A stretch of 64,000 nucleotides of DNA from Flavobacteriaceae bacterium GF1. GTDB lineage: Bacteria; Bacteroidota; Bacteroidia; Flavobacteriales; Flavobacteriaceae. Below are positions 1 through 64,000 of the stretch, one piece after another; position 1 is the stretch's first letter; each line of letters begins with the position of its first letter. The position numbers and the translations under genes are program-made. The stretch lies in the NCBI GenBank assembly GCA_009797885.1, contig WNKP01000001.1, positions 558,001 to 622,000 on the forward strand. The letters run 5' to 3'. The notes beneath the pieces are model-generated. The model was not told the DNA's origin. It saw only the letters and a list, made by a program, of their open reading frames with translations, and did not search any database.

Positions 1-96
1 TCTCCAGAAATTAAATTCAGTCTTGATATTACTTTGTCACTTTTTATAGTGTTATTTCTTGTGATTTTCTATTTTAAGAAAAATCAAGCCTTATGA
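1..96 (+). CDS. 3' end of a small membrane protein
   Basis: The window opens inside a reading frame that ends with TGA at 94-96. The 31 visible residues are a hydrophobic helix (around LSLFIVLFLVIFYF) followed by a short basic tail, KKNQAL. The stop overlaps the ATG of the XRE regulator in an ATGA arrangement, so the two are probably translated together. Small membrane proteins paired with a short XRE regulator are common in bacteria, but the missing 5' part prevents family assignment. Confidence 0.6.
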   Translation, partial: SPEIKFSLDITLSLFIVLFLVIFYFKKNQAL

Positions 97-290
97 AAAA
101 TCTGGTGAAAGTAGAACGTGCACGTCTCAACCTTACCCAAGAGCAATTGGCAAAAAGGCTAGGGGTTTCAAGGCAAACCATTAATGCAATTGAGAAGAGT
201 AAATTCAATCCATCAGTCGTCCTTGCCATTAAAATGGCAAAGCTTTTTAATCTAACTGTTGAAGAAGTGTTCTTTTTGGAGGGTGAATAG
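93..290 (+). CDS. XRE-family helix-turn-helix transcriptional regulator
   Basis: This 65-residue protein is almost entirely one Cro/C1-type DNA-binding domain. Residues 10-56 contain the classical helix-turn-helix (LTQEQLAKRLGVSRQTINAI) and the following helices (KFNPSVVLAIKMAKLFN), and the protein ends in VEEVFFLEGE. It resembles the short YozG/SinR-like regulators that act as dimers on their own promoter. The start codon overlaps the stop of the preceding membrane protein, which suggests one transcript and a possible role in regulating that partner. The target is not visible in this window. Confidence 0.85.
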   Translation: MKNLVKVERARLNLTQEQLAKRLGVSRQTINAIEKSKFNPSVVLAIKMAKLFNLTVEEVFFLEGE

Positions 291-310
291 ATTCCTGCTT
301 TCGCAGGAAT
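291..310. repeat. Perfect 8-bp inverted repeat (hairpin)
   Basis: ATTCCTGC and GCAGGAAT flank a 4-nt TTTC loop directly after the XRE stop codon. No T-run follows on either strand, so a classical intrinsic terminator is doubtful. It may instead be a small dispersed palindrome or an mRNA-end hairpin. Confidence 0.4.
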
Positions 311-455
311 GACCGTATTAAATTCTCCATACTAAAGTCTAACCTCTTACATCTAAAAGCGAAGCGGTCTTATCTCTACCCAAATTTCTTGACCTACATC
401 AACTTTTCCCTATTTGAAATGCCGGACCTTTGGTACGATCAAAAAACGAACGGTC

Positions 456-1025
456 ATGGCGAAACTTTTGTTAACACCGGAAAACCAAATCCAACGGTTA
501 AATACCATCCTCAATCGGGTCGAAGCATTGCAAGCATTGTCCATCTCGCAATTGTCCACTCCTCCAAATCCAAAGTCATGGAATGTATTGGAGGTGTTGG
601 AACACCTTACCATTGCTTATTCCTCCTACCAAACAAAGATTGAAAATGCCCTTTTGGAAGTAGCCGATTCCCCTAACGGGGCCTGGCAGTACCAACCTAG
701 GGCCTGGCAACGTCTGGTTATAAAAGGGCAAAAACCCAAAGGAAATAAACGGCCTTTTAAACTAAAGACCTTAAAAAAATTTGAGCCCTTACTTTCGCCC
801 ACACTTACCAAGGACGAGGCACAAGCCGTTTTCAAACGTTTCCAAACCGCTCATGGGATGTTCAAACAACAGGTTTTGGCGAGTAGGAATAAACGAATGA
901 AGCATAAACGTTTTTCCTCCGCCATTGGACCCATCGTCACGTTTTATTTGCCCGAAGCTTTTGAGTTTTTGATATGCCATGCAGAACGCCATATGATACA
1001 GATTGAAGGGATACTGGCAGCGTAA
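456..1025 (+). CDS. DinB-like family protein
   Basis: A 189-residue protein starting MAKLLLTPEN. The pattern is that of the DinB/YfiT four-helix metal-binding superfamily: an early helix with a His (LEVLEHLTIAYSSY) and a C-terminal helix with paired His residues (ICHAERHMIQIEGIL), which in the family form a three-His metal site. The middle is strongly basic. Molecular function within this superfamily is diverse (thiol transferases, hydrolases), so none is assigned. The frame is open upstream to a TTG at 414, but the ATG at 456 follows an A-rich leader, AAAAAACGAACGGTC, that recurs before several genes in this window, so 456 is preferred. Confidence 0.75.
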   Translation: MAKLLLTPENQIQRLNTILNRVEALQALSISQLSTPPNPKSWNVLEVLEHLTIAYSSYQTKIENALLEVADSPNGAWQYQPRAWQRLVIKGQKPKGNKRPFKLKTLKKFEPLLSPTLTKDEAQAVFKRFQTAHGMFKQQVLASRNKRMKHKRFSSAIGPIVTFYLPEAFEFLICHAERHMIQIEGILAA

Positions 1026-1051
1026 ACTTTGATGTGTATCTTTAAGCCCAA

Positions 1052-1633
1052 ATGGAACAACCCGCCAAAAGCATCCTGTTATCATTCTTTAAAGCGGCCC
1101 AACTTCAATCAGAACAGCAAGCCTATTTTCTAAATCTTTGGAAGGAATATACCTTTAAGCAAAATGAGCTTATCACGGAAGCTGGTCGCATTGAAAAACA
1201 CTTTTACGTGGTCCTGGAGGGCGTACAGGCCATTTATTTACTCAACCAAAAAGGCGATAAAGTGGTTCTTGGGTTTTCATATATGGGCAGTCCATCAGGG
1301 ATATTTGACTCCTTCCTGCACCAAAAGCCGGCAGATACCTTTTTGGAAGCCCTAAAACCTTCTAGGCTCTTGGGGATATCAAGAAGTGATTACCTCAGCC
1401 TGTTTGAGGCCCATCCTGATTTTCATAAATGGGGGCACCTTTTTTTCCAGGATATCCTTTTCGGAAGACTGTTTAGGGAAGTAGAGTTATTGACCCTCTC
1501 CGCGGAAGAGCGGTATACCGCTTTTATGCAGCGTTGTCCAGAAGCATTGAAAGTGATACCCCAAAAGTATCTGGCCTCTTATCTTAATATGAAACCAGAG
1601 ACATTTAGCCGACTTAGGCGTATGATGAACTAA
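1052..1633 (+). CDS. Crp/Fnr-family transcriptional regulator
   Basis: A 193-residue protein with an N-terminal cyclic-nucleotide-binding-like beta-barrel (about residues 25-120, including KHFYVVLEGVQAIYLLNQKGDK) and a C-terminal helix-turn-helix (IPQKYLASYLNMKPETFSRL, about 168-187). This is the layout common in Bacteroidota Crp relatives. The Arg/Ser residues needed for cAMP binding in E. coli Crp are not evident, so the ligand is unknown. It lies 26 bp after the DinB-like gene and may share its transcript. Confidence 0.85.
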   Translation: MEQPAKSILLSFFKAAQLQSEQQAYFLNLWKEYTFKQNELITEAGRIEKHFYVVLEGVQAIYLLNQKGDKVVLGFSYMGSPSGIFDSFLHQKPADTFLEALKPSRLLGISRSDYLSLFEAHPDFHKWGHLFFQDILFGRLFREVELLTLSAEERYTAFMQRCPEALKVIPQKYLASYLNMKPETFSRLRRMMN

Positions 1634-1691
1634 TGGTCTTTTAGGATTTACTGCGCAATCCGAATGATGCTTTCCATCGGGAACCTTAAAT

Positions 1692-1717
1692 AAAAAAACC
1701 CGCAGTTTTGCGGGTTT
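1692..1717 (-). terminator. Intrinsic terminator of the leftward NTF2-like gene
   Basis: Perfect 9-bp stem AAACCCGCA/TGCGGGTTT (1696-1704 and 1709-1717) with loop GTTT. Read leftward, the stem is followed by a run of T (A-run 1692-1698 on the plus strand), the expected form for ending the gene at 1738-2094. It may also slow transcription arriving from the Crp-like gene. Confidence 0.8.
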
Positions 1718-1737
1718 CACCTAAACTTCAACAACAT

Positions 1738-2094
1738 TTAAGCATTGTTGTAGTAAAAACGTTCATGGACAATATGATCGTTTTCCCATTGCTGTACGGC
1801 AACTTGTTCCATGGTTACCCTGTTGCCATCCTTAAAGGTTACGTCCATAGTGGATTCCACAAAAGAAGTTGCTTCATCTTCATTGGAACCCACCTTATTG
1901 ATCTCCAAAGAATGAAATTCCTGGATGTTATTTAAAAACTGTTCCTCATAGGCCCGGCATTCCGCCTTCCCTTCCCTGGTTCCCCTAGGCTCGGTCATGA
2001 CCACGTGTTCTGCATAATACTTGTCAAATGCATCCAGAAGCTTTCCTTGTTGCAATTGATGGTAAATGTCCTGTGCTTTTTCTTTATAACTCAT
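1738..2094 (-). CDS. NTF2-like / SnoaL-like domain protein
   Basis: A 118-residue single-domain protein with the alpha+beta cone pattern of SnoaL-like proteins: an N-terminal helix (KAQDIYHQLQQGKLLDAFDK), YYAEHVVMTEP, then beta strands ending in IVHERFYYNN. Family members range from isomerases and cyclases to ligand-binding stress proteins, so no reaction is assigned. No signal peptide is seen. Two other genes in this window (4098 and 18456) encode similar short proteins with the same style of aromatic C-terminus. Confidence 0.8.
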   Translation of the reverse strand: MSYKEKAQDIYHQLQQGKLLDAFDKYYAEHVVMTEPRGTREGKAECRAYEEQFLNNIQEFHSLEINKVGSNEDEATSFVESTMDVTFKDGNRVTMEQVAVQQWENDHIVHERFYYNNA

Positions 2095-2192
2095 TGCTAT
2101 CTATTTTTCGATTACTCAAAAATAATTATTTTTCTATACAATAGTTGTATATACAAATGTTTAACAATAATTTAATTATTTCCCAATATACC

Positions 2193-2768
2193 CTATGCAT
2201 CAAAAATCTTCGCAACACGTTCCTTCAATACGGGCAAGACTTCATTCGCAAACCAGGGATTTTGGCTCAACCAAAATCGATTTCTTGGGGATGGGTGGGG
2301 CAAAACAAAATAGTCTGGCAGATAATCCTGGTAATCGTGTACGGTCTGCGTGAGGTTCTTTTTCCTGCGCTCCCCTAGGTAGTACTGCTGGGCATATTGC
2401 CCAATTAAAATGGTCAGTTTTAAGCCCTTTAATTCCCCGAGCAGCTTTGTATGCCATAAGGGTGCACATTCCGGTCTTGGTGGTAAATCCCCTGATTTTC
2501 CCTTGCCGGGGTAGCAAAAACCCATGGGAACCAAAGCAAATATCCTCTCGTCATAAAACTGCGCATCCGTGACCCCCAACCATTTTCTCAATTGCTTTCC
2601 ACTGGGGTCATCCCAGGGAACTCCCGTCTTGTGGACCTTGGTTCCCGGCGCCTGACCAATTAGGGCTATTTTGGAACTTGGGTGGGCGGTGACAATAGGT
2701 CTTGGTCCCAATGGCAAATGTTCACTGCACACACTGCACCCTCCAATTTCCTTTAATAGTTCTTGCAT
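2193..2768 (-). CDS. Uracil-DNA glycosylase superfamily protein
   Basis: A 191-residue protein resembling the UDG superfamily. Residues about 30-65 contain the active-site region IALIGQAPGTKVHKTG followed by PWDDPSGKQLRKWLG, and a C-terminal LPHPSPRNRFW corresponds to the HPSP motif of family 4/5-like enzymes. Two Cys near the start (GGCSVCSEHLPLG) recall part of the Fe-S ligand set of family 4, but a full four-Cys cluster is not apparent. A role in excising uracil or another damaged base is likely, with uncertain specificity. It stands alone on the minus strand. Confidence 0.8.
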   Translation of the reverse strand: MQELLKEIGGCSVCSEHLPLGPRPIVTAHPSSKIALIGQAPGTKVHKTGVPWDDPSGKQLRKWLGVTDAQFYDERIFALVPMGFCYPGKGKSGDLPPRPECAPLWHTKLLGELKGLKLTILIGQYAQQYYLGERRKKNLTQTVHDYQDYLPDYFVLPHPSPRNRFWLSQNPWFANEVLPVLKERVAKIFDA

Positions 2769-2998
2769 TGGTATCTATTTGTTTAAATGTATGAAAACCC
2801 TATTAGGGTCGCAATGGCCATAAGTTTTATTGCGTTTCCTGTATGGACTATTCTGTGTATAGAGAACAAATGTTGTCCATACGCTATATATTCCCCTTCC
2901 TTGGCTGGGCTCCAATTATCAATTCTCCCGTTCTATCCTTTGTGCCACTACCATGTAAAACTACTTTCATTTGAACTGTTTTTAAGATAAACCATCAA

Positions 2999-3026
2999 AG
3001 CACGTTGATATAATAACCAACGTGCT
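2999..3026 (-). terminator. Probable terminator of the YHS / membrane protein pair
   Basis: Perfect 9-bp inverted repeat AGCACGTTG/CAACGTGCT with a 10-nt loop, placed just after the stop of the leftward gene at 3053. Read leftward the stem is followed only by TTT, so the termination signal is weak. The rest of 2769-3052 shows no convincing gene. Confidence 0.45.
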
Positions 3027-3052
3027 CGATGAATAAATCAAAATCCAAAAAA

Positions 3053-3406
3053 TCAAACTGCCAATTCCGGTTTGTGAAGACTGACCACAATCAGTACCGC
3101 AACACCATTGATCCAATAGTAAAAAGCGTCCATTCCATTAAATGACAACACCAATGGGGTCGCGATAAATACGATAGCCACTAAAAAGTCCACCAACAGA
3201 TGGAATTTATAAGGTATCACACGGAACACACCCAAATGGTGATCCGTTAATAGGGTCAATACAAAGGCGGCCACCCCCGTTGTTACCGACAAGTATAGTG
3301 CCAAAGGGTTTGAACTCCCCAATCCCAATAGAAAGGGTAAAACCATTAAAGCTACAGCTACAGGATAGTCCAAAAAAGCATGTATTCGTTTTGTTACAAA
3401 TTTCAT
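3053..3406 (-). CDS. Four-helix inner-membrane protein of unknown function
   Basis: A 117-residue, very hydrophobic protein with four predicted membrane helices (about 12-30, 35-55, 68-86, 92-110). It appears to be an internal duplication: IHAFLDYPVAVALMVLPFLL near residue 9 is echoed by FHLLVDFLVAIVFIATPLVL near residue 68, each with a conserved Asp at the start of the helix pair. The protein is not assigned to a named family. It follows the YHS-domain gene by 30 bp on the same strand and probably shares its transcript. Confidence 0.65.
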   Translation of the reverse strand: MKFVTKRIHAFLDYPVAVALMVLPFLLGLGSSNPLALYLSVTTGVAAFVLTLLTDHHLGVFRVIPYKFHLLVDFLVAIVFIATPLVLSFNGMDAFYYWINGVAVLIVVSLHKPELAV

Positions 3407-3436
3407 GATATGTGTTTATGAGATTGCCAATTAGTC

Positions 3437-3901
3437 TTATTTGCTCAACTTTTTCCAGTTGGTGTCGGCCGTACGCTTCAATTTGGCTTTATCGTTTTCG
3501 GCCATCCATAATTGTTTTGCATCTACTTCCAAGTCGTTCAAAAACAAATAATATTTGCCATTGTCGACCACAAACTTATTAGGGTCTATCCTAAACTTTG
3601 CCCCAGCATAAATCCCGAAAGCGCAAAACCCACCATACTGCGGCATATACTTCCTTGGGTTCTTTTCAAAAATGGCTTTTTGTTCCGCAGAAGTAAAATA
3701 ATAGGAAATGCCTTCATGAGTGGATTTGTGTTGTTTAGAACCTCTTTGTGCCAATCCCAATTCCAAATAAGATACTGGGCTATACCCCTGAAGGGCTATT
3801 TTACTATCATCAATATTGTTTGCTTTCTTGTTCTGTGCATACCCCACCATTGAAGTTCCAACAGCAAGTATAAACACCATTATTGTCGCTAAATCTTTCA
3901 T
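3437..3901 (-). CDS. Exported YHS-domain protein
   Basis: A 154-residue protein with an N-terminal signal peptide (cleavage likely after MVGYAQ, residue 23). A YHS-type segment follows: IALQGYSPVSYLELG, GISYYFTSAEQKAIFEKNP, YMPQYGGFCAFGI. YHS domains are often linked to metal binding or metal-related enzymes. The single Cys and nearby aromatic residues in GGFCAFG fit that pattern, but the ligand is unknown. It is first of a two-gene leftward unit with the membrane protein at 3053. Confidence 0.8.
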   Translation of the reverse strand: MKDLATIMVFILAVGTSMVGYAQNKKANNIDDSKIALQGYSPVSYLELGLAQRGSKQHKSTHEGISYYFTSAEQKAIFEKNPRKYMPQYGGFCAFGIYAGAKFRIDPNKFVVDNGKYYLFLNDLEVDAKQLWMAENDKAKLKRTADTNWKKLSK

Positions 3902-3944
3902 TTTTCTTTATTTTAAAAATTGTTGTTTTTGTTTGTGCAGACCT

Positions 3945-4091
3945 CTATTTGTCATTGGAACAGCTCAAATGCTTCTTTGCGTTCAAAGGACAAATTGGTC
4001 TTTGCCATCGGGCTCTAGTAAAAAGTGAGCCGAAATAAAATCTATCCCGCGTATATGTTCCGTTTGGTTTAAACGTATTGGAGGTACTCAT
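3945..4091 (-). other. Possible decayed or very small coding region
   Basis: Directly after the NTF2-like gene at 4098 the minus strand has a 48-codon open frame. In its middle a second frame reads more naturally (GIDFISAHFLLEPDGKDQF), and a third gives ERKEAFELFQ followed by a stop. Coherent fragments in three successive frames suggest a small gene with frameshifts, or chance. Not called as a gene. Confidence 0.2.
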
Positions 4092-4097
4092 TTTAAG

Positions 4098-4451
4098 CTA
4101 TTGCGCATTAAAATATTCTTCACGCGTTACCTTTCCTTGATCGTTCCACGATCTGCGGATAATTTCATGCCAATACACTTTGCTGTTGTCTTTCATATCA
4201 AAGTCAAAGGTGAACTCTGATGCAGATTCATTTCCGTCAACTAGGGTTACATGATGTTCTATTCCGTTCACTTGAGCAATGGCACCTGCAAAACCTTCCA
4301 TCTTTTCAACCATCTGTTGTTTGTTTGTGGTAGCCATTCCGTTATAGTCTGATGTTGTTGCTTCTTCGGCAAAAAACTGCTTTACCGCCTCAACAATGGC
4401 GCCTTGAGCCACAACACCATCCATTTGCATGGCCAGTGATTTGATATCCAT
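4098..4451 (-). CDS. NTF2-like / SnoaL-like domain protein
   Basis: A 117-residue protein starting MDIKSLAMQ at the first ATG; the longer frame to 4478 begins with TTG and adds nine residues. The fold pattern is SnoaL-like: AVKQFFAEEATTSDYNG, a central helix (QQMVEKMEGFAGAI), and strands ending EFTFDFDMKD and VTREEYFNAQ. No signal peptide. It lies 94 bp downstream of the AraC-type regulator on the same strand, so that regulator may share its transcript or control it. Function is not assigned. Confidence 0.7.
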   Translation of the reverse strand: MDIKSLAMQMDGVVAQGAIVEAVKQFFAEEATTSDYNGMATTNKQQMVEKMEGFAGAIAQVNGIEHHVTLVDGNESASEFTFDFDMKDNSKVYWHEIIRRSWNDQGKVTREEYFNAQ

Positions 4452-4545
4452 TTCAATATTCTTTAAATGATTAAACAAAAATTTGATTTGTAATTACATG
4501 GCAAATTTCTGTCCGTTGTGCGGCAAACGACCTACAAAAAGAACG

Positions 4546-5598
4546 CTAAGGATTGTACTTTTTGTTTTTAAAGTGCTGAGGAGTGGTACCCGTGTATTTC
4601 TTAAAAAAGTGGGAGAAGTGATTGGGTTCCTCGAACCCAAGGGTATAGGCGACCTCCTTTATGGGCATATCCTGTAAAAGCAGTCTCTGTGAGCTCAAGA
4701 CCACCTCATTTCGAATCAATTGGCCCAAGGAAGCATTCATCTTGGAACGGGTCTTTTTGGAAAGGGCCTTAATGGAAAGGTTCATCTTATCTGCGTAAAA
4801 CGCTAAAGAACGCTGTTGCTTGTGATGGTTTTTGAGCAGTTCCATAAGGTTTTGAACAAAAGTATCCCTGTTCGAATAGTCAAAGCCATTGCGGAATTGA
4901 TTGGGCGTTTGCCCAGTGGAGTTCTTAAAAAGCCGATTGAAATAAGCCGGGTCTTTATATCCGATATCATATGTAATTTCCTGGACATTTTTATCCGTAA
5001 AGGCCAACTGTTTTTTGCTCTCGGTCAATCGCTTTTTTGACAGCAGGGCCTTTACCGAAACACCAACCTTATCCTTCACCAAGGCTTGGGCACTATACCC
5101 ATTTTCTGACATTAACGCCACCAAATCCTTATTTGAAAGACGATTACCGTATTCCGCATCAATAATTTCCTTGACGTCAAAGATGATTTGATACTCTTCC
5201 TTACTGGCCTGAAACGGGTTTTGCCAAAACCATTGTTTTGAAGAAATATCGATGATTTCACTATTGTTTTCAGAAAAAACGGTGCTGGACAGGTATTTCT
5301 GGCATTCATCGCACTCATTAAAATTGATGTAGCCCAACGAAATTAAATGCTTAAAAAGCACCCGGACCTCTTTGTTTTGAAAGATTGTTTTGTTTGGAAA
5401 TTCAATTTTGCGAACCACAAAATCATCCGAAAGAAATTTAATGTACTGCCCTTTTTCCAAATAAATGGCCTTGTCCTGCCAATCGAGATAATTATTGAAA
5501 TCTACTTGGATGCTTCCTGACCCAGAAAGAATGTGGAGCAAGGTATACTGGTTGATAAAATAAACCTTGCCCAGTTCGGGAAAGAATTTCTGAACCAT
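4546..5598 (-). CDS. AraC-type regulator with two tandem DNA-binding domains
   Basis: A 350-residue protein. The first ~135 residues look like a cupin-type sensing domain (YTLLHILSGSGSIQVDF) plus a linker with a Cys pair (NECDECQKY). It is followed by two complete AraC/XylS DNA-binding domains in a row: residues about 143-243 (VQEITYDIGYKDPAYFNRLF ... TGQTPNQFR) and about 247-345 (IKEVAYTLGFEEPNHFSHFF ... TGTTPQHFK). Ordinary AraC proteins have one such domain of about 100 residues. The duplication could allow one protomer to bind two sites or a longer operator. Neighbours are the NTF2-like gene downstream and rsmI upstream on the same strand. Confidence 0.85.
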   Translation of the reverse strand: MVQKFFPELGKVYFINQYTLLHILSGSGSIQVDFNNYLDWQDKAIYLEKGQYIKFLSDDFVVRKIEFPNKTIFQNKEVRVLFKHLISLGYINFNECDECQKYLSSTVFSENNSEIIDISSKQWFWQNPFQASKEEYQIIFDVKEIIDAEYGNRLSNKDLVALMSENGYSAQALVKDKVGVSVKALLSKKRLTESKKQLAFTDKNVQEITYDIGYKDPAYFNRLFKNSTGQTPNQFRNGFDYSNRDTFVQNLMELLKNHHKQQRSLAFYADKMNLSIKALSKKTRSKMNASLGQLIRNEVVLSSQRLLLQDMPIKEVAYTLGFEEPNHFSHFFKKYTGTTPQHFKNKKYNP

Positions 5599-5650
5599 TT
5601 TAGTTTAAGGTTGTAGGAGTTTCGTCGAAAAAACCCAATAATGCTTACGG

Positions 5651-6322
5651 TTATTTTTTGCCGCCAACTACTATCACAAATTCACCTTTCGGCGGTTTGC
5701 CTTCAAAATGGGAAATAACCTCCTCAAGGGTTCCCCGTACCGTTTCCTCATACATTTTGGTCAATTCTCGCGATATGGAGACCGATCTATCCCCTCCAAA
5801 ATAGTCCGAAAATTGAGTCAAGGTCTTCAACAATTTATGGGGTGATTCATAAAACACCATGGTTCGCGTTTCTTCCGCCAACTGTTGCAATCGTGTTTGC
5901 CGTCCTTTTTTAAGGGGCAAAAAACCTTCAAAAACAAAACGGTCGTTGGGCAGTCCGCTATTGACAAGCGCAGGAACAAAAGCTGTTGCCCCTGGCAAAC
6001 ACTCCACCTCGATGGCATTCTCCAAACAGGCCCGGGTCAACAAAAACCCGGGATCCGAAATGGCCGGGGTCCCCGCATCGGAAATCAAGGCAATGGTCGT
6101 TCCGGACTTCATTTTTTGAACGAGGCCATTAACGGTTTTGTGTTCATTGTGCATGTGGTGACTTTGTAATGGGGTATCAATTTCAAAGTGCTTCAAAAGC
6201 TTTCCACTGGTACGGGTATCTTCGGCCAAAATTAAATCCACCTCATTTAGGACCTTTATACCCCTAAGTGTCATATCCTCCAAATTGCCTATGGGCGTGG
6301 GCACCAAGTACAACTTCCCCAT
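5651..6322 (-). CDS. rsmI: 16S rRNA (cytidine(1402)-2'-O)-methyltransferase
   Basis: A 223-residue member of the tetrapyrrole-methylase fold. It opens with LYLVPTPIGNLEDMTLRGIK and carries AEDTRTSGKLLKHFEID, LISDAGTPAISDPGF and the C-terminal KPPKGEFVIVVGGKK, all diagnostic of RsmI. The enzyme uses S-adenosylmethionine to 2'-O-methylate C1402 in the decoding centre of 16S rRNA. It lacks the extra C-terminal domain of the E. coli enzyme. It lies 9 bp downstream of the DoxX-like gene on the same strand. Confidence 0.95.
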   Translation of the reverse strand: MGKLYLVPTPIGNLEDMTLRGIKVLNEVDLILAEDTRTSGKLLKHFEIDTPLQSHHMHNEHKTVNGLVQKMKSGTTIALISDAGTPAISDPGFLLTRACLENAIEVECLPGATAFVPALVNSGLPNDRFVFEGFLPLKKGRQTRLQQLAEETRTMVFYESPHKLLKTLTQFSDYFGGDRSVSISRELTKMYEETVRGTLEEVISHFEGKPPKGEFVIVVGGKK

Positions 6323-6331
6323 AATATAGTG

Positions 6332-6685
6332 CTAGGGCCTGACCTGTTTTCCGGTAAAATAAGAGAGCATCACCGCAACAAAGGCTATTATGGCTCCAAT
6401 ATGTTGCCCATCACTGACCATATAATGGGCAAAAAAGGCAAGTATGGTATTAAAGAAAAATCCTGCATAGGCCCACTCTTTTAAAGATGCTGAAAAATTA
6501 CCCCAAATGGTAGTCAATCCCAATAATTTGGCAATTGCCAATGGATAGATCAAATAGGTGGGATACCCCATATTCTCGAAAAATTCAACAATCATTTCAT
6601 GATTGAAGAAATAGTTGTAGGCAGAGAATAACATGATGAGCGTCAAAATAACCGTTGACGCCCAATAAAGGATTTTCTTGAGCAT
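6332..6685 (-). CDS. DoxX-like small membrane protein
   Basis: A 117-residue protein with four membrane helices (about 7-23, 43-62, 69-88, 94-110). The spacing and motifs (LMLFSAYNYFFNHEMIVEFF near the N-terminus, PLAIAKLLGLTTIWG in helix 2) match the DoxX-like family of Bacteroidota. The molecular function of this subgroup is not established. It lies between a conserved hypothetical gene and rsmI on the minus strand with short spacing, consistent with a three-gene transcript. Confidence 0.75.
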   Translation of the reverse strand: MLKKILYWASTVILTLIMLFSAYNYFFNHEMIVEFFENMGYPTYLIYPLAIAKLLGLTTIWGNFSASLKEWAYAGFFFNTILAFFAHYMVSDGQHIGAIIAFVAVMLSYFTGKQVRP

Positions 6686-6729
6686 AATATTGGATGTTGT
6701 TTCTCCCTAAAGGTAAGAATTAATGGGAG

Positions 6730-7410
6730 TCAGGAGAATTTACGTTCTATTATCCCCATAAAACGGTTCTCATAGTCCTCTTTGCCCTGCCAGTTGTTGT
6801 ATTCCGGTTTGACCATATTGGAAATAAAGGCCATTGAGCGCTCTTCGGAGTCAATGGTATTCAATTGGGAAATGACCCGATTATAATCGTCCAAACTTCC
6901 ATTGAACAAATGCTTCACGAAAGCCAAACGGTCATTCAAGCCAATATTCAAATTTTGGGTCAGCTTATCGTTCAATGATTTTGCCTTTGAAGCAGTATGC
7001 TCCACAGTTGGTTCCGGGGACAACAGTTCCTTATCATTTTTGATGGTTTCAGGTTTGGCAATGAAATCCCCAAAAATATATTCCAAGGCCTCATTGGGCA
7101 TTTCCGAAACCATATGTTTGATGGTATCCATTCCAGGCGTGATAATATCCTCTTCGTGTGGATTGTTTTCCGGCACGGATTTATTACCGCTTATCACCGC
7201 ATTGGCCATTTTCTCAAATCGGGCCGCAACAACATTCTTGGAAACATCTACTTGAACATCGTTCAACTTCTCATCAATGAACTTTAGGACCGCCAGTTTT
7301 TCATAAAGATCCTTGGCCGTTTCGTACAATTCCGTCAACTCCTTGTCTTCCCTGGATGTAATGATATCCGTGGACAGCTTTACCAATTCCTCCCTTAGTC
7401 TACGTTTCAT
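6730..7410 (-). CDS. Conserved flavobacterial protein of unknown function
   Basis: A 226-residue soluble, acidic, mostly helical protein. Residues 1-50 are charged and coiled-coil-like (KELTELYETAKDLYEKLAVL). The centre is low-complexity and acidic (NNPHEEDIITPGMD). The C-terminal ~80 residues are the most structured part (LNIGLNDRLAFVKHLFNGSL ... YNRVISQLNTID ... FMGIIERKFS). No signal peptide, membrane segment or catalytic motif was recognised. It is divergent from tdk, a pairing expected of flavobacterial genomes. No function is proposed. Confidence 0.75.
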   Translation of the reverse strand: MKRRLREELVKLSTDIITSREDKELTELYETAKDLYEKLAVLKFIDEKLNDVQVDVSKNVVAARFEKMANAVISGNKSVPENNPHEEDIITPGMDTIKHMVSEMPNEALEYIFGDFIAKPETIKNDKELLSPEPTVEHTASKAKSLNDKLTQNLNIGLNDRLAFVKHLFNGSLDDYNRVISQLNTIDSEERSMAFISNMVKPEYNNWQGKEDYENRFMGIIERKFS

Positions 7411-7570
7411 GTCTCTTCAACTTTTACTTTAAATGTACTACCAAAATCCGTGCCTTTTTAAAAACAAAAGGTTAAATTTCGAGGTATTGATGAGGGGGTA
7501 TTTTTACTAATTTTATCACTTCTGCAATAGTAGAACGGACAAACCCCTTAATTTCGTTTAAAAATACAAC

Positions 7571-8215
7571 ATGTTCTTAGAAAACACGGTAAACCCAAAA
7601 GAACAATTTGGTTGGATAGAGGTCATTACCGGATCCATGTTTTCTGGAAAGACCGAGGAACTCATCCGGCGACTGAAACGTGCACAGTTTGCAAAGCAAA
7701 AGGTGGAGATTTTTAAGCCCCTTGTGGATACACGTTATAATGAGGAAATGGTGGTATCCCATGATGCCAATGAAATTCGTTCCACCCCTGTTCCCGCGGC
7801 CGCAAATATCCGTTTACTTGCAGATGACTGTGATGTGGTGGGTATTGATGAGGCCCAATTCTTTGACGATGAAATTGTCACGGTCTGCAACGATTTGGCA
7901 AATATGGGCATCCGTGTGGTAGTTGCCGGACTGGACATGGATTTCAAAGGCAATCCTTTTGGACCCATGCCCGCACTGATGGCCACGGCCGAATATGTTA
8001 CCAAAGTCCATGCGGTTTGCACAAGAACGGGAAACCTGGCCAATTACAGTTTTCGAAAATCCGACAATGACAAACTGGTGATGCTCGGCGAAACCGCAGA
8101 ATATGAACCGCTGAGCAGGGCCGCCTTCTATGAGGCCATGTTAATGGAAAAAATCAGTAAAATGGATGTGAATGCAGAAGAGGTAGCTCCCAAAAAAAAG
8201 GCGGCCAATGGATAG
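7571..8215 (+). CDS. tdk: Thymidine kinase
   Basis: A 214-residue type II thymidine kinase that phosphorylates thymidine to dTMP with ATP in the salvage pathway. The Walker A motif [20 protein letters not shown] is at about residues 20-39, the DE motif [10 protein letters not shown] at about 93-102, and the lasso/substrate region [15 protein letters not shown] is in the C-terminal half. The usual second pair of zinc-binding Cys is incomplete: one Cys precedes TRTG. The C-terminus is a Lys-rich tail. The gene overlaps the alr start by 8 bp, so the two are translationally coupled. Confidence 0.95.
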
Positions 8216-9311
8216 AATTGGGGAAACCACACTAGAAATTGACCTCTCGGCTCTTGAACACAACTATAAATTCCTCAAATCAAGAATAGCTCCCGAAACC
8301 AAATTTATGGCCGTGGTAAAGGCGGTGGCCTACGGTAGTGAAGTAGTGGCCGTCGCCAAAAAATTAGAGGAATTAAAGGTGGATTATCTTGCGGTGGCCT
8401 ATGTAAAAGAAGGGGTCCTGTTGCGGGATGCGGGAATTACCACCCCAATTTTGGTCCTCCATCCCCAACCTGTTCATTTCAAAGAATTGATAGACAGATG
8501 TCTGGAGCCCAGCCTATATTCCCCAAAAGTATTGCTTCAATTTTTGGACGTGGCCCAACGACAACAACAGCATGACTATCCAGTCCACATCAAATTCAAT
8601 ACAGGGCTCAATCGTCTGGGCTTTTGGGAAAACGATGTAGATTTCGTCATCCGTACACTTAAGGGACGAAACGAATTACGGATCAAGGGCGTCCTTTCAC
8701 ATCTGGCGGCCTCCGAAGATGAAAATGAGCGGGAATTCAGTCTCGACCAAATAAGTGCCTTCACAAAAATTTGCCTTGAGCTAAAGGAAAAACTGGGCTA
8801 TTTGCCCATAAGACACGTCCTGAACACCTCTGGAATCCTAAATTATCCCGAAGCACAGTTTGAAATGGTCCGAAGTGGTATTGGTCTTTATGGCTATGGC
8901 AACCATCCCGACTTTGACAAAAAAATGAAACCAGTAGCCACACTAAAAACGGTAATTTCCCAACGCCATAAAATAGAGCCTGGGGAAAGTGTGGGTTACA
9001 ATAGGGCCTACACTTCCAATGATTATCGAATTACCGCTACATTACCCATTGGACATGCAGATGGTATAGGAAGGCAATACGGCAATGGAAAGGCCTTGGT
9101 ATATGTAAAGGGAACCCCCGCCCCAATTATAGGTAATGTCTGTATGGATATGATAATGATCGATGTCAGCGGAATTGACTGCAAAGAAGGTGACGAGGTA
9201 ATTATCTTTGGAGCAGGACATTCGGCAGAGGATTTTGCCCATTCCGCCCAAAGCATTTCCTATGAAATCCTAACCGCAATAGCCCCCCGGGTAACCCGGG
9301 TCATTAAATGA
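8208..9311 (+). CDS. alr: Alanine racemase
   Basis: A 367-residue fold-type III PLP enzyme that interconverts L- and D-alanine for peptidoglycan synthesis. The PLP-binding Lys38 lies in the signature [12 protein letters not shown] (family form VKADAYGHG). Further matches are [25 protein letters not shown] and the C-terminal catalytic-Tyr region [12 protein letters not shown] together with [12 protein letters not shown]. The length is standard. It begins inside the 3' end of tdk. Confidence 0.95.
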
Positions 9312-9380
9312 TAACCCTCCGTAGCAGACCATAACGTATTTTTTGTATTTTGCCTTTGTAACCACTTAAAAACTATAAAA

Positions 9381-9782
9381 ATGCTCAAGGAATTTAAAGA
9401 GTTTGCAATGAAAGGAAACCTGGTGGATATCGCCGTAGGTTTCGTAATGGGTGCTGCTTTTAAAGAAGTAGTCACCTCTTTTACCGGAGGAATTGTCTCT
9501 CCAATAATAGGACTGATTTTTGAGTCGGACTTCAAAAGCTTACGTATGAAACTTAAAGAGGGTACTTTGAACGATACAGGGGAAATGGTAGGAGAAGTTT
9601 ACCTGGAATATGGTACGTTTTTAACCAACGTGATTGATTTTCTAATTGTTGCTTTTGTGATGTTCTTAGTGGTGAAAGGAGTTAACAAATTGAAAAAGAA
9701 AGAAGAGGAAGCACCGGCAGCACCCGCAGGTCCAACTGCAGAAGAATTGCTGGCTGAAATTAGGGACGCCCTTAAAAAATAA
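9381..9782 (+). CDS. mscL: Large-conductance mechanosensitive channel
   Basis: A 133-residue protein with the MscL layout. The N-terminal amphipathic helix LKEFKEFAMKGN leads into the pore helix VDIAVGFVMGAAFKEVVTSF. A periplasmic loop, a second membrane helix (FLIVAFVMFLVVKGVNKLKK) and a charged cytoplasmic bundle (PTAEELLAEIRDALKK) follow. It opens under hypo-osmotic stress to release solutes. It lies 69 bp after alr with its own terminator downstream. Confidence 0.96.
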   Translation: MLKEFKEFAMKGNLVDIAVGFVMGAAFKEVVTSFTGGIVSPIIGLIFESDFKSLRMKLKEGTLNDTGEMVGEVYLEYGTFLTNVIDFLIVAFVMFLVVKGVNKLKKKEEEAPAAPAGPTAEELLAEIRDALKK

Positions 9783-9825
9783 TAGCCGTTGGCGGCAGGC
9801 CGCTACACCTTTTAGTAACCTAAAG

Positions 9826-9861
9826 CCGCTTGTTGGGATTCCAGCAGGCGGTTTTTCTTTT
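9826..9861 (+). terminator. Intrinsic terminator after mscL
   Basis: An 11-bp stem (CCGCTTGTTGG, 9826-9836, pairing with CCAGCAGGCGG, 9841-9851, with two G-U pairs) and a GATT loop, followed by TTTTTCTTTT. Good spacing after the mscL stop codon. Confidence 0.85.
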
Positions 9862-10046
9862 GTCATATCCGTAGCACTGGCAACTAAGCATCTTGGACTT
9901 GGGCAAACCATTGGGAATGGGCAGGAATACTTCATTGGGTTCATGCGGAATCCTTTCCTACACTAAAATTTTGTTTGAAATGGGAACGACCCCCAATTGT
10001 TACAAAACAAACATTTTGTTGTTTTTTGAAATCAAAGGTTAAAAAC

Positions 10047-10077
10047 CTTGTTTGCTCCGAGAAGTAAAGTACATTTG
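10047..10077 (+). promoter_or_regulatory. Probable Bacteroidota-type promoter of asd
   Basis: CTTG at 10047-10050, a 19-nt spacer and TACATTTG at 10070-10077 match the Bacteroidota primary-sigma consensus TTTG-N19-TAnnTTTG. The ATG of asd follows 20 nt later. The gene-free stretch 9783-10097 otherwise holds the mscL terminator and about 180 bp in which no gene or clear element is seen. Confidence 0.7.
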
Positions 10078-10097
10078 TCTGCTCAAATTTTATAGAG

Positions 10098-11087
10098 ATG
10101 AAAGTAGCGGTTGTTGGGGCCACGGGAATGGTTGGTGAAGTGATGCTAAAAGTATTGGCGGAACGCAATTTCCCTATTTCGGAATTGTTGCTCGTCGCTT
10201 CTGAACGTTCCGTAGGTAAAAAACTAAGTTATAAGGGTGATGAATATACCGTCATTGGCCTGGAAACTGCAGTTTCTGCAAAACCGGACATCGCCATTTT
10301 CTCCGCTGGTGGAAGTACCTCTTTGGAATGGGCTCCAAAATTTGCCGAAGTGGGTACCACCGTAATCGATAACTCATCGGCATGGCGCATGGATCCCACA
10401 AAAAAATTGGTGGTCCCAGAAATCAATGCCGCTGAATTGACTTCAGCCGATAAAATTATTGCCAACCCCAATTGCTCCACCATCCAAATGGTAATGGCCT
10501 TGAACCCATTACACAAAAAATACCAGATGAAACGCGTTGTGGTTTCTACCTACCAATCGGTTTCAGGAACCGGTGTAAAGGCCGTTCAACAACTGGAAAA
10601 CGAAATGGCAGGCGTTCAGGGTGAAATGGCCTATCCCTATCCCATTAACCGAAATGCCCTGCCCCATTGTGATGTGTTTTTGGAAAATGGGTACACCAAG
10701 GAAGAGATGAAGCTCGCCCGTGAACCCCAAAAAATACTGGATGACCGCACTTTTTCGGTGAGTGCTACCGCAGTACGTATTCCCACTGCCGGTGGACATT
10801 CAGAATCTGTAAATGTAGAGTTCCACAATGATTTTGAACTTTCTGAAGTTCGAAAACTTCTCAATGAAACCCCTGGAGTGGTTGTACAGGACAACCCGGA
10901 TACCAACACCTACCCCATGCCCATCTATGCGCATGATAAGGATGAGGTGTTTGTGGGTCGAATCCGCCGTGATGAAACGCAACCGAATACATTGAACATG
11001 TGGATTGTCTCCGATAACCTGCGCAAAGGTGCCGCTACCAATGCCGTTCAGATTGCGGAATATGTAGTGGAGAACGATCTGGTTTGA
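10098..11087 (+). CDS. asd: Aspartate-semialdehyde dehydrogenase
   Basis: A 329-residue NADP-dependent enzyme making aspartate semialdehyde from aspartyl phosphate, feeding lysine/diaminopimelate, threonine and methionine synthesis. The dinucleotide-binding start VAVVGATGMVGEVML is present, and the catalytic Cys126 is in ANPNCSTIQMV. The substrate-binding EINAAEL and a C-terminal active-site His region (PTAGGHSESVNVEF) are also present. Length and order match the bacterial family. It has its own promoter. Confidence 0.96.
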   Translation: MKVAVVGATGMVGEVMLKVLAERNFPISELLLVASERSVGKKLSYKGDEYTVIGLETAVSAKPDIAIFSAGGSTSLEWAPKFAEVGTTVIDNSSAWRMDPTKKLVVPEINAAELTSADKIIANPNCSTIQMVMALNPLHKKYQMKRVVVSTYQSVSGTGVKAVQQLENEMAGVQGEMAYPYPINRNALPHCDVFLENGYTKEEMKLAREPQKILDDRTFSVSATAVRIPTAGGHSESVNVEFHNDFELSEVRKLLNETPGVVVQDNPDTNTYPMPIYAHDKDEVFVGRIRRDETQPNTLNMWIVSDNLRKGAATNAVQIAEYVVENDLV

Positions 11088-11297
11088 TTTTTTCTCCTTT
11101 CGAACCGACCCCTGGGCAAAGTCCAATCGGAGCATGGGAAATTCCAATAATCAACGGAAGATTTCCCAATCGTTCCACTCATTTCGAAGTGACGGTCGAT
11201 TTAAATCGTTTTCGTTAAAAAACGTTAAGCTTCCTTGGGAATTAACTTCAACACCCTTATTTCATGGTATTTTTAAGGATTGACTAATCCTATAAAA

Positions 11298-13451
11298 ATG
11301 AAACAACTCACTTTCTCGCTTGGGCTCCTTATTTTTGCCTCCTGCGCTACCGAAACTAAAAGAGAACCTATCGCCGTGAACTATCCTGCAACCGCAAAAG
11401 TCGATACGGTCGACACCTATTTTGAAACCGAAGTACCCGATCCTTTTCGTTGGCTCGAAGACGATATGAGTGAAGAGACGGAAGCTTGGGTAAAAGAACA
11501 GAACACGGTCACCTTTGGCTATTTGGATAAAATCCCATTCCGTGAAGATCTAAAAAACCGTCTTGAAAAATTATGGAACTATGAAAAATTGGGCTCTCCC
11601 TTTAAAGAGGGGGATTACACCTATTTCTATAAAAACGATGGGTTACAAAACCAATATGTGGTCTATCGCAAAAAAGGCGATGGTGAGGAAGAAGTGTTCC
11701 TAGATCCAAACTCCTTCTCCGAAGATGGAACTACATCCTTAATGGGACTGAGCTTTACCAAGGATGGTTCCAAAGCAGCCTATTTGATTTCCGAAGGAGG
11801 TAGCGATTGGCGTAAGGGCATCGTTATCAATACGGAAAACAGGGAAATTGTTGAAGACACCCTGGTTGACATCAAATTCAGTGGCATTTCTTGGAAGGGC
11901 AACGATGGATTTTTCTATTCAAGTTATGATAAGCCCAAAGGCAGTGAGCTTTCGGCCAAAACGGACCAACACAAATTGTACTACCACAAATTGGGTACCC
12001 CACAGTCCGAGGACAAGATTGTTTTTGGAGGTGTTCCAGAAGAGAAACACCGTTACGTACAAGGTTATGTTTCAGAAGATGAAACCTATTTGTTCATTTC
12101 CGCCTCTACCTCCACATCAGGGAATAAATTATTCCTAAAGGACCTGACCCAAAAGAACAGTCCTTTGGTCACCGTTCTGGACCATACGGATTCTGACACC
12201 TATGTAATGGAAAATGAAGGTTCAAAACTTTGGTTGGTGACCAATTTAAATGCCCCTAACAAAAAGATTGTCGTAACCGATGCTTCCAAACCCACTCCGA
12301 ACGATTGGAAGGATTTCATCCCCGAAACCGAACATGTGCTGACCGCTGGCACGGGTGGTGGTTATTTCTTTACGGAATATATGGTGGATGCCATTTCCAA
12401 GGTATTGCAGTATGATTACGAGGGAAATTTAGTTCGTGAAGTTGAACTTCCCGGCGTTGGAAGTGCCGGAGGTTTTGGCGGCAAAAAGGAGGACAACGAA
12501 TTTTATTTTTCCTTTACCAATTACAACACCCCAGGCTCTTCATACAAATACAATGTGGACAATGGGGAGTACGAGCAGTATTGGAAACCTGAAATTGATT
12601 TTAACCCTTCAGATTACGAATCTACCCAAGTGTTCTATTCCTCCAAGGACGGGACCAAGGTCCCTATGATCATTACCCATAAAAAGGGCGTTGAACTTAA
12701 TGGCAAAAACCCCACCATCCTGTATGGTTATGGTGGATTCAATATTAGCCTTACCCCTTCTTTCAGTATTGTGAATGCCGTTTGGATGGAACAAGGTGGT
12801 GTATATGCGGTTCCCAATTTACGCGGTGGTGGGGAGTACGGTAAAAAATGGCATATTGCGGGCACCAAAATGCAAAAGCAAAATGTATTTGATGATTTTA
12901 TAGCTGCTGCGGAATACCTTATTGAGAACAAGTACACTTCAAAAGAGTACCTGGCAATAAGAGGGGGATCCAACGGAGGACTTTTGGTGGGTGCCACCAT
13001 GACACAACGTCCCGATTTAATGCAAGTGGCACTCCCTGCTGTTGGGGTTCTGGATATGTTGCGTTATCATACCTTTACTGCCGGAGCGGGATGGGCATAT
13101 GATTACGGCACCTCGGAAGAGAGCCCGGAGATGTTCGAGTACTTAAAGGGATATTCCCCAGTGCACAATGTAGAAGAAGGGGTAGCGTACCCTGCCACCC
13201 TGGTCACCACAGGAGATCATGACGATCGGGTGGTCCCTGCCCATAGTTTTAAGTTTGCCGCCCAACTTCAGGAAAAACAGGCCGGTGATAATCCTACACT
13301 TATTCGAATTGAGACCAACGCAGGCCATGGAGCTGGTACCCCGGTCAGTAAGACCATTGAACAATACTCGGACATTTTTGGATTTACGTTTTTTAACATG
13401 GGCTTTGACGAACTGCCCAATCAAGCTGTTTTAAAGGAATTCAAAGATTAG
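11298..13451 (+). CDS. Prolyl oligopeptidase family serine peptidase (S9A), lipoprotein
   Basis: A 717-residue protein from the ATG at 11298; the longer frame from 11280 starts with TTG. A short signal peptide ends in a lipobox (LLIFASC), so the mature enzyme should be a lipoprotein on the periplasmic side. The N-terminal part carries [20 protein letters not shown] and a beta-propeller. The C-terminal alpha/beta hydrolase domain has the nucleophile in [16 protein letters not shown], the Asp in [14 protein letters not shown] and the His in [11 protein letters not shown]. It cleaves short peptides after proline. Single gene with a strong terminator. Confidence 0.93.
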
Positions 13452-13471
13452 GATTTAAAATATAGGGAACG

Positions 13472-13507
13472 AAAAATCCGTTTTTCAGAAAACGGATTTT
13501 TCTTTTT
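13472..13507 (+). terminator. Intrinsic terminator after the prolyl oligopeptidase gene
   Basis: Perfect 13-bp stem (13472-13484 with 13489-13501, core ATCCGTTTT/AAAACGGAT) with a TCAG loop, followed by CTTTTT. It lies 20 bp after the stop codon. Confidence 0.9.
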
Positions 13508-13540
13508 AGTCTCATTCTAAAAAGTTCAAATGAGTTCATT

Positions 13541-14536
13541 ATGTTAACGGTTACCAAGGTTTCCTTTTCCTATAAAAACAAACTGGTTTTATCCAACCTC
13601 TCCTTTGCTTTGGAAAAAGGCGGGCATTTGGCCATTATGGGTGAAAGTGGTTCCGGTAAAAGTACCTTGTTAAAGGCAATTTATGGATTGCTCCATCTGG
13701 ATACGGGAACTATTTCCTGGGACAATAAACAAGTTCTGGGTCCAAACTATAATTTGGTGCCCGGGGAATCTTTTATGAAGTATGTCTCCCAGGAATTTGA
13801 TCTAATGCCCTTTATCAGTGTTGCCGAGAACATTGGTCAGTACCTCTCCGTGTTTGACGGGGAAACCCATCAATCCAGAATACAGGAGCTTTTGGAACTT
13901 ATTGGCATGGAGCATTTTGCCGATGTACCTATTAAAAACCTAAGTGGAGGCCAAAAACAAAGGGTTGCCCTGGCAAGGGCATTGGCCCAAGAACCTGAAG
14001 TATTGCTACTCGACGAGCCCTTTAGCAATATTGATCAATTCAAAAAAAATGAGCTTCGCTACCGGGTATTCCCCTATTTAAGGGAAAAAGGCATCTCCGT
14101 TTTGACCGCAACCCATGATAGCAATGATGTGCTTTCTTTTGCGGATACCATTTTGGTATTAAAAGATGGAAATATGGAGGATTTTCAAGAAACGGAGCGG
14201 TTGTTCAAGAATCCGAAAAGCAGGTATGTTGCCTCACTTTTTGGAACGGTCAATGAGCTTCCCGTAAAAGAACTGAAAGCATATGCGGAACGGGATATTT
14301 CCATATTGATCTATCCCCATGAATTCGAGATCTCAAGCAAATCCGGCCTTGAGGTATATGTGGTCAACAATCATTTTAAAGGGGGTCACTATCTGATTGA
14401 AGGTGTCTCTGAAAGTGGCAAAACCTTATTTTTTACGAACACAAAGGCCCTGGAAGTACATGTAAAAGTATTTCTAAATGTATCCCTACAATTGGTGAAC
14501 AGCCGTTTAAGAAATCTAACTGGACATGAATCCTGA
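13541..14536 (+). CDS. ABC transporter ATP-binding protein with C-terminal extension
   Basis: A 331-residue ATPase. The ABC domain (about 1-230) has Walker A GESGSGKST, the Q-loop region YVSQEFDLMPF, signature LSGGQKQRVALARAL, Walker B VLLLDEPFSN and the H-loop ATHDSND. The remaining ~100 residues form an accessory region of beta character (ISILIYPHEFEISSKSG), reminiscent of the regulatory tails of importer ATPases. No permease is adjacent, so the partner is unknown. Its 3' end overlaps arfB by 11 bp. Confidence 0.88.
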   Translation: MLTVTKVSFSYKNKLVLSNLSFALEKGGHLAIMGESGSGKSTLLKAIYGLLHLDTGTISWDNKQVLGPNYNLVPGESFMKYVSQEFDLMPFISVAENIGQYLSVFDGETHQSRIQELLELIGMEHFADVPIKNLSGGQKQRVALARALAQEPEVLLLDEPFSNIDQFKKNELRYRVFPYLREKGISVLTATHDSNDVLSFADTILVLKDGNMEDFQETERLFKNPKSRYVASLFGTVNELPVKELKAYAERDISILIYPHEFEISSKSGLEVYVVNNHFKGGHYLIEGVSESGKTLFFTNTKALEVHVKVFLNVSLQLVNSRLRNLTGHES

Positions 14537-14930
14537 GACTATTGCAAAGGAGTTATCATTTAAGGCTATTCGTAGCAGTGGTGCGGGCGGGCAGCATGTA
14601 AACAAGGTATCATCCAAAGTGGAGCTCAGCTTTGATTTGACCAAATCAAAAGGGTTAAGTGCCGTTGAAAAGGAACGTTTGTTGCTGAAGTTAAAAAATC
14701 GACTGACCAAAGAAAGTCTCTTGATCTTGCAGTGTGGCGAAGCCCGAAGCCAATACCAAAATAAAAACCTGGTGACCAAACGCTTTTTTGAGCTGCTGAA
14801 AAAAGCCCTGGAAGTCCCAAAAAAAAGAAGGCCCACAAAACCCTCTAAGTCCTCCGTGGAAAAACGGTTGAAATCGAAAAGAAAGGATTCGGAGAAAAAG
14901 ATAAACCGTAGAAGGCCCAGTTTAGAATAG
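14526..14930 (+). CDS. arfB: Peptidyl-tRNA hydrolase ArfB (ribosome rescue)
   Basis: A 134-residue class-I release-factor-like protein. The GGQ motif lies in IRSSGAGGQHVNKVSSKVEL (about 15-34), which hydrolyses peptidyl-tRNA on stalled ribosomes. The C-terminal tail from residue 97 is very basic (KKRRPTKPSKSS ... KRLKSKRKDSEKK), as needed to enter the empty mRNA channel. Stop-codon recognition domains are absent, distinguishing it from RF1/RF2. It begins inside the end of the ABC ATPase gene. Confidence 0.95.
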   Translation: MNPETIAKELSFKAIRSSGAGGQHVNKVSSKVELSFDLTKSKGLSAVEKERLLLKLKNRLTKESLLILQCGEARSQYQNKNLVTKRFFELLKKALEVPKKRRPTKPSKSSVEKRLKSKRKDSEKKINRRRPSLE

Positions 14931-14957
14931 ATCGCACTGTAGGTTCAATGACCCCAT

Positions 14958-14979
14958 GGTCGTATCCTGCGACCTTTTT
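14958..14979 (+). terminator. Probable intrinsic terminator after arfB
   Basis: Short GC-rich stem GGTCG/CGACC (14958-14962 and 14970-14974) with a 7-nt loop, followed by TTTTT. Confidence 0.55.
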
Positions 14980-15026
14980 GCTCGAAACATCCCGCAATTC
15001 CATCAAATCCGTGCTTATTAGTTACC

Positions 15027-15071
15027 ATTTTGTAGAACAAATAATTAATCCGTATATTTGTTCTACAAAAT
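15027..15071 (+). promoter_or_regulatory. Promoter with double PadR-type operator
   Basis: Two 17-bp arms, ATTTTGTAGAACAAATA (15027-15043) and its perfect reverse complement (15055-15071), are separated by 11 bp. Each arm is itself a small dyad, TTTGT-N3-ACAAA, so two dimer sites lie 28 bp apart. The sequence also contains TTTG (15029-15032) and TATATTTG (15053-15060) with a 20-nt spacer, close to the Bacteroidota promoter consensus. The two operator units therefore cover both promoter elements, as expected for repression by the PadR protein encoded 54 bp downstream. Binding is inferred. Confidence 0.8.
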
Positions 15072-15124
15072 AGCAATATTGTTTTTCCCAGCAAACGGGA
15101 CAAGACAACAAATGGGAATAAAAC

Positions 15125-15472
15125 ATGAAAGACACACGCTTAGGGGAATTCGAGGAAATCATCCTATTGTTGGTGGGCATACTGGAAGAACGGGCCTATG
15201 CCTTTCAGATTGCAGAGGAATTTGAATCACAGACCGGAAAATCCGTTTCCATTGGAGCGACCCATTCCACATTGGACCGTCTGTGCAAGAAAGGTTTTCT
15301 GACCTCTAAATTGGGAAAACCAACAGCCGTTCGTGGGGGCCGTAGAAAAAGGATCTATACCATTTCAGCTTCTGGTGAAAGGGCATTGATCGCCTCCAGG
15401 GATTTGAGAACCTCCCTGTGGAACCAATTTCCGGCATTTTCCAAGTTTTCCCCGAATTTATATGCGTTATGA
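15125..15472 (+). CDS. PadR-family transcriptional regulator
   Basis: A 115-residue protein that is a winged helix typical of PadR: LGEFEEIILLLVGILEERAY, IGATHSTLDRLCKKGFLTSK, and the wing GGRRKRIYTISASGERAL. The C-terminal dimerisation helix is short (PadR subfamily 2 style). Such regulators usually repress their own gene and an adjacent transporter, responding to small ligands. Here the next gene, 43 bp downstream, is a large ABC permease, and a paired palindrome covers the promoter. Confidence 0.92.
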   Translation: MKDTRLGEFEEIILLLVGILEERAYAFQIAEEFESQTGKSVSIGATHSTLDRLCKKGFLTSKLGKPTAVRGGRRKRIYTISASGERALIASRDLRTSLWNQFPAFSKFSPNLYAL

Positions 15473-15515
15473 TTCCAAATCGCTACCCCATACCATAGCC
15501 AAAAAGATAGTTTAA

Positions 15516-18242
15516 ATGTCCAAGAAGAATGCCATACCTCCCTATTTTGCCAACCGCTTGCTGAGTTGGTTTATCAGAGATGAACTAAGGGAGGAAGTGG
15601 AAGGTGATTTATGGGAACGGTTTCAAGAAGTGGTGAGGACGAAATCCCTTTTCCGGGCAAAAATGGACTATTGGTACCAAGTGTTGAACTATATCAGGCC
15701 TTTTGCCCTGGGAAAATCCATACTTACCATTGATTTTGGTATGCACAAAAGCCATGTCAAAGTAGGTTGGCGCAACCTGTTTCGCCAGAAATGGAATTCC
15801 TTCATCAATATTGGGGGACTCTCCCTGGGCATGGGGATATGTCTTGTTATCTGTCAGTATGTTCTCTTTGAGGTGGATCATGATCGCTTCCATCCTGATT
15901 ACGACCGCATTTACCGTATTATTATTAAGGAGGCACAAGACGGCGTTCCTTCCGGTTCGGGTCCGTATGCCACTTATAAGTTGGGGGAAAAGGCGGAGGA
16001 GGTGATTCCCGAAGTGGAGCAGTACGTACGGTTTTATCCCTCCGAATATAGCGCAGTGATCACCAATCCTGAAACGGAGCAACGTTTTAACGAGGATGGC
16101 CATACCATGGCCTTTGCCGACAGCACCTTTCTACGGATGTTCAACTTTCCGCTAAAACGGGGCGACCCAACCACAGCTTTGAACGGGATTCACAACATTG
16201 TGATTACGGAAAAAATGGCGAAAAAGTACTTTGGCCACGAGGACCCCATGGGAAAGACCTTGGTGGTCAAAGGGGGTTCTTCTTATGGCAGTTGCACCAT
16301 TACCGGGGTATTGGAGGACCTTCCACTAAACAACCACTTACAGTTTGCATTTTTACGACCTCTAGAAAATCTATGGAAACTGGGCAATGGGGGATCGGTG
16401 AATCGATATGGTGGATGGGCCAGGGAATGGTTTGGCACCTACCTTAAGATTAAGGAATCGGCAGATATCACCTCAGTACAGGAAAAACTGGACCAGCTTA
16501 TCAAGGAAAACAAATTAAAAGGGGTGGACCCGGAAAACGTAGTGGAGACAACGAAACTACAACCCATTGCGGACATACATCTACGGTCCGGGGCTTATAG
16601 CTATCCGGACTATGCCGTGGACAAAGGGAATCTATCGGATATCCAAATCTTTGTGATCATTGCCTTTTTCATCCTTTTTATAGGTTGGGTAAACTATATC
16701 AATCTTTCCACTGCCCAGTCCATGGGCCGCGCCAAGGAAGTGGGTATTCGGAAATCCATAGGGGCATTAAAGCGTCAACTGGTAGTACAGTTTATCACGG
16801 AGTCCGTGTTGGTAAATCTAATTTCCGGGCTACTGGCCATTGGTATTGCACTGGTATTACTTCCCGTCTTGGGCCATAGTATAGGAAAGGAACTCTACTT
16901 CACTGTTTTGGGAACTACGGCCTTCTGGTATTGGTTTTTTGTTTTTATTCTTGGAGGGGCGCTTTTGTCCGGACTTTACCCAGCGTTTGTACTTTCGTCC
17001 TATCGCCCTATTTCCATGTTGGGCAGTACCAAAATGGTGCGTGCAGGCAGTATGCAATTACGTAAAGGGCTGATTGTATTTCAGTTTTTGATTTCCATTG
17101 CCCTGGTATCGGGCACCTATTTGGTGTATAAACAGATTACCTATATGAAAGCCAGGGAACTTGGAATGGACATTGAAAAAATGCTTGTCGTAATAGGTCC
17201 CAAGTTCCTTCTGAATGGACCTAAAGTGACCGATGGCACGGATATGGTTCAGATCAGGGCGGCAAATGCGTATTCCAGGGCCAGATTTCTGGCTTTCCAG
17301 GAGGAAGTGGCCAACCATCACTCCATTGGTACTGTTACCGGATCCCGATTGGTGCCCGGGCAGGTACAGGACATCTCCAACGTGTATCTAAAAATATGGG
17401 GCGCACCGGAGGGTGAAGCGCAGCAGTTTTGGTTGATCAATACCGGGATGCACTTTATCAAAACCTATGGATTGAAACTCCTGGCTGGGAACACCTTTAA
17501 TTCGGATATGTCCGACGATAACTTTGTACTGCTTAACGAAGAAGCGGTAAAGACCTTTGGATTCGATTCTCCCCAGGATGCGGTACAGCAGAAAATCACA
17601 TTTGGCGAAAAGCCCATAACAGTTGTGGGCGTGGTCAAAAATTTTAACTGGGAATCCCTAAAGAGTCCATTTATGCCCATGGTGCTCCGATTTGATGGTG
17701 GCGCCAACAATTATATTTCCTTTCGTTTAGGGGTTGCCGATCTTGAGGAATCCCTTGATCATATTAAATCGGTCTACCGTACCATCTATCCTGAAAATGC
17801 GTTTGACTACTTTTTTCTGGATACCAATTTTAATAGGCAATATCTAGCGGATGTTCAATTTGGCACCTTGTTCCTCGCCTTTTCCATTCTCGCTATTTTT
17901 CTGGCCTGTATAGGCTTGTTCGCTTTGGTTTCCTATTCTGCGGTCTTGCGGACAAAAGAAATTGGAATTCGGAAAGTCCATGGCGCAAGTACCACAAAAA
18001 TCACTGTACTGCTATCCAAGGAATACCTATACCTTTTACTAATGGCCATTACAGTGGCCATTCCTTTGATAGGCTATTGGGGGAACCTTTGGCTTGAAAA
18101 TTTTGCATTCAGGACCAGCTTGGGGATAGACCATTTCCTCATCCCCGTGTTGGTGATACTGATTATTGCACTGTTCACCGTAGGCCATAAAACCTTACGG
18201 TCGGCCCAATCGAATCCTGTGGACTCCCTGAAGACCGATTAG
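15516..18242 (+). CDS. ABC permease with N-terminal prefix domain (MacB/FtsX type)
   Basis: A 908-residue permease. About 85 extra N-terminal residues (PPYFANRLLSWFIRDELREE ... GDLWERF) match the cytoplasmic permease prefix domain seen in PadR-linked permeases. The rest has the doubled MacB-like layout: membrane helix 1 near 97-117, a periplasmic domain, three helices, then a second helix-periplasmic domain-three helix unit. The two cytoplasmic docking loops read AKEVGIRKSIGALKRQ and TKEIGIRKVHGAS, and the protein ends NPVDSLKTD. No ATPase is adjacent; the ATPases at 13541 or 25719, or one elsewhere, could serve it. Substrate unknown. Confidence 0.9.
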   Translation: MSKKNAIPPYFANRLLSWFIRDELREEVEGDLWERFQEVVRTKSLFRAKMDYWYQVLNYIRPFALGKSILTIDFGMHKSHVKVGWRNLFRQKWNSFINIGGLSLGMGICLVICQYVLFEVDHDRFHPDYDRIYRIIIKEAQDGVPSGSGPYATYKLGEKAEEVIPEVEQYVRFYPSEYSAVITNPETEQRFNEDGHTMAFADSTFLRMFNFPLKRGDPTTALNGIHNIVITEKMAKKYFGHEDPMGKTLVVKGGSSYGSCTITGVLEDLPLNNHLQFAFLRPLENLWKLGNGGSVNRYGGWAREWFGTYLKIKESADITSVQEKLDQLIKENKLKGVDPENVVETTKLQPIADIHLRSGAYSYPDYAVDKGNLSDIQIFVIIAFFILFIGWVNYINLSTAQSMGRAKEVGIRKSIGALKRQLVVQFITESVLVNLISGLLAIGIALVLLPVLGHSIGKELYFTVLGTTAFWYWFFVFILGGALLSGLYPAFVLSSYRPISMLGSTKMVRAGSMQLRKGLIVFQFLISIALVSGTYLVYKQITYMKARELGMDIEKMLVVIGPKFLLNGPKVTDGTDMVQIRAANAYSRARFLAFQEEVANHHSIGTVTGSRLVPGQVQDISNVYLKIWGAPEGEAQQFWLINTGMHFIKTYGLKLLAGNTFNSDMSDDNFVLLNEEAVKTFGFDSPQDAVQQKITFGEKPITVVGVVKNFNWESLKSPFMPMVLRFDGGANNYISFRLGVADLEESLDHIKSVYRTIYPENAFDYFFLDTNFNRQYLADVQFGTLFLAFSILAIFLACIGLFALVSYSAVLRTKEIGIRKVHGASTTKITVLLSKEYLYLLLMAITVAIPLIGYWGNLWLENFAFRTSLGIDHFLIPVLVILIIALFTVGHKTLRSAQSNPVDSLKTD

Positions 18243-18455
18243 TCCTGGTGGCCCGTTGAAATAATGGTGTTCCACAAAGCGCCCATTTATTGAAGCTGTT
18301 GTTCCCTACAACCACGGCCTGGAAGCCCTATTTTCTTGGAATACCCAAAACAACGGTCACGAAAATGCCATTCCCATATCGGGATGACACAATGGATAAA
18401 TTGAAAATCAGGGTTTAAAAGTTACCCGCACGCTCAAAAAGACTCCATTTTAAGG

Positions 18456-18827
18456 TTAGCCCATTTCGGGAACCTCATAAAAATACTGTGCCCTTTTGAT
18501 CTTACCGTTTTCTACTTGGTACATGCACAATTCATCAAAGGCCCATCTTCCGGTTTCCTTGAACGTTGCATCCATGGACATGGGCACAACAAAATGATTG
18601 GCCGCCACAACGGGTTCTCCCACCGAACCACCATGGATTTCCTCAATTCCCTCGGCCCATTGCAAATAGCCGTTCCAAATGTTTTCCTTGCCCTTGGTCA
18701 CTTTTTCTCCTGGCATGCCATCCATTTCAATGCTTTCGGCATCATCGGCATAAAGGTCGTAGGCCTCTCTGTATTTTTGTTCGCGGCAAAGCGAGACCAA
18801 TTGGTCCGCAACTTCTTGTGTAGTCAT
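18456..18827 (-). CDS. NTF2-like / SnoaL-like domain protein
   Basis: A 123-residue single-domain protein with the SnoaL-like pattern: EVADQLVSLCREQKYREAYD, LYADDAESIEMDG, a central helix (KENIWNGYLQWAEGIEEI), and strands ending in CMYQVENGKIKRAQYFYEVP. No signal peptide. It is flanked on both sides by gene-free stretches of just over 200 bp (18243-18455, 18828-19069) in which no clear element was seen. Role unknown. Confidence 0.8.
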   Translation of the reverse strand: MTTQEVADQLVSLCREQKYREAYDLYADDAESIEMDGMPGEKVTKGKENIWNGYLQWAEGIEEIHGGSVGEPVVAANHFVVPMSMDATFKETGRWAFDELCMYQVENGKIKRAQYFYEVPEMG

Positions 18828-19069
18828 GGCTTTCTGTTTTTTGATTATGAACTTGTTTTAAGTTAGTAAAATTTGCTTTAAAAACATCTTTTGCACCCAT
18901 AATTTGTCTTTTTCTTGTTCCATAGCTATGGCTATGCAACGCAAAAAAGCCTTCATCTGAGCACAAAATCTTGTTTTTTCCCTAAATCCCTCCAACTCAA
19001 GACAAGTACTATCCTTAAAATTAACCAATTAAGCCTGTCATCCCATTAAGGAAAAGTTAAATGGGGTCC

Positions 19070-19531
19070 TTATTGAATGGCGGTTATAGTCGAACTTTGT
19101 CCATTGAACGTAATGGTATCCTCAAGGGTTTTTCCCAACAGGAGTTTTCCTATTGGTGCATTTGCCGAAACACAAAAGATACTACCCCCGTCCATCTCAA
19201 ATCTACCAGCGGAAATCGCAATATAATACCGCGCTCTATTGGTAATTACCAAGCTTCCCAGACCCACCTTGTTAGTTCGGGTTTTCAATGGAACCTTCTG
19301 AAGGGTTTGCTGCATCCGCTCCGCTTCCAGGAGTTGATATCCCAGTTTCTCCCGTTCCAATTGTAAGAGGGCACGTCCCGTTTCGTGCTTGTCACCTGCC
19401 GTACTTTTTACTTCGGACAGCAAGGCTTCCGTTATTTTTTCAATTTCCGCATGAAACCGATCTATCCTTAATTGCACATACCGTACACAAAAATGATGGG
19501 CAGCCTGTTTTGATTTAGATGGGTTCGACAT
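19070..19531 (-). CDS. GreA/GreB C-terminal-like protein
   Basis: A 153-residue protein. An N-terminal helical segment (FHAEIEKITEALLSEVKSTA ... LLEAERMQQTLQKV) is followed by a domain resembling the FKBP-like C-terminal half of GreA/GreB (VGLGSLVITNRARYYIAIS, then SANAPIGKLLLGKTLEDTIT). The coiled-coil tip acidic pair that stimulates transcript cleavage in GreA is not evident, so it may be an RNA-polymerase-binding relative without that activity. Its ATG shares one base with the stop of the histidine kinase (TAATG), implying translational coupling to the two-component system. Confidence 0.65.
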   Translation of the reverse strand: MSNPSKSKQAAHHFCVRYVQLRIDRFHAEIEKITEALLSEVKSTAGDKHETGRALLQLEREKLGYQLLEAERMQQTLQKVPLKTRTNKVGLGSLVITNRARYYIAISAGRFEMDGGSIFCVSANAPIGKLLLGKTLEDTITFNGQSSTITAIQ

Positions 19532-20874
19532 TAAAAAAGCAATGTAAATACCGTTTCTTGATCTAGGATTGAATGTAGTTTTAAACTGCCTCCATGTTGT
19601 TGCATAATTTGTTTGGACAAACTCAATCCAATTCCGGTTCCCTTGTCTTTTGTAGTAAAAAATGGAACAAATATTTCATCTATCAATTCCTCGGGAATCC
19701 CCGGTCCATTATCCCAAACCTCAATATACTTCTTACCATTGCCGTCCAGTGCCGCCCTTACCCGGATACTTCCTTTTTCCCTCCCCTCCAAGCTATGGAT
19801 GGCATTCTTCACCAAGTTGATCAGGACCTGGGTCAATTGTTTTTCATCAATGAACAGTTCCAAATCCTTTGGTTCCGCCGTCCATTTGATCTCAATATTC
19901 TGGACGGGTTCCTTGGAGGTCAACAACTGTGTTTTATCAAATAGTTTCTTGGCGGGCACCAAAGCTTTGTCGGGTTTTGGAACACTTAAAAAACTACGAT
20001 AGGACTGTACAAATTCCATCAAATCGCCACCCTGTTCGCGAATCACCTGTAGGCCTTTTATGGAACTCGCCATTTTGTCATTGCCAATGCCCTCGGAGGA
20101 TTCCCGCTCCAATGACCTAAAATGTTTTAGAATGGAATCGGAAATGGAGGTTATGGGGGTAATGGTGTTCATTATCTCATGGGTGAGGACCCGAATCAAG
20201 CGCACCCAGGAGTCCGTCTCCTTTTCGTCCAGTTCGTGATGAATGTCCTGGGCCACCACTAACAATAAGGATTGCTGGTCCAGGGTCATTGGGGTCGATT
20301 TCAAGGCCAATTGTTTTTGTTCCCGCTCATTGGTCAGTTGAAACAATTTTCGTTCAAAAGGTTCAAAGGGTGTGAAAATTTCATAAAGCCCTTCATCTAT
20401 CTGCTTCAGTTGCTTAATATGGTTCAAAGGGCTGTAATTGAGCAATCTTTCCAGCGTAGGGTTGGAAAAAAGGATATGTCCCTTTTCATTGAACGTCATA
20501 ATACCAATATTGGCCTGTTTTAGGATTTCCTGATAATAGTTCTCCCTGATCTGAAGTTGCAAGTGTACTTCCTGGATCAGTCCATTGACCCGATTAAGGC
20601 TCTGGTTGAGTTCCTTAAAGGATTCTATGGTGACCCTTTCGGGAAAACGAAGCGTAAAATCCTCGTTTCTTATCGCATCAAAGAAATAGGCAATCTTTCG
20701 GTTGGTACTGTTGATAAAGGAAATCAAGGAATATACCTGGACGGTCAACAGCAAAACCGAAAACCCTAATGCAATATACCATTTGGCGGTGATGGAAAAT
20801 GCAATGGCAATTGTGGTAAGGGTAAGGAAAATGACCCTGACGATGAGTTGTAAGTAAAAGTTTCTACTGGCCAT
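19531..20874 (-). CDS. Sensor histidine kinase (NtrB/NtrY-like)
   Basis: A 447-residue kinase. Two membrane helices lie close together (about 10-31 and 34-54) with almost no periplasmic loop, so sensing may be within the membrane or cytoplasm. A HAMP-like linker and a PAS-like segment (EILKQANIGIMTFNEKGHIL) follow. The phospho-accepting His is in IRVLTHEIMNTITPITSIS, and the ATPase domain has the N-box NLVKNAIHSLEG, DNGPGIPEE and FFTTKDKGTGIGLSLSK. It overlaps the response regulator gene by 11 bp and is the expected kinase for it. Confidence 0.93.
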   Translation of the reverse strand: MASRNFYLQLIVRVIFLTLTTIAIAFSITAKWYIALGFSVLLLTVQVYSLISFINSTNRKIAYFFDAIRNEDFTLRFPERVTIESFKELNQSLNRVNGLIQEVHLQLQIRENYYQEILKQANIGIMTFNEKGHILFSNPTLERLLNYSPLNHIKQLKQIDEGLYEIFTPFEPFERKLFQLTNEREQKQLALKSTPMTLDQQSLLLVVAQDIHHELDEKETDSWVRLIRVLTHEIMNTITPITSISDSILKHFRSLERESSEGIGNDKMASSIKGLQVIREQGGDLMEFVQSYRSFLSVPKPDKALVPAKKLFDKTQLLTSKEPVQNIEIKWTAEPKDLELFIDEKQLTQVLINLVKNAIHSLEGREKGSIRVRAALDGNGKKYIEVWDNGPGIPEELIDEIFVPFFTTKDKGTGIGLSLSKQIMQQHGGSLKLHSILDQETVFTLLF

Positions 20875-22237
20875 TTGCTTTTAAGCGTTTCATTTTGTTG
20901 TACAATGTTTGCCGGGACACCCCAAGTTGATCTGCCGCCGCACTGTAGTTGCCCTCATGTTCTTCGAGCGCCCGCGTAATCATCCGATATTCCATTTCGT
21001 CCAAGGTTTTGGGGCCATCTTCAAAGGACTGGGATGGTTTGGGATGAAGAAGAAAATCAGATGGTTTCAACACATTACCTTCAGAAAGGATTACCGTTCG
21101 TTCCATGGTGTGTTGCAATTCCCTTATGTTTCCCGGCCAAGGGTAGCCCTCCAATTTTTCCTGTGCCATATTATTGATCCGGAGCCCTTGTTTATCATAT
21201 TTATTGGCATAGCGCTTTAAAAAGAAATCGGCCAAAATCAAAATATCCCCTTTTCTTTCCCGTAGCGGGGGTACCTGAATGTGAATGGTATTGATACGAT
21301 AGAGCAAATCTTCCCGAAACAGTCCATCGGCAACCATCTGTTCCAGATTACAATTGGTGGCACAGATCAATCGAATATCCACTGTAATGGATTTGTTCGA
21401 TCCCACCCGCACAATGGATTTGTTCTGTATTGCAGATAGTAATTTCGCTTGGGTCTGAAGGGACAGGTTGCCAATCTCGTCCAAGAACAAGGATCCTTGG
21501 TGCGCAGCTTCAAATTTACCTGCACGGTCTTCCTTAGCATCCGTAAACGCCCCTTTTTGATGCCCAAAAAGTTCACTTTCAAATAGGTTTTCGGCTATGG
21601 AGCCCATATCCACCCCAATGAAAACCTCATCCTTTCTGGACGACAGACGGTGCAGTTCCCGCGCAATCAATTCCTTTCCCGTTCCATTTTCACCCGTTAT
21701 AAGGACATTGACGTCGGTTTTGGCCACTTTGCGGACCAGATTTAAAACCGCGGTAAGGGCTTTTGAATTTCCAATGATGTAATTTTTATCCTCATTGATC
21801 ACCTGTTTAAGGTTAGTTTCCTTCTTTTTAAGCTGATTGATCTGTTTTTTGGATTGACGCAGCTCATAGGCCGATTTTACCGTGGTCAACAAACGTTCAT
21901 TGTTCCAGGGTTTCAACACAAAATCCGAAGCCCCTTCCTTCAATGCTTTTACGGCCAAATCCACCGCGCCATAGGCGGTCATCATGATCACCGAAGTATT
22001 TGGGGATTTTTTTTTGATTTCCTTCAACCAAAACAAGCCTTCGTTTCCCGTATTTACCCCTGCCGAAAAATTCATGTCCAGCAGAATGATATCGATATCC
22101 TGTAAATTGGGGAAAGACGATATTTGATTGGGATTAAAGAGCGTTTGAACGCTCTTGTAATCGAACTGCAATAAAATCTCCAAAGCGCTCAATACGCTTT
22201 TGTTGTCATCGATGACCAAAACCTTGGCGTCAATCAT
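20864..22237 (-). CDS. Sigma-54-dependent response regulator (NtrC-like)
   Basis: A 457-residue regulator with three domains. The receiver (1-120) has acidic Asp10/Asp11, phospho-acceptor Asp54 (IILLDMNFS), Thr87 and Lys109. The central AAA+ domain (about 150-385) has Walker A ITGENGTGKELIARELHRLS, the sigma-54 contact loop GHQKGAFTDA, Walker B GSLFLDEIGNLS and an arginine-finger region FREDLLYRIN. The C-terminal Fis-type helix-turn-helix is GNYSAAADQLGVSRQTLYNK. It drives transcription from -24/-12 promoters; two such promoters with matching upstream sites occur in this window, one divergent from this gene. Confidence 0.95.
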   Translation of the reverse strand: MIDAKVLVIDDNKSVLSALEILLQFDYKSVQTLFNPNQISSFPNLQDIDIILLDMNFSAGVNTGNEGLFWLKEIKKKSPNTSVIMMTAYGAVDLAVKALKEGASDFVLKPWNNERLLTTVKSAYELRQSKKQINQLKKKETNLKQVINEDKNYIIGNSKALTAVLNLVRKVAKTDVNVLITGENGTGKELIARELHRLSSRKDEVFIGVDMGSIAENLFESELFGHQKGAFTDAKEDRAGKFEAAHQGSLFLDEIGNLSLQTQAKLLSAIQNKSIVRVGSNKSITVDIRLICATNCNLEQMVADGLFREDLLYRINTIHIQVPPLRERKGDILILADFFLKRYANKYDKQGLRINNMAQEKLEGYPWPGNIRELQHTMERTVILSEGNVLKPSDFLLHPKPSQSFEDGPKTLDEMEYRMITRALEEHEGNYSAAADQLGVSRQTLYNKMKRLKANGQ

Positions 22238-22290
22238 GGGAATATTCCTTTACCCTAAAACTACAAATTGGAACCAACAAGATTTCCTAT

Positions 22291-22331
22291 GTGTAAAAAA
22301 TTTTGACATATTTTGTATAAATATTTTACAC
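22291..22331 (+). promoter_or_regulatory. Upstream activator sites (two TGT-N11-ACA) for the tolC operon
   Basis: Two 17-bp dyads, TGT-N11-ACA at 22292-22308 and 22314-22330, have centres 22 bp apart (two helical turns). They sit within a larger palindrome whose ends are GTGTAAA and TTTACAC. This is the geometry of enhancer sites for NtrC/NifA-type activators. The same 41-bp frame recurs at 59025-59065. The pair lies between the divergent regulator gene and the sigma-54 promoter of tolC. Confidence 0.8.
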
Positions 22332-22393
22332 TCCAACAGTGTTTGCCAAATATGTTTTGATTTATAACATTGATTTTCAATATGTTAAAATCA

Positions 22394-22409
22394 TGGCACA
22401 ACAATCGCT
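22394..22409 (+). promoter_or_regulatory. Sigma-54 (-24/-12) promoter of the tolC-permease operon
   Basis: TGGCACAACAATCGCT matches the consensus TGGCACR-N4-TTGCW at all but one conserved base (C for T before GC). The -24 GG (22395-22396) and -12 GC (22407-22408) have the required spacing. Transcription would start near 22419, leaving a leader of about 16 nt before the tolC ATG at 22435. Confidence 0.82.
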
Positions 22410-22434
22410 TATAGTTTGGCATAGTATTTAAAAA

Positions 22435-23775
22435 ATGAATTTAAAACACTTCTTTTTCTTACTACTTCTTCTGGGCCATACCCAATTGTCCGCACAAAAA
22501 GTGTGGACGCTGGACGAATGTGTTGCCTACGCCATAGAGAACAATCTCCAGGTAAAGAATTTAAAATTTGCCGAAGACCTTGGCAAGGAAACCTACAGGC
22601 AGTCCATTCGAGACTTATTACCAAACGTATCGGCTTTCACCAACCAAAATTATAATACAGGACTAAGTGAAAACCAAGTTTCGGGTGTTTTGGAGAACAG
22701 GGAATTTTATGCCGCGGATTATCAAATCAATGCAAACTTTGATTTGTTTCAAGGCTTTCAAAAAATGAATACCATCCGGGCTTCAAAGTTCATCTACAAA
22801 GCCACTCAAGAAGATGTCCTGCAAGAGAAGTTTCTACTGGCTTTTAGGGTGATGAGCGCTTTTTACGACATCAAGTTCAATCAAGGCTTGGTCAACAATT
22901 CGATGGAACAGCTTGAAATCTCGCAAACAAACTACGATTTGGTCGCAAAACAAGTTAATCTGGGCTTAATGGCCAAAGCCGATTTGTATGAAGCCGAATC
23001 GACATTACTTAGTGATAAGCTTTTGGTCACACAGAATAAAAATTTGTTGGAACTTTCAAAACTCACATTGCGCCAGGCAATGAACCTACAGGACGAAGGT
23101 GATTTTGAAATTCAGCTCTTTGATAAGTCAATCACAGAAGAATTGACCAAAAGTGCATCCCTTGATACCATATATGATGTGGCAAAAGAGACCGTCCCTA
23201 TTGTAAAAGCACAGAAATTCAGGGTTAAAGCTGCTAAAAAGCAACTTCAAGCTACCAGGGGCAGCCTATATCCATCCATTTCCGTTACAGCGGGCATGCG
23301 AACCCAATACGTTGAAGGGGTGACGGATAGCGATAATAATGCCCTCTCCTTTTCAGAGCAGATTGACAGAAACTTTGCCCGCTCTGTCGGCGCACAACTG
23401 AATATCCCGCTCAGCTTGGGCTGGTCCAATCGCTCACGAGTAAAGCAGCAGAAAATTGCACATAAGCAAGAACTGAACAATTTGGAAATACAAGAGCAGG
23501 AACTCTTTCAACTTTTACAGCAATTGGTACAAACCAATGATGCGCTGATTGCGGAATATGAGCAAAGCAATAAAAGGCTCGAGGCCCAGGAACTGGCATT
23601 CGACATTGCACAAAAGAGGTATGAAAAAGGATTGATAAACATTATAGACCTCAATCAAACAAAAAATTTGTTCGCCACAGCGCAAAATGAAAATTTACAG
23701 GTTCAACTTAGATTAAAAGTGAACAAGAGTACATTAGACTTTTACTATAACCTTCCGGTATTCAATATCAATTAA
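22435..23775 (+). CDS. TolC-family outer-membrane efflux protein
   Basis: A 446-residue protein with a signal peptide (FFFLLLLLGHTQLSAQ, cleaved near residue 20) and the TolC/OEP pattern: two tandem repeats of long coiled-coil helices separated by strands. KVWTLDECVAYAIENNLQVK opens the first repeat. LPNVSAFTNQNYNTG and LYPSISVTAGMRTQ mark the strand regions, and AQKRYEKGLINIIDLNQTKN is the typical conserved end of the second repeat. It forms the trimeric exit channel. First gene of the rightward operon, 8 bp before the adaptor. Confidence 0.93.
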   Translation: MNLKHFFFLLLLLGHTQLSAQKVWTLDECVAYAIENNLQVKNLKFAEDLGKETYRQSIRDLLPNVSAFTNQNYNTGLSENQVSGVLENREFYAADYQINANFDLFQGFQKMNTIRASKFIYKATQEDVLQEKFLLAFRVMSAFYDIKFNQGLVNNSMEQLEISQTNYDLVAKQVNLGLMAKADLYEAESTLLSDKLLVTQNKNLLELSKLTLRQAMNLQDEGDFEIQLFDKSITEELTKSASLDTIYDVAKETVPIVKAQKFRVKAAKKQLQATRGSLYPSISVTAGMRTQYVEGVTDSDNNALSFSEQIDRNFARSVGAQLNIPLSLGWSNRSRVKQQKIAHKQELNNLEIQEQELFQLLQQLVQTNDALIAEYEQSNKRLEAQELAFDIAQKRYEKGLINIIDLNQTKNLFATAQNENLQVQLRLKVNKSTLDFYYNLPVFNIN

Positions 23776-23783
23776 ACTAGACA

Positions 23784-25034
23784 ATGGATATACAACTAGA
23801 AAAGAAAAAAGGATTGCGCCCAAAACACTACGGGTATATTGCAGTGGGTGCGCTGCTGCTCTTTGTAGGATGGAAGCTGGCTTTTGGCAATTCCAAATCT
23901 ACCTTTAGGACAGAAAAGGAACGTCTTTCCATTTCATCGGTCTCCGAGGGCAAGTTCGATGATTATATCACCATTAACGGAAATGTGGCGCCAATTGCCA
24001 CTATTTATATGGATGCCTATGAAGGTGGTCGGGTGTCGGAAAAGCTGATCGAAGAAGGGGCTATGGTCAAAAAAGGCGATATCATCCTTCAGTTGGAGAA
24101 CATGAACCTCTACGAGCAAATATTGGCCAGTGAGAGCAACCTGGCCCTTAAACAGAACGATTTGCGTTCCACAAGGCTCACCTTTGATGCCAGACAGGTA
24201 GAAGGGCGCAGGTCGTTGGCCACAGCAAGTACCGACCTCCAACGATTGAAACGAAATTACGAACAGAACGTAGTCCTATTTGAAGATGAGCTCGTGTCCA
24301 AAGAGGTGTATCTGACCTCAAAGGAGAACTATGAACTGGCACAGAAGCAGTATGAAATTGTGAAGCTACAGACCGAACAGGACGATGAACTACGGAAAAC
24401 CTCCCTGGCGGGCCTGGATACCGATCTACAAAGGATGAAAAAGACCTTGGGTATGGTCTACCAACGGTTGGACCACCTTAATGTAAGGGCCCCTGCCGAT
24501 GGGCAATTGGGTTTCCTGGACGCCGAAATTGGACAGAACATCACCCAAGGGCAACGCATTGGGCAAGTCAATGTCCTGACCGATTTTAAAATTGAGGCCG
24601 ATATTGATGAACATTATATCGATAGGGTAAAACGGGACCTTTCTGCCAGTCTTGATCGCAATGGAAAGGAATTTCCCTTACGCTTACGAAAGGTGTATCC
24701 AGAAGTACGTAACGGACGGTTTAAAGTGGATTTGGTTTTTACCGATGAAAAACCTGAGACCATTAGGGCCGGCCAAAGCTATAACATCAAACTGCAATTA
24801 GGGGCTTCCAGTGATGCGCTCTTATTACCAAAGGGAGGGTTTTTTACCAGTACCGGGGGACAGTGGGTGTTTGTTGTGAACCCCAATGGTGGCGAAGCCT
24901 TAAGGCGTGACATCCGAATAGGAAAGCAAAACTCCAGATATTATGAAGTGCTCGAGGGCCTACAACCTGGGGAAGAAGTCATCACCAGTAACTATGACAG
25001 CTTTGGAGAAGCAGAACGAATCGTATTAAAATAA
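23784..25034 (+). CDS. MacA/HlyD-type periplasmic adaptor protein
   Basis: A 416-residue membrane-fusion protein with one N-terminal membrane helix (about 15-33, YGYIAVGALLLFVGWKLAF) and then a split lipoyl-like domain (SEGKFDDYITINGNVAPIA ... GDIILQLENMNLYEQ). A long coiled-coil hairpin follows (about 110-215), then the second lipoyl half (LNVRAPADGQLGFLDAEIGQ) and a beta-barrel (LLLPKGGFFTSTGGQWVFVV). It would bridge the inner-membrane permease and TolC. It lies 21 bp before the repeat-protein gene. Confidence 0.92.
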   Translation: MDIQLEKKKGLRPKHYGYIAVGALLLFVGWKLAFGNSKSTFRTEKERLSISSVSEGKFDDYITINGNVAPIATIYMDAYEGGRVSEKLIEEGAMVKKGDIILQLENMNLYEQILASESNLALKQNDLRSTRLTFDARQVEGRRSLATASTDLQRLKRNYEQNVVLFEDELVSKEVYLTSKENYELAQKQYEIVKLQTEQDDELRKTSLAGLDTDLQRMKKTLGMVYQRLDHLNVRAPADGQLGFLDAEIGQNITQGQRIGQVNVLTDFKIEADIDEHYIDRVKRDLSASLDRNGKEFPLRLRKVYPEVRNGRFKVDLVFTDEKPETIRAGQSYNIKLQLGASSDALLLPKGGFFTSTGGQWVFVVNPNGGEALRRDIRIGKQNSRYYEVLEGLQPGEEVITSNYDSFGEAERIVLK

Positions 25035-25055
25035 ATAATAATAAAACATCAAAAA

Positions 25056-25688
25056 ATGAACAGATTAATCATGATTTATGGATGTGTGCTCTTATCAAGC
25101 TCCGCCATAGCAGTAGAACAGCAACACATTGGGGAGGTACCCTACATTACGGAAGCCATACAGGCCCAGGACCGGTTTGAAAACCTTATTACCGCAGTTG
25201 ACCACAAGGCCATGCCTTCAACATTGGTTTCAAACCCTGCCCATAAAAAGAAGAAAGAGGCCTATGATATGGACCTCAGTAAAATTGAATACATAGAGGA
25301 TGAGACCATTGAATTGGGTTTTGACCCTTATGACTATCTACCGGAACATTTTGATCCCCACTCCTTTTTCCTTGACCTGAACACACTTGAATTCATGGAA
25401 GGGGAAGAAGAAGGATTTTGTTTGGATTTTGATACCGCCAAATACCTTCCTGAAGGCTTCAATGCTTTTGCGGAGCCGAACGGCATGGCATCCATTAATT
25501 ACATCGAAGGGGAGGATGTTGATCTTGGTTTTGAAACCGAGGACTATCTTCCGGAAGGGTTTTCCCCTTTTGAGCCTTATTTTGATTTGAACGCCATTGA
25601 GTATATCGAAATGGACGATTCCGTATTCGATTTTTTGGCATTCCCGGAAAACGGAAATTACAATGACTTCCACAATAGATCCAAATAA
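25056..25688 (+). CDS. Secreted acidic repeat protein of unknown function
   Basis: A 210-residue protein with a signal peptide (1-19, ending SSSAIA) and, from residue 73, about three and a half copies of a 34-36-residue acidic repeat. Each copy starts IEYIE/LEFME/INYIE/IEYIE (residues 77, 111, 147, 181), continues with acidic residues and (L)GF, and ends DYLPEGF-type (YLPE at 94, 130, 164). The linker before the repeats is Lys-rich (AHKKKKEAY). No family was recognised. Its place between the adaptor and the ATPase genes suggests a periplasmic accessory of the transporter, for example a substrate or metal/cation-binding factor, but this is inference. Confidence 0.75.
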   Translation: MNRLIMIYGCVLLSSSAIAVEQQHIGEVPYITEAIQAQDRFENLITAVDHKAMPSTLVSNPAHKKKKEAYDMDLSKIEYIEDETIELGFDPYDYLPEHFDPHSFFLDLNTLEFMEGEEEGFCLDFDTAKYLPEGFNAFAEPNGMASINYIEGEDVDLGFETEDYLPEGFSPFEPYFDLNAIEYIEMDDSVFDFLAFPENGNYNDFHNRSK

Positions 25689-25718
25689 CTAATTAACTAA
25701 AGATTATAACAGTAAAAA

Positions 25719-26414
25719 ATGATACAAATACAGAACCTAAAAAAGAGTTTTAGAACGGAAGAGGTAGAAACCCTGGCATTAAATGGGGTCAACCTCAGTA
25801 TTGAAGAAGGTGAGTTTGTCGCGGTCATGGGGCCTTCTGGCTGTGGCAAATCCACCTTATTGAACATTATTGGCATGTTGGACAACCCTACCGAAGGAAG
25901 CTACAATTTTGCGGGCCATGAAGTGGCTGGATTACGGGAAAGCCAGCGGACCCAACTGCGAAAGGGAAATCTGGGATTTGTCTTCCAAAGCTTTAACCTT
26001 ATTGACGAACTCACTGTATTCGAAAATGTGGAACTTCCGCTTATCTATTTAAAAATGGGGAAAGGGGAGCGAAGGGAAAAGGTGAAGGCCGTTTTGGAGC
26101 GGATGAAAATTGCACATCGGGAAAAGCATTTTCCACAACAACTTTCCGGAGGGCAACAACAACGGGTGGCCATCTCCAGGGCCGTTGTGACCAATCCAAA
26201 ACTGATCTTGGCGGATGAGCCTACGGGTAACCTGGATTCCAAAAACGGTATTGAGGTCATGAATTTGTTGACCGAACTGAACCAAGAGGGTACCACAATA
26301 GTGATGGTAACCCACTCCGATCGCGATTCCCATTATGCCCACAGGGTGGTCAATCTATTCGATGGTCAAATCGTAACCGAAAGTCAAAACAGAACCATTG
26401 GCGCCATGGTATAG
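25719..26414 (+). CDS. ABC transporter ATP-binding protein (MacB/LolD type)
   Basis: A 231-residue ATPase with Walker A MGPSGCGKSTLLNIIGMLD (about 37-55), the Q-loop VFQSFNLIDELTVFENVELP, signature LSGGQQQRVAISRAVV, Walker B LILADEPTGNLDS and the H-loop VTHSDRD. The GMLDNPTEG and DEPTGNLDS forms are typical of the MacB/LolD group, which powers mechanotransmission permeases instead of moving substrates through the membrane. It is the only ATPase gene between the two sigma-54 promoters and precedes 13 permeases, so it is the presumed shared engine. Confidence 0.95.
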   Translation: MIQIQNLKKSFRTEEVETLALNGVNLSIEEGEFVAVMGPSGCGKSTLLNIIGMLDNPTEGSYNFAGHEVAGLRESQRTQLRKGNLGFVFQSFNLIDELTVFENVELPLIYLKMGKGERREKVKAVLERMKIAHREKHFPQQLSGGQQQRVAISRAVVTNPKLILADEPTGNLDSKNGIEVMNLLTELNQEGTTIVMVTHSDRDSHYAHRVVNLFDGQIVTESQNRTIGAMV

Positions 26415-26448
26415 AGAGGCATATTCATCAATCAAAAAACGAACACTC

Positions 26449-27210
26449 ATGAAATCACTTGTCAAATGTCTGAACACCAGTTTGGTCATCTCCTTGTTTG
26501 TGCTATTTCCAATCCATTGTTTTGGGCAGCCCAAGAATGTACCCGTGGACAGTTTTGACAAGGTCATTGTAAGCCCCCACATCTCCGTAACGTTTGTTCA
26601 GGGAGCATCCGAAGCCGTAATGGTCCATACAAATACGGAACCCATGGACAAACTACATATTGAAGTGGTGGGTTCCACCCTTCGTCTCTATCTGGACGGT
26701 GCAAAAATGACCACAAAGCACGAAAGGGTCAAAAATGAACAATGGAAGGGCAAAAAAGCAATCTACAAAGGCACCGTGGTGACGGCCACCGTTACCTACA
26801 AAAAACTTAAAGAACTATCCCTAAGGGGAGAAGAGCAATTCCTCTGCGAAAGCCCTATTGACCAATCTGAATTTAGGCTAAAGCTGTATGGCGAATCCGA
26901 AGTCCATTTCAACGATGTCAATTTAGAACGCTTTACCACAACCATTTATGGGGAAAGCTATTTGGAGCTTAGGGGGGGAGTGATTGGAAAGCAGAAAATT
27001 ACGGCCTACGGGGAAACAAAAGTGAATACCCTTGAGGTTGATACCCACCATACCAAAATCACGGCTTATGGAGAGGGAAGTTATCGAATAGCAGTAAGGG
27101 ACAGGCTTAAAGTTACTGCATTTGGAGAAGCTACCATTGCTTACCAGGGTTCTCCCGAGGTAAACAAAGGAATAGTTATAGGAGAGGCCACCATCCAAAA
27201 AATCAATTAG
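26449..27210 (+). CDS. GIN-domain (DUF2807) exported protein
   Basis: A 253-residue protein from the ATG at 26449; the longer frame from 26398 starts with TTG and overlaps the ATPase gene. A signal peptide (LVISLFVLFPIHCFGQ) is followed by a right-handed beta-helix-like region with recurring turns KLYGESEVHF, TIYGESYLEL, ITAYGETKV, ITAYGEGSY and VTAFGEATI. This matches the putative auto-transporter adhesin head GIN domain common in Bacteroidota, whose role is uncertain. It lies 3 bp before the first permease, so co-expression is almost certain. Confidence 0.85.
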   Translation: MKSLVKCLNTSLVISLFVLFPIHCFGQPKNVPVDSFDKVIVSPHISVTFVQGASEAVMVHTNTEPMDKLHIEVVGSTLRLYLDGAKMTTKHERVKNEQWKGKKAIYKGTVVTATVTYKKLKELSLRGEEQFLCESPIDQSEFRLKLYGESEVHFNDVNLERFTTTIYGESYLELRGGVIGKQKITAYGETKVNTLEVDTHHTKITAYGEGSYRIAVRDRLKVTAFGEATIAYQGSPEVNKGIVIGEATIQKIN

Positions 27211-27213
27211 GAC

Positions 27214-29640
27214 ATGTTCAAAAACTATATAAAAATCGCTTGGCGGAACCTAACAAAAAACAAGCAACAAACCCTAATCAATCTTTTCGGTCTTACTATC
27301 GGAACTGTAAGCTGCCTTATCATTCTCCTTTATGTATTTGCACAATTGGGCTACGATGAACACCACAAGAATGTAGGGGATACTTTTCGTGTTGAGACCA
27401 ATATAGAACTCGAAAATAGGAACATTAATACTGCGTCCGCATCACCACCCATCGCCTTTGCCCTCAAAGAGGATTTTCCAGAGGTCCAGGAAGCCACCAG
27501 GATTGTATTGACCGATGCTTTCTACAGTACCCTTATCCGTGCCACGGAAAGTACCGAAGCTTACTATGAGCCCAGGTCCTATATGGCAGACTCCACTTTT
27601 TTTAAAATTTTTACGTATCGGTTTTTGGAGGGTCACCCAGAGACTTCCCTGAATGAACCCAATGCTTTGGTGCTCTCTTCCGTTTTGGCCAAAAAACTGT
27701 TCGGTTCCCAATCGGCTTTGGGCAGGACAGTGGTATGGGGCAGTGGCGAAGATGCTCAAACCTTAACCGTTAAAGGGGTTTTCGATGACACTTATGGAAA
27801 ATCGCATCTTAATCCCAACTATATTGTTAGCATGAGTACCCCGGGAATGGGAACCTTCGTTCAAGGCTTTGATGACTTTGCAACAAACAATTTTGTGTAC
27901 AGCTATGTGAAGTTAAGCTCAAATGCAGAAATGGGATCACTTCAGAAAAAGTTACCCGATTTCATACAGGAAAAAGGGGCTAAAAACTTGGCAGATGCAG
28001 GCATGACGAAAAAAACACTCTTGCTTAAGAACATTGCGGACATCCATTTGTATTCGGCGGGAAGGTCAAACCAAATCCATGAGGTATCGAGTATCAAATA
28101 CCTCTATTTCTTGCTGCTATTGGCCTTTTTTATTCAGCTGGTTGCCTGTGTCAACTTTATCAACTTGAGCACCGCAAGGGCAAGCAAACGTGCTAAGGAA
28201 ATTGGGGTCCGTAAAGTGGTCGGTGCTGGTAAAAATATCTTGGTACGGCAATTTTTGGGGGAGTCCATACTACTGTCCTTTTTGGCCATGCTCATCAGTA
28301 TTCCCTTGGCCATTGTTTTGCTTCCTTCTGTAAATGATGTCGCCTCCGCTGCACTAAACTACGTTGACGTATTCCAGTGGAGAATAGTGGGCTTGCTCTT
28401 TGGTATTGGCATAGTTACGGGTTTCATGTCCGGTATCTATCCTGCCATTGTACTCTCTTCGATAAAACCTGTAAAAGTGCTGAAGAGTGCGGCCATATTA
28501 CAATCAGGTAATGGTATGTTTAGGAAGGTCCTGGTTGTTTTTCAATTCGTAGTCGCCATAGGGCTGGTTGCTACAGTCATTATTGTTATGCAACAGTTCC
28601 GATACACGCAGCAAAAAGACCTCGGGTTTAGTAAAGATAACGTATTGGCCCTTCGGATTGGCCCAAACGAAGCAACCAGTAAATTCAAATCCATTAAATC
28701 TGCTTTCCTAGCCATTCCAGGAGTGCTTGAAGTTTCCAGTGGGAACTACGCCCCATCTGAGGTGGTACTGAGTGATAATGGCTTTTACCTTCCAGGAGGT
28801 AGTCGTAAAAAAGTAACCCTTGTAAAACGCAACGGCATAAGCGAGGCCTATTTTAAGACTATGGGTATTCCCATTTTGGAAGGACGGGACTTTACGGCTG
28901 CCGATACCAGTAATCAGATTATTGTGAACCAAGCTACTTTAAAGGCGTTAAAAATTCCGCAAGAAAGGGCGGTCGATTCCAAATTGATGCAAAGCTTTGG
29001 GGAGGAGACTTTTGAGATGCGAATTATAGGTGTTGTTGCGGATTATCATTTTGCCTCTTTAAAAGAATCCATCGCTCCCCTGTTCCTCTACCAGGAAGAG
29101 GAGCCAAATTGGGTGTTCTTAAAAACGCAAACCAATGATTATGGACAGTTACTCACCCAATTGGAACAACAGTGGAAGGCAACTGTGGACAATGTGCCCT
29201 TTGACTACAGGTTTGTTGATAAGGAGATGGAAAAGCTGTATGAAGGAGAGAAACGTTTAGGCCAGATCTTTGCCATTTTTACCGTTTTGGCCATTTTAAT
29301 CAGTTGCTTGGGACTCTATGGCCTTATTTCCTTTGTAGCCGAACAGAAGAAGAAGGAAATTGGTATTCGCAAAGTATTGGGAGCCAGCGTCAATTCCGTA
29401 GTACAGCTATTGACCAAGGACTTTTTAAAACTGGTGATGACTGCTTTTGTGGTCGCAGTCCCAATCGTTTACCTGTCTATGCAGCGATGGCTGGAAAATT
29501 ATACCTATAGCATTGACATTCAGTGGTGGGTGTTCATTTTGGCCGGAAGCTTTGCCTTTATTATAACCGTATTTACAGTAGGCTTGCAGTCATTAAAAAC
29601 AGCAATGATAAATCCTGTAAAAAGTCTGCGAACAGAATAA
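27214..29640 (+). CDS. MacB-like ABC permease P1
   Basis: An 808-residue permease without an ATPase domain and the model for the array. Membrane helix 1 is at about 20-43, periplasmic domain 1 to about 290, helices 2-4 at about 293-412, helix 5 at about 433-456, periplasmic domain 2 to about 680, and helices 6-8 at about 691-792. This is two MacB-type units (MacB_PCD plus FtsX) fused head to tail, so one chain should act as the usual dimer and bind two ATPase subunits. Cytoplasmic loops: AKEIGVRKVVGAGKN and KKEIGIRKVLGASVN. It ends NPVKSLRTE. Substrate unknown. Confidence 0.92.
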   Translation: MFKNYIKIAWRNLTKNKQQTLINLFGLTIGTVSCLIILLYVFAQLGYDEHHKNVGDTFRVETNIELENRNINTASASPPIAFALKEDFPEVQEATRIVLTDAFYSTLIRATESTEAYYEPRSYMADSTFFKIFTYRFLEGHPETSLNEPNALVLSSVLAKKLFGSQSALGRTVVWGSGEDAQTLTVKGVFDDTYGKSHLNPNYIVSMSTPGMGTFVQGFDDFATNNFVYSYVKLSSNAEMGSLQKKLPDFIQEKGAKNLADAGMTKKTLLLKNIADIHLYSAGRSNQIHEVSSIKYLYFLLLLAFFIQLVACVNFINLSTARASKRAKEIGVRKVVGAGKNILVRQFLGESILLSFLAMLISIPLAIVLLPSVNDVASAALNYVDVFQWRIVGLLFGIGIVTGFMSGIYPAIVLSSIKPVKVLKSAAILQSGNGMFRKVLVVFQFVVAIGLVATVIIVMQQFRYTQQKDLGFSKDNVLALRIGPNEATSKFKSIKSAFLAIPGVLEVSSGNYAPSEVVLSDNGFYLPGGSRKKVTLVKRNGISEAYFKTMGIPILEGRDFTAADTSNQIIVNQATLKALKIPQERAVDSKLMQSFGEETFEMRIIGVVADYHFASLKESIAPLFLYQEEEPNWVFLKTQTNDYGQLLTQLEQQWKATVDNVPFDYRFVDKEMEKLYEGEKRLGQIFAIFTVLAILISCLGLYGLISFVAEQKKKEIGIRKVLGASVNSVVQLLTKDFLKLVMTAFVVAVPIVYLSMQRWLENYTYSIDIQWWVFILAGSFAFIITVFTVGLQSLKTAMINPVKSLRTE

Positions 29641-29658
29641 ACCAAAAAGCAAGCAACC

Positions 29659-32094
29659 ATGTTCAAAAACTATATAAAAATCGCTTGGAGAAATTTAAAA
29701 AAACAACCTTTTTTTACTTTTCTAAATACTTTCGGACTTGCCATCGGCATTGCTGGAAGTTTGCTCATCTGTCTGTATATCCATGATGAGTTAAGTTTTG
29801 ATAGGATGTTCGCGGATGCGGAACGTATACACCGGGTCAATGCCGATATTAAGTTTGGCGGAGAGGCGCGGAAATTTGCCGTTTCCCCGGCACCATTGGC
29901 AGAAACCATGGATGCTGATTTCTCTGAAGTGGAATTGGTCACCCGATTCAGGACTCGGGGAAGTGCCCTGATCAGGAAGGCGGACACCGAAATCAATGTA
30001 AAAGAGCCTCAGTCCACCTATGTGGATTCCACTTTTTTTAAGATGTTCGGAATCAAACTTCTTGTAGGTGATCCCACTACGGCCCTAAAATCCCCCAACA
30101 CCCTGGTATTGACCAAAACTGCGGCAGAAAAACACTTTGGGATCGAAGAAGCCCTTGGTCAAAACCTACTTGTGAACGATACGGAGACGTATACCGTGGC
30201 CGGGGTAATAGATGATTTGCCCTCCAATTCGTTTTTAAGGGACTATACCATTTTTATGGCCATGGCCAGCTACGAGGATTCGCGCATTGTGAATTGGGCC
30301 GGTAACAACTATCACACCTTTTTTAAGCTTATCCCTACCGCCAATGCCGCCAACTTGCAGGAGCCGTTGCGTAATTTTTTGGGCAAGTACGTAATTCCCG
30401 GTGTCCAACAATTTATGCCCGGTATTACCGAAGAACAGTTTAAGGCCGCTGGCAATCATCTGATCTACAGCACCATTCCCCTGGTGGATATCCACCTACA
30501 TGCGGATAGAGTGGCCGAAATGAGTGCCAACAACGATATCCAAAGCATTTATATTCTTTCCTTCATAGCAGCCTTCCTTATTGTATTGGCCTGCGTAAAC
30601 TTCATGAATTTGTCCACGGCACACTCCCTCAAACGGGCAAAGGAAGTGGGCATTCGAAAAACGCTGGGTTCCAAAAAAAGGGAACTTATTAGACAGTTTT
30701 TAATGGAATCGGGCTTGGTTTCCTTCGGTTCACTATTGATTGCATTGGTCTTGGCAACACTGGCACTTCCTTTTTTCAATGAATTGGCGGACAAAAGCAT
30801 TTCCATTCCTTTTGACAGCCCGGAGTTTTGGTCAATTTTAATTGTGGCCGGAGTTGTTCTGGGCCTATTGTCCGGTAGTTACCCCGCCTTTTTTATGTCA
30901 AAATTCATTCCTGTCAAAGTATTAAAAGGAGCCAGCAGTAATAGTATTGGAGGTGGAAAAATCAGAAATGCCCTGGTAATTTTTCAATTTTCAATTTCCA
31001 TCTTTTTGATCATCAGCACATTGGTGGTCTATCAACAACTCAACTTTATCCAGAACAAGGATTTGGGTTTTTCAAAAGATCAGGTCCTTATTGTGAATGA
31101 TGTGTATGTGATCGGTGATCAGTCCACCTCGTTCAAAGAAGAAGTCGGGAAACTCGGTTTTGTGAAGAACGTCACCTTAAGCAGCTATTTTCCGACCCCC
31201 TCAAGTAGATCTGATAATGTGTTTATGCCCATGGATGGCGTGACCGATCAGGAGAATGCCGTAAGTATGCAAACTTGGGGCGTGGATCATGATTACATCA
31301 CTACATTGGGACTTGAGGTCATTGCCGGCAGGGATTTTGACCGCCGTTTTAAGAACGATTCAACCAGTATCATTGTAAATGAATCGGCGGTTGCCGTAAT
31401 TGGGGTTTCCCCGGAGGAAGCGCTGGGCATGCAGTATACCCCGGATGTAGGTGAGGACAACCCACAATTTTTTAAAATTATTGGGGTCGTAAAGGATTTC
31501 CATTTTTCACCGTTCAGAAATGAGATCGAATCGTTGAGCATGCATCTGGGCAATTTTTCCGATGCCATGGCGGTCAAATTGGAACAAGGCAGTTTTTCCA
31601 CCGCCATAAGCAGTATTGAGCGTATTTGGAACGATTTGGCCCCAGGGCAACCTTTTGATTATTATTTTATGGAGGATTCCTTCAACAACACCTATAAATC
31701 AGAGCAACGCCTGGGGAGGATCTTTATCATTTTCACCGTTTTATCCATCATCATCGCTTGCCTCGGGCTCTTTGGCCTGGCTACGTTCAATGCCGAAAAG
31801 CGTACCAAGGAAATTGGGGTTAGAAAGGTGATGGGCGCCGGGGTGGGCCAAATTGCTTACAGGCTTACCATGGATTTCCTAAAACTCGTTGGAGTGGCCA
31901 TTTTGGTCTCCATTCCCTTAGGTTGGTATGTCATGGGCAAATGGCTGGAAGATTTTTCGTACCGTATAGAAATTGGCTGGTGGGTTTTCATCCTGGCAGC
32001 TCTATTGGCCTTGATCATATCCATTGTAACCGTTAGCTATCAAAGTATCAAAGCGGCAATCGTAAACCCGGTAAAAAGTTTGAGAACAGAATAA
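29659..32094 (+). CDS. MacB-like ABC permease P2 (subfamily A)
   Basis: An 811-residue doubled permease. Its N-terminus (LKKQPFFTFLNTFGLAIGIA) and its first periplasmic domain (MFADAERIHRVNADIKFGGE) are nearly shared with P12 and P13, about 22 kb away, which form subfamily A with it. Docking loops: AKEVGIRKTLGSKKRELIRQ in the first half and TKEIGVRKVMGAGVGQ in the second. The second periplasmic domain carries YFPTPSSRSDNVFMPM, again echoed in P12/P13 (LPTPS). It follows P1 by 18 bp and precedes P3 by a 47-nt dyad-bearing spacer. Confidence 0.92.
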   Translation: MFKNYIKIAWRNLKKQPFFTFLNTFGLAIGIAGSLLICLYIHDELSFDRMFADAERIHRVNADIKFGGEARKFAVSPAPLAETMDADFSEVELVTRFRTRGSALIRKADTEINVKEPQSTYVDSTFFKMFGIKLLVGDPTTALKSPNTLVLTKTAAEKHFGIEEALGQNLLVNDTETYTVAGVIDDLPSNSFLRDYTIFMAMASYEDSRIVNWAGNNYHTFFKLIPTANAANLQEPLRNFLGKYVIPGVQQFMPGITEEQFKAAGNHLIYSTIPLVDIHLHADRVAEMSANNDIQSIYILSFIAAFLIVLACVNFMNLSTAHSLKRAKEVGIRKTLGSKKRELIRQFLMESGLVSFGSLLIALVLATLALPFFNELADKSISIPFDSPEFWSILIVAGVVLGLLSGSYPAFFMSKFIPVKVLKGASSNSIGGGKIRNALVIFQFSISIFLIISTLVVYQQLNFIQNKDLGFSKDQVLIVNDVYVIGDQSTSFKEEVGKLGFVKNVTLSSYFPTPSSRSDNVFMPMDGVTDQENAVSMQTWGVDHDYITTLGLEVIAGRDFDRRFKNDSTSIIVNESAVAVIGVSPEEALGMQYTPDVGEDNPQFFKIIGVVKDFHFSPFRNEIESLSMHLGNFSDAMAVKLEQGSFSTAISSIERIWNDLAPGQPFDYYFMEDSFNNTYKSEQRLGRIFIIFTVLSIIIACLGLFGLATFNAEKRTKEIGVRKVMGAGVGQIAYRLTMDFLKLVGVAILVSIPLGWYVMGKWLEDFSYRIEIGWWVFILAALLALIISIVTVSYQSIKAAIVNPVKSLRTE

Positions 32095-32141
32095 ATACAA
32101 GCAGCGCCAAATGTAGTCGAAACATCAAAAAACGAACCGTC
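32095..32141 (+). repeat. 47-nt intergenic spacer, P2/P3
   Basis: The most divergent of five 45-48-nt spacers in the array. The core AGTCGAA aligns with GGTCGAA/GGTCTAA of the others, but the flanking CCC/GGG dyad is replaced by a short ATGT/ACAT pair. It ends in the start leader AAAAAACGAACCGTC. Confidence 0.5.
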
Positions 32142-34517
32142 ATGTTTAAAAACCATCTTAAAATCGCCTGGAGAACTTTAGTGAAAAATAGGGTGTACTT
32201 TATTATAAACACCATTGGCCTTTCCACAGCGATTGCAGTTTCCTGTCTGATGCTACTTTGGGTCGTTGATGAGTACAATGTGGACAAATTCCATGAAAAC
32301 GATGATGGGCTCTTTCTGGTGAAACGTACCATTCCCCTTGAAGGGGGCATTCTCGATGTTTACGCCAGTACAAGTTATCCCCTTTTAAAAACCGCTCAGG
32401 AAACGTTTCCCGAAATTGAGGAATACATTACCATAGGGCCCACTTTTGAGGACAACCTTAGAATTGAAAATACGGACTTTAGGGCCTCCGGTGCCTTTAC
32501 CAATGCCGCATTTTTTAAATCCTTTTCCTTTCCAGTACTTCTTGGGAGTATAGAAGCATTGGACGAAAAACCGGAGGCAATTGCCATCTCGGAAAGCTTG
32601 GCAAAACGCTTTTGGGGAAAGGAGTGGAAACAAAAGGCATTGGGAAGTCCCGTCCATATTTATGATAACGGTGATTTTGCCGTAGAAGCGGTATATGGGG
32701 ATTTTCCGGCCCAATCTTCAATACAGAACGATTTTTATTATGGGTTTGAACGTTACTTGGGCGAAAACGAATGGATGAACGAATGGGGAAACAATGGAAT
32801 GCAGGGCGCATTCTTATTGCGCAGCGACGCAAATGTTGCGGAATTGACCCAAAAGATTGAAACACTCTTTCAAGAGAACATTTCCGGGGATTTTAAAGAG
32901 GGTATCCTACTTCAAAAGTTCTCTGACAACTATTTGTACAATCAATTTGATGAAAAGGCACAAGTATCCGGAGGACGCATAGCTTATGTACGCATATTTG
33001 CCTTGGCCGCAATCTTCTTACTGCTGATCTCCTGTATCAATTTCATCAACCTTTCAACCGCTTACGCTACAAAAAGAGCTAGTGAGATCGGTGTACGAAA
33101 AGTGGTTGGTGCCAGAAAGCACTCTTTGATCGGTCAATTTTTTATGGAAACGGCCCTTATAACCTCCATTTCGTTCGTCATAGGACTGATCATCACGGCC
33201 TTGTTCCTGCCCCTTATGAATACCCTTACGGGAAAACAAATTGTTTTTGACCTGACCAATCCAGAACTTTGGTTCATTGTCATGGGGGTCTTGGTATTTA
33301 CCACCTTTCTTTCCGGAGCATACCCCTCATTCATCATATCTTCCTTCAAGCCTGTGGACGCCCTTAAGGGTGGCCTTGGCAAGGAGCAAAAAAATACCGT
33401 TTCCCTAAGAAAAAGCCTGGTAATACTACAATTTTCACTATCAATATTGCTCATCGTCTCAGCTTTGGTAATTCAAAAGCAAGTGGATTATATCAATGAA
33501 AAGGACTTGGGAATTGCCAAGGAACACATTATCTCAATACATCAGGATGAAATCATTACGGGAAAATATGGGGCACTTAAAAATGAATTGTTGAAATCCC
33601 CCGGGGTTACGGACGTTACTTTGGTGGGACCATCCCCCTTGGAAACCCCAGCCTCCAGTAGTGGGGTAAACTGGCCCGGAAAAACCCAGGAGCAGGAAAA
33701 TATTGAGTTCTCCCTTTTGTGGACCGCCCATAATTTTCCAACGGCCTTTGATATTCCCTTACAATACGGCTCGTACTACAAAGAGGGATCGCAGGACACC
33801 CTAAACCTGGTCATCAATGAGACCGCTGCCCAAATTATGCAACTTGGTCAAGAGCCCATTGGAAAGACCATTGAACTTTGGGGAAAACAACGACAGGTGA
33901 TCGGTGTGCTAAAGGATTTCCATAACCGTTCCTTATACGAGCCCATACAACCTACCGTCTTTATTTTGGAGCCCAATAATGCCGGTGAATTGTTCGTAAG
34001 GCTAGATGGTGCAAAGACAACCGAAGGCTTGGCATCGGTCCACAATGTTTTTGAAAAGGTTTTACCGGACAATCCCTTATACTACGAATTTTTGGATGAA
34101 GCGTACGAATCGAATTATCGAGCAGAGCTATTGACGGGGACCTTAGCGCGTTATTTTGCCTTGATTTCCACCTTGCTTTCCTGTTTGGGATTGTTTGGGC
34201 TTGCCATCTTTATGGCCAAACAGCGCACCAAGGAAATAGGTATCCGGAAAGTGCTGGGCGCCAGTATAAATCACATTACGCTTCTTATTTCCAAGGATTT
34301 TTTAAGACTGGTCCTTGTGGCCCTGATAGTGGCCTCCCCATTCGCGTATTATTTTATGGCCCAATGGTTACAAGGTTTTGAATACAGAACCACCATTCCC
34401 CTTTGGACCTTTGTCCTTGCTGGGGTATTGATACTCACCGTTACCTTACTAACCATTGGTTTCCAGGCCATTAAATCCGCCATGGCCAACCCTGTAAACA
34501 GTTTAAAAACCGAATAA
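32142..34517 (+). CDS. MacB-like ABC permease P3
   Basis: A 791-residue doubled permease with an individual first periplasmic domain (VDKFHENDDGLFLVKRTIPL) that groups loosely with P11 and P6, not with subfamilies A or B. Docking loops: ASEIGVRKVVGARKHSLIGQ and TKEIGIRKVLGASINH. The first loop has Ser in place of the usual Lys/Arg before EIG. It ends NPVNSLKTE. The ATG is preceded by the array's common leader AAAAAACGAACCGTC, and the gap to P4 is only 16 bp. Confidence 0.92.
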   Translation: MFKNHLKIAWRTLVKNRVYFIINTIGLSTAIAVSCLMLLWVVDEYNVDKFHENDDGLFLVKRTIPLEGGILDVYASTSYPLLKTAQETFPEIEEYITIGPTFEDNLRIENTDFRASGAFTNAAFFKSFSFPVLLGSIEALDEKPEAIAISESLAKRFWGKEWKQKALGSPVHIYDNGDFAVEAVYGDFPAQSSIQNDFYYGFERYLGENEWMNEWGNNGMQGAFLLRSDANVAELTQKIETLFQENISGDFKEGILLQKFSDNYLYNQFDEKAQVSGGRIAYVRIFALAAIFLLLISCINFINLSTAYATKRASEIGVRKVVGARKHSLIGQFFMETALITSISFVIGLIITALFLPLMNTLTGKQIVFDLTNPELWFIVMGVLVFTTFLSGAYPSFIISSFKPVDALKGGLGKEQKNTVSLRKSLVILQFSLSILLIVSALVIQKQVDYINEKDLGIAKEHIISIHQDEIITGKYGALKNELLKSPGVTDVTLVGPSPLETPASSSGVNWPGKTQEQENIEFSLLWTAHNFPTAFDIPLQYGSYYKEGSQDTLNLVINETAAQIMQLGQEPIGKTIELWGKQRQVIGVLKDFHNRSLYEPIQPTVFILEPNNAGELFVRLDGAKTTEGLASVHNVFEKVLPDNPLYYEFLDEAYESNYRAELLTGTLARYFALISTLLSCLGLFGLAIFMAKQRTKEIGIRKVLGASINHITLLISKDFLRLVLVALIVASPFAYYFMAQWLQGFEYRTTIPLWTFVLAGVLILTVTLLTIGFQAIKSAMANPVNSLKTE

Positions 34518-34533
34518 ACCAGTCAAAAAGACC

Positions 34534-37017
34534 ATGTTCAAAAACCATATTAAAATAGCATTTCGGTTTTTTAAAAAAAACAAGCTTTTTTCGGCTATCA
34601 ATGTTCTTGGTCTAACCATAGGGGTCTCCGCTTTCATTTTACTTACCCAGTATGTTTCTTATGAAAAGAGTTATGACAGTTATATTTCAAATGTAGATAA
34701 CTTGTATCGTGTTACTATAGCCAGCAATTTGGGGAATAGCGGCTTTCAAACTTCTGCCACGAATCATCCCGCAGTTGGTGGTACGATGCTTCAAGACTTT
34801 CCGGAAGTAGAGCGTTTTACAAGAGTGGCGAACAAGCCGATTGCCTTTTCAGGTCGCATCATATTCTCCTATACCAATACACATGGTGAAAAAATTCAAT
34901 CCGACTCCAAAAATGACCCCATTTATTTTGCCGATCATGCCATCATAAACATGTTCGACATTGACCTAAACCAAGGTGACCCATCCTCTGCACTCCTTGA
35001 ACCGAACACTATGATTCTTTCCAAGACTATTGCTGAACGGTTTTTTGGCCGGGATAATCCAATAGGAAAGATCATTAAGATAAATGACGGTTTTGAGCTT
35101 AAGGTCACCGGGGTTTTTAATGACCCTCCCCAAAATACCCATTTACCGCTAGGCATGATTTTGTCCTATGCTACATTTGGAACAACCGGGGATTTTGAAA
35201 ACAGTTGGGTCTGGCCCGAATTCTATACTTATGTTAGCCTGCGCGAAGGAACGGATCCAAGTGCTGTTGAGGCAAAATTTCCGGCTTTTGCCCAAAAGTA
35301 TCTTGGTGACATTATGAATGAGCACGGTTTTGAGGCAAAATTCGGCCTGCAACCTGTTCGGGACATTCATCTGAAATCACATTTAAATAAGGAAATCTCT
35401 GCTAACAACAGTGAAGGAACACTTCATTTTTTAATGATCGTAGCTGCTTTCATCATTGCCATTGCACTGATCAATTTCATCAACCTTTCTACGGCCAAAT
35501 CCATGGAGCGTGCCAAAGAAGTGGGCCTCAAAAAAGTGGTCGGAGCCAATAGAAAAACCCTTATCTGGCAATTCCTTTTCGAATCATTGATCATTAACTT
35601 CTTTGCAATTGTACTATCCATTGCCATTGTCTGTCTTTGTATTCCCGCCTTTAACAATTTAATTGGTTTCGAAATATTGACCTTACGCATGTGGAGCCGT
35701 TGGGAACTCTGGTCGATCTTGATTTCCATATTTATTGGAGGTGGTATTCTGGCCGGCCTATACCCCGCCTTCGTACTTTCAAGTTTTATACCGGTGAACA
35801 TCCTCCGAGGCAGCTTTCAAAAAATAGGAAAGGGTCTTTTTTTGCGAAAGGCATTGGTGATAACCCAATTTGCCGTATCCATTGCCCTGGTGGTGGGCAC
35901 CTACATCGTATATAGCCAGTTTTCCTTTATGCAAAATCAAGATCTTGGTTTTGATACCAATCATAATCTTGTCATTTCTACCCCGACTTTTGCTGATTCC
36001 ACGACCACAAAAAAGATAGAAACCTTCAAGCATGAATTGATACAGGATCCCAATATAAAATCAGTCACGTTATCGAATGAAGTCCCCGGCAATGCTGTGG
36101 AGTGGGGAAATATGGTACGTCAACCACATATCAGAAAAGAACATGCCGTATCAAGCGATATCATATGTATAGATCATGACTTTTTCAACACCTATGCCAT
36201 TCCATTATTGGCAGGAAGAAACTTTAGAAAGCAGGATGCCACTGCATATTTTGGGCAAGAAGGTAATATTGTGGACGGTCATAATGTGATCATCAATAAG
36301 TCAGCAGCCAATCTATTAGGATTTGAAAGGCCAGAAATGGCAATTGACCATGATATTATTTTCAAGTTTGGGCCAGTTGACCGAAGGGCAAGGGTTTTGG
36401 GTGTGGTACAGGACTACCACCAACAGTCTTTACAACAGGGATATAGCCCCATGGTATTCCTCTATTTTGATAACTATTTTTTCCAGGACCATATCACTGT
36501 TAATATCGCAGGCAATGTATTTGGGACCGTCAACACAATAGAAGCCAAATACAAGGAGTATTTTCCAAACGATCTTATCGACCATTTCTTTGTAGACGAA
36601 TATTTCAACCGGCAATATCAGGCCGATCTTAAATTTGGCACAATTTGTTTGCTGTTTTCCGTACTGGCAATTTTTATAGCATCCCTGGGTCTGTTCGGCT
36701 TGGGATCTCATATGGTATTACAAAAAACTAAGGAAATAGGGGTTCGCAAAGTTTTGGGAGCCAACATTTTACAAGCATTGTGGCTTATTCCCAAGAGGCT
36801 ACTCAGTTTAGTACTCATTTCAGGGATTATTGCACTGCCGGTCATTTATTTCATGGTTAAAAAATGGCTCGAGAACTATGCCTTTAAAATAGAAATGAAT
36901 CTATGGATGTTTCTTTTACCCATTGTCCTTGTACTGATCATAGCCCTACTGTCCATTGTAATACAATCGTTCAGAGCTGCTCATATAAATCCCACAATCT
37001 CATTAAAAGACGAATAG
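34534..37017 (+). CDS. MacB-like ABC permease P4
   Basis: At 827 residues the longest member of the array. The N-terminus (IAFRFFKKNKLFSAINVLGL) and the segment EKSYDSYISNVDNLYRV resemble P14 of the second unit more than its neighbours. Its first docking loop is unusual (AKEVGLKKVVGANRKTLIWQ, Lys for Arg in IRK). The second loop leads into ALWLIPKRL instead of the usual LLSKDF, so its ATPase contact may differ. The C-terminus is NPTISLKDE. It is 15 bp from P5. Confidence 0.9.
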   Translation: MFKNHIKIAFRFFKKNKLFSAINVLGLTIGVSAFILLTQYVSYEKSYDSYISNVDNLYRVTIASNLGNSGFQTSATNHPAVGGTMLQDFPEVERFTRVANKPIAFSGRIIFSYTNTHGEKIQSDSKNDPIYFADHAIINMFDIDLNQGDPSSALLEPNTMILSKTIAERFFGRDNPIGKIIKINDGFELKVTGVFNDPPQNTHLPLGMILSYATFGTTGDFENSWVWPEFYTYVSLREGTDPSAVEAKFPAFAQKYLGDIMNEHGFEAKFGLQPVRDIHLKSHLNKEISANNSEGTLHFLMIVAAFIIAIALINFINLSTAKSMERAKEVGLKKVVGANRKTLIWQFLFESLIINFFAIVLSIAIVCLCIPAFNNLIGFEILTLRMWSRWELWSILISIFIGGGILAGLYPAFVLSSFIPVNILRGSFQKIGKGLFLRKALVITQFAVSIALVVGTYIVYSQFSFMQNQDLGFDTNHNLVISTPTFADSTTTKKIETFKHELIQDPNIKSVTLSNEVPGNAVEWGNMVRQPHIRKEHAVSSDIICIDHDFFNTYAIPLLAGRNFRKQDATAYFGQEGNIVDGHNVIINKSAANLLGFERPEMAIDHDIIFKFGPVDRRARVLGVVQDYHQQSLQQGYSPMVFLYFDNYFFQDHITVNIAGNVFGTVNTIEAKYKEYFPNDLIDHFFVDEYFNRQYQADLKFGTICLLFSVLAIFIASLGLFGLGSHMVLQKTKEIGVRKVLGANILQALWLIPKRLLSLVLISGIIALPVIYFMVKKWLENYAFKIEMNLWMFLLPIVLVLIIALLSIVIQSFRAAHINPTISLKDE

Positions 37018-37032
37018 ATAAAAACGAGAATC

Positions 37033-39423
37033 ATGTTAAAAAACTATTTGAAAATTGCCTGGAGATCGCTTCACAATAAAAAAGGACATTCTTTTTTGAA
37101 TATTGGAGGTTTGGCCATTGGCATGGCAGCAGCTTTGCTTATCGGTCTTTGGATTCATGGAGAACTTTCCTTCAACACAAAATTTAAAAACTATGATTCC
37201 ATTGTTCAAGTAATGCAAAGCCAAACCTTTGCCGGCGAAATACAAACGGCCGTCTTTCAACCCATGCAATTGGCTCCAGCACTCCGAGCCAGCTATGGGG
37301 ATTATTTTGAGCATATTGTAACCTCTTCATTTACAGGAAATCAACTACTGTCCATTGCCGATCATAAAATATCTCGACCAGGGAACTATATGGAACCCGG
37401 AATTACGGAAATGTTGTCTTTAACCATGGTTAAAGGTACCAGGGATGCCCTAAAAGATCCTACTTCCATGCTGTTATCCGAATCTACTGCAATAGCCCTA
37501 TTCGGAGAGGGCAATCCCATGGGGCAGACCGTAAAAATTGGCACCACCATGGAAGCACAAGTAGCAGGAATTTACAAGGATTTGCCAGAAAACGGTGATT
37601 TCTCAGATCTTGGATTTATCGCACCCTGGGAACTTCTCAAAAGGGCAGCGAACTTTGAGGAACGGGTTGGATGGGGCAACAATTGGTTTCAAGTTTACGC
37701 CCAAATGAAGGAAGGCACGAACTGGATGACGGTTTCCGAACTGATCAAAGACGTAAAGGCGGATAACATAAGGGATACTGCCAATAATGATAATACCAAG
37801 CCCGTGATACATCTGCATCCTATGCCCAAATGGCACCTGTATTCAAAATTTGAGAATGGCGTCAATACGGGGGGAGCCATTGAGCGTGTCTGGCTATTTG
37901 GTGTCATCGGCCTTTTTATTCTTTTGCTGGCCTGTATCAACTTCATGAATTTGAGTACCGCCAAATCGGTAAAACGGTCCAAGGAAGTAGGTATACGAAA
38001 AACCATAGGATCCATAAAAAATCAGTTGGTCGCCCAATTTCTGTGCGAATCCTTTTTGGTCGTTGCCCTGGCCTTTATCGTTGCTTTTGTCTCGGTATTA
38101 TTTGTAAAGTCCTACTTCAACGACCTTACGGGCAAGACCGTGGAAATTCCCTGGGACAACCCCATCTTCTGGATGGTATGTTTACTGTTTATGCTGTTTA
38201 CCGCCTTAATTTCCGGTAGTTATCCGGCCTTTTATCTTTCTTCCTTTAATCCGGTCAAAGTTTTGAAAGGCACATTCAACAGTGGTCAGGGTGCCGCACG
38301 ACTAAGAAAGGTATTGGTCGTTTTCCAGTTTGCCATCTCCGTGATACTGATTATTGGGACCATTACCATTTTCAGGCAAATAGAACATGTTAAAGATCGG
38401 CCGGTGGGTTATGACAGAGATCAATTGCTGTATGTTCCCATTAACACTTCAGAAATCATTACCCATTTTGATACCCTACGTGATGAGCTATTGAGTTCCA
38501 GCGATATTAAGGAAGTGGCTGCTTCTGATGTGTTGATCACGGGAACGTTCACCACAAATAGCGGTTTTGACTGGAAAGGGAAAGACCCCAATATGAGCGA
38601 AGAGTTCAATACATTGAGAGCCACCCATGACTATGGGGAAATGGTGGATTGGGAGCTCAAGGAAGGCCGAAACTTTTCCCGTGACTTCAAAAGTGACTCC
38701 CTTGCGTTCATTGTAAATGAAACGGCAGTGGAATACATGGGACTAAAGAATCCTGTTGGGGAAATGGTAAAATGGGGCGATAATGGCAATTATAAGATTG
38801 TGGGCGTGATAAAGGATATGGTGACACAGTCACCCTATGATCAAGTACGTCCCATGCTGTTTATTCTGCACTATGGCAATTTCTTAAACTTCATTAACAT
38901 CAAAATCCGCAAAGGCGGGAATACCAGGGAAGCATTGGCCCATATAGAAACGGCATTTAACAAGTATGACTCACAAAGTCTTTTTTCCTACACTTTTTTG
39001 GATGAAGAATACGCCAGAAATTTTGTCAATGAGGAACGCACGGGAAGGTTGGCCAGTTTTTTTGCCTTTTTGGCCATTTTCATCAGCTGTCTTGGCATTT
39101 TTGGACTCGCTTCCTTTGTGGCGGAACAGCGAACCAAAGAAATCGGAGTTCGAAAGGTATTGGGTGCATCCGTGTACAGTCTATGGCAATTATTATCCAA
39201 AGACTTTGTGGTATTGGTACTGATTTCATGTGGTGTGGCCATTCCTATCGGGTATTATTATATGACGGAATGGATAGAAAAATATGCGTATCGAACCGAA
39301 ATAAGTTGGTGGATTTTTGCTGTGGCCATATTGATAGCATTGGCCATTACCCTATTGACGGTAAGTTTTCAAGCCCTTAAAGCGGCAGTGGTAAACCCTG
39401 TAAAAAGTTTACGGACAGAATAA
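37033..39423 (+). CDS. MacB-like ABC permease P5 (subfamily B)
   Basis: A 796-residue doubled permease of subfamily B with P8 and P9. The shared N-terminal helix pattern is FLNIGGLAIGMAAALLIGLW, the first periplasmic domain begins VQVMQSQTFAGE, and a conserved short block reads RPGNYMEPG. Docking loops: SKEVGIRKTIGSIKNQLVAQ and TKEIGVRKVLGASVYS. It separates P4 from a block (P6, P7) beginning MIRNY. A 47-nt spacer with a CCC/GGG dyad follows. Confidence 0.92.
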   Translation: MLKNYLKIAWRSLHNKKGHSFLNIGGLAIGMAAALLIGLWIHGELSFNTKFKNYDSIVQVMQSQTFAGEIQTAVFQPMQLAPALRASYGDYFEHIVTSSFTGNQLLSIADHKISRPGNYMEPGITEMLSLTMVKGTRDALKDPTSMLLSESTAIALFGEGNPMGQTVKIGTTMEAQVAGIYKDLPENGDFSDLGFIAPWELLKRAANFEERVGWGNNWFQVYAQMKEGTNWMTVSELIKDVKADNIRDTANNDNTKPVIHLHPMPKWHLYSKFENGVNTGGAIERVWLFGVIGLFILLLACINFMNLSTAKSVKRSKEVGIRKTIGSIKNQLVAQFLCESFLVVALAFIVAFVSVLFVKSYFNDLTGKTVEIPWDNPIFWMVCLLFMLFTALISGSYPAFYLSSFNPVKVLKGTFNSGQGAARLRKVLVVFQFAISVILIIGTITIFRQIEHVKDRPVGYDRDQLLYVPINTSEIITHFDTLRDELLSSSDIKEVAASDVLITGTFTTNSGFDWKGKDPNMSEEFNTLRATHDYGEMVDWELKEGRNFSRDFKSDSLAFIVNETAVEYMGLKNPVGEMVKWGDNGNYKIVGVIKDMVTQSPYDQVRPMLFILHYGNFLNFINIKIRKGGNTREALAHIETAFNKYDSQSLFSYTFLDEEYARNFVNEERTGRLASFFAFLAIFISCLGIFGLASFVAEQRTKEIGVRKVLGASVYSLWQLLSKDFVVLVLISCGVAIPIGYYYMTEWIEKYAYRTEISWWIFAVAILIALAITLLTVSFQALKAAVVNPVKSLRTE

Positions 39424-39470
39424 ATCATCAACTTGCCCTGAGATGGTCGAAGGGTGAAAAAAATAGCATC
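39424..39470 (+). repeat. 47-nt intergenic spacer with dyad, P5/P6
   Basis: Contains CCCTGAGATGGTCGAAGGG, whose CCCT and AGGG ends can pair around a TCGA-containing loop. Very similar spacers lie at 41850, 53942 and 56426, suggesting they were copied along with the genes. Confidence 0.65.
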
Positions 39471-41849
39471 ATGATCAGAAACTATGCAAAAATAGCTTGG
39501 AGAAACCTTTGGAAAAACAAGGCGTACAGTGCCCTAAATATTTTTGGGCTGGCCATAGGAATTACCTGCGCCTGTCTCATATTGCTTTGGGTGGAGGATG
39601 AAGTAAACTATAACGGTGTTTTCCCCAATCAAGATTTGATTTACATAGTGCCTACCAATCAAACTTTTGAAGGTGAAGTTTACACCTTTTATTCCACCCC
39701 TGGGCCTTTGGCGGAGGATTTAAAAGAAGAAATACCTGAAATTGTCCGGTCTTCAACGACGTGGGGTGGAGAGGTTTTGCTTGCAAATGGAGAAAATGGA
39801 ATCAACAGATATGGCAGATATGTTCAACCTGATTTTTTGGATATTTTCAGTTTGAACCTTTTGGAAGGAGAAATGGGAAACGCCCTATCCAGACCAGATG
39901 GGATTGTTTTGACCCAAGAAACAGCCTTTGCACTTTTTGGTTCCGACAAAAACATAGTGGACCGTGAAATAAAAATCAATAACGAATTCAGTTTTACGGT
40001 TACGGGGGTTATAAAGAATTTGCCTTCCAATGTTACATTTGGTTTTAATTGGCTGCTGCCCTTTGAACGTTTTCAATTGGGGGAAGATGATATGTGGTGG
40101 ACAAGGGACTATGGCAATTACTTTGCCGACACCTTTGTTAAACTTGCCCCCAATTCAGATTTTGGAGAAGTAGATGGTAAGGTCAGAGCAATGATTGCCT
40201 CAAAAATGGGCAATATGGATGATACCCCTAAAGAAGCTTTTCTTCACTCCATTAAAGATTGGCATTTACGGTCTGATTTTGAAGGAGGAAAGAAAGTCGG
40301 GGGTAAAATTAAATTGGTCAGGTCTTTGGCATTCATTGCATTGATTATTCTATTGATCGCCTGTATCAATTTCATGAACCTTTCAACTGCAAGAAGCGGA
40401 AAACGGGCAAATGAAGTTGGGGTACGAAAGGTATTGGGTTCTGGCAAAAAAAGATTGATTGGGCAATTTATGGCAGAGGCCATCATTTTAGCAGGTATTT
40501 CTGCCCTATTCAGTATCATTTTATTATTGGTTTTGTTGCCCTCTTTCAACACCTTGGTAGAAAAACAGATTGCGTTACAACTATTTGATCCCATTCATGT
40601 GCTTTCCCTTTTAGGCATCACCTTGGTATGCGGTCTTTTGGCAGGCTGGTATCCGGCTCTCTACCTATCCTCTTTTAGGCCGGCGCAAGTACTTAAGGGC
40701 GTGGGTAAAAATCAGGGTAGTGCAGCTAATATCCGAAAAGGTCTTGTGGTTCTACAATTTGCAGTTTCCATAATCTTCATTATATGTAGTACCATTATTT
40801 ATCAGCAAATACAACATGTAAGATCCCGGGATGTTGGCTATGCCAAAGGGAACTTACTAAATGTGGCAGTAAGTGGCGATATGATCGATAAGTTTGATCC
40901 TATAAGGGAAGAGATGATTGCCTCGGGTATGGTAAATGACGTTGCATTGACCAATACAAACATGCTGTCCAGTGGAAATAATGGTTCGGGATTAACTTGG
41001 CAAGGGGGTAGCAATACAGAGGACGTGCTCGTTCGATTCAGATACGTAAGTCCAAACTTTTTAAGCGCTGTTGGTCTAAAACTGCTTGAAGGGCATCAAT
41101 TCAGTAATGATAGAATGGTTGATAGCACCAATGTTATCATAACGCAGTCTTTTGCAAACCTCATGGGGGACAACAGTGCTCTTGGTAAAACCATTACGCG
41201 CAATAACACCACCTATAATGTAATAGGTGTAGTAAAAGACTATCTATATGGGGATATGTACGGCAATGGAAAAACTGGGCCGGTCATGTTCTTTAATAAT
41301 TCTGAATATGCCAACTCATTATATATCAATATAAGGCCCAAATCGTCCAGTGCCGATGCACTGGCATCCATTCAGGATGTTCTGAAAAAATATAACCCCG
41401 CTTTCCCGTTCGAATATCGTTTTGAAAATGAATTGTTCAATTCCAGATTTAAAAACGAGGAGTTGGTAGGTGAGCTTGCCAAAATATTCTCCATCCTGTC
41501 CATTATTATTTCTTGTTTGGGATTGTTTGGTCTCGCGGCATATACCGCAGAGCAGCGCAAAAAAGAAATTGGGGTGCGAAAAGTATTGGGGTCGAGCGTT
41601 TCGGGAATAGTTCGATTACTCTCAAGAGATTTCATGAGCTTGGTCGTCATTGCCCTTTTTGTTGCAGGTCCCTTAGCTTGGTGGTTTATGCAAAAATGGC
41701 TGGAGAGTTTTGCCTATCGCATTACTATTGATTTGTGGGTTTTTGCAATCGCTGGTTCAATTGCAATTATAATAGCATTGTTTACTGTGAGCTTTCAGGC
41801 AATGAAAGCGGCCTTGGCCAATCCTGTAAAAAGTTTACGTACGGAATAA
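39471..41849 (+). CDS. MacB-like ABC permease P6
   Basis: A 792-residue doubled permease starting MIRNYAKIAWRNLWKNKAYS. The first periplasmic domain (IVPTNQTFEGEVYTFYSTPG) has a block order like P11 (KQIFEG ... GYFTPA), so the two may be distant copies. Docking loops: ANEVGVRKVLGSGKKRLIGQ and KKEIGVRKVLGSSVSG. It ends NPVKSLRTE. It is flanked on both sides by the long type of spacer. Confidence 0.92.
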   Translation: MIRNYAKIAWRNLWKNKAYSALNIFGLAIGITCACLILLWVEDEVNYNGVFPNQDLIYIVPTNQTFEGEVYTFYSTPGPLAEDLKEEIPEIVRSSTTWGGEVLLANGENGINRYGRYVQPDFLDIFSLNLLEGEMGNALSRPDGIVLTQETAFALFGSDKNIVDREIKINNEFSFTVTGVIKNLPSNVTFGFNWLLPFERFQLGEDDMWWTRDYGNYFADTFVKLAPNSDFGEVDGKVRAMIASKMGNMDDTPKEAFLHSIKDWHLRSDFEGGKKVGGKIKLVRSLAFIALIILLIACINFMNLSTARSGKRANEVGVRKVLGSGKKRLIGQFMAEAIILAGISALFSIILLLVLLPSFNTLVEKQIALQLFDPIHVLSLLGITLVCGLLAGWYPALYLSSFRPAQVLKGVGKNQGSAANIRKGLVVLQFAVSIIFIICSTIIYQQIQHVRSRDVGYAKGNLLNVAVSGDMIDKFDPIREEMIASGMVNDVALTNTNMLSSGNNGSGLTWQGGSNTEDVLVRFRYVSPNFLSAVGLKLLEGHQFSNDRMVDSTNVIITQSFANLMGDNSALGKTITRNNTTYNVIGVVKDYLYGDMYGNGKTGPVMFFNNSEYANSLYINIRPKSSSADALASIQDVLKKYNPAFPFEYRFENELFNSRFKNEELVGELAKIFSILSIIISCLGLFGLAAYTAEQRKKEIGVRKVLGSSVSGIVRLLSRDFMSLVVIALFVAGPLAWWFMQKWLESFAYRITIDLWVFAIAGSIAIIIALFTVSFQAMKAALANPVKSLRTE

Positions 41850-41894
41850 ATCAATAACCTACCCTGAGGATGGTCGAGGGGTCAAAAAAGCATC
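41850..41894 (+). repeat. 45-nt intergenic spacer with dyad, P6/P7
   Basis: Contains ACCCTGAGGATGGTCGAGGG, a close relative of the spacer at 39424, and ends in AAAAAAGCATC before the ATG of P7. Confidence 0.65.
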
Positions 41895-44279
41895 ATGATC
41901 AGAAACTATATAAAAATCGCCTGGAGAAACCTAATCAAAAGAAAGGTTTTCACCACCATTAATGTTTTAGGTCTTGCCATTGGTTTTGGAAGTGCCATAT
42001 TGATCTACCTTTTTTTGGGCTACCATTTATCCTTTGATAATTTTCATCCCGACCAAGATCGTATCTACAGGATGGCTACCGAAGAGCATATGGACAATAT
42101 TGGCTATTCCGCCAGTGTTCCCCCGGCTTTTGCAAAAGTATTTCGAGAAAACTATGCGTATGCCGAAAAAGTGGCCAAAATAGTGGATAGGGAAGGTTTG
42201 GTTCTTGATGTTGAACAAAACGGGGCGGTCAACAAATACAAAAGAGATGTGATGTTTGCCGAGGAGGATTTTTTCAAAATCTTCAATTTTCCGCTGCTAA
42301 ATGGTAGCAATGCCATTTCCCTATCCGCGCCAAATACCGCAGTGATCACTGAAAGTGAAGCACTTGAGTTTTACGGAAGTACTGAAGTCGTGGGAAGGAC
42401 CTTTGTCTTGGAAAATAACGAGACCATAGAAATCACCGGGGTTTTAAAAGACATCCCCAACACCTCTTTCCTGAATGCAGATATCTTCATTGCTTTTGAG
42501 AACCTTAGGGAATATTCCGCGTTTGCCCACAGCGAAAGTTGGGGGGGCATCACTACCAACCTACAGTGTTTTGTGCGCTTAAAGCCCAATCAGGACATCG
42601 CCGGTATTGAGACTGCCCTGGAGGAGCTTCCCAAAGAGCATAGGGCAACTAGCAAGAACAAGCATATCTATAAGCTGCAACCATTGTCGGAAATTCACCT
42701 TAATTATGAGTATGGGGGCCTGGATCCGGTATTCTTGATCGTTTTTGGTATTATAGGGCTGTTTTTGATCGCTATTGCCTGTATCAATTTTATAAATATC
42801 TCAACGGCACAAGCCTTTTACCGATCCAAGGAAATAGGTATCCGCAAAGTGTTGGGCAGTTTTAAGAAACAATTGTTTTGGCAGTTTTTGAGCGAGACCT
42901 TCCTTATTAGTCTGTTCGCTGCAGTATTGGGTATCATCATGGCCATTCTCTTTTTGCCAGCGTTCAACGCGCTCTTTGAAATACAATTGACCCTGGACAA
43001 CCTTGTTAGCCTTCGGTTTTTTGGCTTTTTGCTTGCGTTGCTCTTATTGGTTTCCTTCTTGTCCGGAAGCTATCCAGGCCTATTGTTATCCAAAATAGTG
43101 CCCATTTTGGCCCTTAAGGGGAAGCTTAACCATAACGATACGGGAGGTGCCACGACACGAAAAGTTTTGGTGGTGACACAGTTTGTCATCTCCATCTCCC
43201 TGATTGTGGCCACCTTGGTAATTTCAAGACAAATAGAATATGCTACCAAGACGGATCTAGGTTTTGATAAAGAGTCCATAGTGATGCTCGAAGTCCCCGA
43301 AACCATGGACTCCGAACAGTTTTACGACCTAAAGGAACGGTTGAAACAAGTAGTGGGCGTTCAGAAGGTTTCGGGCTGTTTGACCAGTCCTGGAGGATCG
43401 AACAACTTTTGGGATACCACGGTTAAATATAACAATCGCCCGGAACGGGAAGATTTCAGTATTTCTATAAAGGCGGGTGATGAAGACTACTTGAACGCAT
43501 TCAACATCCCGCTGGCCGCTGGACGTAACTTCTTTAAAAACGACTCCATTACCGAAATGCTTGTCAATGAAAAGTTTCTGGAAAAAGTAGGGGTGGCTTC
43601 AGCGGAGGAACTATTGGGCAAAACCCTGGCTGTGAACGGAGAACGTATTGAAGCCGCTATTGTAGGAGTGGTAAAGGATTTTCACGATAGCAGCTTTACC
43701 GATGAAATAAAACCCGTATTCATTGCGCCAAATGTAATCTGGTACAATGAGTTGGGTGTTAAAATCAACCATCTAAATACCAAGGCCACATTGGAGCAAC
43801 TGGAAAGGGAATGGTCGCAAACCTTTTCCAACTACATTTTCGACTATCGCTTTTTGGATGAGCGGGTAGCCGCACAGTACGAGACCGAACAACGCTATCT
43901 GTCCCTGTCCAAGGTATTCTCCGGTCTGGCCATTTTTATAGGGTGTATGGGGCTATATGGACTCATATTGTTCTTTGTGGGGCAACGGAAAAAAGAAGTG
44001 GGTATCAGAAAAGTCCTAGGCAGCGATATCACGGACATTCTTACCCTGTTTTCAATGGATTTCCTCAAATTGATCCTCATTGCCGGTATCATAGCCATAC
44101 CTATTGCCTGGTACTTTATGGAGCAATGGTTACAAGGATATACCTATAGAACCGAAATACACTGGTGGTACTTTGCCATTTCAATAGTGACGGTATTGGC
44201 ACTTACACTGTTTACCATAAGCTATCAAACCATAAAAGTTGCCATAAAAAACCCAGTGGAAAGTTTGCGCACAGAATAA
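41895..44279 (+). CDS. MacB-like ABC permease P7
   Basis: A 794-residue doubled permease starting MIRNYIKIAWRNLIKRKVFT, like P6 in the first residues but with its own periplasmic domain 1 (HLSFDNFHPDQDRIYRMATE). Its membrane part has ISTAQAFYRSKEIGIRKVLG where most members have LSTA-x-KRAKEVGIRK. The second docking loop is KKEVGIRKVLGSDITD, and helix 6 carries FIGCMGLYGLILFF. It ends NPVESLRTE. It is 17 bp from P8. Confidence 0.92.
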   Translation: MIRNYIKIAWRNLIKRKVFTTINVLGLAIGFGSAILIYLFLGYHLSFDNFHPDQDRIYRMATEEHMDNIGYSASVPPAFAKVFRENYAYAEKVAKIVDREGLVLDVEQNGAVNKYKRDVMFAEEDFFKIFNFPLLNGSNAISLSAPNTAVITESEALEFYGSTEVVGRTFVLENNETIEITGVLKDIPNTSFLNADIFIAFENLREYSAFAHSESWGGITTNLQCFVRLKPNQDIAGIETALEELPKEHRATSKNKHIYKLQPLSEIHLNYEYGGLDPVFLIVFGIIGLFLIAIACINFINISTAQAFYRSKEIGIRKVLGSFKKQLFWQFLSETFLISLFAAVLGIIMAILFLPAFNALFEIQLTLDNLVSLRFFGFLLALLLLVSFLSGSYPGLLLSKIVPILALKGKLNHNDTGGATTRKVLVVTQFVISISLIVATLVISRQIEYATKTDLGFDKESIVMLEVPETMDSEQFYDLKERLKQVVGVQKVSGCLTSPGGSNNFWDTTVKYNNRPEREDFSISIKAGDEDYLNAFNIPLAAGRNFFKNDSITEMLVNEKFLEKVGVASAEELLGKTLAVNGERIEAAIVGVVKDFHDSSFTDEIKPVFIAPNVIWYNELGVKINHLNTKATLEQLEREWSQTFSNYIFDYRFLDERVAAQYETEQRYLSLSKVFSGLAIFIGCMGLYGLILFFVGQRKKEVGIRKVLGSDITDILTLFSMDFLKLILIAGIIAIPIAWYFMEQWLQGYTYRTEIHWWYFAISIVTVLALTLFTISYQTIKVAIKNPVESLRTE

Positions 44280-44296
44280 TCAAAAAACGAAAAATC

Positions 44297-46696
44297 ATGT
44301 TTAAAAACTATTTAAAAATTGCCTGGAGGAACCTTTTAAAGAATAAAGGGTATTCGGCCATTAATATTGGGGGGCTTGCTTTGGGTATGGCCGTTACCTT
44401 GATCATTGGCCTATGGATGAACGACGAGCTCACCTATAACCGCTATTTTAAGAACAAGGACAAAATTGCCCAAATCTTCCAATCCCAGACCTTTAATGGT
44501 AGGACAAGTACCGGCCCGGCCATTCCCCAGCCCTTGGAACCTGCACTAAGGGAAGGTTTTGGGGATAACTTCAAGCAAATTATGATGTGTTCCTGGACAC
44601 AGACCAAATATGTAAAATTCGGAGAAAAAAGCCTTTCGCGGACTGGAAATTACATGCAGCCCAACGGTCCGGAATTGCTGAACCTGGAAATTGTTAAAGG
44701 GGACGAAAAGGGATTGCAGGAAATCAATTCCATTATGATCTCGGAGTCTTTGGCCCAGGCATTTTTTGGAGATGGGGAACCCATTGGCAAGGTATTAAAG
44801 ATCAGCAATCAGTATGATCTAATGGTAACGGCCGTTTACAAGGATATTCCCTACAACAACTCTTTTAATGATACGGACTATATCATTCCCTGGGAACACT
44901 ATGTGGCCAATGCGGAATGGATACAGAACTCCCAGGACAACTGGCAGAACAACTCCTTTCAAATGTTTGTGCAAATAGCTGACAACACCACATTTGAACG
45001 GGTGACCAATACCATTATTGATGTAAAAAAGAATGCGGATGAGGACGTTGTCCAATACAACCCAAGAATATTTCTTCTCCCCATGGAAGATTGGTACCTG
45101 CGGGGTAACTTTGAAGATGGGGTTCAAACAGGTGGCCGTATCCGTTATGTTTGGCTATTTGGAATTATAGGGACTTTTGTTTTAATCCTGGCCTGTATCA
45201 ACTTTATGAACCTCAGCACTGCGCGTTCCGAGAAAAGGGCCAAGGAGGTGGGTATCCGTAAATCCATTGGTTCCCAAAAAGGGCAGTTGATCTATCAGTT
45301 CCTTAGTGAATCCTTCTTGGTTGTCCTTTTTGCGTATGTCATTGCCATAGCTATTGTATTGCTGTCCCTAAATGGATTCAATGAACTTGCGCGAAAGGAA
45401 ATCACCTTTCCATGGAGCAGCTCAAATTTTTGGTTGGTTTCCTTGGTTTTCATTCTTTTTACCGCCCTTTTGGCCGGAAGCTACCCTGCGCTCTATTTGT
45501 CCTCCTTTAGACCTGTGGACGTATTAAAGGGAACTTTCAAAGCGGGGAGATACGCCGGGTTGCCCAGGAAAATACTTGTTGTTTTACAGTTTACGGTTTC
45601 CGTGGCCTTCATCATAGGAACCTTTATCGTAATGCAACAGATCAACCACGCCAAAAATCGGCCCATAGGTTATGATAAGGAAGGCCTGATTCAAGTGCCG
45701 ACTTTTGCACAGGATTTTGAGGACAAAACGGATTTGATGCGAAATGAGTTCATAAAATCGGGTGCTGTGGTCGAAATGGCCACATCAAGTAGTCCCACGA
45801 CACGAATATGGTCCAACAGAAGTGGTTTTACCTGGGAAGGCAAGCCGGATGGTTTTCAAGAAGATCTAGCCTGGACCGAGGTTTCCGTTGATTACGCTAA
45901 AACCCTGAACCTCAAAATTCTGGAAGGAAGGGATTTTTCAAGGGACTTTGCCTCTGATTCCCTGGGGGTTTTGATTAACGAAACCGCTAAAAAATATTTA
46001 GGTCTGCAAAATCCAATAGGGGTGTTGCTCAAAGATGATGATGGTGAGGACCCCGACCCTCCCCTAAAAATCATTGGTGTGGTTGAGGATATGATTGCCC
46101 AATCCCCGTATGAGCCGGTCAAACAAGGAATCTATGTCTACGATAGGTTCAACAATTTCAGCTATTACAATTTAAGGCTCAACCCCAAACAAAGTGCTGG
46201 GCAAAACATTGCGGTGATTGAACGGGTGTTCAAACAACATTTCCCGGATATTCCTTTTGAATACGAATTTGTGGATGAGGAATATGGTCAGAAATTCGCA
46301 GCTGAAGAGCGCGTTGGAAGCCTTTCTGGAATATTTACGGCTTTGGCCATTTTGATCAGCTGTTTGGGATTATTTGGACTGACCTCTTTTGTAGCGGAAC
46401 AGCGAACCAAGGAAATTGGGGTACGAAAAGTACTGGGCGCTACCGTATTCAATGTTTGGAACATGCTTTCCAAGGACTTTCTAAAATTGGTGATCATCTC
46501 CTGTTTTATTGCAGTACCCATTGCGTATTATGTGATGAACGGTTGGCTACAGGAATATCCCTATCGGGTGATTCTTAAGTGGTGGATATTTGCCCTGGCC
46601 ATGTTGGGCGCCATGGGAATCACGGTTCTTACGGTCAGTTTTCAGGCCATTAGGGCCGCTAAACAAAACCCTGTAAAAAGTTTGCGTACGGAGTAA
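44297..46696 (+). CDS. MacB-like ABC permease P8 (subfamily B)
   Basis: A 799-residue doubled permease. The open frame extends upstream to 44165 inside P7, but the ATG at 44297 gives the family start MFKNYLKIAWRNLLKNKGYS and follows the leader AAAAAACGAAAAATC. It is the closest relative of its neighbour P9: both share INIGGLALGMA, RPIGYDKEGLIQ, VEDMI/IEDVV, and an almost identical end (RVILKWWIFALAMLGAMGIT). Long runs of identical nucleotides occur between the two genes. This looks like a fairly recent tandem duplication. Confidence 0.93.
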   Translation: MFKNYLKIAWRNLLKNKGYSAINIGGLALGMAVTLIIGLWMNDELTYNRYFKNKDKIAQIFQSQTFNGRTSTGPAIPQPLEPALREGFGDNFKQIMMCSWTQTKYVKFGEKSLSRTGNYMQPNGPELLNLEIVKGDEKGLQEINSIMISESLAQAFFGDGEPIGKVLKISNQYDLMVTAVYKDIPYNNSFNDTDYIIPWEHYVANAEWIQNSQDNWQNNSFQMFVQIADNTTFERVTNTIIDVKKNADEDVVQYNPRIFLLPMEDWYLRGNFEDGVQTGGRIRYVWLFGIIGTFVLILACINFMNLSTARSEKRAKEVGIRKSIGSQKGQLIYQFLSESFLVVLFAYVIAIAIVLLSLNGFNELARKEITFPWSSSNFWLVSLVFILFTALLAGSYPALYLSSFRPVDVLKGTFKAGRYAGLPRKILVVLQFTVSVAFIIGTFIVMQQINHAKNRPIGYDKEGLIQVPTFAQDFEDKTDLMRNEFIKSGAVVEMATSSSPTTRIWSNRSGFTWEGKPDGFQEDLAWTEVSVDYAKTLNLKILEGRDFSRDFASDSLGVLINETAKKYLGLQNPIGVLLKDDDGEDPDPPLKIIGVVEDMIAQSPYEPVKQGIYVYDRFNNFSYYNLRLNPKQSAGQNIAVIERVFKQHFPDIPFEYEFVDEEYGQKFAAEERVGSLSGIFTALAILISCLGLFGLTSFVAEQRTKEIGVRKVLGATVFNVWNMLSKDFLKLVIISCFIAVPIAYYVMNGWLQEYPYRVILKWWIFALAMLGAMGITVLTVSFQAIRAAKQNPVKSLRTE

Positions 46697-46712
46697 CCAA
46701 AAAAGAGGGGTC

Positions 46713-49112
46713 ATGTTTAAAAACCATTTGAAAATTGCTTTTCGAAATTTGCTCAAAAACAAAGGGTTTACCATTATAAATATAGGAGGGCTGGCTTTGG
46801 GAATGGCCTTGGCCGTCCTAATTGGCCTTTGGATCAATGACGAATTTTCACAGAACGATTATTTTATCCATAAGGATAGAATTGCCCAGGTGTATCGATC
46901 CATAACCCAGAATGGCAACACCAGCACCAATGCGTTTACACCCCTTCCCCTGGAGCAGGCGCTGCGCAGGGATTATGGTGATAATTTTGAGCATGTGGTC
47001 ATATCATCATGGACCATGCAACAATTCCTGGAATATGAAGGAAACAAAATTGCCCGCAACGGTAACTTCATGGAATCCGGGGCTCCCGAACTCCTAAATC
47101 TTGACATCATCAAGGGAGAAAGGGATGGTTTGGAGGAAATCAATTCCATAATGCTCAATGCCTCGACAGCAGATGCGCTTTTTGGTAAGGAAAACCCCAT
47201 TGGAAAAGTAATCAACGTGGACAATACCCATGACATGATGGTTACTGCCGTTTATGAGGACCTTCCCTTTACTACTTCATTTAGAGAGCTCAATTTTCTA
47301 ATGCCCTGGGAACATTATGCCAGCACCAATGAATGGGTCCGGTCCAGTCTTGACATCTGGGGCAGGAACTCCTTTCAGCTTTTTGTACAAATCGCGGACA
47401 ACACCACCATGCAGGCCGTTACAAACTCCATTACCAATATCGTTAAGGAGGCCGATGAAGAACTTGCAGAATTCAACCCAAGGCTTTTTTTGTTGCCGAT
47501 GAACGATTGGCACCTGCGGAGCAACTTTGAGCAAGGTCAACAAGTAGGTGGCCGTATTACATACGTATGGCTTTTTGGGATCATTGGAGCGTTTGTGCTC
47601 CTTTTGGCCTGTATCAATTTTATGAACCTGAGCACGGCCCGTTCAGAAAAACGGGCATTGGAAGTGGGCATTCGCAAGTCCATAGGCTCTCAACGGCCCC
47701 AATTGATCTCCCATTTTTTGATCGAATCCTTTTTGGTGACCTTGTTTGCCTTTGTATTGGCCATAATCATCATCAATCTTTCCCTTAACGGTTTTAACCA
47801 AATTGCCCAAAAACAAATGGCATTTCCGTGGGGCGAATTTCGGTTCTGGACCGCTTCTTTTCTGTTTATCCTGTTCACGACCCTTTTGGCAGGTAGTTAT
47901 CCTGCCCTGTACTTATCGTCCTTTAAGCCCGTGAGTGTTTTAAAAGGGACCTTTAAGGCCGGTAAATGCGCCAGCTTGCCCAGAAGGGCTTTGGTGGTAT
48001 TGCAGTTCACGGTTTCCGTGGTGTTCATTATTGGCACCGTGATTGTCTTTCAACAGATCAACCATGCACAAAACCGTCCTATTGGATATGATAAGGAAGG
48101 CCTCATCCAAATACCTGCTTTTAGTGCTGACTTTGTTGAAAAAACCGATTTAATGCGTGAGGAGTTCATTAACTCAGGTGCGGTCTCCTCCATGGCCACT
48201 GCTTCTTCTCCCGTAACTGACATCTGGTCTGTGCAAAGTGGGTTTGACTGGGAAGGAAAACCCTCGGACTTCCAGGAAAGCTTGGCCTGGACCGCAATAT
48301 CCCCTGAATATGCCAAAACCCTGAAACTGAATATTGTTCAAGGCAGGGACTTTTTAAGGGATAGGGCATCTGACTCTTTAGGGGTGCTTATCAACGAATC
48401 CGCAGCAAACTATATGGGATTGAAAGACCCCGTTGGGAAATTACTAAAGGACAGTGCTATAGAAAACCCCGGGCCACCGCTCAAGATCATTGGCGTCATA
48501 GAAGATGTGGTTTCCCGATCACCATATGAACCCGTTCTACAAGGGATATATGTGTACAATCGGTTTGGAATTGTCAATTACTATTATCTACGGCTCAATC
48601 CAAACCAAAGTGTTGAGGAAAGCCTGACTACCATTGAAGGTGTGTTCAACAAACATTTTCCGGCCATTCCCTTTCAGTATGATTTTGTCGATCAGGAATA
48701 TTCCAAAAAGTTCAAGGCCGAACAGCGCATCGGAACCCTTTCCGGAATCTTTACGGCATTGGCCATTTTGATCAGCTGTTTGGGGTTATTGGGCCTGACC
48801 TCTTTTGTTGCCGAGCAACGTACCAAGGAAATTGGTGTTCGCAAAGTATTGGGGGCCTCTGTTCTCAACGTATGGAACATGCTTTCCAAGGACTTTCTAA
48901 AATTAGTGATCCTCTCCTGTTTTATCGCCGTGCCCATTGCCTATTACCTCATGAGCGGGTGGTTACAGGAGTATTCCTATCGGGTTGTCCTAAAGTGGTG
49001 GATTTTCGCACTGGCCATGTTGGGAGCCATGGGAATAACAGTATTCACGGTTAGTTTTCAAGCCATTAAGGCCGCCAAACAAAATCCAGTGAAAAGTTTA
49101 CGGACAGAATAA
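46713..49112 (+). CDS. MacB-like ABC permease P9 (subfamily B)
   Basis: A 799-residue doubled permease, tandem partner of P8 and exactly equal in length. Periplasmic domain 1 differs most from P8 (QVYRSITQNGNTSTNAFTPL against the corresponding P8 segment), while the membrane and docking parts are nearly the same. Docking loops: ALEVGIRKSIGSQRPQLISH and TKEIGVRKVLGASVLN. This pattern fits diversification of the periplasmic face on a conserved engine contact. It is 17 bp from P10. Confidence 0.93.
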   Translation: MFKNHLKIAFRNLLKNKGFTIINIGGLALGMALAVLIGLWINDEFSQNDYFIHKDRIAQVYRSITQNGNTSTNAFTPLPLEQALRRDYGDNFEHVVISSWTMQQFLEYEGNKIARNGNFMESGAPELLNLDIIKGERDGLEEINSIMLNASTADALFGKENPIGKVINVDNTHDMMVTAVYEDLPFTTSFRELNFLMPWEHYASTNEWVRSSLDIWGRNSFQLFVQIADNTTMQAVTNSITNIVKEADEELAEFNPRLFLLPMNDWHLRSNFEQGQQVGGRITYVWLFGIIGAFVLLLACINFMNLSTARSEKRALEVGIRKSIGSQRPQLISHFLIESFLVTLFAFVLAIIIINLSLNGFNQIAQKQMAFPWGEFRFWTASFLFILFTTLLAGSYPALYLSSFKPVSVLKGTFKAGKCASLPRRALVVLQFTVSVVFIIGTVIVFQQINHAQNRPIGYDKEGLIQIPAFSADFVEKTDLMREEFINSGAVSSMATASSPVTDIWSVQSGFDWEGKPSDFQESLAWTAISPEYAKTLKLNIVQGRDFLRDRASDSLGVLINESAANYMGLKDPVGKLLKDSAIENPGPPLKIIGVIEDVVSRSPYEPVLQGIYVYNRFGIVNYYYLRLNPNQSVEESLTTIEGVFNKHFPAIPFQYDFVDQEYSKKFKAEQRIGTLSGIFTALAILISCLGLLGLTSFVAEQRTKEIGVRKVLGASVLNVWNMLSKDFLKLVILSCFIAVPIAYYLMSGWLQEYSYRVVLKWWIFALAMLGAMGITVFTVSFQAIKAAKQNPVKSLRTE

Positions 49113-49129
49113 ACCTTTAAAAAACAGTA

Positions 49130-51553
49130 ATGCTCAAGAATTATTTCAAAACCATTTTGCGCCGGGCCAGAAGGGACAGGATGAACACCCTGATCAACCT
49201 CTTTGGGCTTTCCATGGCCATTGCCTGTTGTTTGGTCATTTTTTTATTTGTTGATAATGAATTGTCATACGACACCTTCCATAAGGATGTAGATAAGATT
49301 TATAGGATTACCACCCACGAAACTACCGAAGATGGCATTACGAGAAATTATGCGAATTCCTTCTTGTCCTATGCCCCACTACTGGAAACCAAGTTGTCCT
49401 CCATAGTGAAAACCGTCCGCATGTTACCACAGAATGTCAGCATAAGTGATGACGAGGGCATAACCATTTTCCAAGAGGCCAATTTCTTTTATGTAGACCC
49501 TTCTTTTTTGGATGTCTTTTCCTTTCCCCTGGTCCAGGGAGATAGGGCATCCGCTTTAGCCGCTCCAGACAATATATTGATCACTGAAAGTATGGCAAAA
49601 AAATATTTTGGTGAAAAAGAGGCCCTGGGCCAATTGCTAAGAGTGGAAAAAAGTTTCGTGTTCAAAGTAGCAGGGGTGTTTAAGGATCCCATTGATCAAT
49701 CCAGCGTAAAATTTGATTTTATCGTTCCCATGGCTGCTGCAGAGGATCTCTGGGGGCCCTGGATAGCCAATCCGAGCAGCACATGGTTTTATCCCCCGGT
49801 GTATAGTTTTGTGCAACTCAACTCCAAGGTCGATTTAAATGAGACGGTACGGTATATCCAAAATGTTGAAAAAGAGTTCCTCCCAGAAAACATAGTGGAT
49901 ACAAGAACACATGCTATTCAAGATTTTACTTCAATCCATTTCTCCAGCCTGGAAAATGAGTTGCAACCCACCATTAACCGAAATGTTCTTTATCTATTTA
50001 TAGGTGTAGGGGTCGTGATACTATTTGTGGCCGCCTTTAATTTTGTAAACCTGTTTCTCACAAAAATCGTACTGCATTTAAAATCCGTGGGCATCCAAAA
50101 AGTTTTAGGCGCCAATAACAGTGGCATATGGAAACAATTGCTGCTGGAAAGCCTTTCTTTTCTTTTTATCTCGTTGATCTTGGCATTGTTATACGGAGCA
50201 CTCATCCTTCCTTGGTTCAATACACTGATGAAGACGCAGCTCCTCTTGTCTTCGGTCTTTACCAGTGGGGTCATTTTTTATTTGGTGGGATTATTGTTGC
50301 TCATTGGTATTTTTATCTCGTTTATCCCATTAATCATCATTTCCAGATTTCGGCTGATCGCCTTTTTGAAAAGTAGGGGATCATCCATGTTCAAAGGAAA
50401 AAAATCCGCTTCCGTCCAATCCTCCTTACTGGTATTACAGTTTGTCGTTGCGGTCACTTTGATCATTGCCACGGTTATTATGCAATCCCAAATGCATTAT
50501 ATAAAGAATAAAAATTTGGGTATTCAGCAAGATCAGATCCTTGTGGTTCCCGTTCGGGACGGCACCATTCAAAATAGATTTGACGCCTTTAAGGAAAAAT
50601 TATTGCAATCCCCTGAAATCCGATCGGTTTCTGCGATTTCCAATTTGCCTTGGGAAAAGGGCTTTTATGATTTTGAAACGTCAATCAACAACAATGGATT
50701 GGTGACCAAAGCCCATGCAAATACCCTTCTGGTTGATGAAAACATCGTAAACACGCTGGACATGACCATGGTAAAGGGACGTGGTTTTTCCATTGAACGC
50801 GGAACCGATTCCACAATGGCCTTTGTCATGAATGAAGCGGCCGCGGCAAAATTTGGGATTGATGATTTGCAGAACGTGAAATTGTCCATGGTTGGGGTAG
50901 GATCATCGGGTTCCAAAGAAGGACGTTTGATCGGTATCGTCAAAGATTTTCATATGCAATCCCTGCATGACAAAATCCAGCCCTTACTTCTTACCGTTTC
51001 CCCAAGAAGTTATTTTATAGACAATGTTCTGATTCAAGTGTCCCAATCGGACGTTCCTTCGGCCATCGCTTCGGTTGAGGCGAATTTTAAGGAATTTGCC
51101 CCGGATAGGCCTTTTGAGTACTTCTTCCTGAACGATGCCTTTGACCGACTGTACCAAAGGGAGTATCTCTTAAGTACGTTGTTCCAATATTTCTCCATCA
51201 TTGCAATTATCATTGCCTGTTTGGGGTTGCTGGGGATAACGGCCTTTACCGCTACCCAGCGGCTTCATGAAATTGGCATACGCAAGGTGTTGGGCTCTTC
51301 CGTTACAGGAATTGTAAACCTGCTCACCTCCGGTTTTCTAAAACTCGTTCTTGTGGCCGTGGTAATCGCCATTCCCATTGGATGGTGGGCCATGGACAAA
51401 TGGTTGGAGGGTTTTGCCTACAAGACCAATATTGGCTGGTGGGTATTTGTCTTTGCCGGAATTAGCACCATGGCCATTGCTTTACTGACCGTTGGTTGGC
51501 AAAGTTTTAGGGCCGCTACTACCAACCCCATAGAGGTTTTACAAAGAGAGTAA
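49130..51553 (+). CDS. MacB-like ABC permease P10 (divergent)
   Basis: An 807-residue doubled permease and one of the most divergent members. It starts MLKNYFKTILRRARRDRMNT instead of the IAWRN form. The first docking loop has lost the charged consensus (LKSVGIQKVLGANNSG, Gln for Arg and Ser for Glu), and the region before it reads FVNLFLTKIVLHL where others have NLSTA. The second loop is LHEIGIRKVLGSSVTG followed by LLTSGF. It ends NPIEVLQRE. It may use only one good ATPase-docking loop. Confidence 0.9.
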   Translation: MLKNYFKTILRRARRDRMNTLINLFGLSMAIACCLVIFLFVDNELSYDTFHKDVDKIYRITTHETTEDGITRNYANSFLSYAPLLETKLSSIVKTVRMLPQNVSISDDEGITIFQEANFFYVDPSFLDVFSFPLVQGDRASALAAPDNILITESMAKKYFGEKEALGQLLRVEKSFVFKVAGVFKDPIDQSSVKFDFIVPMAAAEDLWGPWIANPSSTWFYPPVYSFVQLNSKVDLNETVRYIQNVEKEFLPENIVDTRTHAIQDFTSIHFSSLENELQPTINRNVLYLFIGVGVVILFVAAFNFVNLFLTKIVLHLKSVGIQKVLGANNSGIWKQLLLESLSFLFISLILALLYGALILPWFNTLMKTQLLLSSVFTSGVIFYLVGLLLLIGIFISFIPLIIISRFRLIAFLKSRGSSMFKGKKSASVQSSLLVLQFVVAVTLIIATVIMQSQMHYIKNKNLGIQQDQILVVPVRDGTIQNRFDAFKEKLLQSPEIRSVSAISNLPWEKGFYDFETSINNNGLVTKAHANTLLVDENIVNTLDMTMVKGRGFSIERGTDSTMAFVMNEAAAAKFGIDDLQNVKLSMVGVGSSGSKEGRLIGIVKDFHMQSLHDKIQPLLLTVSPRSYFIDNVLIQVSQSDVPSAIASVEANFKEFAPDRPFEYFFLNDAFDRLYQREYLLSTLFQYFSIIAIIIACLGLLGITAFTATQRLHEIGIRKVLGSSVTGIVNLLTSGFLKLVLVAVVIAIPIGWWAMDKWLEGFAYKTNIGWWVFVFAGISTMAIALLTVGWQSFRAATTNPIEVLQRE

Positions 51554-51571
51554 ACACAAAAACGAACGATC

Positions 51572-53941
51572 ATGTTTAAAAACCATTTGAAAATCGCCTG
51601 GAGGAATATTGTAAAAAACAAGGTCTTTTCCCTGTTGAACATTACAGGTCTGGCCACTGGCCTTTTATGCAGCCTCCTCATATATCTATGGATAGGCAAT
51701 GAACTCACCATAGATAACTACCACGAAAACATAGATCGATTGTATTCCGTTTACCAAAAGCAGATTTTCGAAGGTAGGATAGATGCAGGGTATTTTACTC
51801 CGGCTGTACTTTACAGGGAGTTAAAAAATAAAATTCCCGAAATTGAGAAAGCCTCCCCAATGAGTTGGAAAGGTGCCAAAACGTTTGCTTACAATGATTA
51901 CATCTTTAAACAAGAAGGGTTTTTCGTTGGTGAGGATTATTTTGATATGTTTTCGTACCACTTCTTGGAAGGTACTGTTGCGTCCGTACTGAATTCCCCC
52001 GATAATATCGCTATATCGGAAGAAATGGCACGGCTTTTTTTTGGAAGTCCCGAAAATGCCATTGGCAAATCGATTTCTTATGACAATAGCCGCTTGTTGA
52101 ACGTATCCGCTGTGCTTAGGGATGCCAGCCCCGACACTTCCAAAAAAAGTGATTTTTTCCTGCATTGGGATATTTTCCTGCAGGAAAATGGATGGGCACC
52201 CGATATTACAAATAGTGGCTCAGCGACTTTTATAATGCTCAAGGAAAATTCGAACGTTGCGGCCGTAAATGCCAAAATCAAGGATTTTCTAACCCCCTAC
52301 AGGGCGGAAGAAGATGACAATTTTACAGTGGAACTGGGGCTACAGCCTTTTGGAGAGAGCTATCTGAACAACAATTTTAAGAACGGTGTTATTTCAGGTG
52401 GTCGTATTGATAATGTCCGCATCTTTGGTTTTATAGCCTTCTTCATTTTGCTGATTGCCTGCATCAACTTTATGAACCTGGCTTCCGCCGGTTCCTTGAA
52501 ACGATTCAAGGAAGTGGGAATTCGGAAACACCTGGGGGCCAAAAAAGGAAGTTTGATATTCCAATTTTTAGGGGAAGCCCTTTTACTTTCCTTCGTTAGT
52601 ACAGTTTTATCACTCGTTTTGATAGTGTTGGCAATGCCCACATTCAATGCGCTTTTGGGAAAGGATTTAAGTCTTGCCAGCCTCCCTCCTTTATCCTGGT
52701 TGGGTATTTTGGGGATTTCCCTTCTGACAGGTATTGTTTCCGGTAGTTATCCTGCATTTGTACTGTCTTCCTTTAAAGCGATCTATCTATTCAAAAACAA
52801 CAAAAACGCCAATGCTGGTTCCCAGTGGATTCGGAAGGGCCTGGTCGTTTTTCAATTTGCCCTGACCATCATCCTGATTTCGGGAATGCTGATCACATCG
52901 CGTCAAATCGATTATATACAGAATGAAAGACTCGGTTTTGACCGTCATAATGTTTTTGTCTTTGCATTTCAAGGTGATTCCACACGTACTTTTACCGGCC
53001 TAAAGGAAAGGGCTTTACAACTTCCCGGAGTGGAGCATATGTCGATTTCCAACGTAGGGCCCATGCAGTTTTCAAATGGATTTGATGATGTACAATGGGC
53101 GGGTAAACCCGACAATGACCCAACCATATTCATGAGTATGGATGTTGGGTCCGATTTTGCCAAAGCTTGGGGCACGGAAATGCTTATGGGCACCGATTTT
53201 TCCGATAAAAGTATTGCGGACAACTCAGGCTATATCATCAATGAGACCGCTTTGGGAATAATGGGGCTTGAAGACCCCATAGGCCAACCCTTGACCATGT
53301 GGGGCAGGGAAGGAACTATTGTCGGGGTAATGAAGGATTTTCCAATAAATACGGTAAAAACTGCGATTCCCCCTTTGGTTATTCGCAATGGGGAATATTT
53401 GAATAAGGGGGCCGTTTTAGCGCGAATCAGTCCTACCAACACGATTGAAACGGTAGAAGCTTTGGAAAAGTTGTATATCGAAACACTTCCGGAAGTTCCC
53501 TTCGATTATGTCTTTACCGATGCGTGGTACAATGCCATGTATAAAAGTGAAACCATCTTCCATAAACTCTCCCAGTACTTTTCACTGATGGCGATATTCA
53601 TTTCATGTTTAGGGCTATTCGGCCTGGTCATTTTTTCGGCCCAACAAAGGGAAAAGGAAATCGGAATACGAAAAGTACTCGGTGCTTCAGCCAGTAAGAT
53701 TACCCGTCTTTTGGTAAAGGATTTTCTGAGATCGGTGGTCTTGGGCATTGTCATTGGTTGTCCTATTGCCTGGTATTTTATGGATAAATGGCTTACCAGC
53801 TACGAATATCGAATCGACATGCCCTGGCGGGTCTTCGGATTCGCGGGAATGTTGGTAATTGTAATAGCACTGTTGACCGTCGGTTTTAAATCGATAAAAG
53901 CGGCCATGACCAATCCAGTGGAAAGTTTACGAACAGAATAA
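51572..53941 (+). CDS. MacB-like ABC permease P11
   Basis: A 789-residue doubled permease, the shortest complete member of the array. Periplasmic domain 1 (KQIFEGRIDAGYFTPAVLYR) recalls P6. The first half carries NLASAGSLKRFKEVGIRKHL, with His in the loop where others have Thr, Ser or Val. The second loop is EKEIGIRKVLGASASK. The ATG follows AAAAACGAACGATC, one of the clearest copies of the common start leader. A 48-nt dyad spacer follows. Confidence 0.92.
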   Translation: MFKNHLKIAWRNIVKNKVFSLLNITGLATGLLCSLLIYLWIGNELTIDNYHENIDRLYSVYQKQIFEGRIDAGYFTPAVLYRELKNKIPEIEKASPMSWKGAKTFAYNDYIFKQEGFFVGEDYFDMFSYHFLEGTVASVLNSPDNIAISEEMARLFFGSPENAIGKSISYDNSRLLNVSAVLRDASPDTSKKSDFFLHWDIFLQENGWAPDITNSGSATFIMLKENSNVAAVNAKIKDFLTPYRAEEDDNFTVELGLQPFGESYLNNNFKNGVISGGRIDNVRIFGFIAFFILLIACINFMNLASAGSLKRFKEVGIRKHLGAKKGSLIFQFLGEALLLSFVSTVLSLVLIVLAMPTFNALLGKDLSLASLPPLSWLGILGISLLTGIVSGSYPAFVLSSFKAIYLFKNNKNANAGSQWIRKGLVVFQFALTIILISGMLITSRQIDYIQNERLGFDRHNVFVFAFQGDSTRTFTGLKERALQLPGVEHMSISNVGPMQFSNGFDDVQWAGKPDNDPTIFMSMDVGSDFAKAWGTEMLMGTDFSDKSIADNSGYIINETALGIMGLEDPIGQPLTMWGREGTIVGVMKDFPINTVKTAIPPLVIRNGEYLNKGAVLARISPTNTIETVEALEKLYIETLPEVPFDYVFTDAWYNAMYKSETIFHKLSQYFSLMAIFISCLGLFGLVIFSAQQREKEIGIRKVLGASASKITRLLVKDFLRSVVLGIVIGCPIAWYFMDKWLTSYEYRIDMPWRVFGFAGMLVIVIALLTVGFKSIKAAMTNPVESLRTE

Positions 53942-53989
53942 ATCATCAATCTGCCCATAGCATGGTCTAAGGGTCAAAAACGAACAATC
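53942..53989 (+). repeat. 48-nt intergenic spacer with dyad, P11/P12
   Basis: Contains GCCCATAGCATGGTCTAAGG followed by GTC and the leader AAAAACGAACAATC. It is nearly identical to the spacer at 56426, so the pair probably arose with the P12/P13 duplication. Confidence 0.7.
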
Positions 53990-56425
53990 ATGTTTAAAAA
54001 TTATTTAAAAATCGCCTGGAGGAACCTAAAAGGTCAGCCCTTTTTTACCTTTTTGAACACATTTGGGTTGGCTATTGGCCTAGCTGGCGGATTGCTTGTT
54101 GCCCTTTATATTTATGATGAACTGGGTTTTGACAAAATGTTTGCAGACGCAGACCAAATCCACCGTATAAATGTTGATGTGAAATTTGGCGGTACCGAAA
54201 GTGTCATGGCAGAGGTATCAGCACCAATGGCTGCTGCCATGTCGGCAGATTTTCCCCAAGTAGTCCTTACAACGCGGTTCAACAGTGCTGGGAACGCTTT
54301 GATACGAAAAACGGAGATGACAAAAAACGTCAAAGAGAGCTATTCCACTTTGGTGGATCCCTCATTTTTTGAAATGCTTGGTCTTGATCTCCTGGTTGGT
54401 GATGTGGAGACCGCTTTGAAAGAACCAAATACCTTAATACTCACAAGGAAAGCCGCCGAAAAACATTTTGGCATTAACGAAGCCCTAGGGCAGACTTTAT
54501 TGGTGAACAATACCGATACCTATACGGTTACCGGGGTAATTGATGATATGCCCAAAAATTCGTTCCTAAGGGATTACTCCGTTTTTATATCAATGTCGAG
54601 TTATGAAGATGCCATGAGTGATGAATGGACAAGTCATAATTACTACACTTTGGTGAAACTTGTGCCCGGAACAAATTTGAATGAATTTCAAGAGGCTTTG
54701 CAATCGATGTTTGGCACCTATGTCATTCCCTACGCACAACAGTTCTTTCCGGGTATTACCGAAGAACAGTTTAAAGCATCAGGAAACCACTTAAATTTTA
54801 GTAGTACCCCCCTTTTGGATGTGCACCTATATTCCGATATCGATGGCGAGATGAGTGCCAATAGTAGTATCCGAAACGTTTATATCCTCTCCTTTATTGG
54901 TCTTTTCCTGTTGGTACTGGCCAGTGTAAACTTTATGAACCTTTCTACGGCGTACTCCTTGAAAAGGGCCAAAGAAGTAGGTATACGTAAGACATTGGGC
55001 TCAACAAAATCGAGCTTATTGCAACAGTTTCTTATCGAGTCCGGCTTAATAACCTTTATCTCATTGGTTTTAGCTATTTTGATTGCACTCTTGGCCCTGC
55101 CATTCTTTAACAATTTGGCTGGAAAGGATATTTCAATGCCCTTTGGGAATCCACTTTTTTGGTTACTGTTGTTCATCTCCACCATAGTCTTGGGATTACT
55201 TTCTGGTTGGTATCCCTCATTTTTTATGGCACGATTTATTCCTGTTGAAGTACTAAAAGGTTCGGGGGGGAAAAGCATTCGGGGCGGAAAAGTTAGAAAT
55301 GCTTTGGTTGTTTTTCAGTTTTCTATTTCCGTATTTCTGATCATAAGTACCTTGGTCATCTATCGGCAACTGAATTTCATCCAAAGTAAGGATTTGGGCT
55401 TTTCCAAAAACCAGGTGTTGATTGTTGAAGATGCCTACGCTGCCGGTGACAATATCCAATCCTTTAAGGAAAGGGTAGGTCAACTTGCACAGGTTCAAAG
55501 TGTATCGCTTACAGGGTATTTGCCTACACCCTCTTACCGGAACAACACCAGTTTTATGAAAGAGAGATCCTTGGATCAGGAAAATGCCATCAATATGCAG
55601 GTTTGGAGTGTAGACCACGATTATATTCCAACCTTGAATATGGAGTTGGTGGCTGGACGTGACTTTAATAAAGATTTTGCGGCTGATTCTACGGCAATAA
55701 TCCTCAATGAGTCTGCCGTAGCCATTCTTGAAAAACAGCCAGAAGATGTTCTCGGCATGCGACTTTCAAACGATTTGGGAGAAGCCGAAAATCCTGAATT
55801 TTTAAAAGTAATAGGGGTTATCAAAAACTTCCATTATGAGACCCTTAGGAAGAATATTGGTGCATTATCCCTTAGGATTGGTGATTCAAGGGGTTCAATG
55901 GCCATAAAATTAAGTGCCGGTGATTTTTCAGCAGCCATAGCTGATGTGGAAAAAATATGGAATGGGCTTGCCCCCGGACAACCTTTTACGTATCGGTTTA
56001 TGGATGATGCCTTCAATACAACTTATGAATCGGAACAGAATCTTGGGCAAATATTTATGGTGTTTACCTTTCTTTCCATCCTAATAGCATGTCTTGGGCT
56101 ATTTGGGCTAGCTGCATTTAATGCTGAAAAGCGTACCAAGGAAATCGGGGTTAGAAAAGTACTTGGAGCAAGTGTTGGGCAAATTTCATATCGCCTGACC
56201 ATGGATTTCCTGCAATTGGTTGGCATTGGTATTTTAATATCGTTGCCCTTGGGTTGGTTGGCCATGGACAGATGGTTGGAGGATTTCTCGTATCGAATTG
56301 AAATCAGTTGGTGGATCATGTTGCTAGCTGGTTTTCTAGCTATTACAATTGCCATACTTACCGTGAGCTATCAGAGTATTAAAGCGGCCATAACAAACCC
56401 GGTAAAAAGCCTGCGAACAGAATAA
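53990..56425 (+). CDS. MacB-like ABC permease P12 (subfamily A)
   Basis: An 811-residue doubled permease, a close relative of P13 and P2. Shared blocks are QPFFTFLNTFGLAIGLAG, KMFADADQIHRINVDVKFGG, the GITEEQFKASGNHL stretch at the end of periplasmic domain 1, and SYRLTMDFLQLVG in the last part. Docking loops: AKEVGIRKTLGSTKSSLLQQ and TKEIGVRKVLGASVGQ. It is more AT-rich to the eye than P13, suggesting the copies have been diverging for some time. Confidence 0.93.
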   Translation: MFKNYLKIAWRNLKGQPFFTFLNTFGLAIGLAGGLLVALYIYDELGFDKMFADADQIHRINVDVKFGGTESVMAEVSAPMAAAMSADFPQVVLTTRFNSAGNALIRKTEMTKNVKESYSTLVDPSFFEMLGLDLLVGDVETALKEPNTLILTRKAAEKHFGINEALGQTLLVNNTDTYTVTGVIDDMPKNSFLRDYSVFISMSSYEDAMSDEWTSHNYYTLVKLVPGTNLNEFQEALQSMFGTYVIPYAQQFFPGITEEQFKASGNHLNFSSTPLLDVHLYSDIDGEMSANSSIRNVYILSFIGLFLLVLASVNFMNLSTAYSLKRAKEVGIRKTLGSTKSSLLQQFLIESGLITFISLVLAILIALLALPFFNNLAGKDISMPFGNPLFWLLLFISTIVLGLLSGWYPSFFMARFIPVEVLKGSGGKSIRGGKVRNALVVFQFSISVFLIISTLVIYRQLNFIQSKDLGFSKNQVLIVEDAYAAGDNIQSFKERVGQLAQVQSVSLTGYLPTPSYRNNTSFMKERSLDQENAINMQVWSVDHDYIPTLNMELVAGRDFNKDFAADSTAIILNESAVAILEKQPEDVLGMRLSNDLGEAENPEFLKVIGVIKNFHYETLRKNIGALSLRIGDSRGSMAIKLSAGDFSAAIADVEKIWNGLAPGQPFTYRFMDDAFNTTYESEQNLGQIFMVFTFLSILIACLGLFGLAAFNAEKRTKEIGVRKVLGASVGQISYRLTMDFLQLVGIGILISLPLGWLAMDRWLEDFSYRIEISWWIMLLAGFLAITIAILTVSYQSIKAAITNPVKSLRTE

Positions 56426-56473
56426 ATCATCAATCTGCCCATAGCCTAGTCTAAGGGCCAAAAACAAACAATC
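56426..56473 (+). repeat. 48-nt intergenic spacer with dyad, P12/P13
   Basis: Contains GCCCATAGCCTAGTCTAAGG followed by GCC, so the outer bases can pair as GCCC/GGGC. Compared with the spacer at 53942 the arm ending changes from GGGT to GGGC, which restores pairing. It ends with AAAAACAAACAATC. Confidence 0.7.
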
Positions 56474-58912
56474 ATGTTTAAAAATCATTTGAAAATCGCT
56501 TGGAGAAGCTTAAAAAAGCAGCCCTTTTTTACCTTTCTCAACACGTTTGGTCTGGCTATTGGTATGGCTGGGGCCTTGCTTATTGCCCTTTACATCCATG
56601 ATGAACTGAGCTACGACAAAATGTTTGCGGATGCGGACCGCATTTATCGTATTAATGCGGATGTGAAATTCGGTGGTCTGCCGGAGCAGCTTGGTGAATC
56701 GCCCGAACCCATGGCAGAAACCTTGATGCGGGACTATCCCCAAGTAGAGCTGGCAACACGTATTAGGGACCAAGGGAGTGTGCTGATCAGAAAAGCAAAT
56801 GTAACCAGCAATGTAAAGGAACTGAACAGTGCCTTTGTGGATTCTACCTTCTTTAAAATGTTTGGGCTTGCATTTTTGGACGGTGATGTAACTACAGCAC
56901 TGACAGAACCCAATACATTGGTGCTCACCCGAACGGCGGCCGAAAAGCATTTTGGGGTAAACAATGCCGTTGGCCAGGAGATGGTACTCAATAACTTGGG
57001 GACCTTTAGGGTAACCGGTGTTATGGAGGACATGCCCAAGAATTCCCTCCTAAGGGACCATACCGTCTTCATCTCCATGCCCAGTTTTCAATTTGCACAG
57101 ATCGGTCATTGGGGCAGTCTTAACTATTACACTTTTGTGAAAATGGTGCCCACAGCAGATATGGCCAACTTTCAAGAAGGCTTGGACTCTTTGCTCGGAC
57201 GTTATTTGATTCCGTGGATACAGGATTATTATCCCGGTATGACCGAAGCTTCATTCCGGGCTTCCGGAAATTTTATCAATTACAGCGCCATGTCCCTTAC
57301 GGATATCCATTTGCAGTCCAATATGAAAACCGAACTCAGCGCCAATGGAAGCATGCAAAACATTTATATTCTTTCGTTTGTCGCCATTTTCCTTGTAGTT
57401 CTGGCCGTTGTCAACTTCATGAACCTTTCCACGGCCTATTCCTTGAAACGGGCTAAAGAGGTTGGCGTACGCAAGACCTTAGGTTCCGATAAATCTGATT
57501 TGGTCCGCCAGTTCCTTACAGAATCGGGATTCATCTGCTTTCTTTCCCTACTCCTTGCCGTGGGTGTCGCTTTTTTGGTGTTGCCCCTATTCAATGACTT
57601 GGCGGACAAGGCCATTTCCATTCCTTTTCAAAACCCTATGTTCTGGGCCATTTTAATAGGTGCCACCTTAGTGGTGGGTGTCCTATCGGGAACCTATCCT
57701 GCATTTTTTATGTCCAGATTTATTCCGGTCAAGGTATTGAAGGGGAGCGGACTTTCCGATGTCGGTGGAAGTAAAGTACGCAACTCCCTTGTTGTCTTTC
57801 AGTTTGCCATATCCATCCTTTTAATTGTGGCCACCGTTGTGGTCTACCAACAATTGAACTTCATCCAAAGTAAGGAACTGGGCTATGAAAAGGCACAAAT
57901 CTTGGTGCTGGAGGATATAAACAATGTAAATGGGCAAGAACAGTCCTTAAAGCGTGAGGTCCTGCGTTTGGGGCAGGTACAAAGTGCTACCCTCAGTAGT
58001 TTTTTGCCCACCCCTTCCGCAAGAACGGGTCAAACCTTCTTTAAAGAGGGTGCCAACAACCAGGAGGATGCCATAAACATGGAAAACTGGAGGGTAGACC
58101 ATGATTACCTTTCTACCTTGGGCCTGGAACTGATTACAGGCAGGGATTTTGATGTTCGTATTCCTACCGATTCCAGTGCCGTAATCATTAACGAGGCCAC
58201 ACTCAAAACACTGAACGTGAGTGCCGAAAATGCTATTGGACTTCGCATCTCATCGGATTTGGGGGCCAGTGAGGACGCTATTACCTACCAGACCATTATT
58301 GGGGTGGTTAGGAATTTCCACTATGATTCCATGCGGAAGAATATTGAGGCCCTCTGTTTGGGTATTGGACGGTTCCCTGGATCCTTGGCCATAAAAATGG
58401 GAACCCAGGATGTTACCGCAACGGTATCTGCCATTGAGGGCATCTGGAACACCATAGCTCCTGGACAACCCTTCAACTACTATTTTTTGGACGACTCCTT
58501 TAACGACAGTTACGATGCAGAGCAGCGATTGGGACAAATATTTTCGGTTTTCACCGTCCTTTCCATACTTATTGCCTGTCTGGGACTGTTTGGATTGGCC
58601 ACTTTTAATGCCCAAAGAAGGACCAAAGAAATTGGAATACGCAAAGTTTTAGGGGCCAGTATAAGCCAAATATCATATCGCTTGACCACGGATTTCTTGA
58701 AAATGGTGGGCTGGGCAATTATCATTTCCCTGCCCATTGGATGGTACGCCATGAATCAATGGCTTCAAGATTTTTCCTATCGCATCGAAGTTCAATGGTG
58801 GATGTTGCTCCTGGCCGCATTTTTGGCGATAGCCATTGCCGTTCTTACGGTGGGCTATCAAAGCATCAGGGCTGCCGTGGCAAATCCCGTGAAGAGTTTA
58901 CGGGCGGAGTAA
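56474..58912 (+). CDS. MacB-like ABC permease P13 (subfamily A), last gene of the large unit
   Basis: An 812-residue doubled permease related to P12 and P2 (KKQPFFTFLNTFGLAIGMAG; MFADADRIYRINADVKFGGL). Docking loops: AKEVGVRKTLGSDKSDLVRQ and TKEIGIRKVLGASISQ. It ends NPVKSLRAE. After its stop codon the array is interrupted by 266 bp with a strong hairpin and a new sigma-54 promoter, so it should be the last gene of the transcript that begins at tolC. Confidence 0.93.
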   Translation: MFKNHLKIAWRSLKKQPFFTFLNTFGLAIGMAGALLIALYIHDELSYDKMFADADRIYRINADVKFGGLPEQLGESPEPMAETLMRDYPQVELATRIRDQGSVLIRKANVTSNVKELNSAFVDSTFFKMFGLAFLDGDVTTALTEPNTLVLTRTAAEKHFGVNNAVGQEMVLNNLGTFRVTGVMEDMPKNSLLRDHTVFISMPSFQFAQIGHWGSLNYYTFVKMVPTADMANFQEGLDSLLGRYLIPWIQDYYPGMTEASFRASGNFINYSAMSLTDIHLQSNMKTELSANGSMQNIYILSFVAIFLVVLAVVNFMNLSTAYSLKRAKEVGVRKTLGSDKSDLVRQFLTESGFICFLSLLLAVGVAFLVLPLFNDLADKAISIPFQNPMFWAILIGATLVVGVLSGTYPAFFMSRFIPVKVLKGSGLSDVGGSKVRNSLVVFQFAISILLIVATVVVYQQLNFIQSKELGYEKAQILVLEDINNVNGQEQSLKREVLRLGQVQSATLSSFLPTPSARTGQTFFKEGANNQEDAINMENWRVDHDYLSTLGLELITGRDFDVRIPTDSSAVIINEATLKTLNVSAENAIGLRISSDLGASEDAITYQTIIGVVRNFHYDSMRKNIEALCLGIGRFPGSLAIKMGTQDVTATVSAIEGIWNTIAPGQPFNYYFLDDSFNDSYDAEQRLGQIFSVFTVLSILIACLGLFGLATFNAQRRTKEIGIRKVLGASISQISYRLTTDFLKMVGWAIIISLPIGWYAMNQWLQDFSYRIEVQWWMLLLAAFLAIAIAVLTVGYQSIRAAVANPVKSLRAE

Positions 58913-58974
58913 TCCAACAAAAACGGGGTTTCATTTTAAAGTAGCATTGGGATCGGGAATTCCTGGCAATTATG

Positions 58975-59023
58975 GGGCCATTGAAGGGAAGTATAGATTT
59001 CAAACCCTTCCCTTCAATGGCCC
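58975..59023 (+). terminator. Perfect 17-bp inverted repeat between the two permease units
   Basis: GGGCCATTGAAGGGAAG (58975-58991) and its exact reverse complement (59007-59023) flank a 15-nt loop, 62 bp after the P13 stop. No T-run follows, so it may be a non-classical terminator or an mRNA 3'-end protector. Its last two bases are also the first bases of the activator-site palindrome. Confidence 0.6.
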
Positions 59024-59024
59024 A

Positions 59025-59065
59025 GTGTAAATATATTATACAGAATCTGTAAAATAATTTTACAC
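59025..59065 (+). promoter_or_regulatory. Upstream activator sites (two TGT-N11-ACA) for the P14 unit
   Basis: TGT-N11-ACA at 59026-59042 and 59048-59064, again 22 bp apart and framed by GTGTAAA/TTTACAC. The outer palindrome extends to CCAGTGTAAA/TTTACACTGG (59022-59068). The frame is identical in length (41 bp) to the sites before tolC at 22291. Confidence 0.8.
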
Positions 59066-59116
59066 TGGTAATGCCACGATTAGTCATATATAGCTGTATA
59101 TCAGATTCTTGTGTTT

Positions 59117-59132
59117 TGGCATGAAAATCGAA
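59117..59132 (+). promoter_or_regulatory. Probable sigma-54 promoter of the P14-P15 unit
   Basis: TGGCATGAAAATCGAA keeps the -24 GG (59118-59119) and the -12 G (59130) at the correct distance but has A instead of C after that G, so it is weaker than the tolC promoter, which shares the TCG at the same place. Transcription would start near 59142, leaving about 37 nt before the P14 ATG. Confidence 0.6.
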
Positions 59133-59178
59133 CTACACTAATACCCCGAAGGTGTAACCCAATTTCAAAACACAATCC

Positions 59179-61602
59179 ATGTATACGCTTTTTTTAAAGA
59201 TTGCCACGAGATACCTTTTCAAAAACAAGCTATACTCCCTCATCAATATTCTTGGGCTTTCCATTGGTGTAGCCTCCTTTGTATTGATTATGCTCTATGT
59301 GGACCATGAAAAGAGCTATGATACCTTTGAAGGCTCCGAAAATGTATATCGGGCCTATATGGACTATCAGGAGGGAGGTAAATGGGTTGCTGGTGACGCC
59401 AACACCTATATCGTTACGGGACCCACCCTAAAAGATGAGTTTCCCGAAATCAAGGATTTTCTGCGGTTCCGCTATGTAAATGGGGTTTTATTGCTCCGTG
59501 GAAATCAGGTTTTTGAACACACCAAAGGGTCCTTGGCCGATCCCTCCTATTTCAAAATCTTCCATTCCCAGTTAAAACAAGGCGATGTAACTACTGCCCT
59601 GGATGAACCTTACTCCATAATACTCACGGAAGCTTTGGCCCAAAAAGTTTTTGGTTCCGAAGACCCAATGGGCAAATCCCTAAAGCTTATGGATAGTTAC
59701 GGTCCCATTTTTACCGTGACCGGAATCCTTAAGGAAGACCATCGAAACACCCATATAAAGAATGATTTTTTAATCTCCTTTAGCACCTTTCGTGCCTGGG
59801 AGGTCTTTGAGGGGGATTGGGAACGGACATGGACTCAAAATGTATATTACACCTATTTCAGCATCGATCCCAATACCAATACGGCATTGCTGCAACAAAA
59901 AATAAAGGATTTCAAGATTGAGGCATTGCCCTACGAGCGGCATAACATTGAACCTTTGGAAGATATCCACCTGTACTCCAATAAACCCTATGAGGCAGAG
60001 GCAAATGGGAGTATCCAAAGAGTGCGGTTTTTATTTGTGATTGGGGTAATCATCATGGTGCTCTCCTGGTTGAACTATATCAATCTTTCGACGGCCAAAT
60101 CACTAGAACGGGCCAAAGAGACCGGAGTCCGAAAAGTCGCCGGTGCCCAAAAGCCCCAAATTGTATTTCAATCCTTGTTGGAGTCTTTTTTATTGAACGG
60201 TATCGCCATACTGGTGGCCATTGGTATTGTTTTTATAGCGTTGCCCTCCTTCAATACTTTTATCGGTAAGGATTTGTCTTTGGGAATTTCCAATATTGAC
60301 CAAATGCTCCCCATTTTTGGTCTTGTATGCTTAGGTTCCCTGGTTTCCGGACTATACCCTGCCTTTGTATTGAGCAGGTATACCCCCGCCAACACCTTAA
60401 AGGGAAAGGTCAACACCTCCCCTGTTGGCCTTCAGGTGCGAAAAGGACTTATTGTTGGACAGTTCTTCGCCACCATTATCCTACTGGTGGGGACCCTCAT
60501 GGTCAATAAACAGATCTTGTTTTTAAAAGACCGGCCCATCGGTGCCGATTTGGAACAAGTGGTTGCCCTACATTGGCAAGTACTTAATTTGGGATCGGAT
60601 TCCGATTCCACTCTTGTGCAGGGGATAAGGGCCTTCAAGGATGAATTGCGTAACATTCCCTTTGTGGAAAAAACGGCAACGGCAAACACCTTTCCAGGAG
60701 GCAGGTACGAAGACCTGGGTTCCAGTGCCGGAATCACCTTCCCTAACGGAACAAGGGATGAAAAAAGGATTACCTATAATTACTCCGTTAGCCCTACCTT
60801 TTTTGAATTAATGGATTTCACCTTTGTAGCGGGAGGGCCCTTTAAGGAAACCTCACGCGGTTACAGCAATGAAATTGTCATGAATGAAAGATTTGTGCAA
60901 TACATGGGCATATCCGAGATGGATGAGGCCATTGGAAAAACCGTACGATTTTGGGAACAGGATTGGACCATCGCCGGGATACTTAAGGACTATCACCATT
61001 TTGGATTGAAAACGGGTATTGAACCCATAATTTTACGATACGCTCCCAGTTCCAACAACATCCTTGTAAAACTAGATCAGAAAGCGATGGCTTCCGGTGG
61101 TATGGAACAGGCCATGGTCCAAATTGAGGGTACATGGAAGAAAATATTCCCGGAAAGCACTTTTAATTATACGTTTCTTGACCAAAACTTTGAAGCACAG
61201 TACAAGGATGACAAAACCTTTGGCACCGCATTCCAGATTTTTACGGTCTTGTCCATTTTAATTGCATCCATGGGCCTTTTTGGACTTACGTCCTATACCG
61301 TTGTACGACGAAAAAAGGAAATCGGGGTACGAAAAGTAAATGGTGCGACAATACTCCAGATTCTTGCGTTACTGAATACGGATTTTGTAAAATGGGTCGG
61401 TTTTGCATTTGCCATGGCCATACCTGTTTCATGGTATGCCATGAATCAATGGTTGAATGGTTTTGCCTACAAAACAAGTATGAGTTGGTGGGTTTTTGCC
61501 CTATCCGGATTTCTGGCATTGGTCATCGCCCTTGCGACCGTGAGCTGGCAAAGTTTTAAAGCGGCCACACAAAACCCAGTAGAAAGCCTCAGGACGGAGT
61601 AA
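59179..61602 (+). CDS. MacB-like ABC permease P14 (subfamily C)
   Basis: An 807-residue doubled permease opening the second unit. It starts MYTLFLKIATRYLFKNKLYS, unlike the KNYLKIAWRN form, and its early region (VDHEKSYDTFEGSENVYRAY) is closest to P4. The second docking loop, KKEIGVRKVNGATILQILAL, has Asn where the large unit has Leu; only P15 shares this. The first loop is AKETGVRKVAGAQKPQ. It ends NPVESLRTE. No ATPase gene accompanies it in the window, so it probably uses the one at 25719. Confidence 0.92.
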   Translation: MYTLFLKIATRYLFKNKLYSLINILGLSIGVASFVLIMLYVDHEKSYDTFEGSENVYRAYMDYQEGGKWVAGDANTYIVTGPTLKDEFPEIKDFLRFRYVNGVLLLRGNQVFEHTKGSLADPSYFKIFHSQLKQGDVTTALDEPYSIILTEALAQKVFGSEDPMGKSLKLMDSYGPIFTVTGILKEDHRNTHIKNDFLISFSTFRAWEVFEGDWERTWTQNVYYTYFSIDPNTNTALLQQKIKDFKIEALPYERHNIEPLEDIHLYSNKPYEAEANGSIQRVRFLFVIGVIIMVLSWLNYINLSTAKSLERAKETGVRKVAGAQKPQIVFQSLLESFLLNGIAILVAIGIVFIALPSFNTFIGKDLSLGISNIDQMLPIFGLVCLGSLVSGLYPAFVLSRYTPANTLKGKVNTSPVGLQVRKGLIVGQFFATIILLVGTLMVNKQILFLKDRPIGADLEQVVALHWQVLNLGSDSDSTLVQGIRAFKDELRNIPFVEKTATANTFPGGRYEDLGSSAGITFPNGTRDEKRITYNYSVSPTFFELMDFTFVAGGPFKETSRGYSNEIVMNERFVQYMGISEMDEAIGKTVRFWEQDWTIAGILKDYHHFGLKTGIEPIILRYAPSSNNILVKLDQKAMASGGMEQAMVQIEGTWKKIFPESTFNYTFLDQNFEAQYKDDKTFGTAFQIFTVLSILIASMGLFGLTSYTVVRRKKEIGVRKVNGATILQILALLNTDFVKWVGFAFAMAIPVSWYAMNQWLNGFAYKTSMSWWVFALSGFLALVIALATVSWQSFKAATQNPVESLRTE

Positions 61603-61621
61603 CCATTAAAAAGTCAAAACC

Positions 61622-64000
61622 ATGCTGAAACACAATCTAAAACTCTTCTTTAGGAATAGTAACCGCAATAAAAGCACCTTTTGTATCAATGTTATCGGAC
61701 TTGGTGTGGGGATAGCGTCCTTTTTGGTCTTGGTTCTCTACGTGTACAACGATTTGACCTACAATCACTTTAATACAAACCTTTCCAATATCTATAGGAT
61801 CCAAGAAGTTTATGAAGAGGGAACAAGCACCGCCACAAAAGGGCTTCTGTTACCACAAATGCAGCAGGAAATTCCAGAAATTGTCAATGGAACCCGAATT
61901 TTTGATTGGGATGGTCACCGTTTAAGTTATGGCGACAATGCATTTTTAGAGAATGTTTTTTATGTGGATAAGGGATTCTTTTCCGTTTTTAGTTTTCCTT
62001 TTAAAGAGGGCGGGGCCAATGGTGTTCTTGAGGAAAAATACAGCGCGGTCATCAGTGCTCCCTTCGCTTCCAAATATTTTGGCACTACCCCAGCTTTGGG
62101 CAAGCAATTGCAATTAGGTTTTGACGATGTTTTTTTTACCATTACCGGGGTTGTTGATATTCCTGGGAACTCCTCCGTAACATTTGACATCGTAACTTCT
62201 TATGAAACCGGGGGGACCCTCTCGCCTTGGATCAAAGACGTCCATGATTGGTACAATACCTTTTCAGAGACCTATGTGGTGCTTCAAGATGGTGTGCGTC
62301 CGTCCCAAATTGGGAATAAGCTGGACAATATTGTTAAGGAGAACTTCCTTCCCGCAGGGGAAAACAAGACCAAAATAAATCTGATTCCTTTTTCTGAATA
62401 CCATGCTGCCGAGGAATCCAACCAAACATTGATTATAATTTTGGCCATCATCGCCATGGGCATTCTCAGTATAGCCCTTGTAAATTTTATCAATTTAACC
62501 ATAGTAAATGCGCTGTCAAGAACTCGTGAAATTGGTGTCAAAAAGGTACATGGCGCCTTAAAAAAGCACATTGTAAAACAAATTATGGTCGAGTCCCTTG
62601 CTACAGGATTTATAGCATTACTTCTTGGTCTGGTGGTTTTTAGCGCAATTTTACTTCCTACCTTCAATTCCTTGTTTGGTATGGAGTTGGCACTTCAATC
62701 CCTAAACCCTTATTTTTTGGGGGCGCTCCTTCTTGGCCTTTGGATTTTTACGGGACTATTTTCCGGTATGGTGCCTTCCGTGCTGTGGTCAAGAAGCAAA
62801 TTGATCGAGAACCTCCAGGGGAAAATCACAGCGACGAACAAATCCGGTTTTGCCAAACACTCCTCGGTCATTGTACAATTTGTAATCGCAATTGTTTTGA
62901 TTTCCGGAACCATTACCGTGAGAAGGCAAATCGATTTTATGATCGGCAAAAACCCGAAGTTTGATAACGAAAATGTCATTGTTGCCCAAACCGATTTTTG
63001 GAAACATAAGGATAGTGAGGTCGCCTCTAGAAAACTTGACGTGATTTCCAAGGAACTTTTGAATAGTCCTTTCATCTCCTCCGTGAATTTTACAGGGAGT
63101 GTCCCCGGGGATTATGATGAAAACTACAATACTTTTTATCCCATTGGCGAAAGCATTTTGCCCAACATAGCGCTTAGGAAATCTTACGTTGGCAAGGATT
63201 ATTTTAAAACACTGGGAATTGATTTATTGAGTGGGCACGGGTTCGATAAAGAACCGACCAGCCTAAAAAACACGGTGGTCCTGAACAAAACTGCCATGGA
63301 CCAACTGGGTTTTTCCACCGCCGAAGGCCAAATCCTGGTTGAAGGGAGGAAAGGCGGAACACAATATCGTGTGATTGGGGCCATCGATGATTTTAGCTAT
63401 CAGGGGGTACAGCGCCCAACCGAGCCATTGGCCCATTTTTTTGCGGACATGGAAAATCTAATGGATTGGGATTATCTCACCATTCGATCGGAAAAAGGAG
63501 CCACTTCCCAGGCTATCGCCCTTTTGCGGGAAAAATGGAGCGTTTTATTTCCGGATGCCCCTTTGACCTACTTTTTTACCGATGAAAAACTGAACATTTA
63601 TTATGAGGAATATGAACGTGTAAATACCCTGATCACATGGTTTTCCCTATTGGCCATTATGCTTTCCTGTATGGGATTGTTTGCTTTGGCCTCCAACACC
63701 ATGGCGCGCAGAACGAAAGAAATTGGAATACGAAAAGTGAACGGTGCCACTATTGCCCAAATTCTTGCCCTTCTCAACAAGGATTTTGTGAAATGGATCG
63801 GGTTGGCCTTTCTCATTGCCGTCCCCATTTCATGGTTCGCCATGAGTCAATGGCTTGAAGGTTTTGCCCATAAAACAACACTTAGTTGGTGGGTTTTTGC
63901 TTCGGCAGGAGCAGCAGCGCTTGTGATTGCCTTGGCCACGGTGAGCTGGCAAAGTTTTAAAGCCGCCGTTGTAAACCCCGTTGAGGTATTGCGGGACGAA
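61622..64000 (+). CDS. MacB-like ABC permease P15 (subfamily C), cut by window end
   Basis: Starts at the ATG at 61622 (MLKHNLKLFFRNSNRNKSTF), 19 bp after P14, and stays open for 793 codons to the last base. The final residues, NPVEVLRDE, match the usual C-terminus of the family, so the stop codon is probably immediately beyond the window. The second loop TKEIGIRKVNGATIAQILAL pairs it with P14. The first half is divergent: NLTIVNALSRTREIGVKKVH has no STA motif and has Lys for Arg. More permeases may follow. Confidence 0.9.
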   Translation, partial: MLKHNLKLFFRNSNRNKSTFCINVIGLGVGIASFLVLVLYVYNDLTYNHFNTNLSNIYRIQEVYEEGTSTATKGLLLPQMQQEIPEIVNGTRIFDWDGHRLSYGDNAFLENVFYVDKGFFSVFSFPFKEGGANGVLEEKYSAVISAPFASKYFGTTPALGKQLQLGFDDVFFTITGVVDIPGNSSVTFDIVTSYETGGTLSPWIKDVHDWYNTFSETYVVLQDGVRPSQIGNKLDNIVKENFLPAGENKTKINLIPFSEYHAAEESNQTLIIILAIIAMGILSIALVNFINLTIVNALSRTREIGVKKVHGALKKHIVKQIMVESLATGFIALLLGLVVFSAILLPTFNSLFGMELALQSLNPYFLGALLLGLWIFTGLFSGMVPSVLWSRSKLIENLQGKITATNKSGFAKHSSVIVQFVIAIVLISGTITVRRQIDFMIGKNPKFDNENVIVAQTDFWKHKDSEVASRKLDVISKELLNSPFISSVNFTGSVPGDYDENYNTFYPIGESILPNIALRKSYVGKDYFKTLGIDLLSGHGFDKEPTSLKNTVVLNKTAMDQLGFSTAEGQILVEGRKGGTQYRVIGAIDDFSYQGVQRPTEPLAHFFADMENLMDWDYLTIRSEKGATSQAIALLREKWSVLFPDAPLTYFFTDEKLNIYYEEYERVNTLITWFSLLAIMLSCMGLFALASNTMARRTKEIGIRKVNGATIAQILALLNKDFVKWIGLAFLIAVPISWFAMSQWLEGFAHKTTLSWWVFASAGAAALVIALATVSWQSFKAAVVNPVEVLRDE

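Follow-up and report, generated by a model that had tools for sequence, protein, structure and literature searches.

Two transporter units, one opening with a tolC gene and the other with a permease gene (P14), lie in the 64,000-nucleotide stretch of contig WNKP01000001.1 of Flavobacteriaceae bacterium GF1 analysed here, hereafter referred to as the window. The same 41-bp frame stands before each of them (22291-22331 and 59025-59065), and a gene for an NtrC-type regulator is encoded divergently from tolC. Do the two frames belong to one regulatory system, and which protein operates them? We are highly confident that they are enhancers of one sigma-54 regulon, and the neighbouring regulator of the sigma-54 type very probably controls the sites. 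Features of the locus are collected in Table 1.

Table 1. Genes and predicted regulatory elements of the window
Feature	Coordinates	Strand	Remarks
Sensor histidine kinase, presumed cognate partner of regulator	19531..20874	-	HATPase_c; H-box at H232
NtrC-family response regulator (REC-AAA+-HTH_8), predicted regulon activator	20864..22237	-	Pfam Response_reg, Sigma54_activat, AAA_lid_14, HTH_8
Predicted enhancer (UAS) of tolC operon, two TGT-N11-ACA dyads	22291..22331	+	Pattern match; kept in 78/80 named loci
TGATTTTCA element between UAS and tolC promoter, possible bending site	22371..22379	+	Genome place C11:580371
Predicted -24/-12 promoter TGGCACAACAATCGC of tolC operon	22394..22408	+	Predicted +1 ~22420
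Second conserved TGGCA, without -12 GC, 23 bp downstream of tolC-promoter TGGCA	22417..22421	+	
TolC-type outer membrane protein	22435..23775	+	PF02321
HlyD/MacA-type adaptor	23784..25034	+	PF13437; DarC below cut-off
Small acidic ORF, N-terminal hydrophobic (signal-like) stretch, repeated LPEGF/YIE stretches, no family	25056..25688	+	
ABC ATPase, DarD/MacB-NBD-like, separate polypeptide, 231 aa	25719..26414	+	PF00005; DarD 301/375 bits
DUF2807 (head GIN / Toastrack) protein	26398..27210	+	PF10988
P1-P13, thirteen tandem double permeases (MacB_PCD + FtsX)	27214..58912	+	PF12704 in each; P1, P13 domain-scanned
Predicted enhancer (UAS) of P14 unit	59025..59065	+	Pattern match
TGTATATCA, degenerate TGATNNTCA element of P14 unit	59095..59103	+	Row L178, 2 mismatches, gap 13
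Predicted -24/-12 promoter TGGCATGAAAATCGA of P14 unit	59117..59131	+	Predicted +1 ~59143
P14 double permease, first gene of second unit	59179..61602	+	PF12704, PF02687
P15 double permease, truncated by window end	61622..64000	+	P16 and second ATPase follow outside

Predicted enhancer frames and promoters of the two units

A pattern search with GTGTAAA-N27-TTTACAC returned exactly two matches in the window, the frames before tolC and P14, and none in 100 dinucleotide shuffles of it. Both frames fit TGT-N11-ACA-N5-TGT-N11-ACA without a mismatch; the remaining three window matches to this pattern have two mismatches each, and shuffles gave on average 2.7 matches within two mismatches. The dyad centres are 22 bp apart in both frames (22300/22322 for tolC, 59034/59056 for P14). 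From the frame centre to the first G of TGG there are 84 bp at tolC and 73 bp at P14. The earlier note had described the shared frame and the two distances, and both were found exactly as described, the distances when measured to this first G. Its idea that the spacing differs by a helical turn also held, many promoters forming two classes at 73-74 and 83-86 bp. The promoter pattern given there, TGGCA-N7-TCG, was wrong in its spacer: TGGCA-N6-TCG is present, as TGGCACAACAATCG and TGGCATGAAAATCG. Start positions given as 22419 and 59142 shift by one base to approximately 22420 and 59143, reckoned with the second G of TGG as -24.

A chance origin of the frame was rejected. An independent-base model predicts about 0.0003 copies for the whole genome, shuffles contained none, and the exact control pattern was absent from each of the sets of 11, 120 and 149 genomes.

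Transporter genes under the predicted promoters

The permeases carry the MacB_PCD and FtsX domains of MacB-type (type VII) exporters, and a profile built from 21 permeases matches MacB structures. They are paralogs, with 23-34% identity to P14. All 12 gaps from P1 to P13 are overlapping or at most 48 bp long, and no enhancer motif with fewer than five mismatches was found in the 400 bp before each of these genes; P1-P13 would be transcribed by read-through from the tolC promoter. Permease arrays of relatives hold additional predicted enhancer-promoters internally. The second unit continues beyond the window: P15, which the window end cuts (whole gene at L005:1623-4004), is followed by P16 (3982-6486) and a second ATPase (6509-7174).

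As in MacAB-TolC and the darobactin exporter DarBCD, TolC, adaptor, ABC ATPase and MacB_PCD/FtsX permease are encoded in one operon. Unlike in those systems, the permeases are doubled (~800 aa) and occur thirteen in a row as well as alone, and, unlike in MacB itself, the ATPase is a separate 231-aa chain not fused to the permease. Scoring of permeases against the Dar and ADOP families covered P1, P13 and P14. These stayed below the DarBCD NCBIfam cut-off (157, 188 and 85 of 700 bits), as did the adaptor (193/450) and the ATPase (301/375), and below the cut-off of 622.3 for the ADOP duplicated permease TIGR03434 (309, 303 and 250 bits).

The regulator and its presumed kinase

The GAFTDA loop and Fis-type helix-turn-helix that the earlier note ascribed to the divergent gene product were confirmed, the helix-turn-helix by the Pfam domain and GAFTDA by its presence at residue 229. 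Like NtrC-type activators, the protein thus combines a receiver, an AAA+ domain with the GAFTDA loop and a Fis-type HTH, and the paired dyads lie well upstream of a -24/-12 promoter. Its recognition helix, SRQTLYNK, occurs in only this one of the six strong sigma-54 activators of the genome, which also encodes sigma-54 (rpoN, C22:437332-437808, E 5.8e-52). None of the 25 NCBIfam equivalog families listed reached its cut-off with the regulator; the best was the PEP-CTERM regulator PrsR (398/502.6 bits), and AtoC and NtrC scored 373/714 and 351/558.6 bits. The arrangement resembles the NtrC-family two-component sigma-54 regulons such as AtoSC, ZraSR and PrsKR in its REC-AAA+-Fis HTH regulator, GAFTDA, paired dyads and -24/-12 promoters, and differs from them in that the regulon consists of transporter genes.

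Hydropathy predicts two transmembrane helices joined by a very short loop in the kinase (hydrophobic windows ~6-31 and ~32-56). By the same measure, 54 of 79 kinase orthologs with an N-terminus have exactly two hydrophobic stretches, and the other 25 have one, three or four.

Sites elsewhere in the genome

The genome-wide motif search proposed in the earlier note yielded five exact copies in 5.28 Mb. Each stands before tolC or a permease of the FtsX/MacB type, and unrelated loci do not commonly carry the motif. A sixth site, with three mismatches, precedes another permease and has TGGCA at 84 bp. TGGYA occurs at 73 or 84-85 bp in all six. Since the control pattern also gave five matches within three mismatches, the sixth site rests on its position and spacing; it is one of three sites at this mismatch level, of which L012 and L014 were left out of the follow-up. 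Such predicted enhancer sites before transporter genes form a conserved set in the own genome, with at least five members and probably six. The motif also stands before three, probably four, permeases that lie alone at other places of the genome, and the stretches read around them showed no related ATPase. The small, coordinated regulon predicted from the two units is supported at the level of sequence, and its apparent extent is wider than these units.

Conservation and co-occurrence with the regulator

The exact sites found in 11 further genomes from the family all (22/22) stand before tolC or a double permease of the MacB/FtsX type, sites of near relatives not being independent of each other. 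TGGYA lies at 73-74 or 83-86 bp in 20 of them; the other two (L158, L160) have only TGGTT, a poor -24 box. A relaxed genus search, with the spacing range preset to 73-87 bp, found 24 sites vs 0 for the control. All but one precede tolC or a permease (23/24), the exception being L167 (spacing 78), with no permease downstream. Among 80 named Flavobacteriaceae loci, the gap between regulator and tolC holds the site in 78, with TGGYA at 83-85 bp in 77 of those (all except L099); L086 and L087 have the regulator and no recognisable site. Croceivirga thetidis, a cultivated relative, shares the tolC promoter layout at L090, its site having one mismatch. Several promoters have a weak -12 element.

The site also follows the regulator across genera. 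In a draw of 120 genera, all seven motif-positive ones carry the regulator at at least 74% identity, vs 17/120 overall (Fisher 3.3e-7). The site was present at 13/13 readable regulator orthologs (14 fetched) and absent from 6/6 paralogs with an LYRR-type recognition helix. That the motif is a general flavobacterial element was rejected: its exact form is absent from 103/103 genomes of the family in which no regulator match reaches 74% identity, and from the other 148 of the 149 genomes of a class-wide draw.

An element between enhancer and promoter

In an alignment of 72 promoters the UAS, a TGATNNTCA element and the -24 box are kept, and the sequence between them is dissimilar. The element sits 13-15 bp upstream of the -24 box; rows L171 and L183 (alternative promoters at 83) and L161 (opposite orientation) were dropped before counting. 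Its restriction to this regulon was rejected, as 8 of 19 matches combined with TGGCA-N6-TNG precede a different, lipoprotein-like gene. TGATNNTCA thus seems to accompany sigma-54 promoters of this genome in general. The consensus of an IHF site is WATCAANNNNTTR, which has an exact match in 7 of the 77 tolC spacers (shuffles gave 0.5 on average and at most 3); most tolC spacers therefore have no exact match, and an IHF site in them is only a lead.

Alternative explanations

Another regulator that co-evolved with the permeases might bind the frame, the divergent NtrC-type protein working elsewhere. The genome does encode five further strong sigma-54 activators, but their C-termini differ, the frame sits in the regulator's own divergent gap (78/80 loci), and across genera it tracks the regulator ortholog and its recognition helix; we regard this explanation as very unlikely. 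Alternatively, the dyads might mainly auto-repress the regulator gene, with tolC and the permeases activated from sigma-A type promoters. At L029, a near-identical locus, 57 bp separate the tolC site from the start of the regulator gene, a distance short enough for contact with the promoter of that gene. However, 16 of the 22 exact sites of relatives stand before permeases, outside the regulator gap, and 20 of the 22 have the fixed-distance TGGYA box, which makes auto-repression as the main function highly improbable.

The likeness of the promoters might instead reflect ancestry and not present function, if they were copied along with duplicating permeases. The permeases are indeed paralogs (23-34% identical to P14), and array membership differs among near relatives. 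Yet UAS, TGATNNTCA and -24 box are conserved amid dissimilar spacers, the layout recurs at tolC, whose promoter does not belong to a permease gene, and the spacings form two classes one turn apart. We give this possibility hardly any weight.

Proposed mechanism

The motif, its spacing, gene placement, conservation and co-occurrence with the regulator, as read from the genomes, suggest how enhancers of one sigma-54 regulon may work here. The kinase would phosphorylate the NtrC-type regulator, whose dimers would bind the two TGT-N11-ACA dyads 22 bp apart, so that an AAA+ ring assembles. The ring would contact sigma-54 polymerase at the -24/-12 promoter, some seven or eight helical turns away, and the DNA between enhancer and promoter may bend at the TGATNNTCA element. 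Activation would extend to the core operon of the exporter, which encodes TolC, the adaptor, the ATPase, the DUF2807 protein and P1-P13, to a booster promoter at P14 that would also serve P15, P16 and the second ATPase, and to the three, probably four, permeases that stand alone at other loci. For these lone permeases, ATPase, adaptor and TolC would have to come from another locus, the core operon being the simplest source. The input signal may be of the envelope-stress or antimicrobial-peptide type.

Relation to known systems and meaning

Bce-type modules have a regulator of the OmpR type; the regulator here is of the NtrC type. In Bce-type antimicrobial peptide modules (BceAB-BceRS; PMC10314905), FtsX-type permeases are linked to a kinase that has no external sensor domain. 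In this system too, FtsX-type permeases occur with a kinase that, judged by hydropathy, may lack such a domain. The system differs from those modules in its sigma-54/NtrC type regulator, TolC tripartite context and many permeases. A bolder joint reading, which we consider unlikely, is that an exporter with exchangeable permeases is run by a single sigma-54 two-component system, whose kinase senses the working state of the permeases. A shared TolC-adaptor-ATPase core would then serve about twenty interchangeable double permeases, arrayed with booster enhancers or lone, and the kinase with almost no external domain would give Gram-negative bacteria a sigma-54 equivalent of Bce flux sensing.

We found no description of this regulator, motif or regulon among the literature matches listed. 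Sigma-54 control of COG0577 FtsX-like permeases was predicted from promoter statistics in Bacteroidia and other classes (PMC12316311). The passages of that work consulted here tie the same gene class to sigma-54 and do not name an activator or enhancer of these permeases, a spacing or a comparable gene set; the terms 'upstream activating' and 'UAS' are absent from that main text. Sigma-54 control of the permease class is thus an earlier statistical prediction, and the TGATNNTCA element, the internal array enhancers and the lone permeases are new points.

This permease class, whose sigma-54 control had been inferred statistically, now has a named candidate activator, an exactly defined enhancer motif and a list of genes. 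The predicted link between a single core exporter and lone permeases that have no related ATPase nearby makes the ATPase source of orphan FtsX-type permeases directly testable. The promoters also form a natural series on which helical phasing can be tested for sigma-54 enhancers of Bacteroidota.

Enhancer sites and permeases of the genome

Both 41-bp frames reported in the earlier note were found at its positions (Table), with chance occurrence ruled out. Its distances from the frame centre to the first G of TGG, the domain make-up of the regulator and the GAFTDA loop also stood. The promoter spacer is N6 rather than the claimed N7, and each predicted transcription start was shifted by one base, to about 22420 and 59143.

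The whole genome (5.28 Mb, 62 contigs), which includes the window as C11:558001-622000, contains five exact copies of TGTAAA-N8-ACA-N5-TGT-N8-TTTACA, three copies that differ at three positions and none that differs at one or two; a reversed control pattern gave five matches within three mismatches, none of them exact. This search, proposed in the earlier note, placed all five exact sites before tolC, P14 or lone permeases. Permeases behind exact sites contain MacB_PCD and FtsX domains. Of the three sites with three mismatches, the one that was followed up precedes a permease on contig C44 and is probably a further regulon site.

Features and their coordinates
Feature	Location	Frame centre to first G of TGG (bp)	Remark
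tolC exact site	window 22291-22331	84	TGGYA
P14 exact site	window 59025-59065	73	TGGYA
Lone-permease exact site	contig C7	85	TGGYA
Lone-permease exact site	contig C44	84	TGGYA
Lone-permease exact site	contig C54	85	TGGYA
C44 permease behind three-mismatch site	L017:2989-5391	84	TGGCA, exact distance
Divergent C44 permeases with enhancer between them	L016:8209-13573		-24 box at right distance for plus-strand permease only
Second TGGYA	window 22417-22421		23 bp 3′ of tolC -24 box, by predicted start
tolC core	window 22551-23660
Small acidic ORF	window 25056-25688		between adaptor and ATPase
115-aa ORF and 908-aa MacB-type permease	window 15125-18242		upstream of kinase gene
Permease repertoire compared with L232-L233	window 27214-58912

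There are 24 distinct PF12704 open frames of at least 795 aa in the genome, and an upstream site was looked for before all of them. Five have a site and a promoter, including the one with the three-mismatch site. The minus-strand member of the divergent C44 pair shares the enhancer but has no TGGYA in its own direction. P1-P13, P15 and P16 have no upstream site of their own, and we infer that they are transcribed by read-through. On this basis, 20 of the 24 permeases would be under the motif, directly or via a predicted operon. No upstream site was found for the 908-aa ORF (none with fewer than eight mismatches), C44:290258 or C3:100090, the result for the latter two being subject to an uncertain start codon.

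The P14 unit comprises P14, P15, P16 and another ATPase that shares 51% identity with the core one, and the next ORF lies on the opposite strand. P14 is the example in this genome of an enhancer-promoter within a permease array; in the stretches of relatives that were read, extra ones were also seen inside arrays (four besides tolC in genome G009, two with one mismatch; two in G076; one in G004). No core-like ATPase was found near the lone permeases in stretches of 12-19 kb each (L004, L015, L016 and L017).

The permease repertoire varies among near relatives, and P1, P4 or P12 is the best match of no gene in the G004 array. tolC is only 59% identical to its G004 counterpart, compared to 98.7-99.3% for the adjoining regulator, adaptor and ATPase. 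The flanking DNA, which ends near 22551 on one side and resumes near 23660 on the other, is 94.7-94.8% identical, a pattern suggesting that the tolC core has been replaced. The small acidic ORF has an N-terminal hydrophobic, signal-like stretch and LPEGF/YIE repeats, with no match in Pfam or NCBIfam; it is possibly a substrate or accessory protein.

Conservation of the sites in relatives

Exact sites were present in six of 11 genomes of a genus draw and in seven genomes of a 120-genus family draw (control 0), own genome included in both, and in the own genome only in a class-wide draw of 149. Outside the own genome the genus and family searches yielded 22 exact sites (11 each), 16 before a permease and 6 before tolC, with TGGYA at 73-74 or 83-86 bp in 20. 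A relaxed genus search, with the outer AAA/TTT loosened and TGGCA demanded at 73-87 bp, gave 24 sites (control 0), many identical to those of the exact searches. Of these, 8 lie before tolC and 15 before a permease, and the spacing in these 23 is 73 (4), 74 (1), 84 (14), 85 (3) or 86 (1) bp; the remaining one, at 78 bp, precedes neither.

Among 371 named regulator loci the closest regulator (L029, a Croceivirga MAG) is 99% identical to that of the window, which places the source organism in the Flavobacteriaceae, probably in or close to Croceivirga. In the best 80 of these loci, the divergent gap contains a site in 78, with no (58), one (18) or two (2) mismatches, and no site in L086 and L087. 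TGGYA stands at 83-85 bp in 77 of the 78 (at 84 in 72), L099 being the exception.

The protein predicted to read the site

A search for the regulator in the same 120-genus draw gave 17 genomes with a match of at least 74% identity and two more with one at 63%, the rest being at most 49% among the matches listed. All seven motif-positive genera fall among the 17 (Fisher 3.3e-7, uncorrected for shared descent). Thirteen of 14 ortholog gaps examined contain a site with one or two mismatches; the other, L191, is cut by a contig end. Six paralogs with 43-49% identity have no site with fewer than six mismatches in the first 500 bp, and carry helix TRAALYRR (three), TRTALYRR, SRAALYRR or TRSSLYRR where orthologs have SRQTLYNK or TRQTLYNK. 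The own genome, which encodes sigma-54, has five further strong sigma-54 activators, and the SRQTLYNK-type helix is absent from the last 60 residues of each. At loci L202-L206, paralogous activators (44-49% identity, LYRR-type helix) adjoin hlyD-like genes without this enhancer and may form a sister system with its own motif.

Further promoter elements

In an alignment of 72 tolC promoters, a TGAT-N2-TCA-N5-TTA element is conserved in the stretch that separates the enhancer from the -24 box. Its best match lies 13-15 bp 5′ of TGG in 18 of 22 unique permease promoters (shuffle mean 1.5, maximum 6) and in 11 of 12 of a separate tolC set, both sets including near relatives. Combined with TGGCA-N6-TNG, it occurs 19 times in eight of 11 genus genomes (control 0). 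Eight of the 19 matches, outside the present regulon, have TGATNNTCA and a -24/-12 element before a gene that encodes about 305 aa and begins like a lipoprotein (L208, L211, L212, L213, L216, L221, L223 and L225), probably another sigma-54 target; the element therefore probably accompanies sigma-54 promoters here in general. On one reading an IHF-like protein would bend the DNA at this element, but an exact match to the IHF consensus is present in only 7 of the 77 tolC spacers (mean of 0.5 in shuffles). The second TGGYA, kept in 72 of 78 loci, lacks a -12 GC in the window, and its own start would fall within tolC.

Signal sensing and relation to known systems

The two hydrophobic stretches of the kinase adjoin almost directly, so that it probably binds no extracellular ligand by its own domain. 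BceAB transporters and their partner two-component system are described as jointly sensing antibiotics (MacB review, PMC5985334), and flux sensing is described for BceAB-S (PMC10314905); by analogy, such transporter-linked sensing may serve as a model for the kinase. The Toastrack domain, a domain of envelope-stress systems, now includes DUF2807 (PMC11237479), and the DUF2807 gene of the core operon fits this link.

In Bacteroidia and other classes, COG0577 permeases are reported to be enriched for sigma-54 promoters, in what is termed the first evidence for the link (PMC12316311). In Flavobacterium psychrophilum, sigma-54 promoters and three proteins with a sigma-54 interaction domain are reported (PMC9723704). 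The relation of sigma-54 to the cell exterior has been treated as a general theme (PMC3162934), in a paper whose main text contains none of the terms Bacteroid, permease, MacB or TolC. No description of the present regulator, motif or regulon was found among the open-licence papers listed by the literature searches. The type of control is classical, and the gene set and layout are new to us. Taken together, the sequence comparisons strongly support the prediction that MacB-type exporter genes form a conserved sigma-54 regulon.
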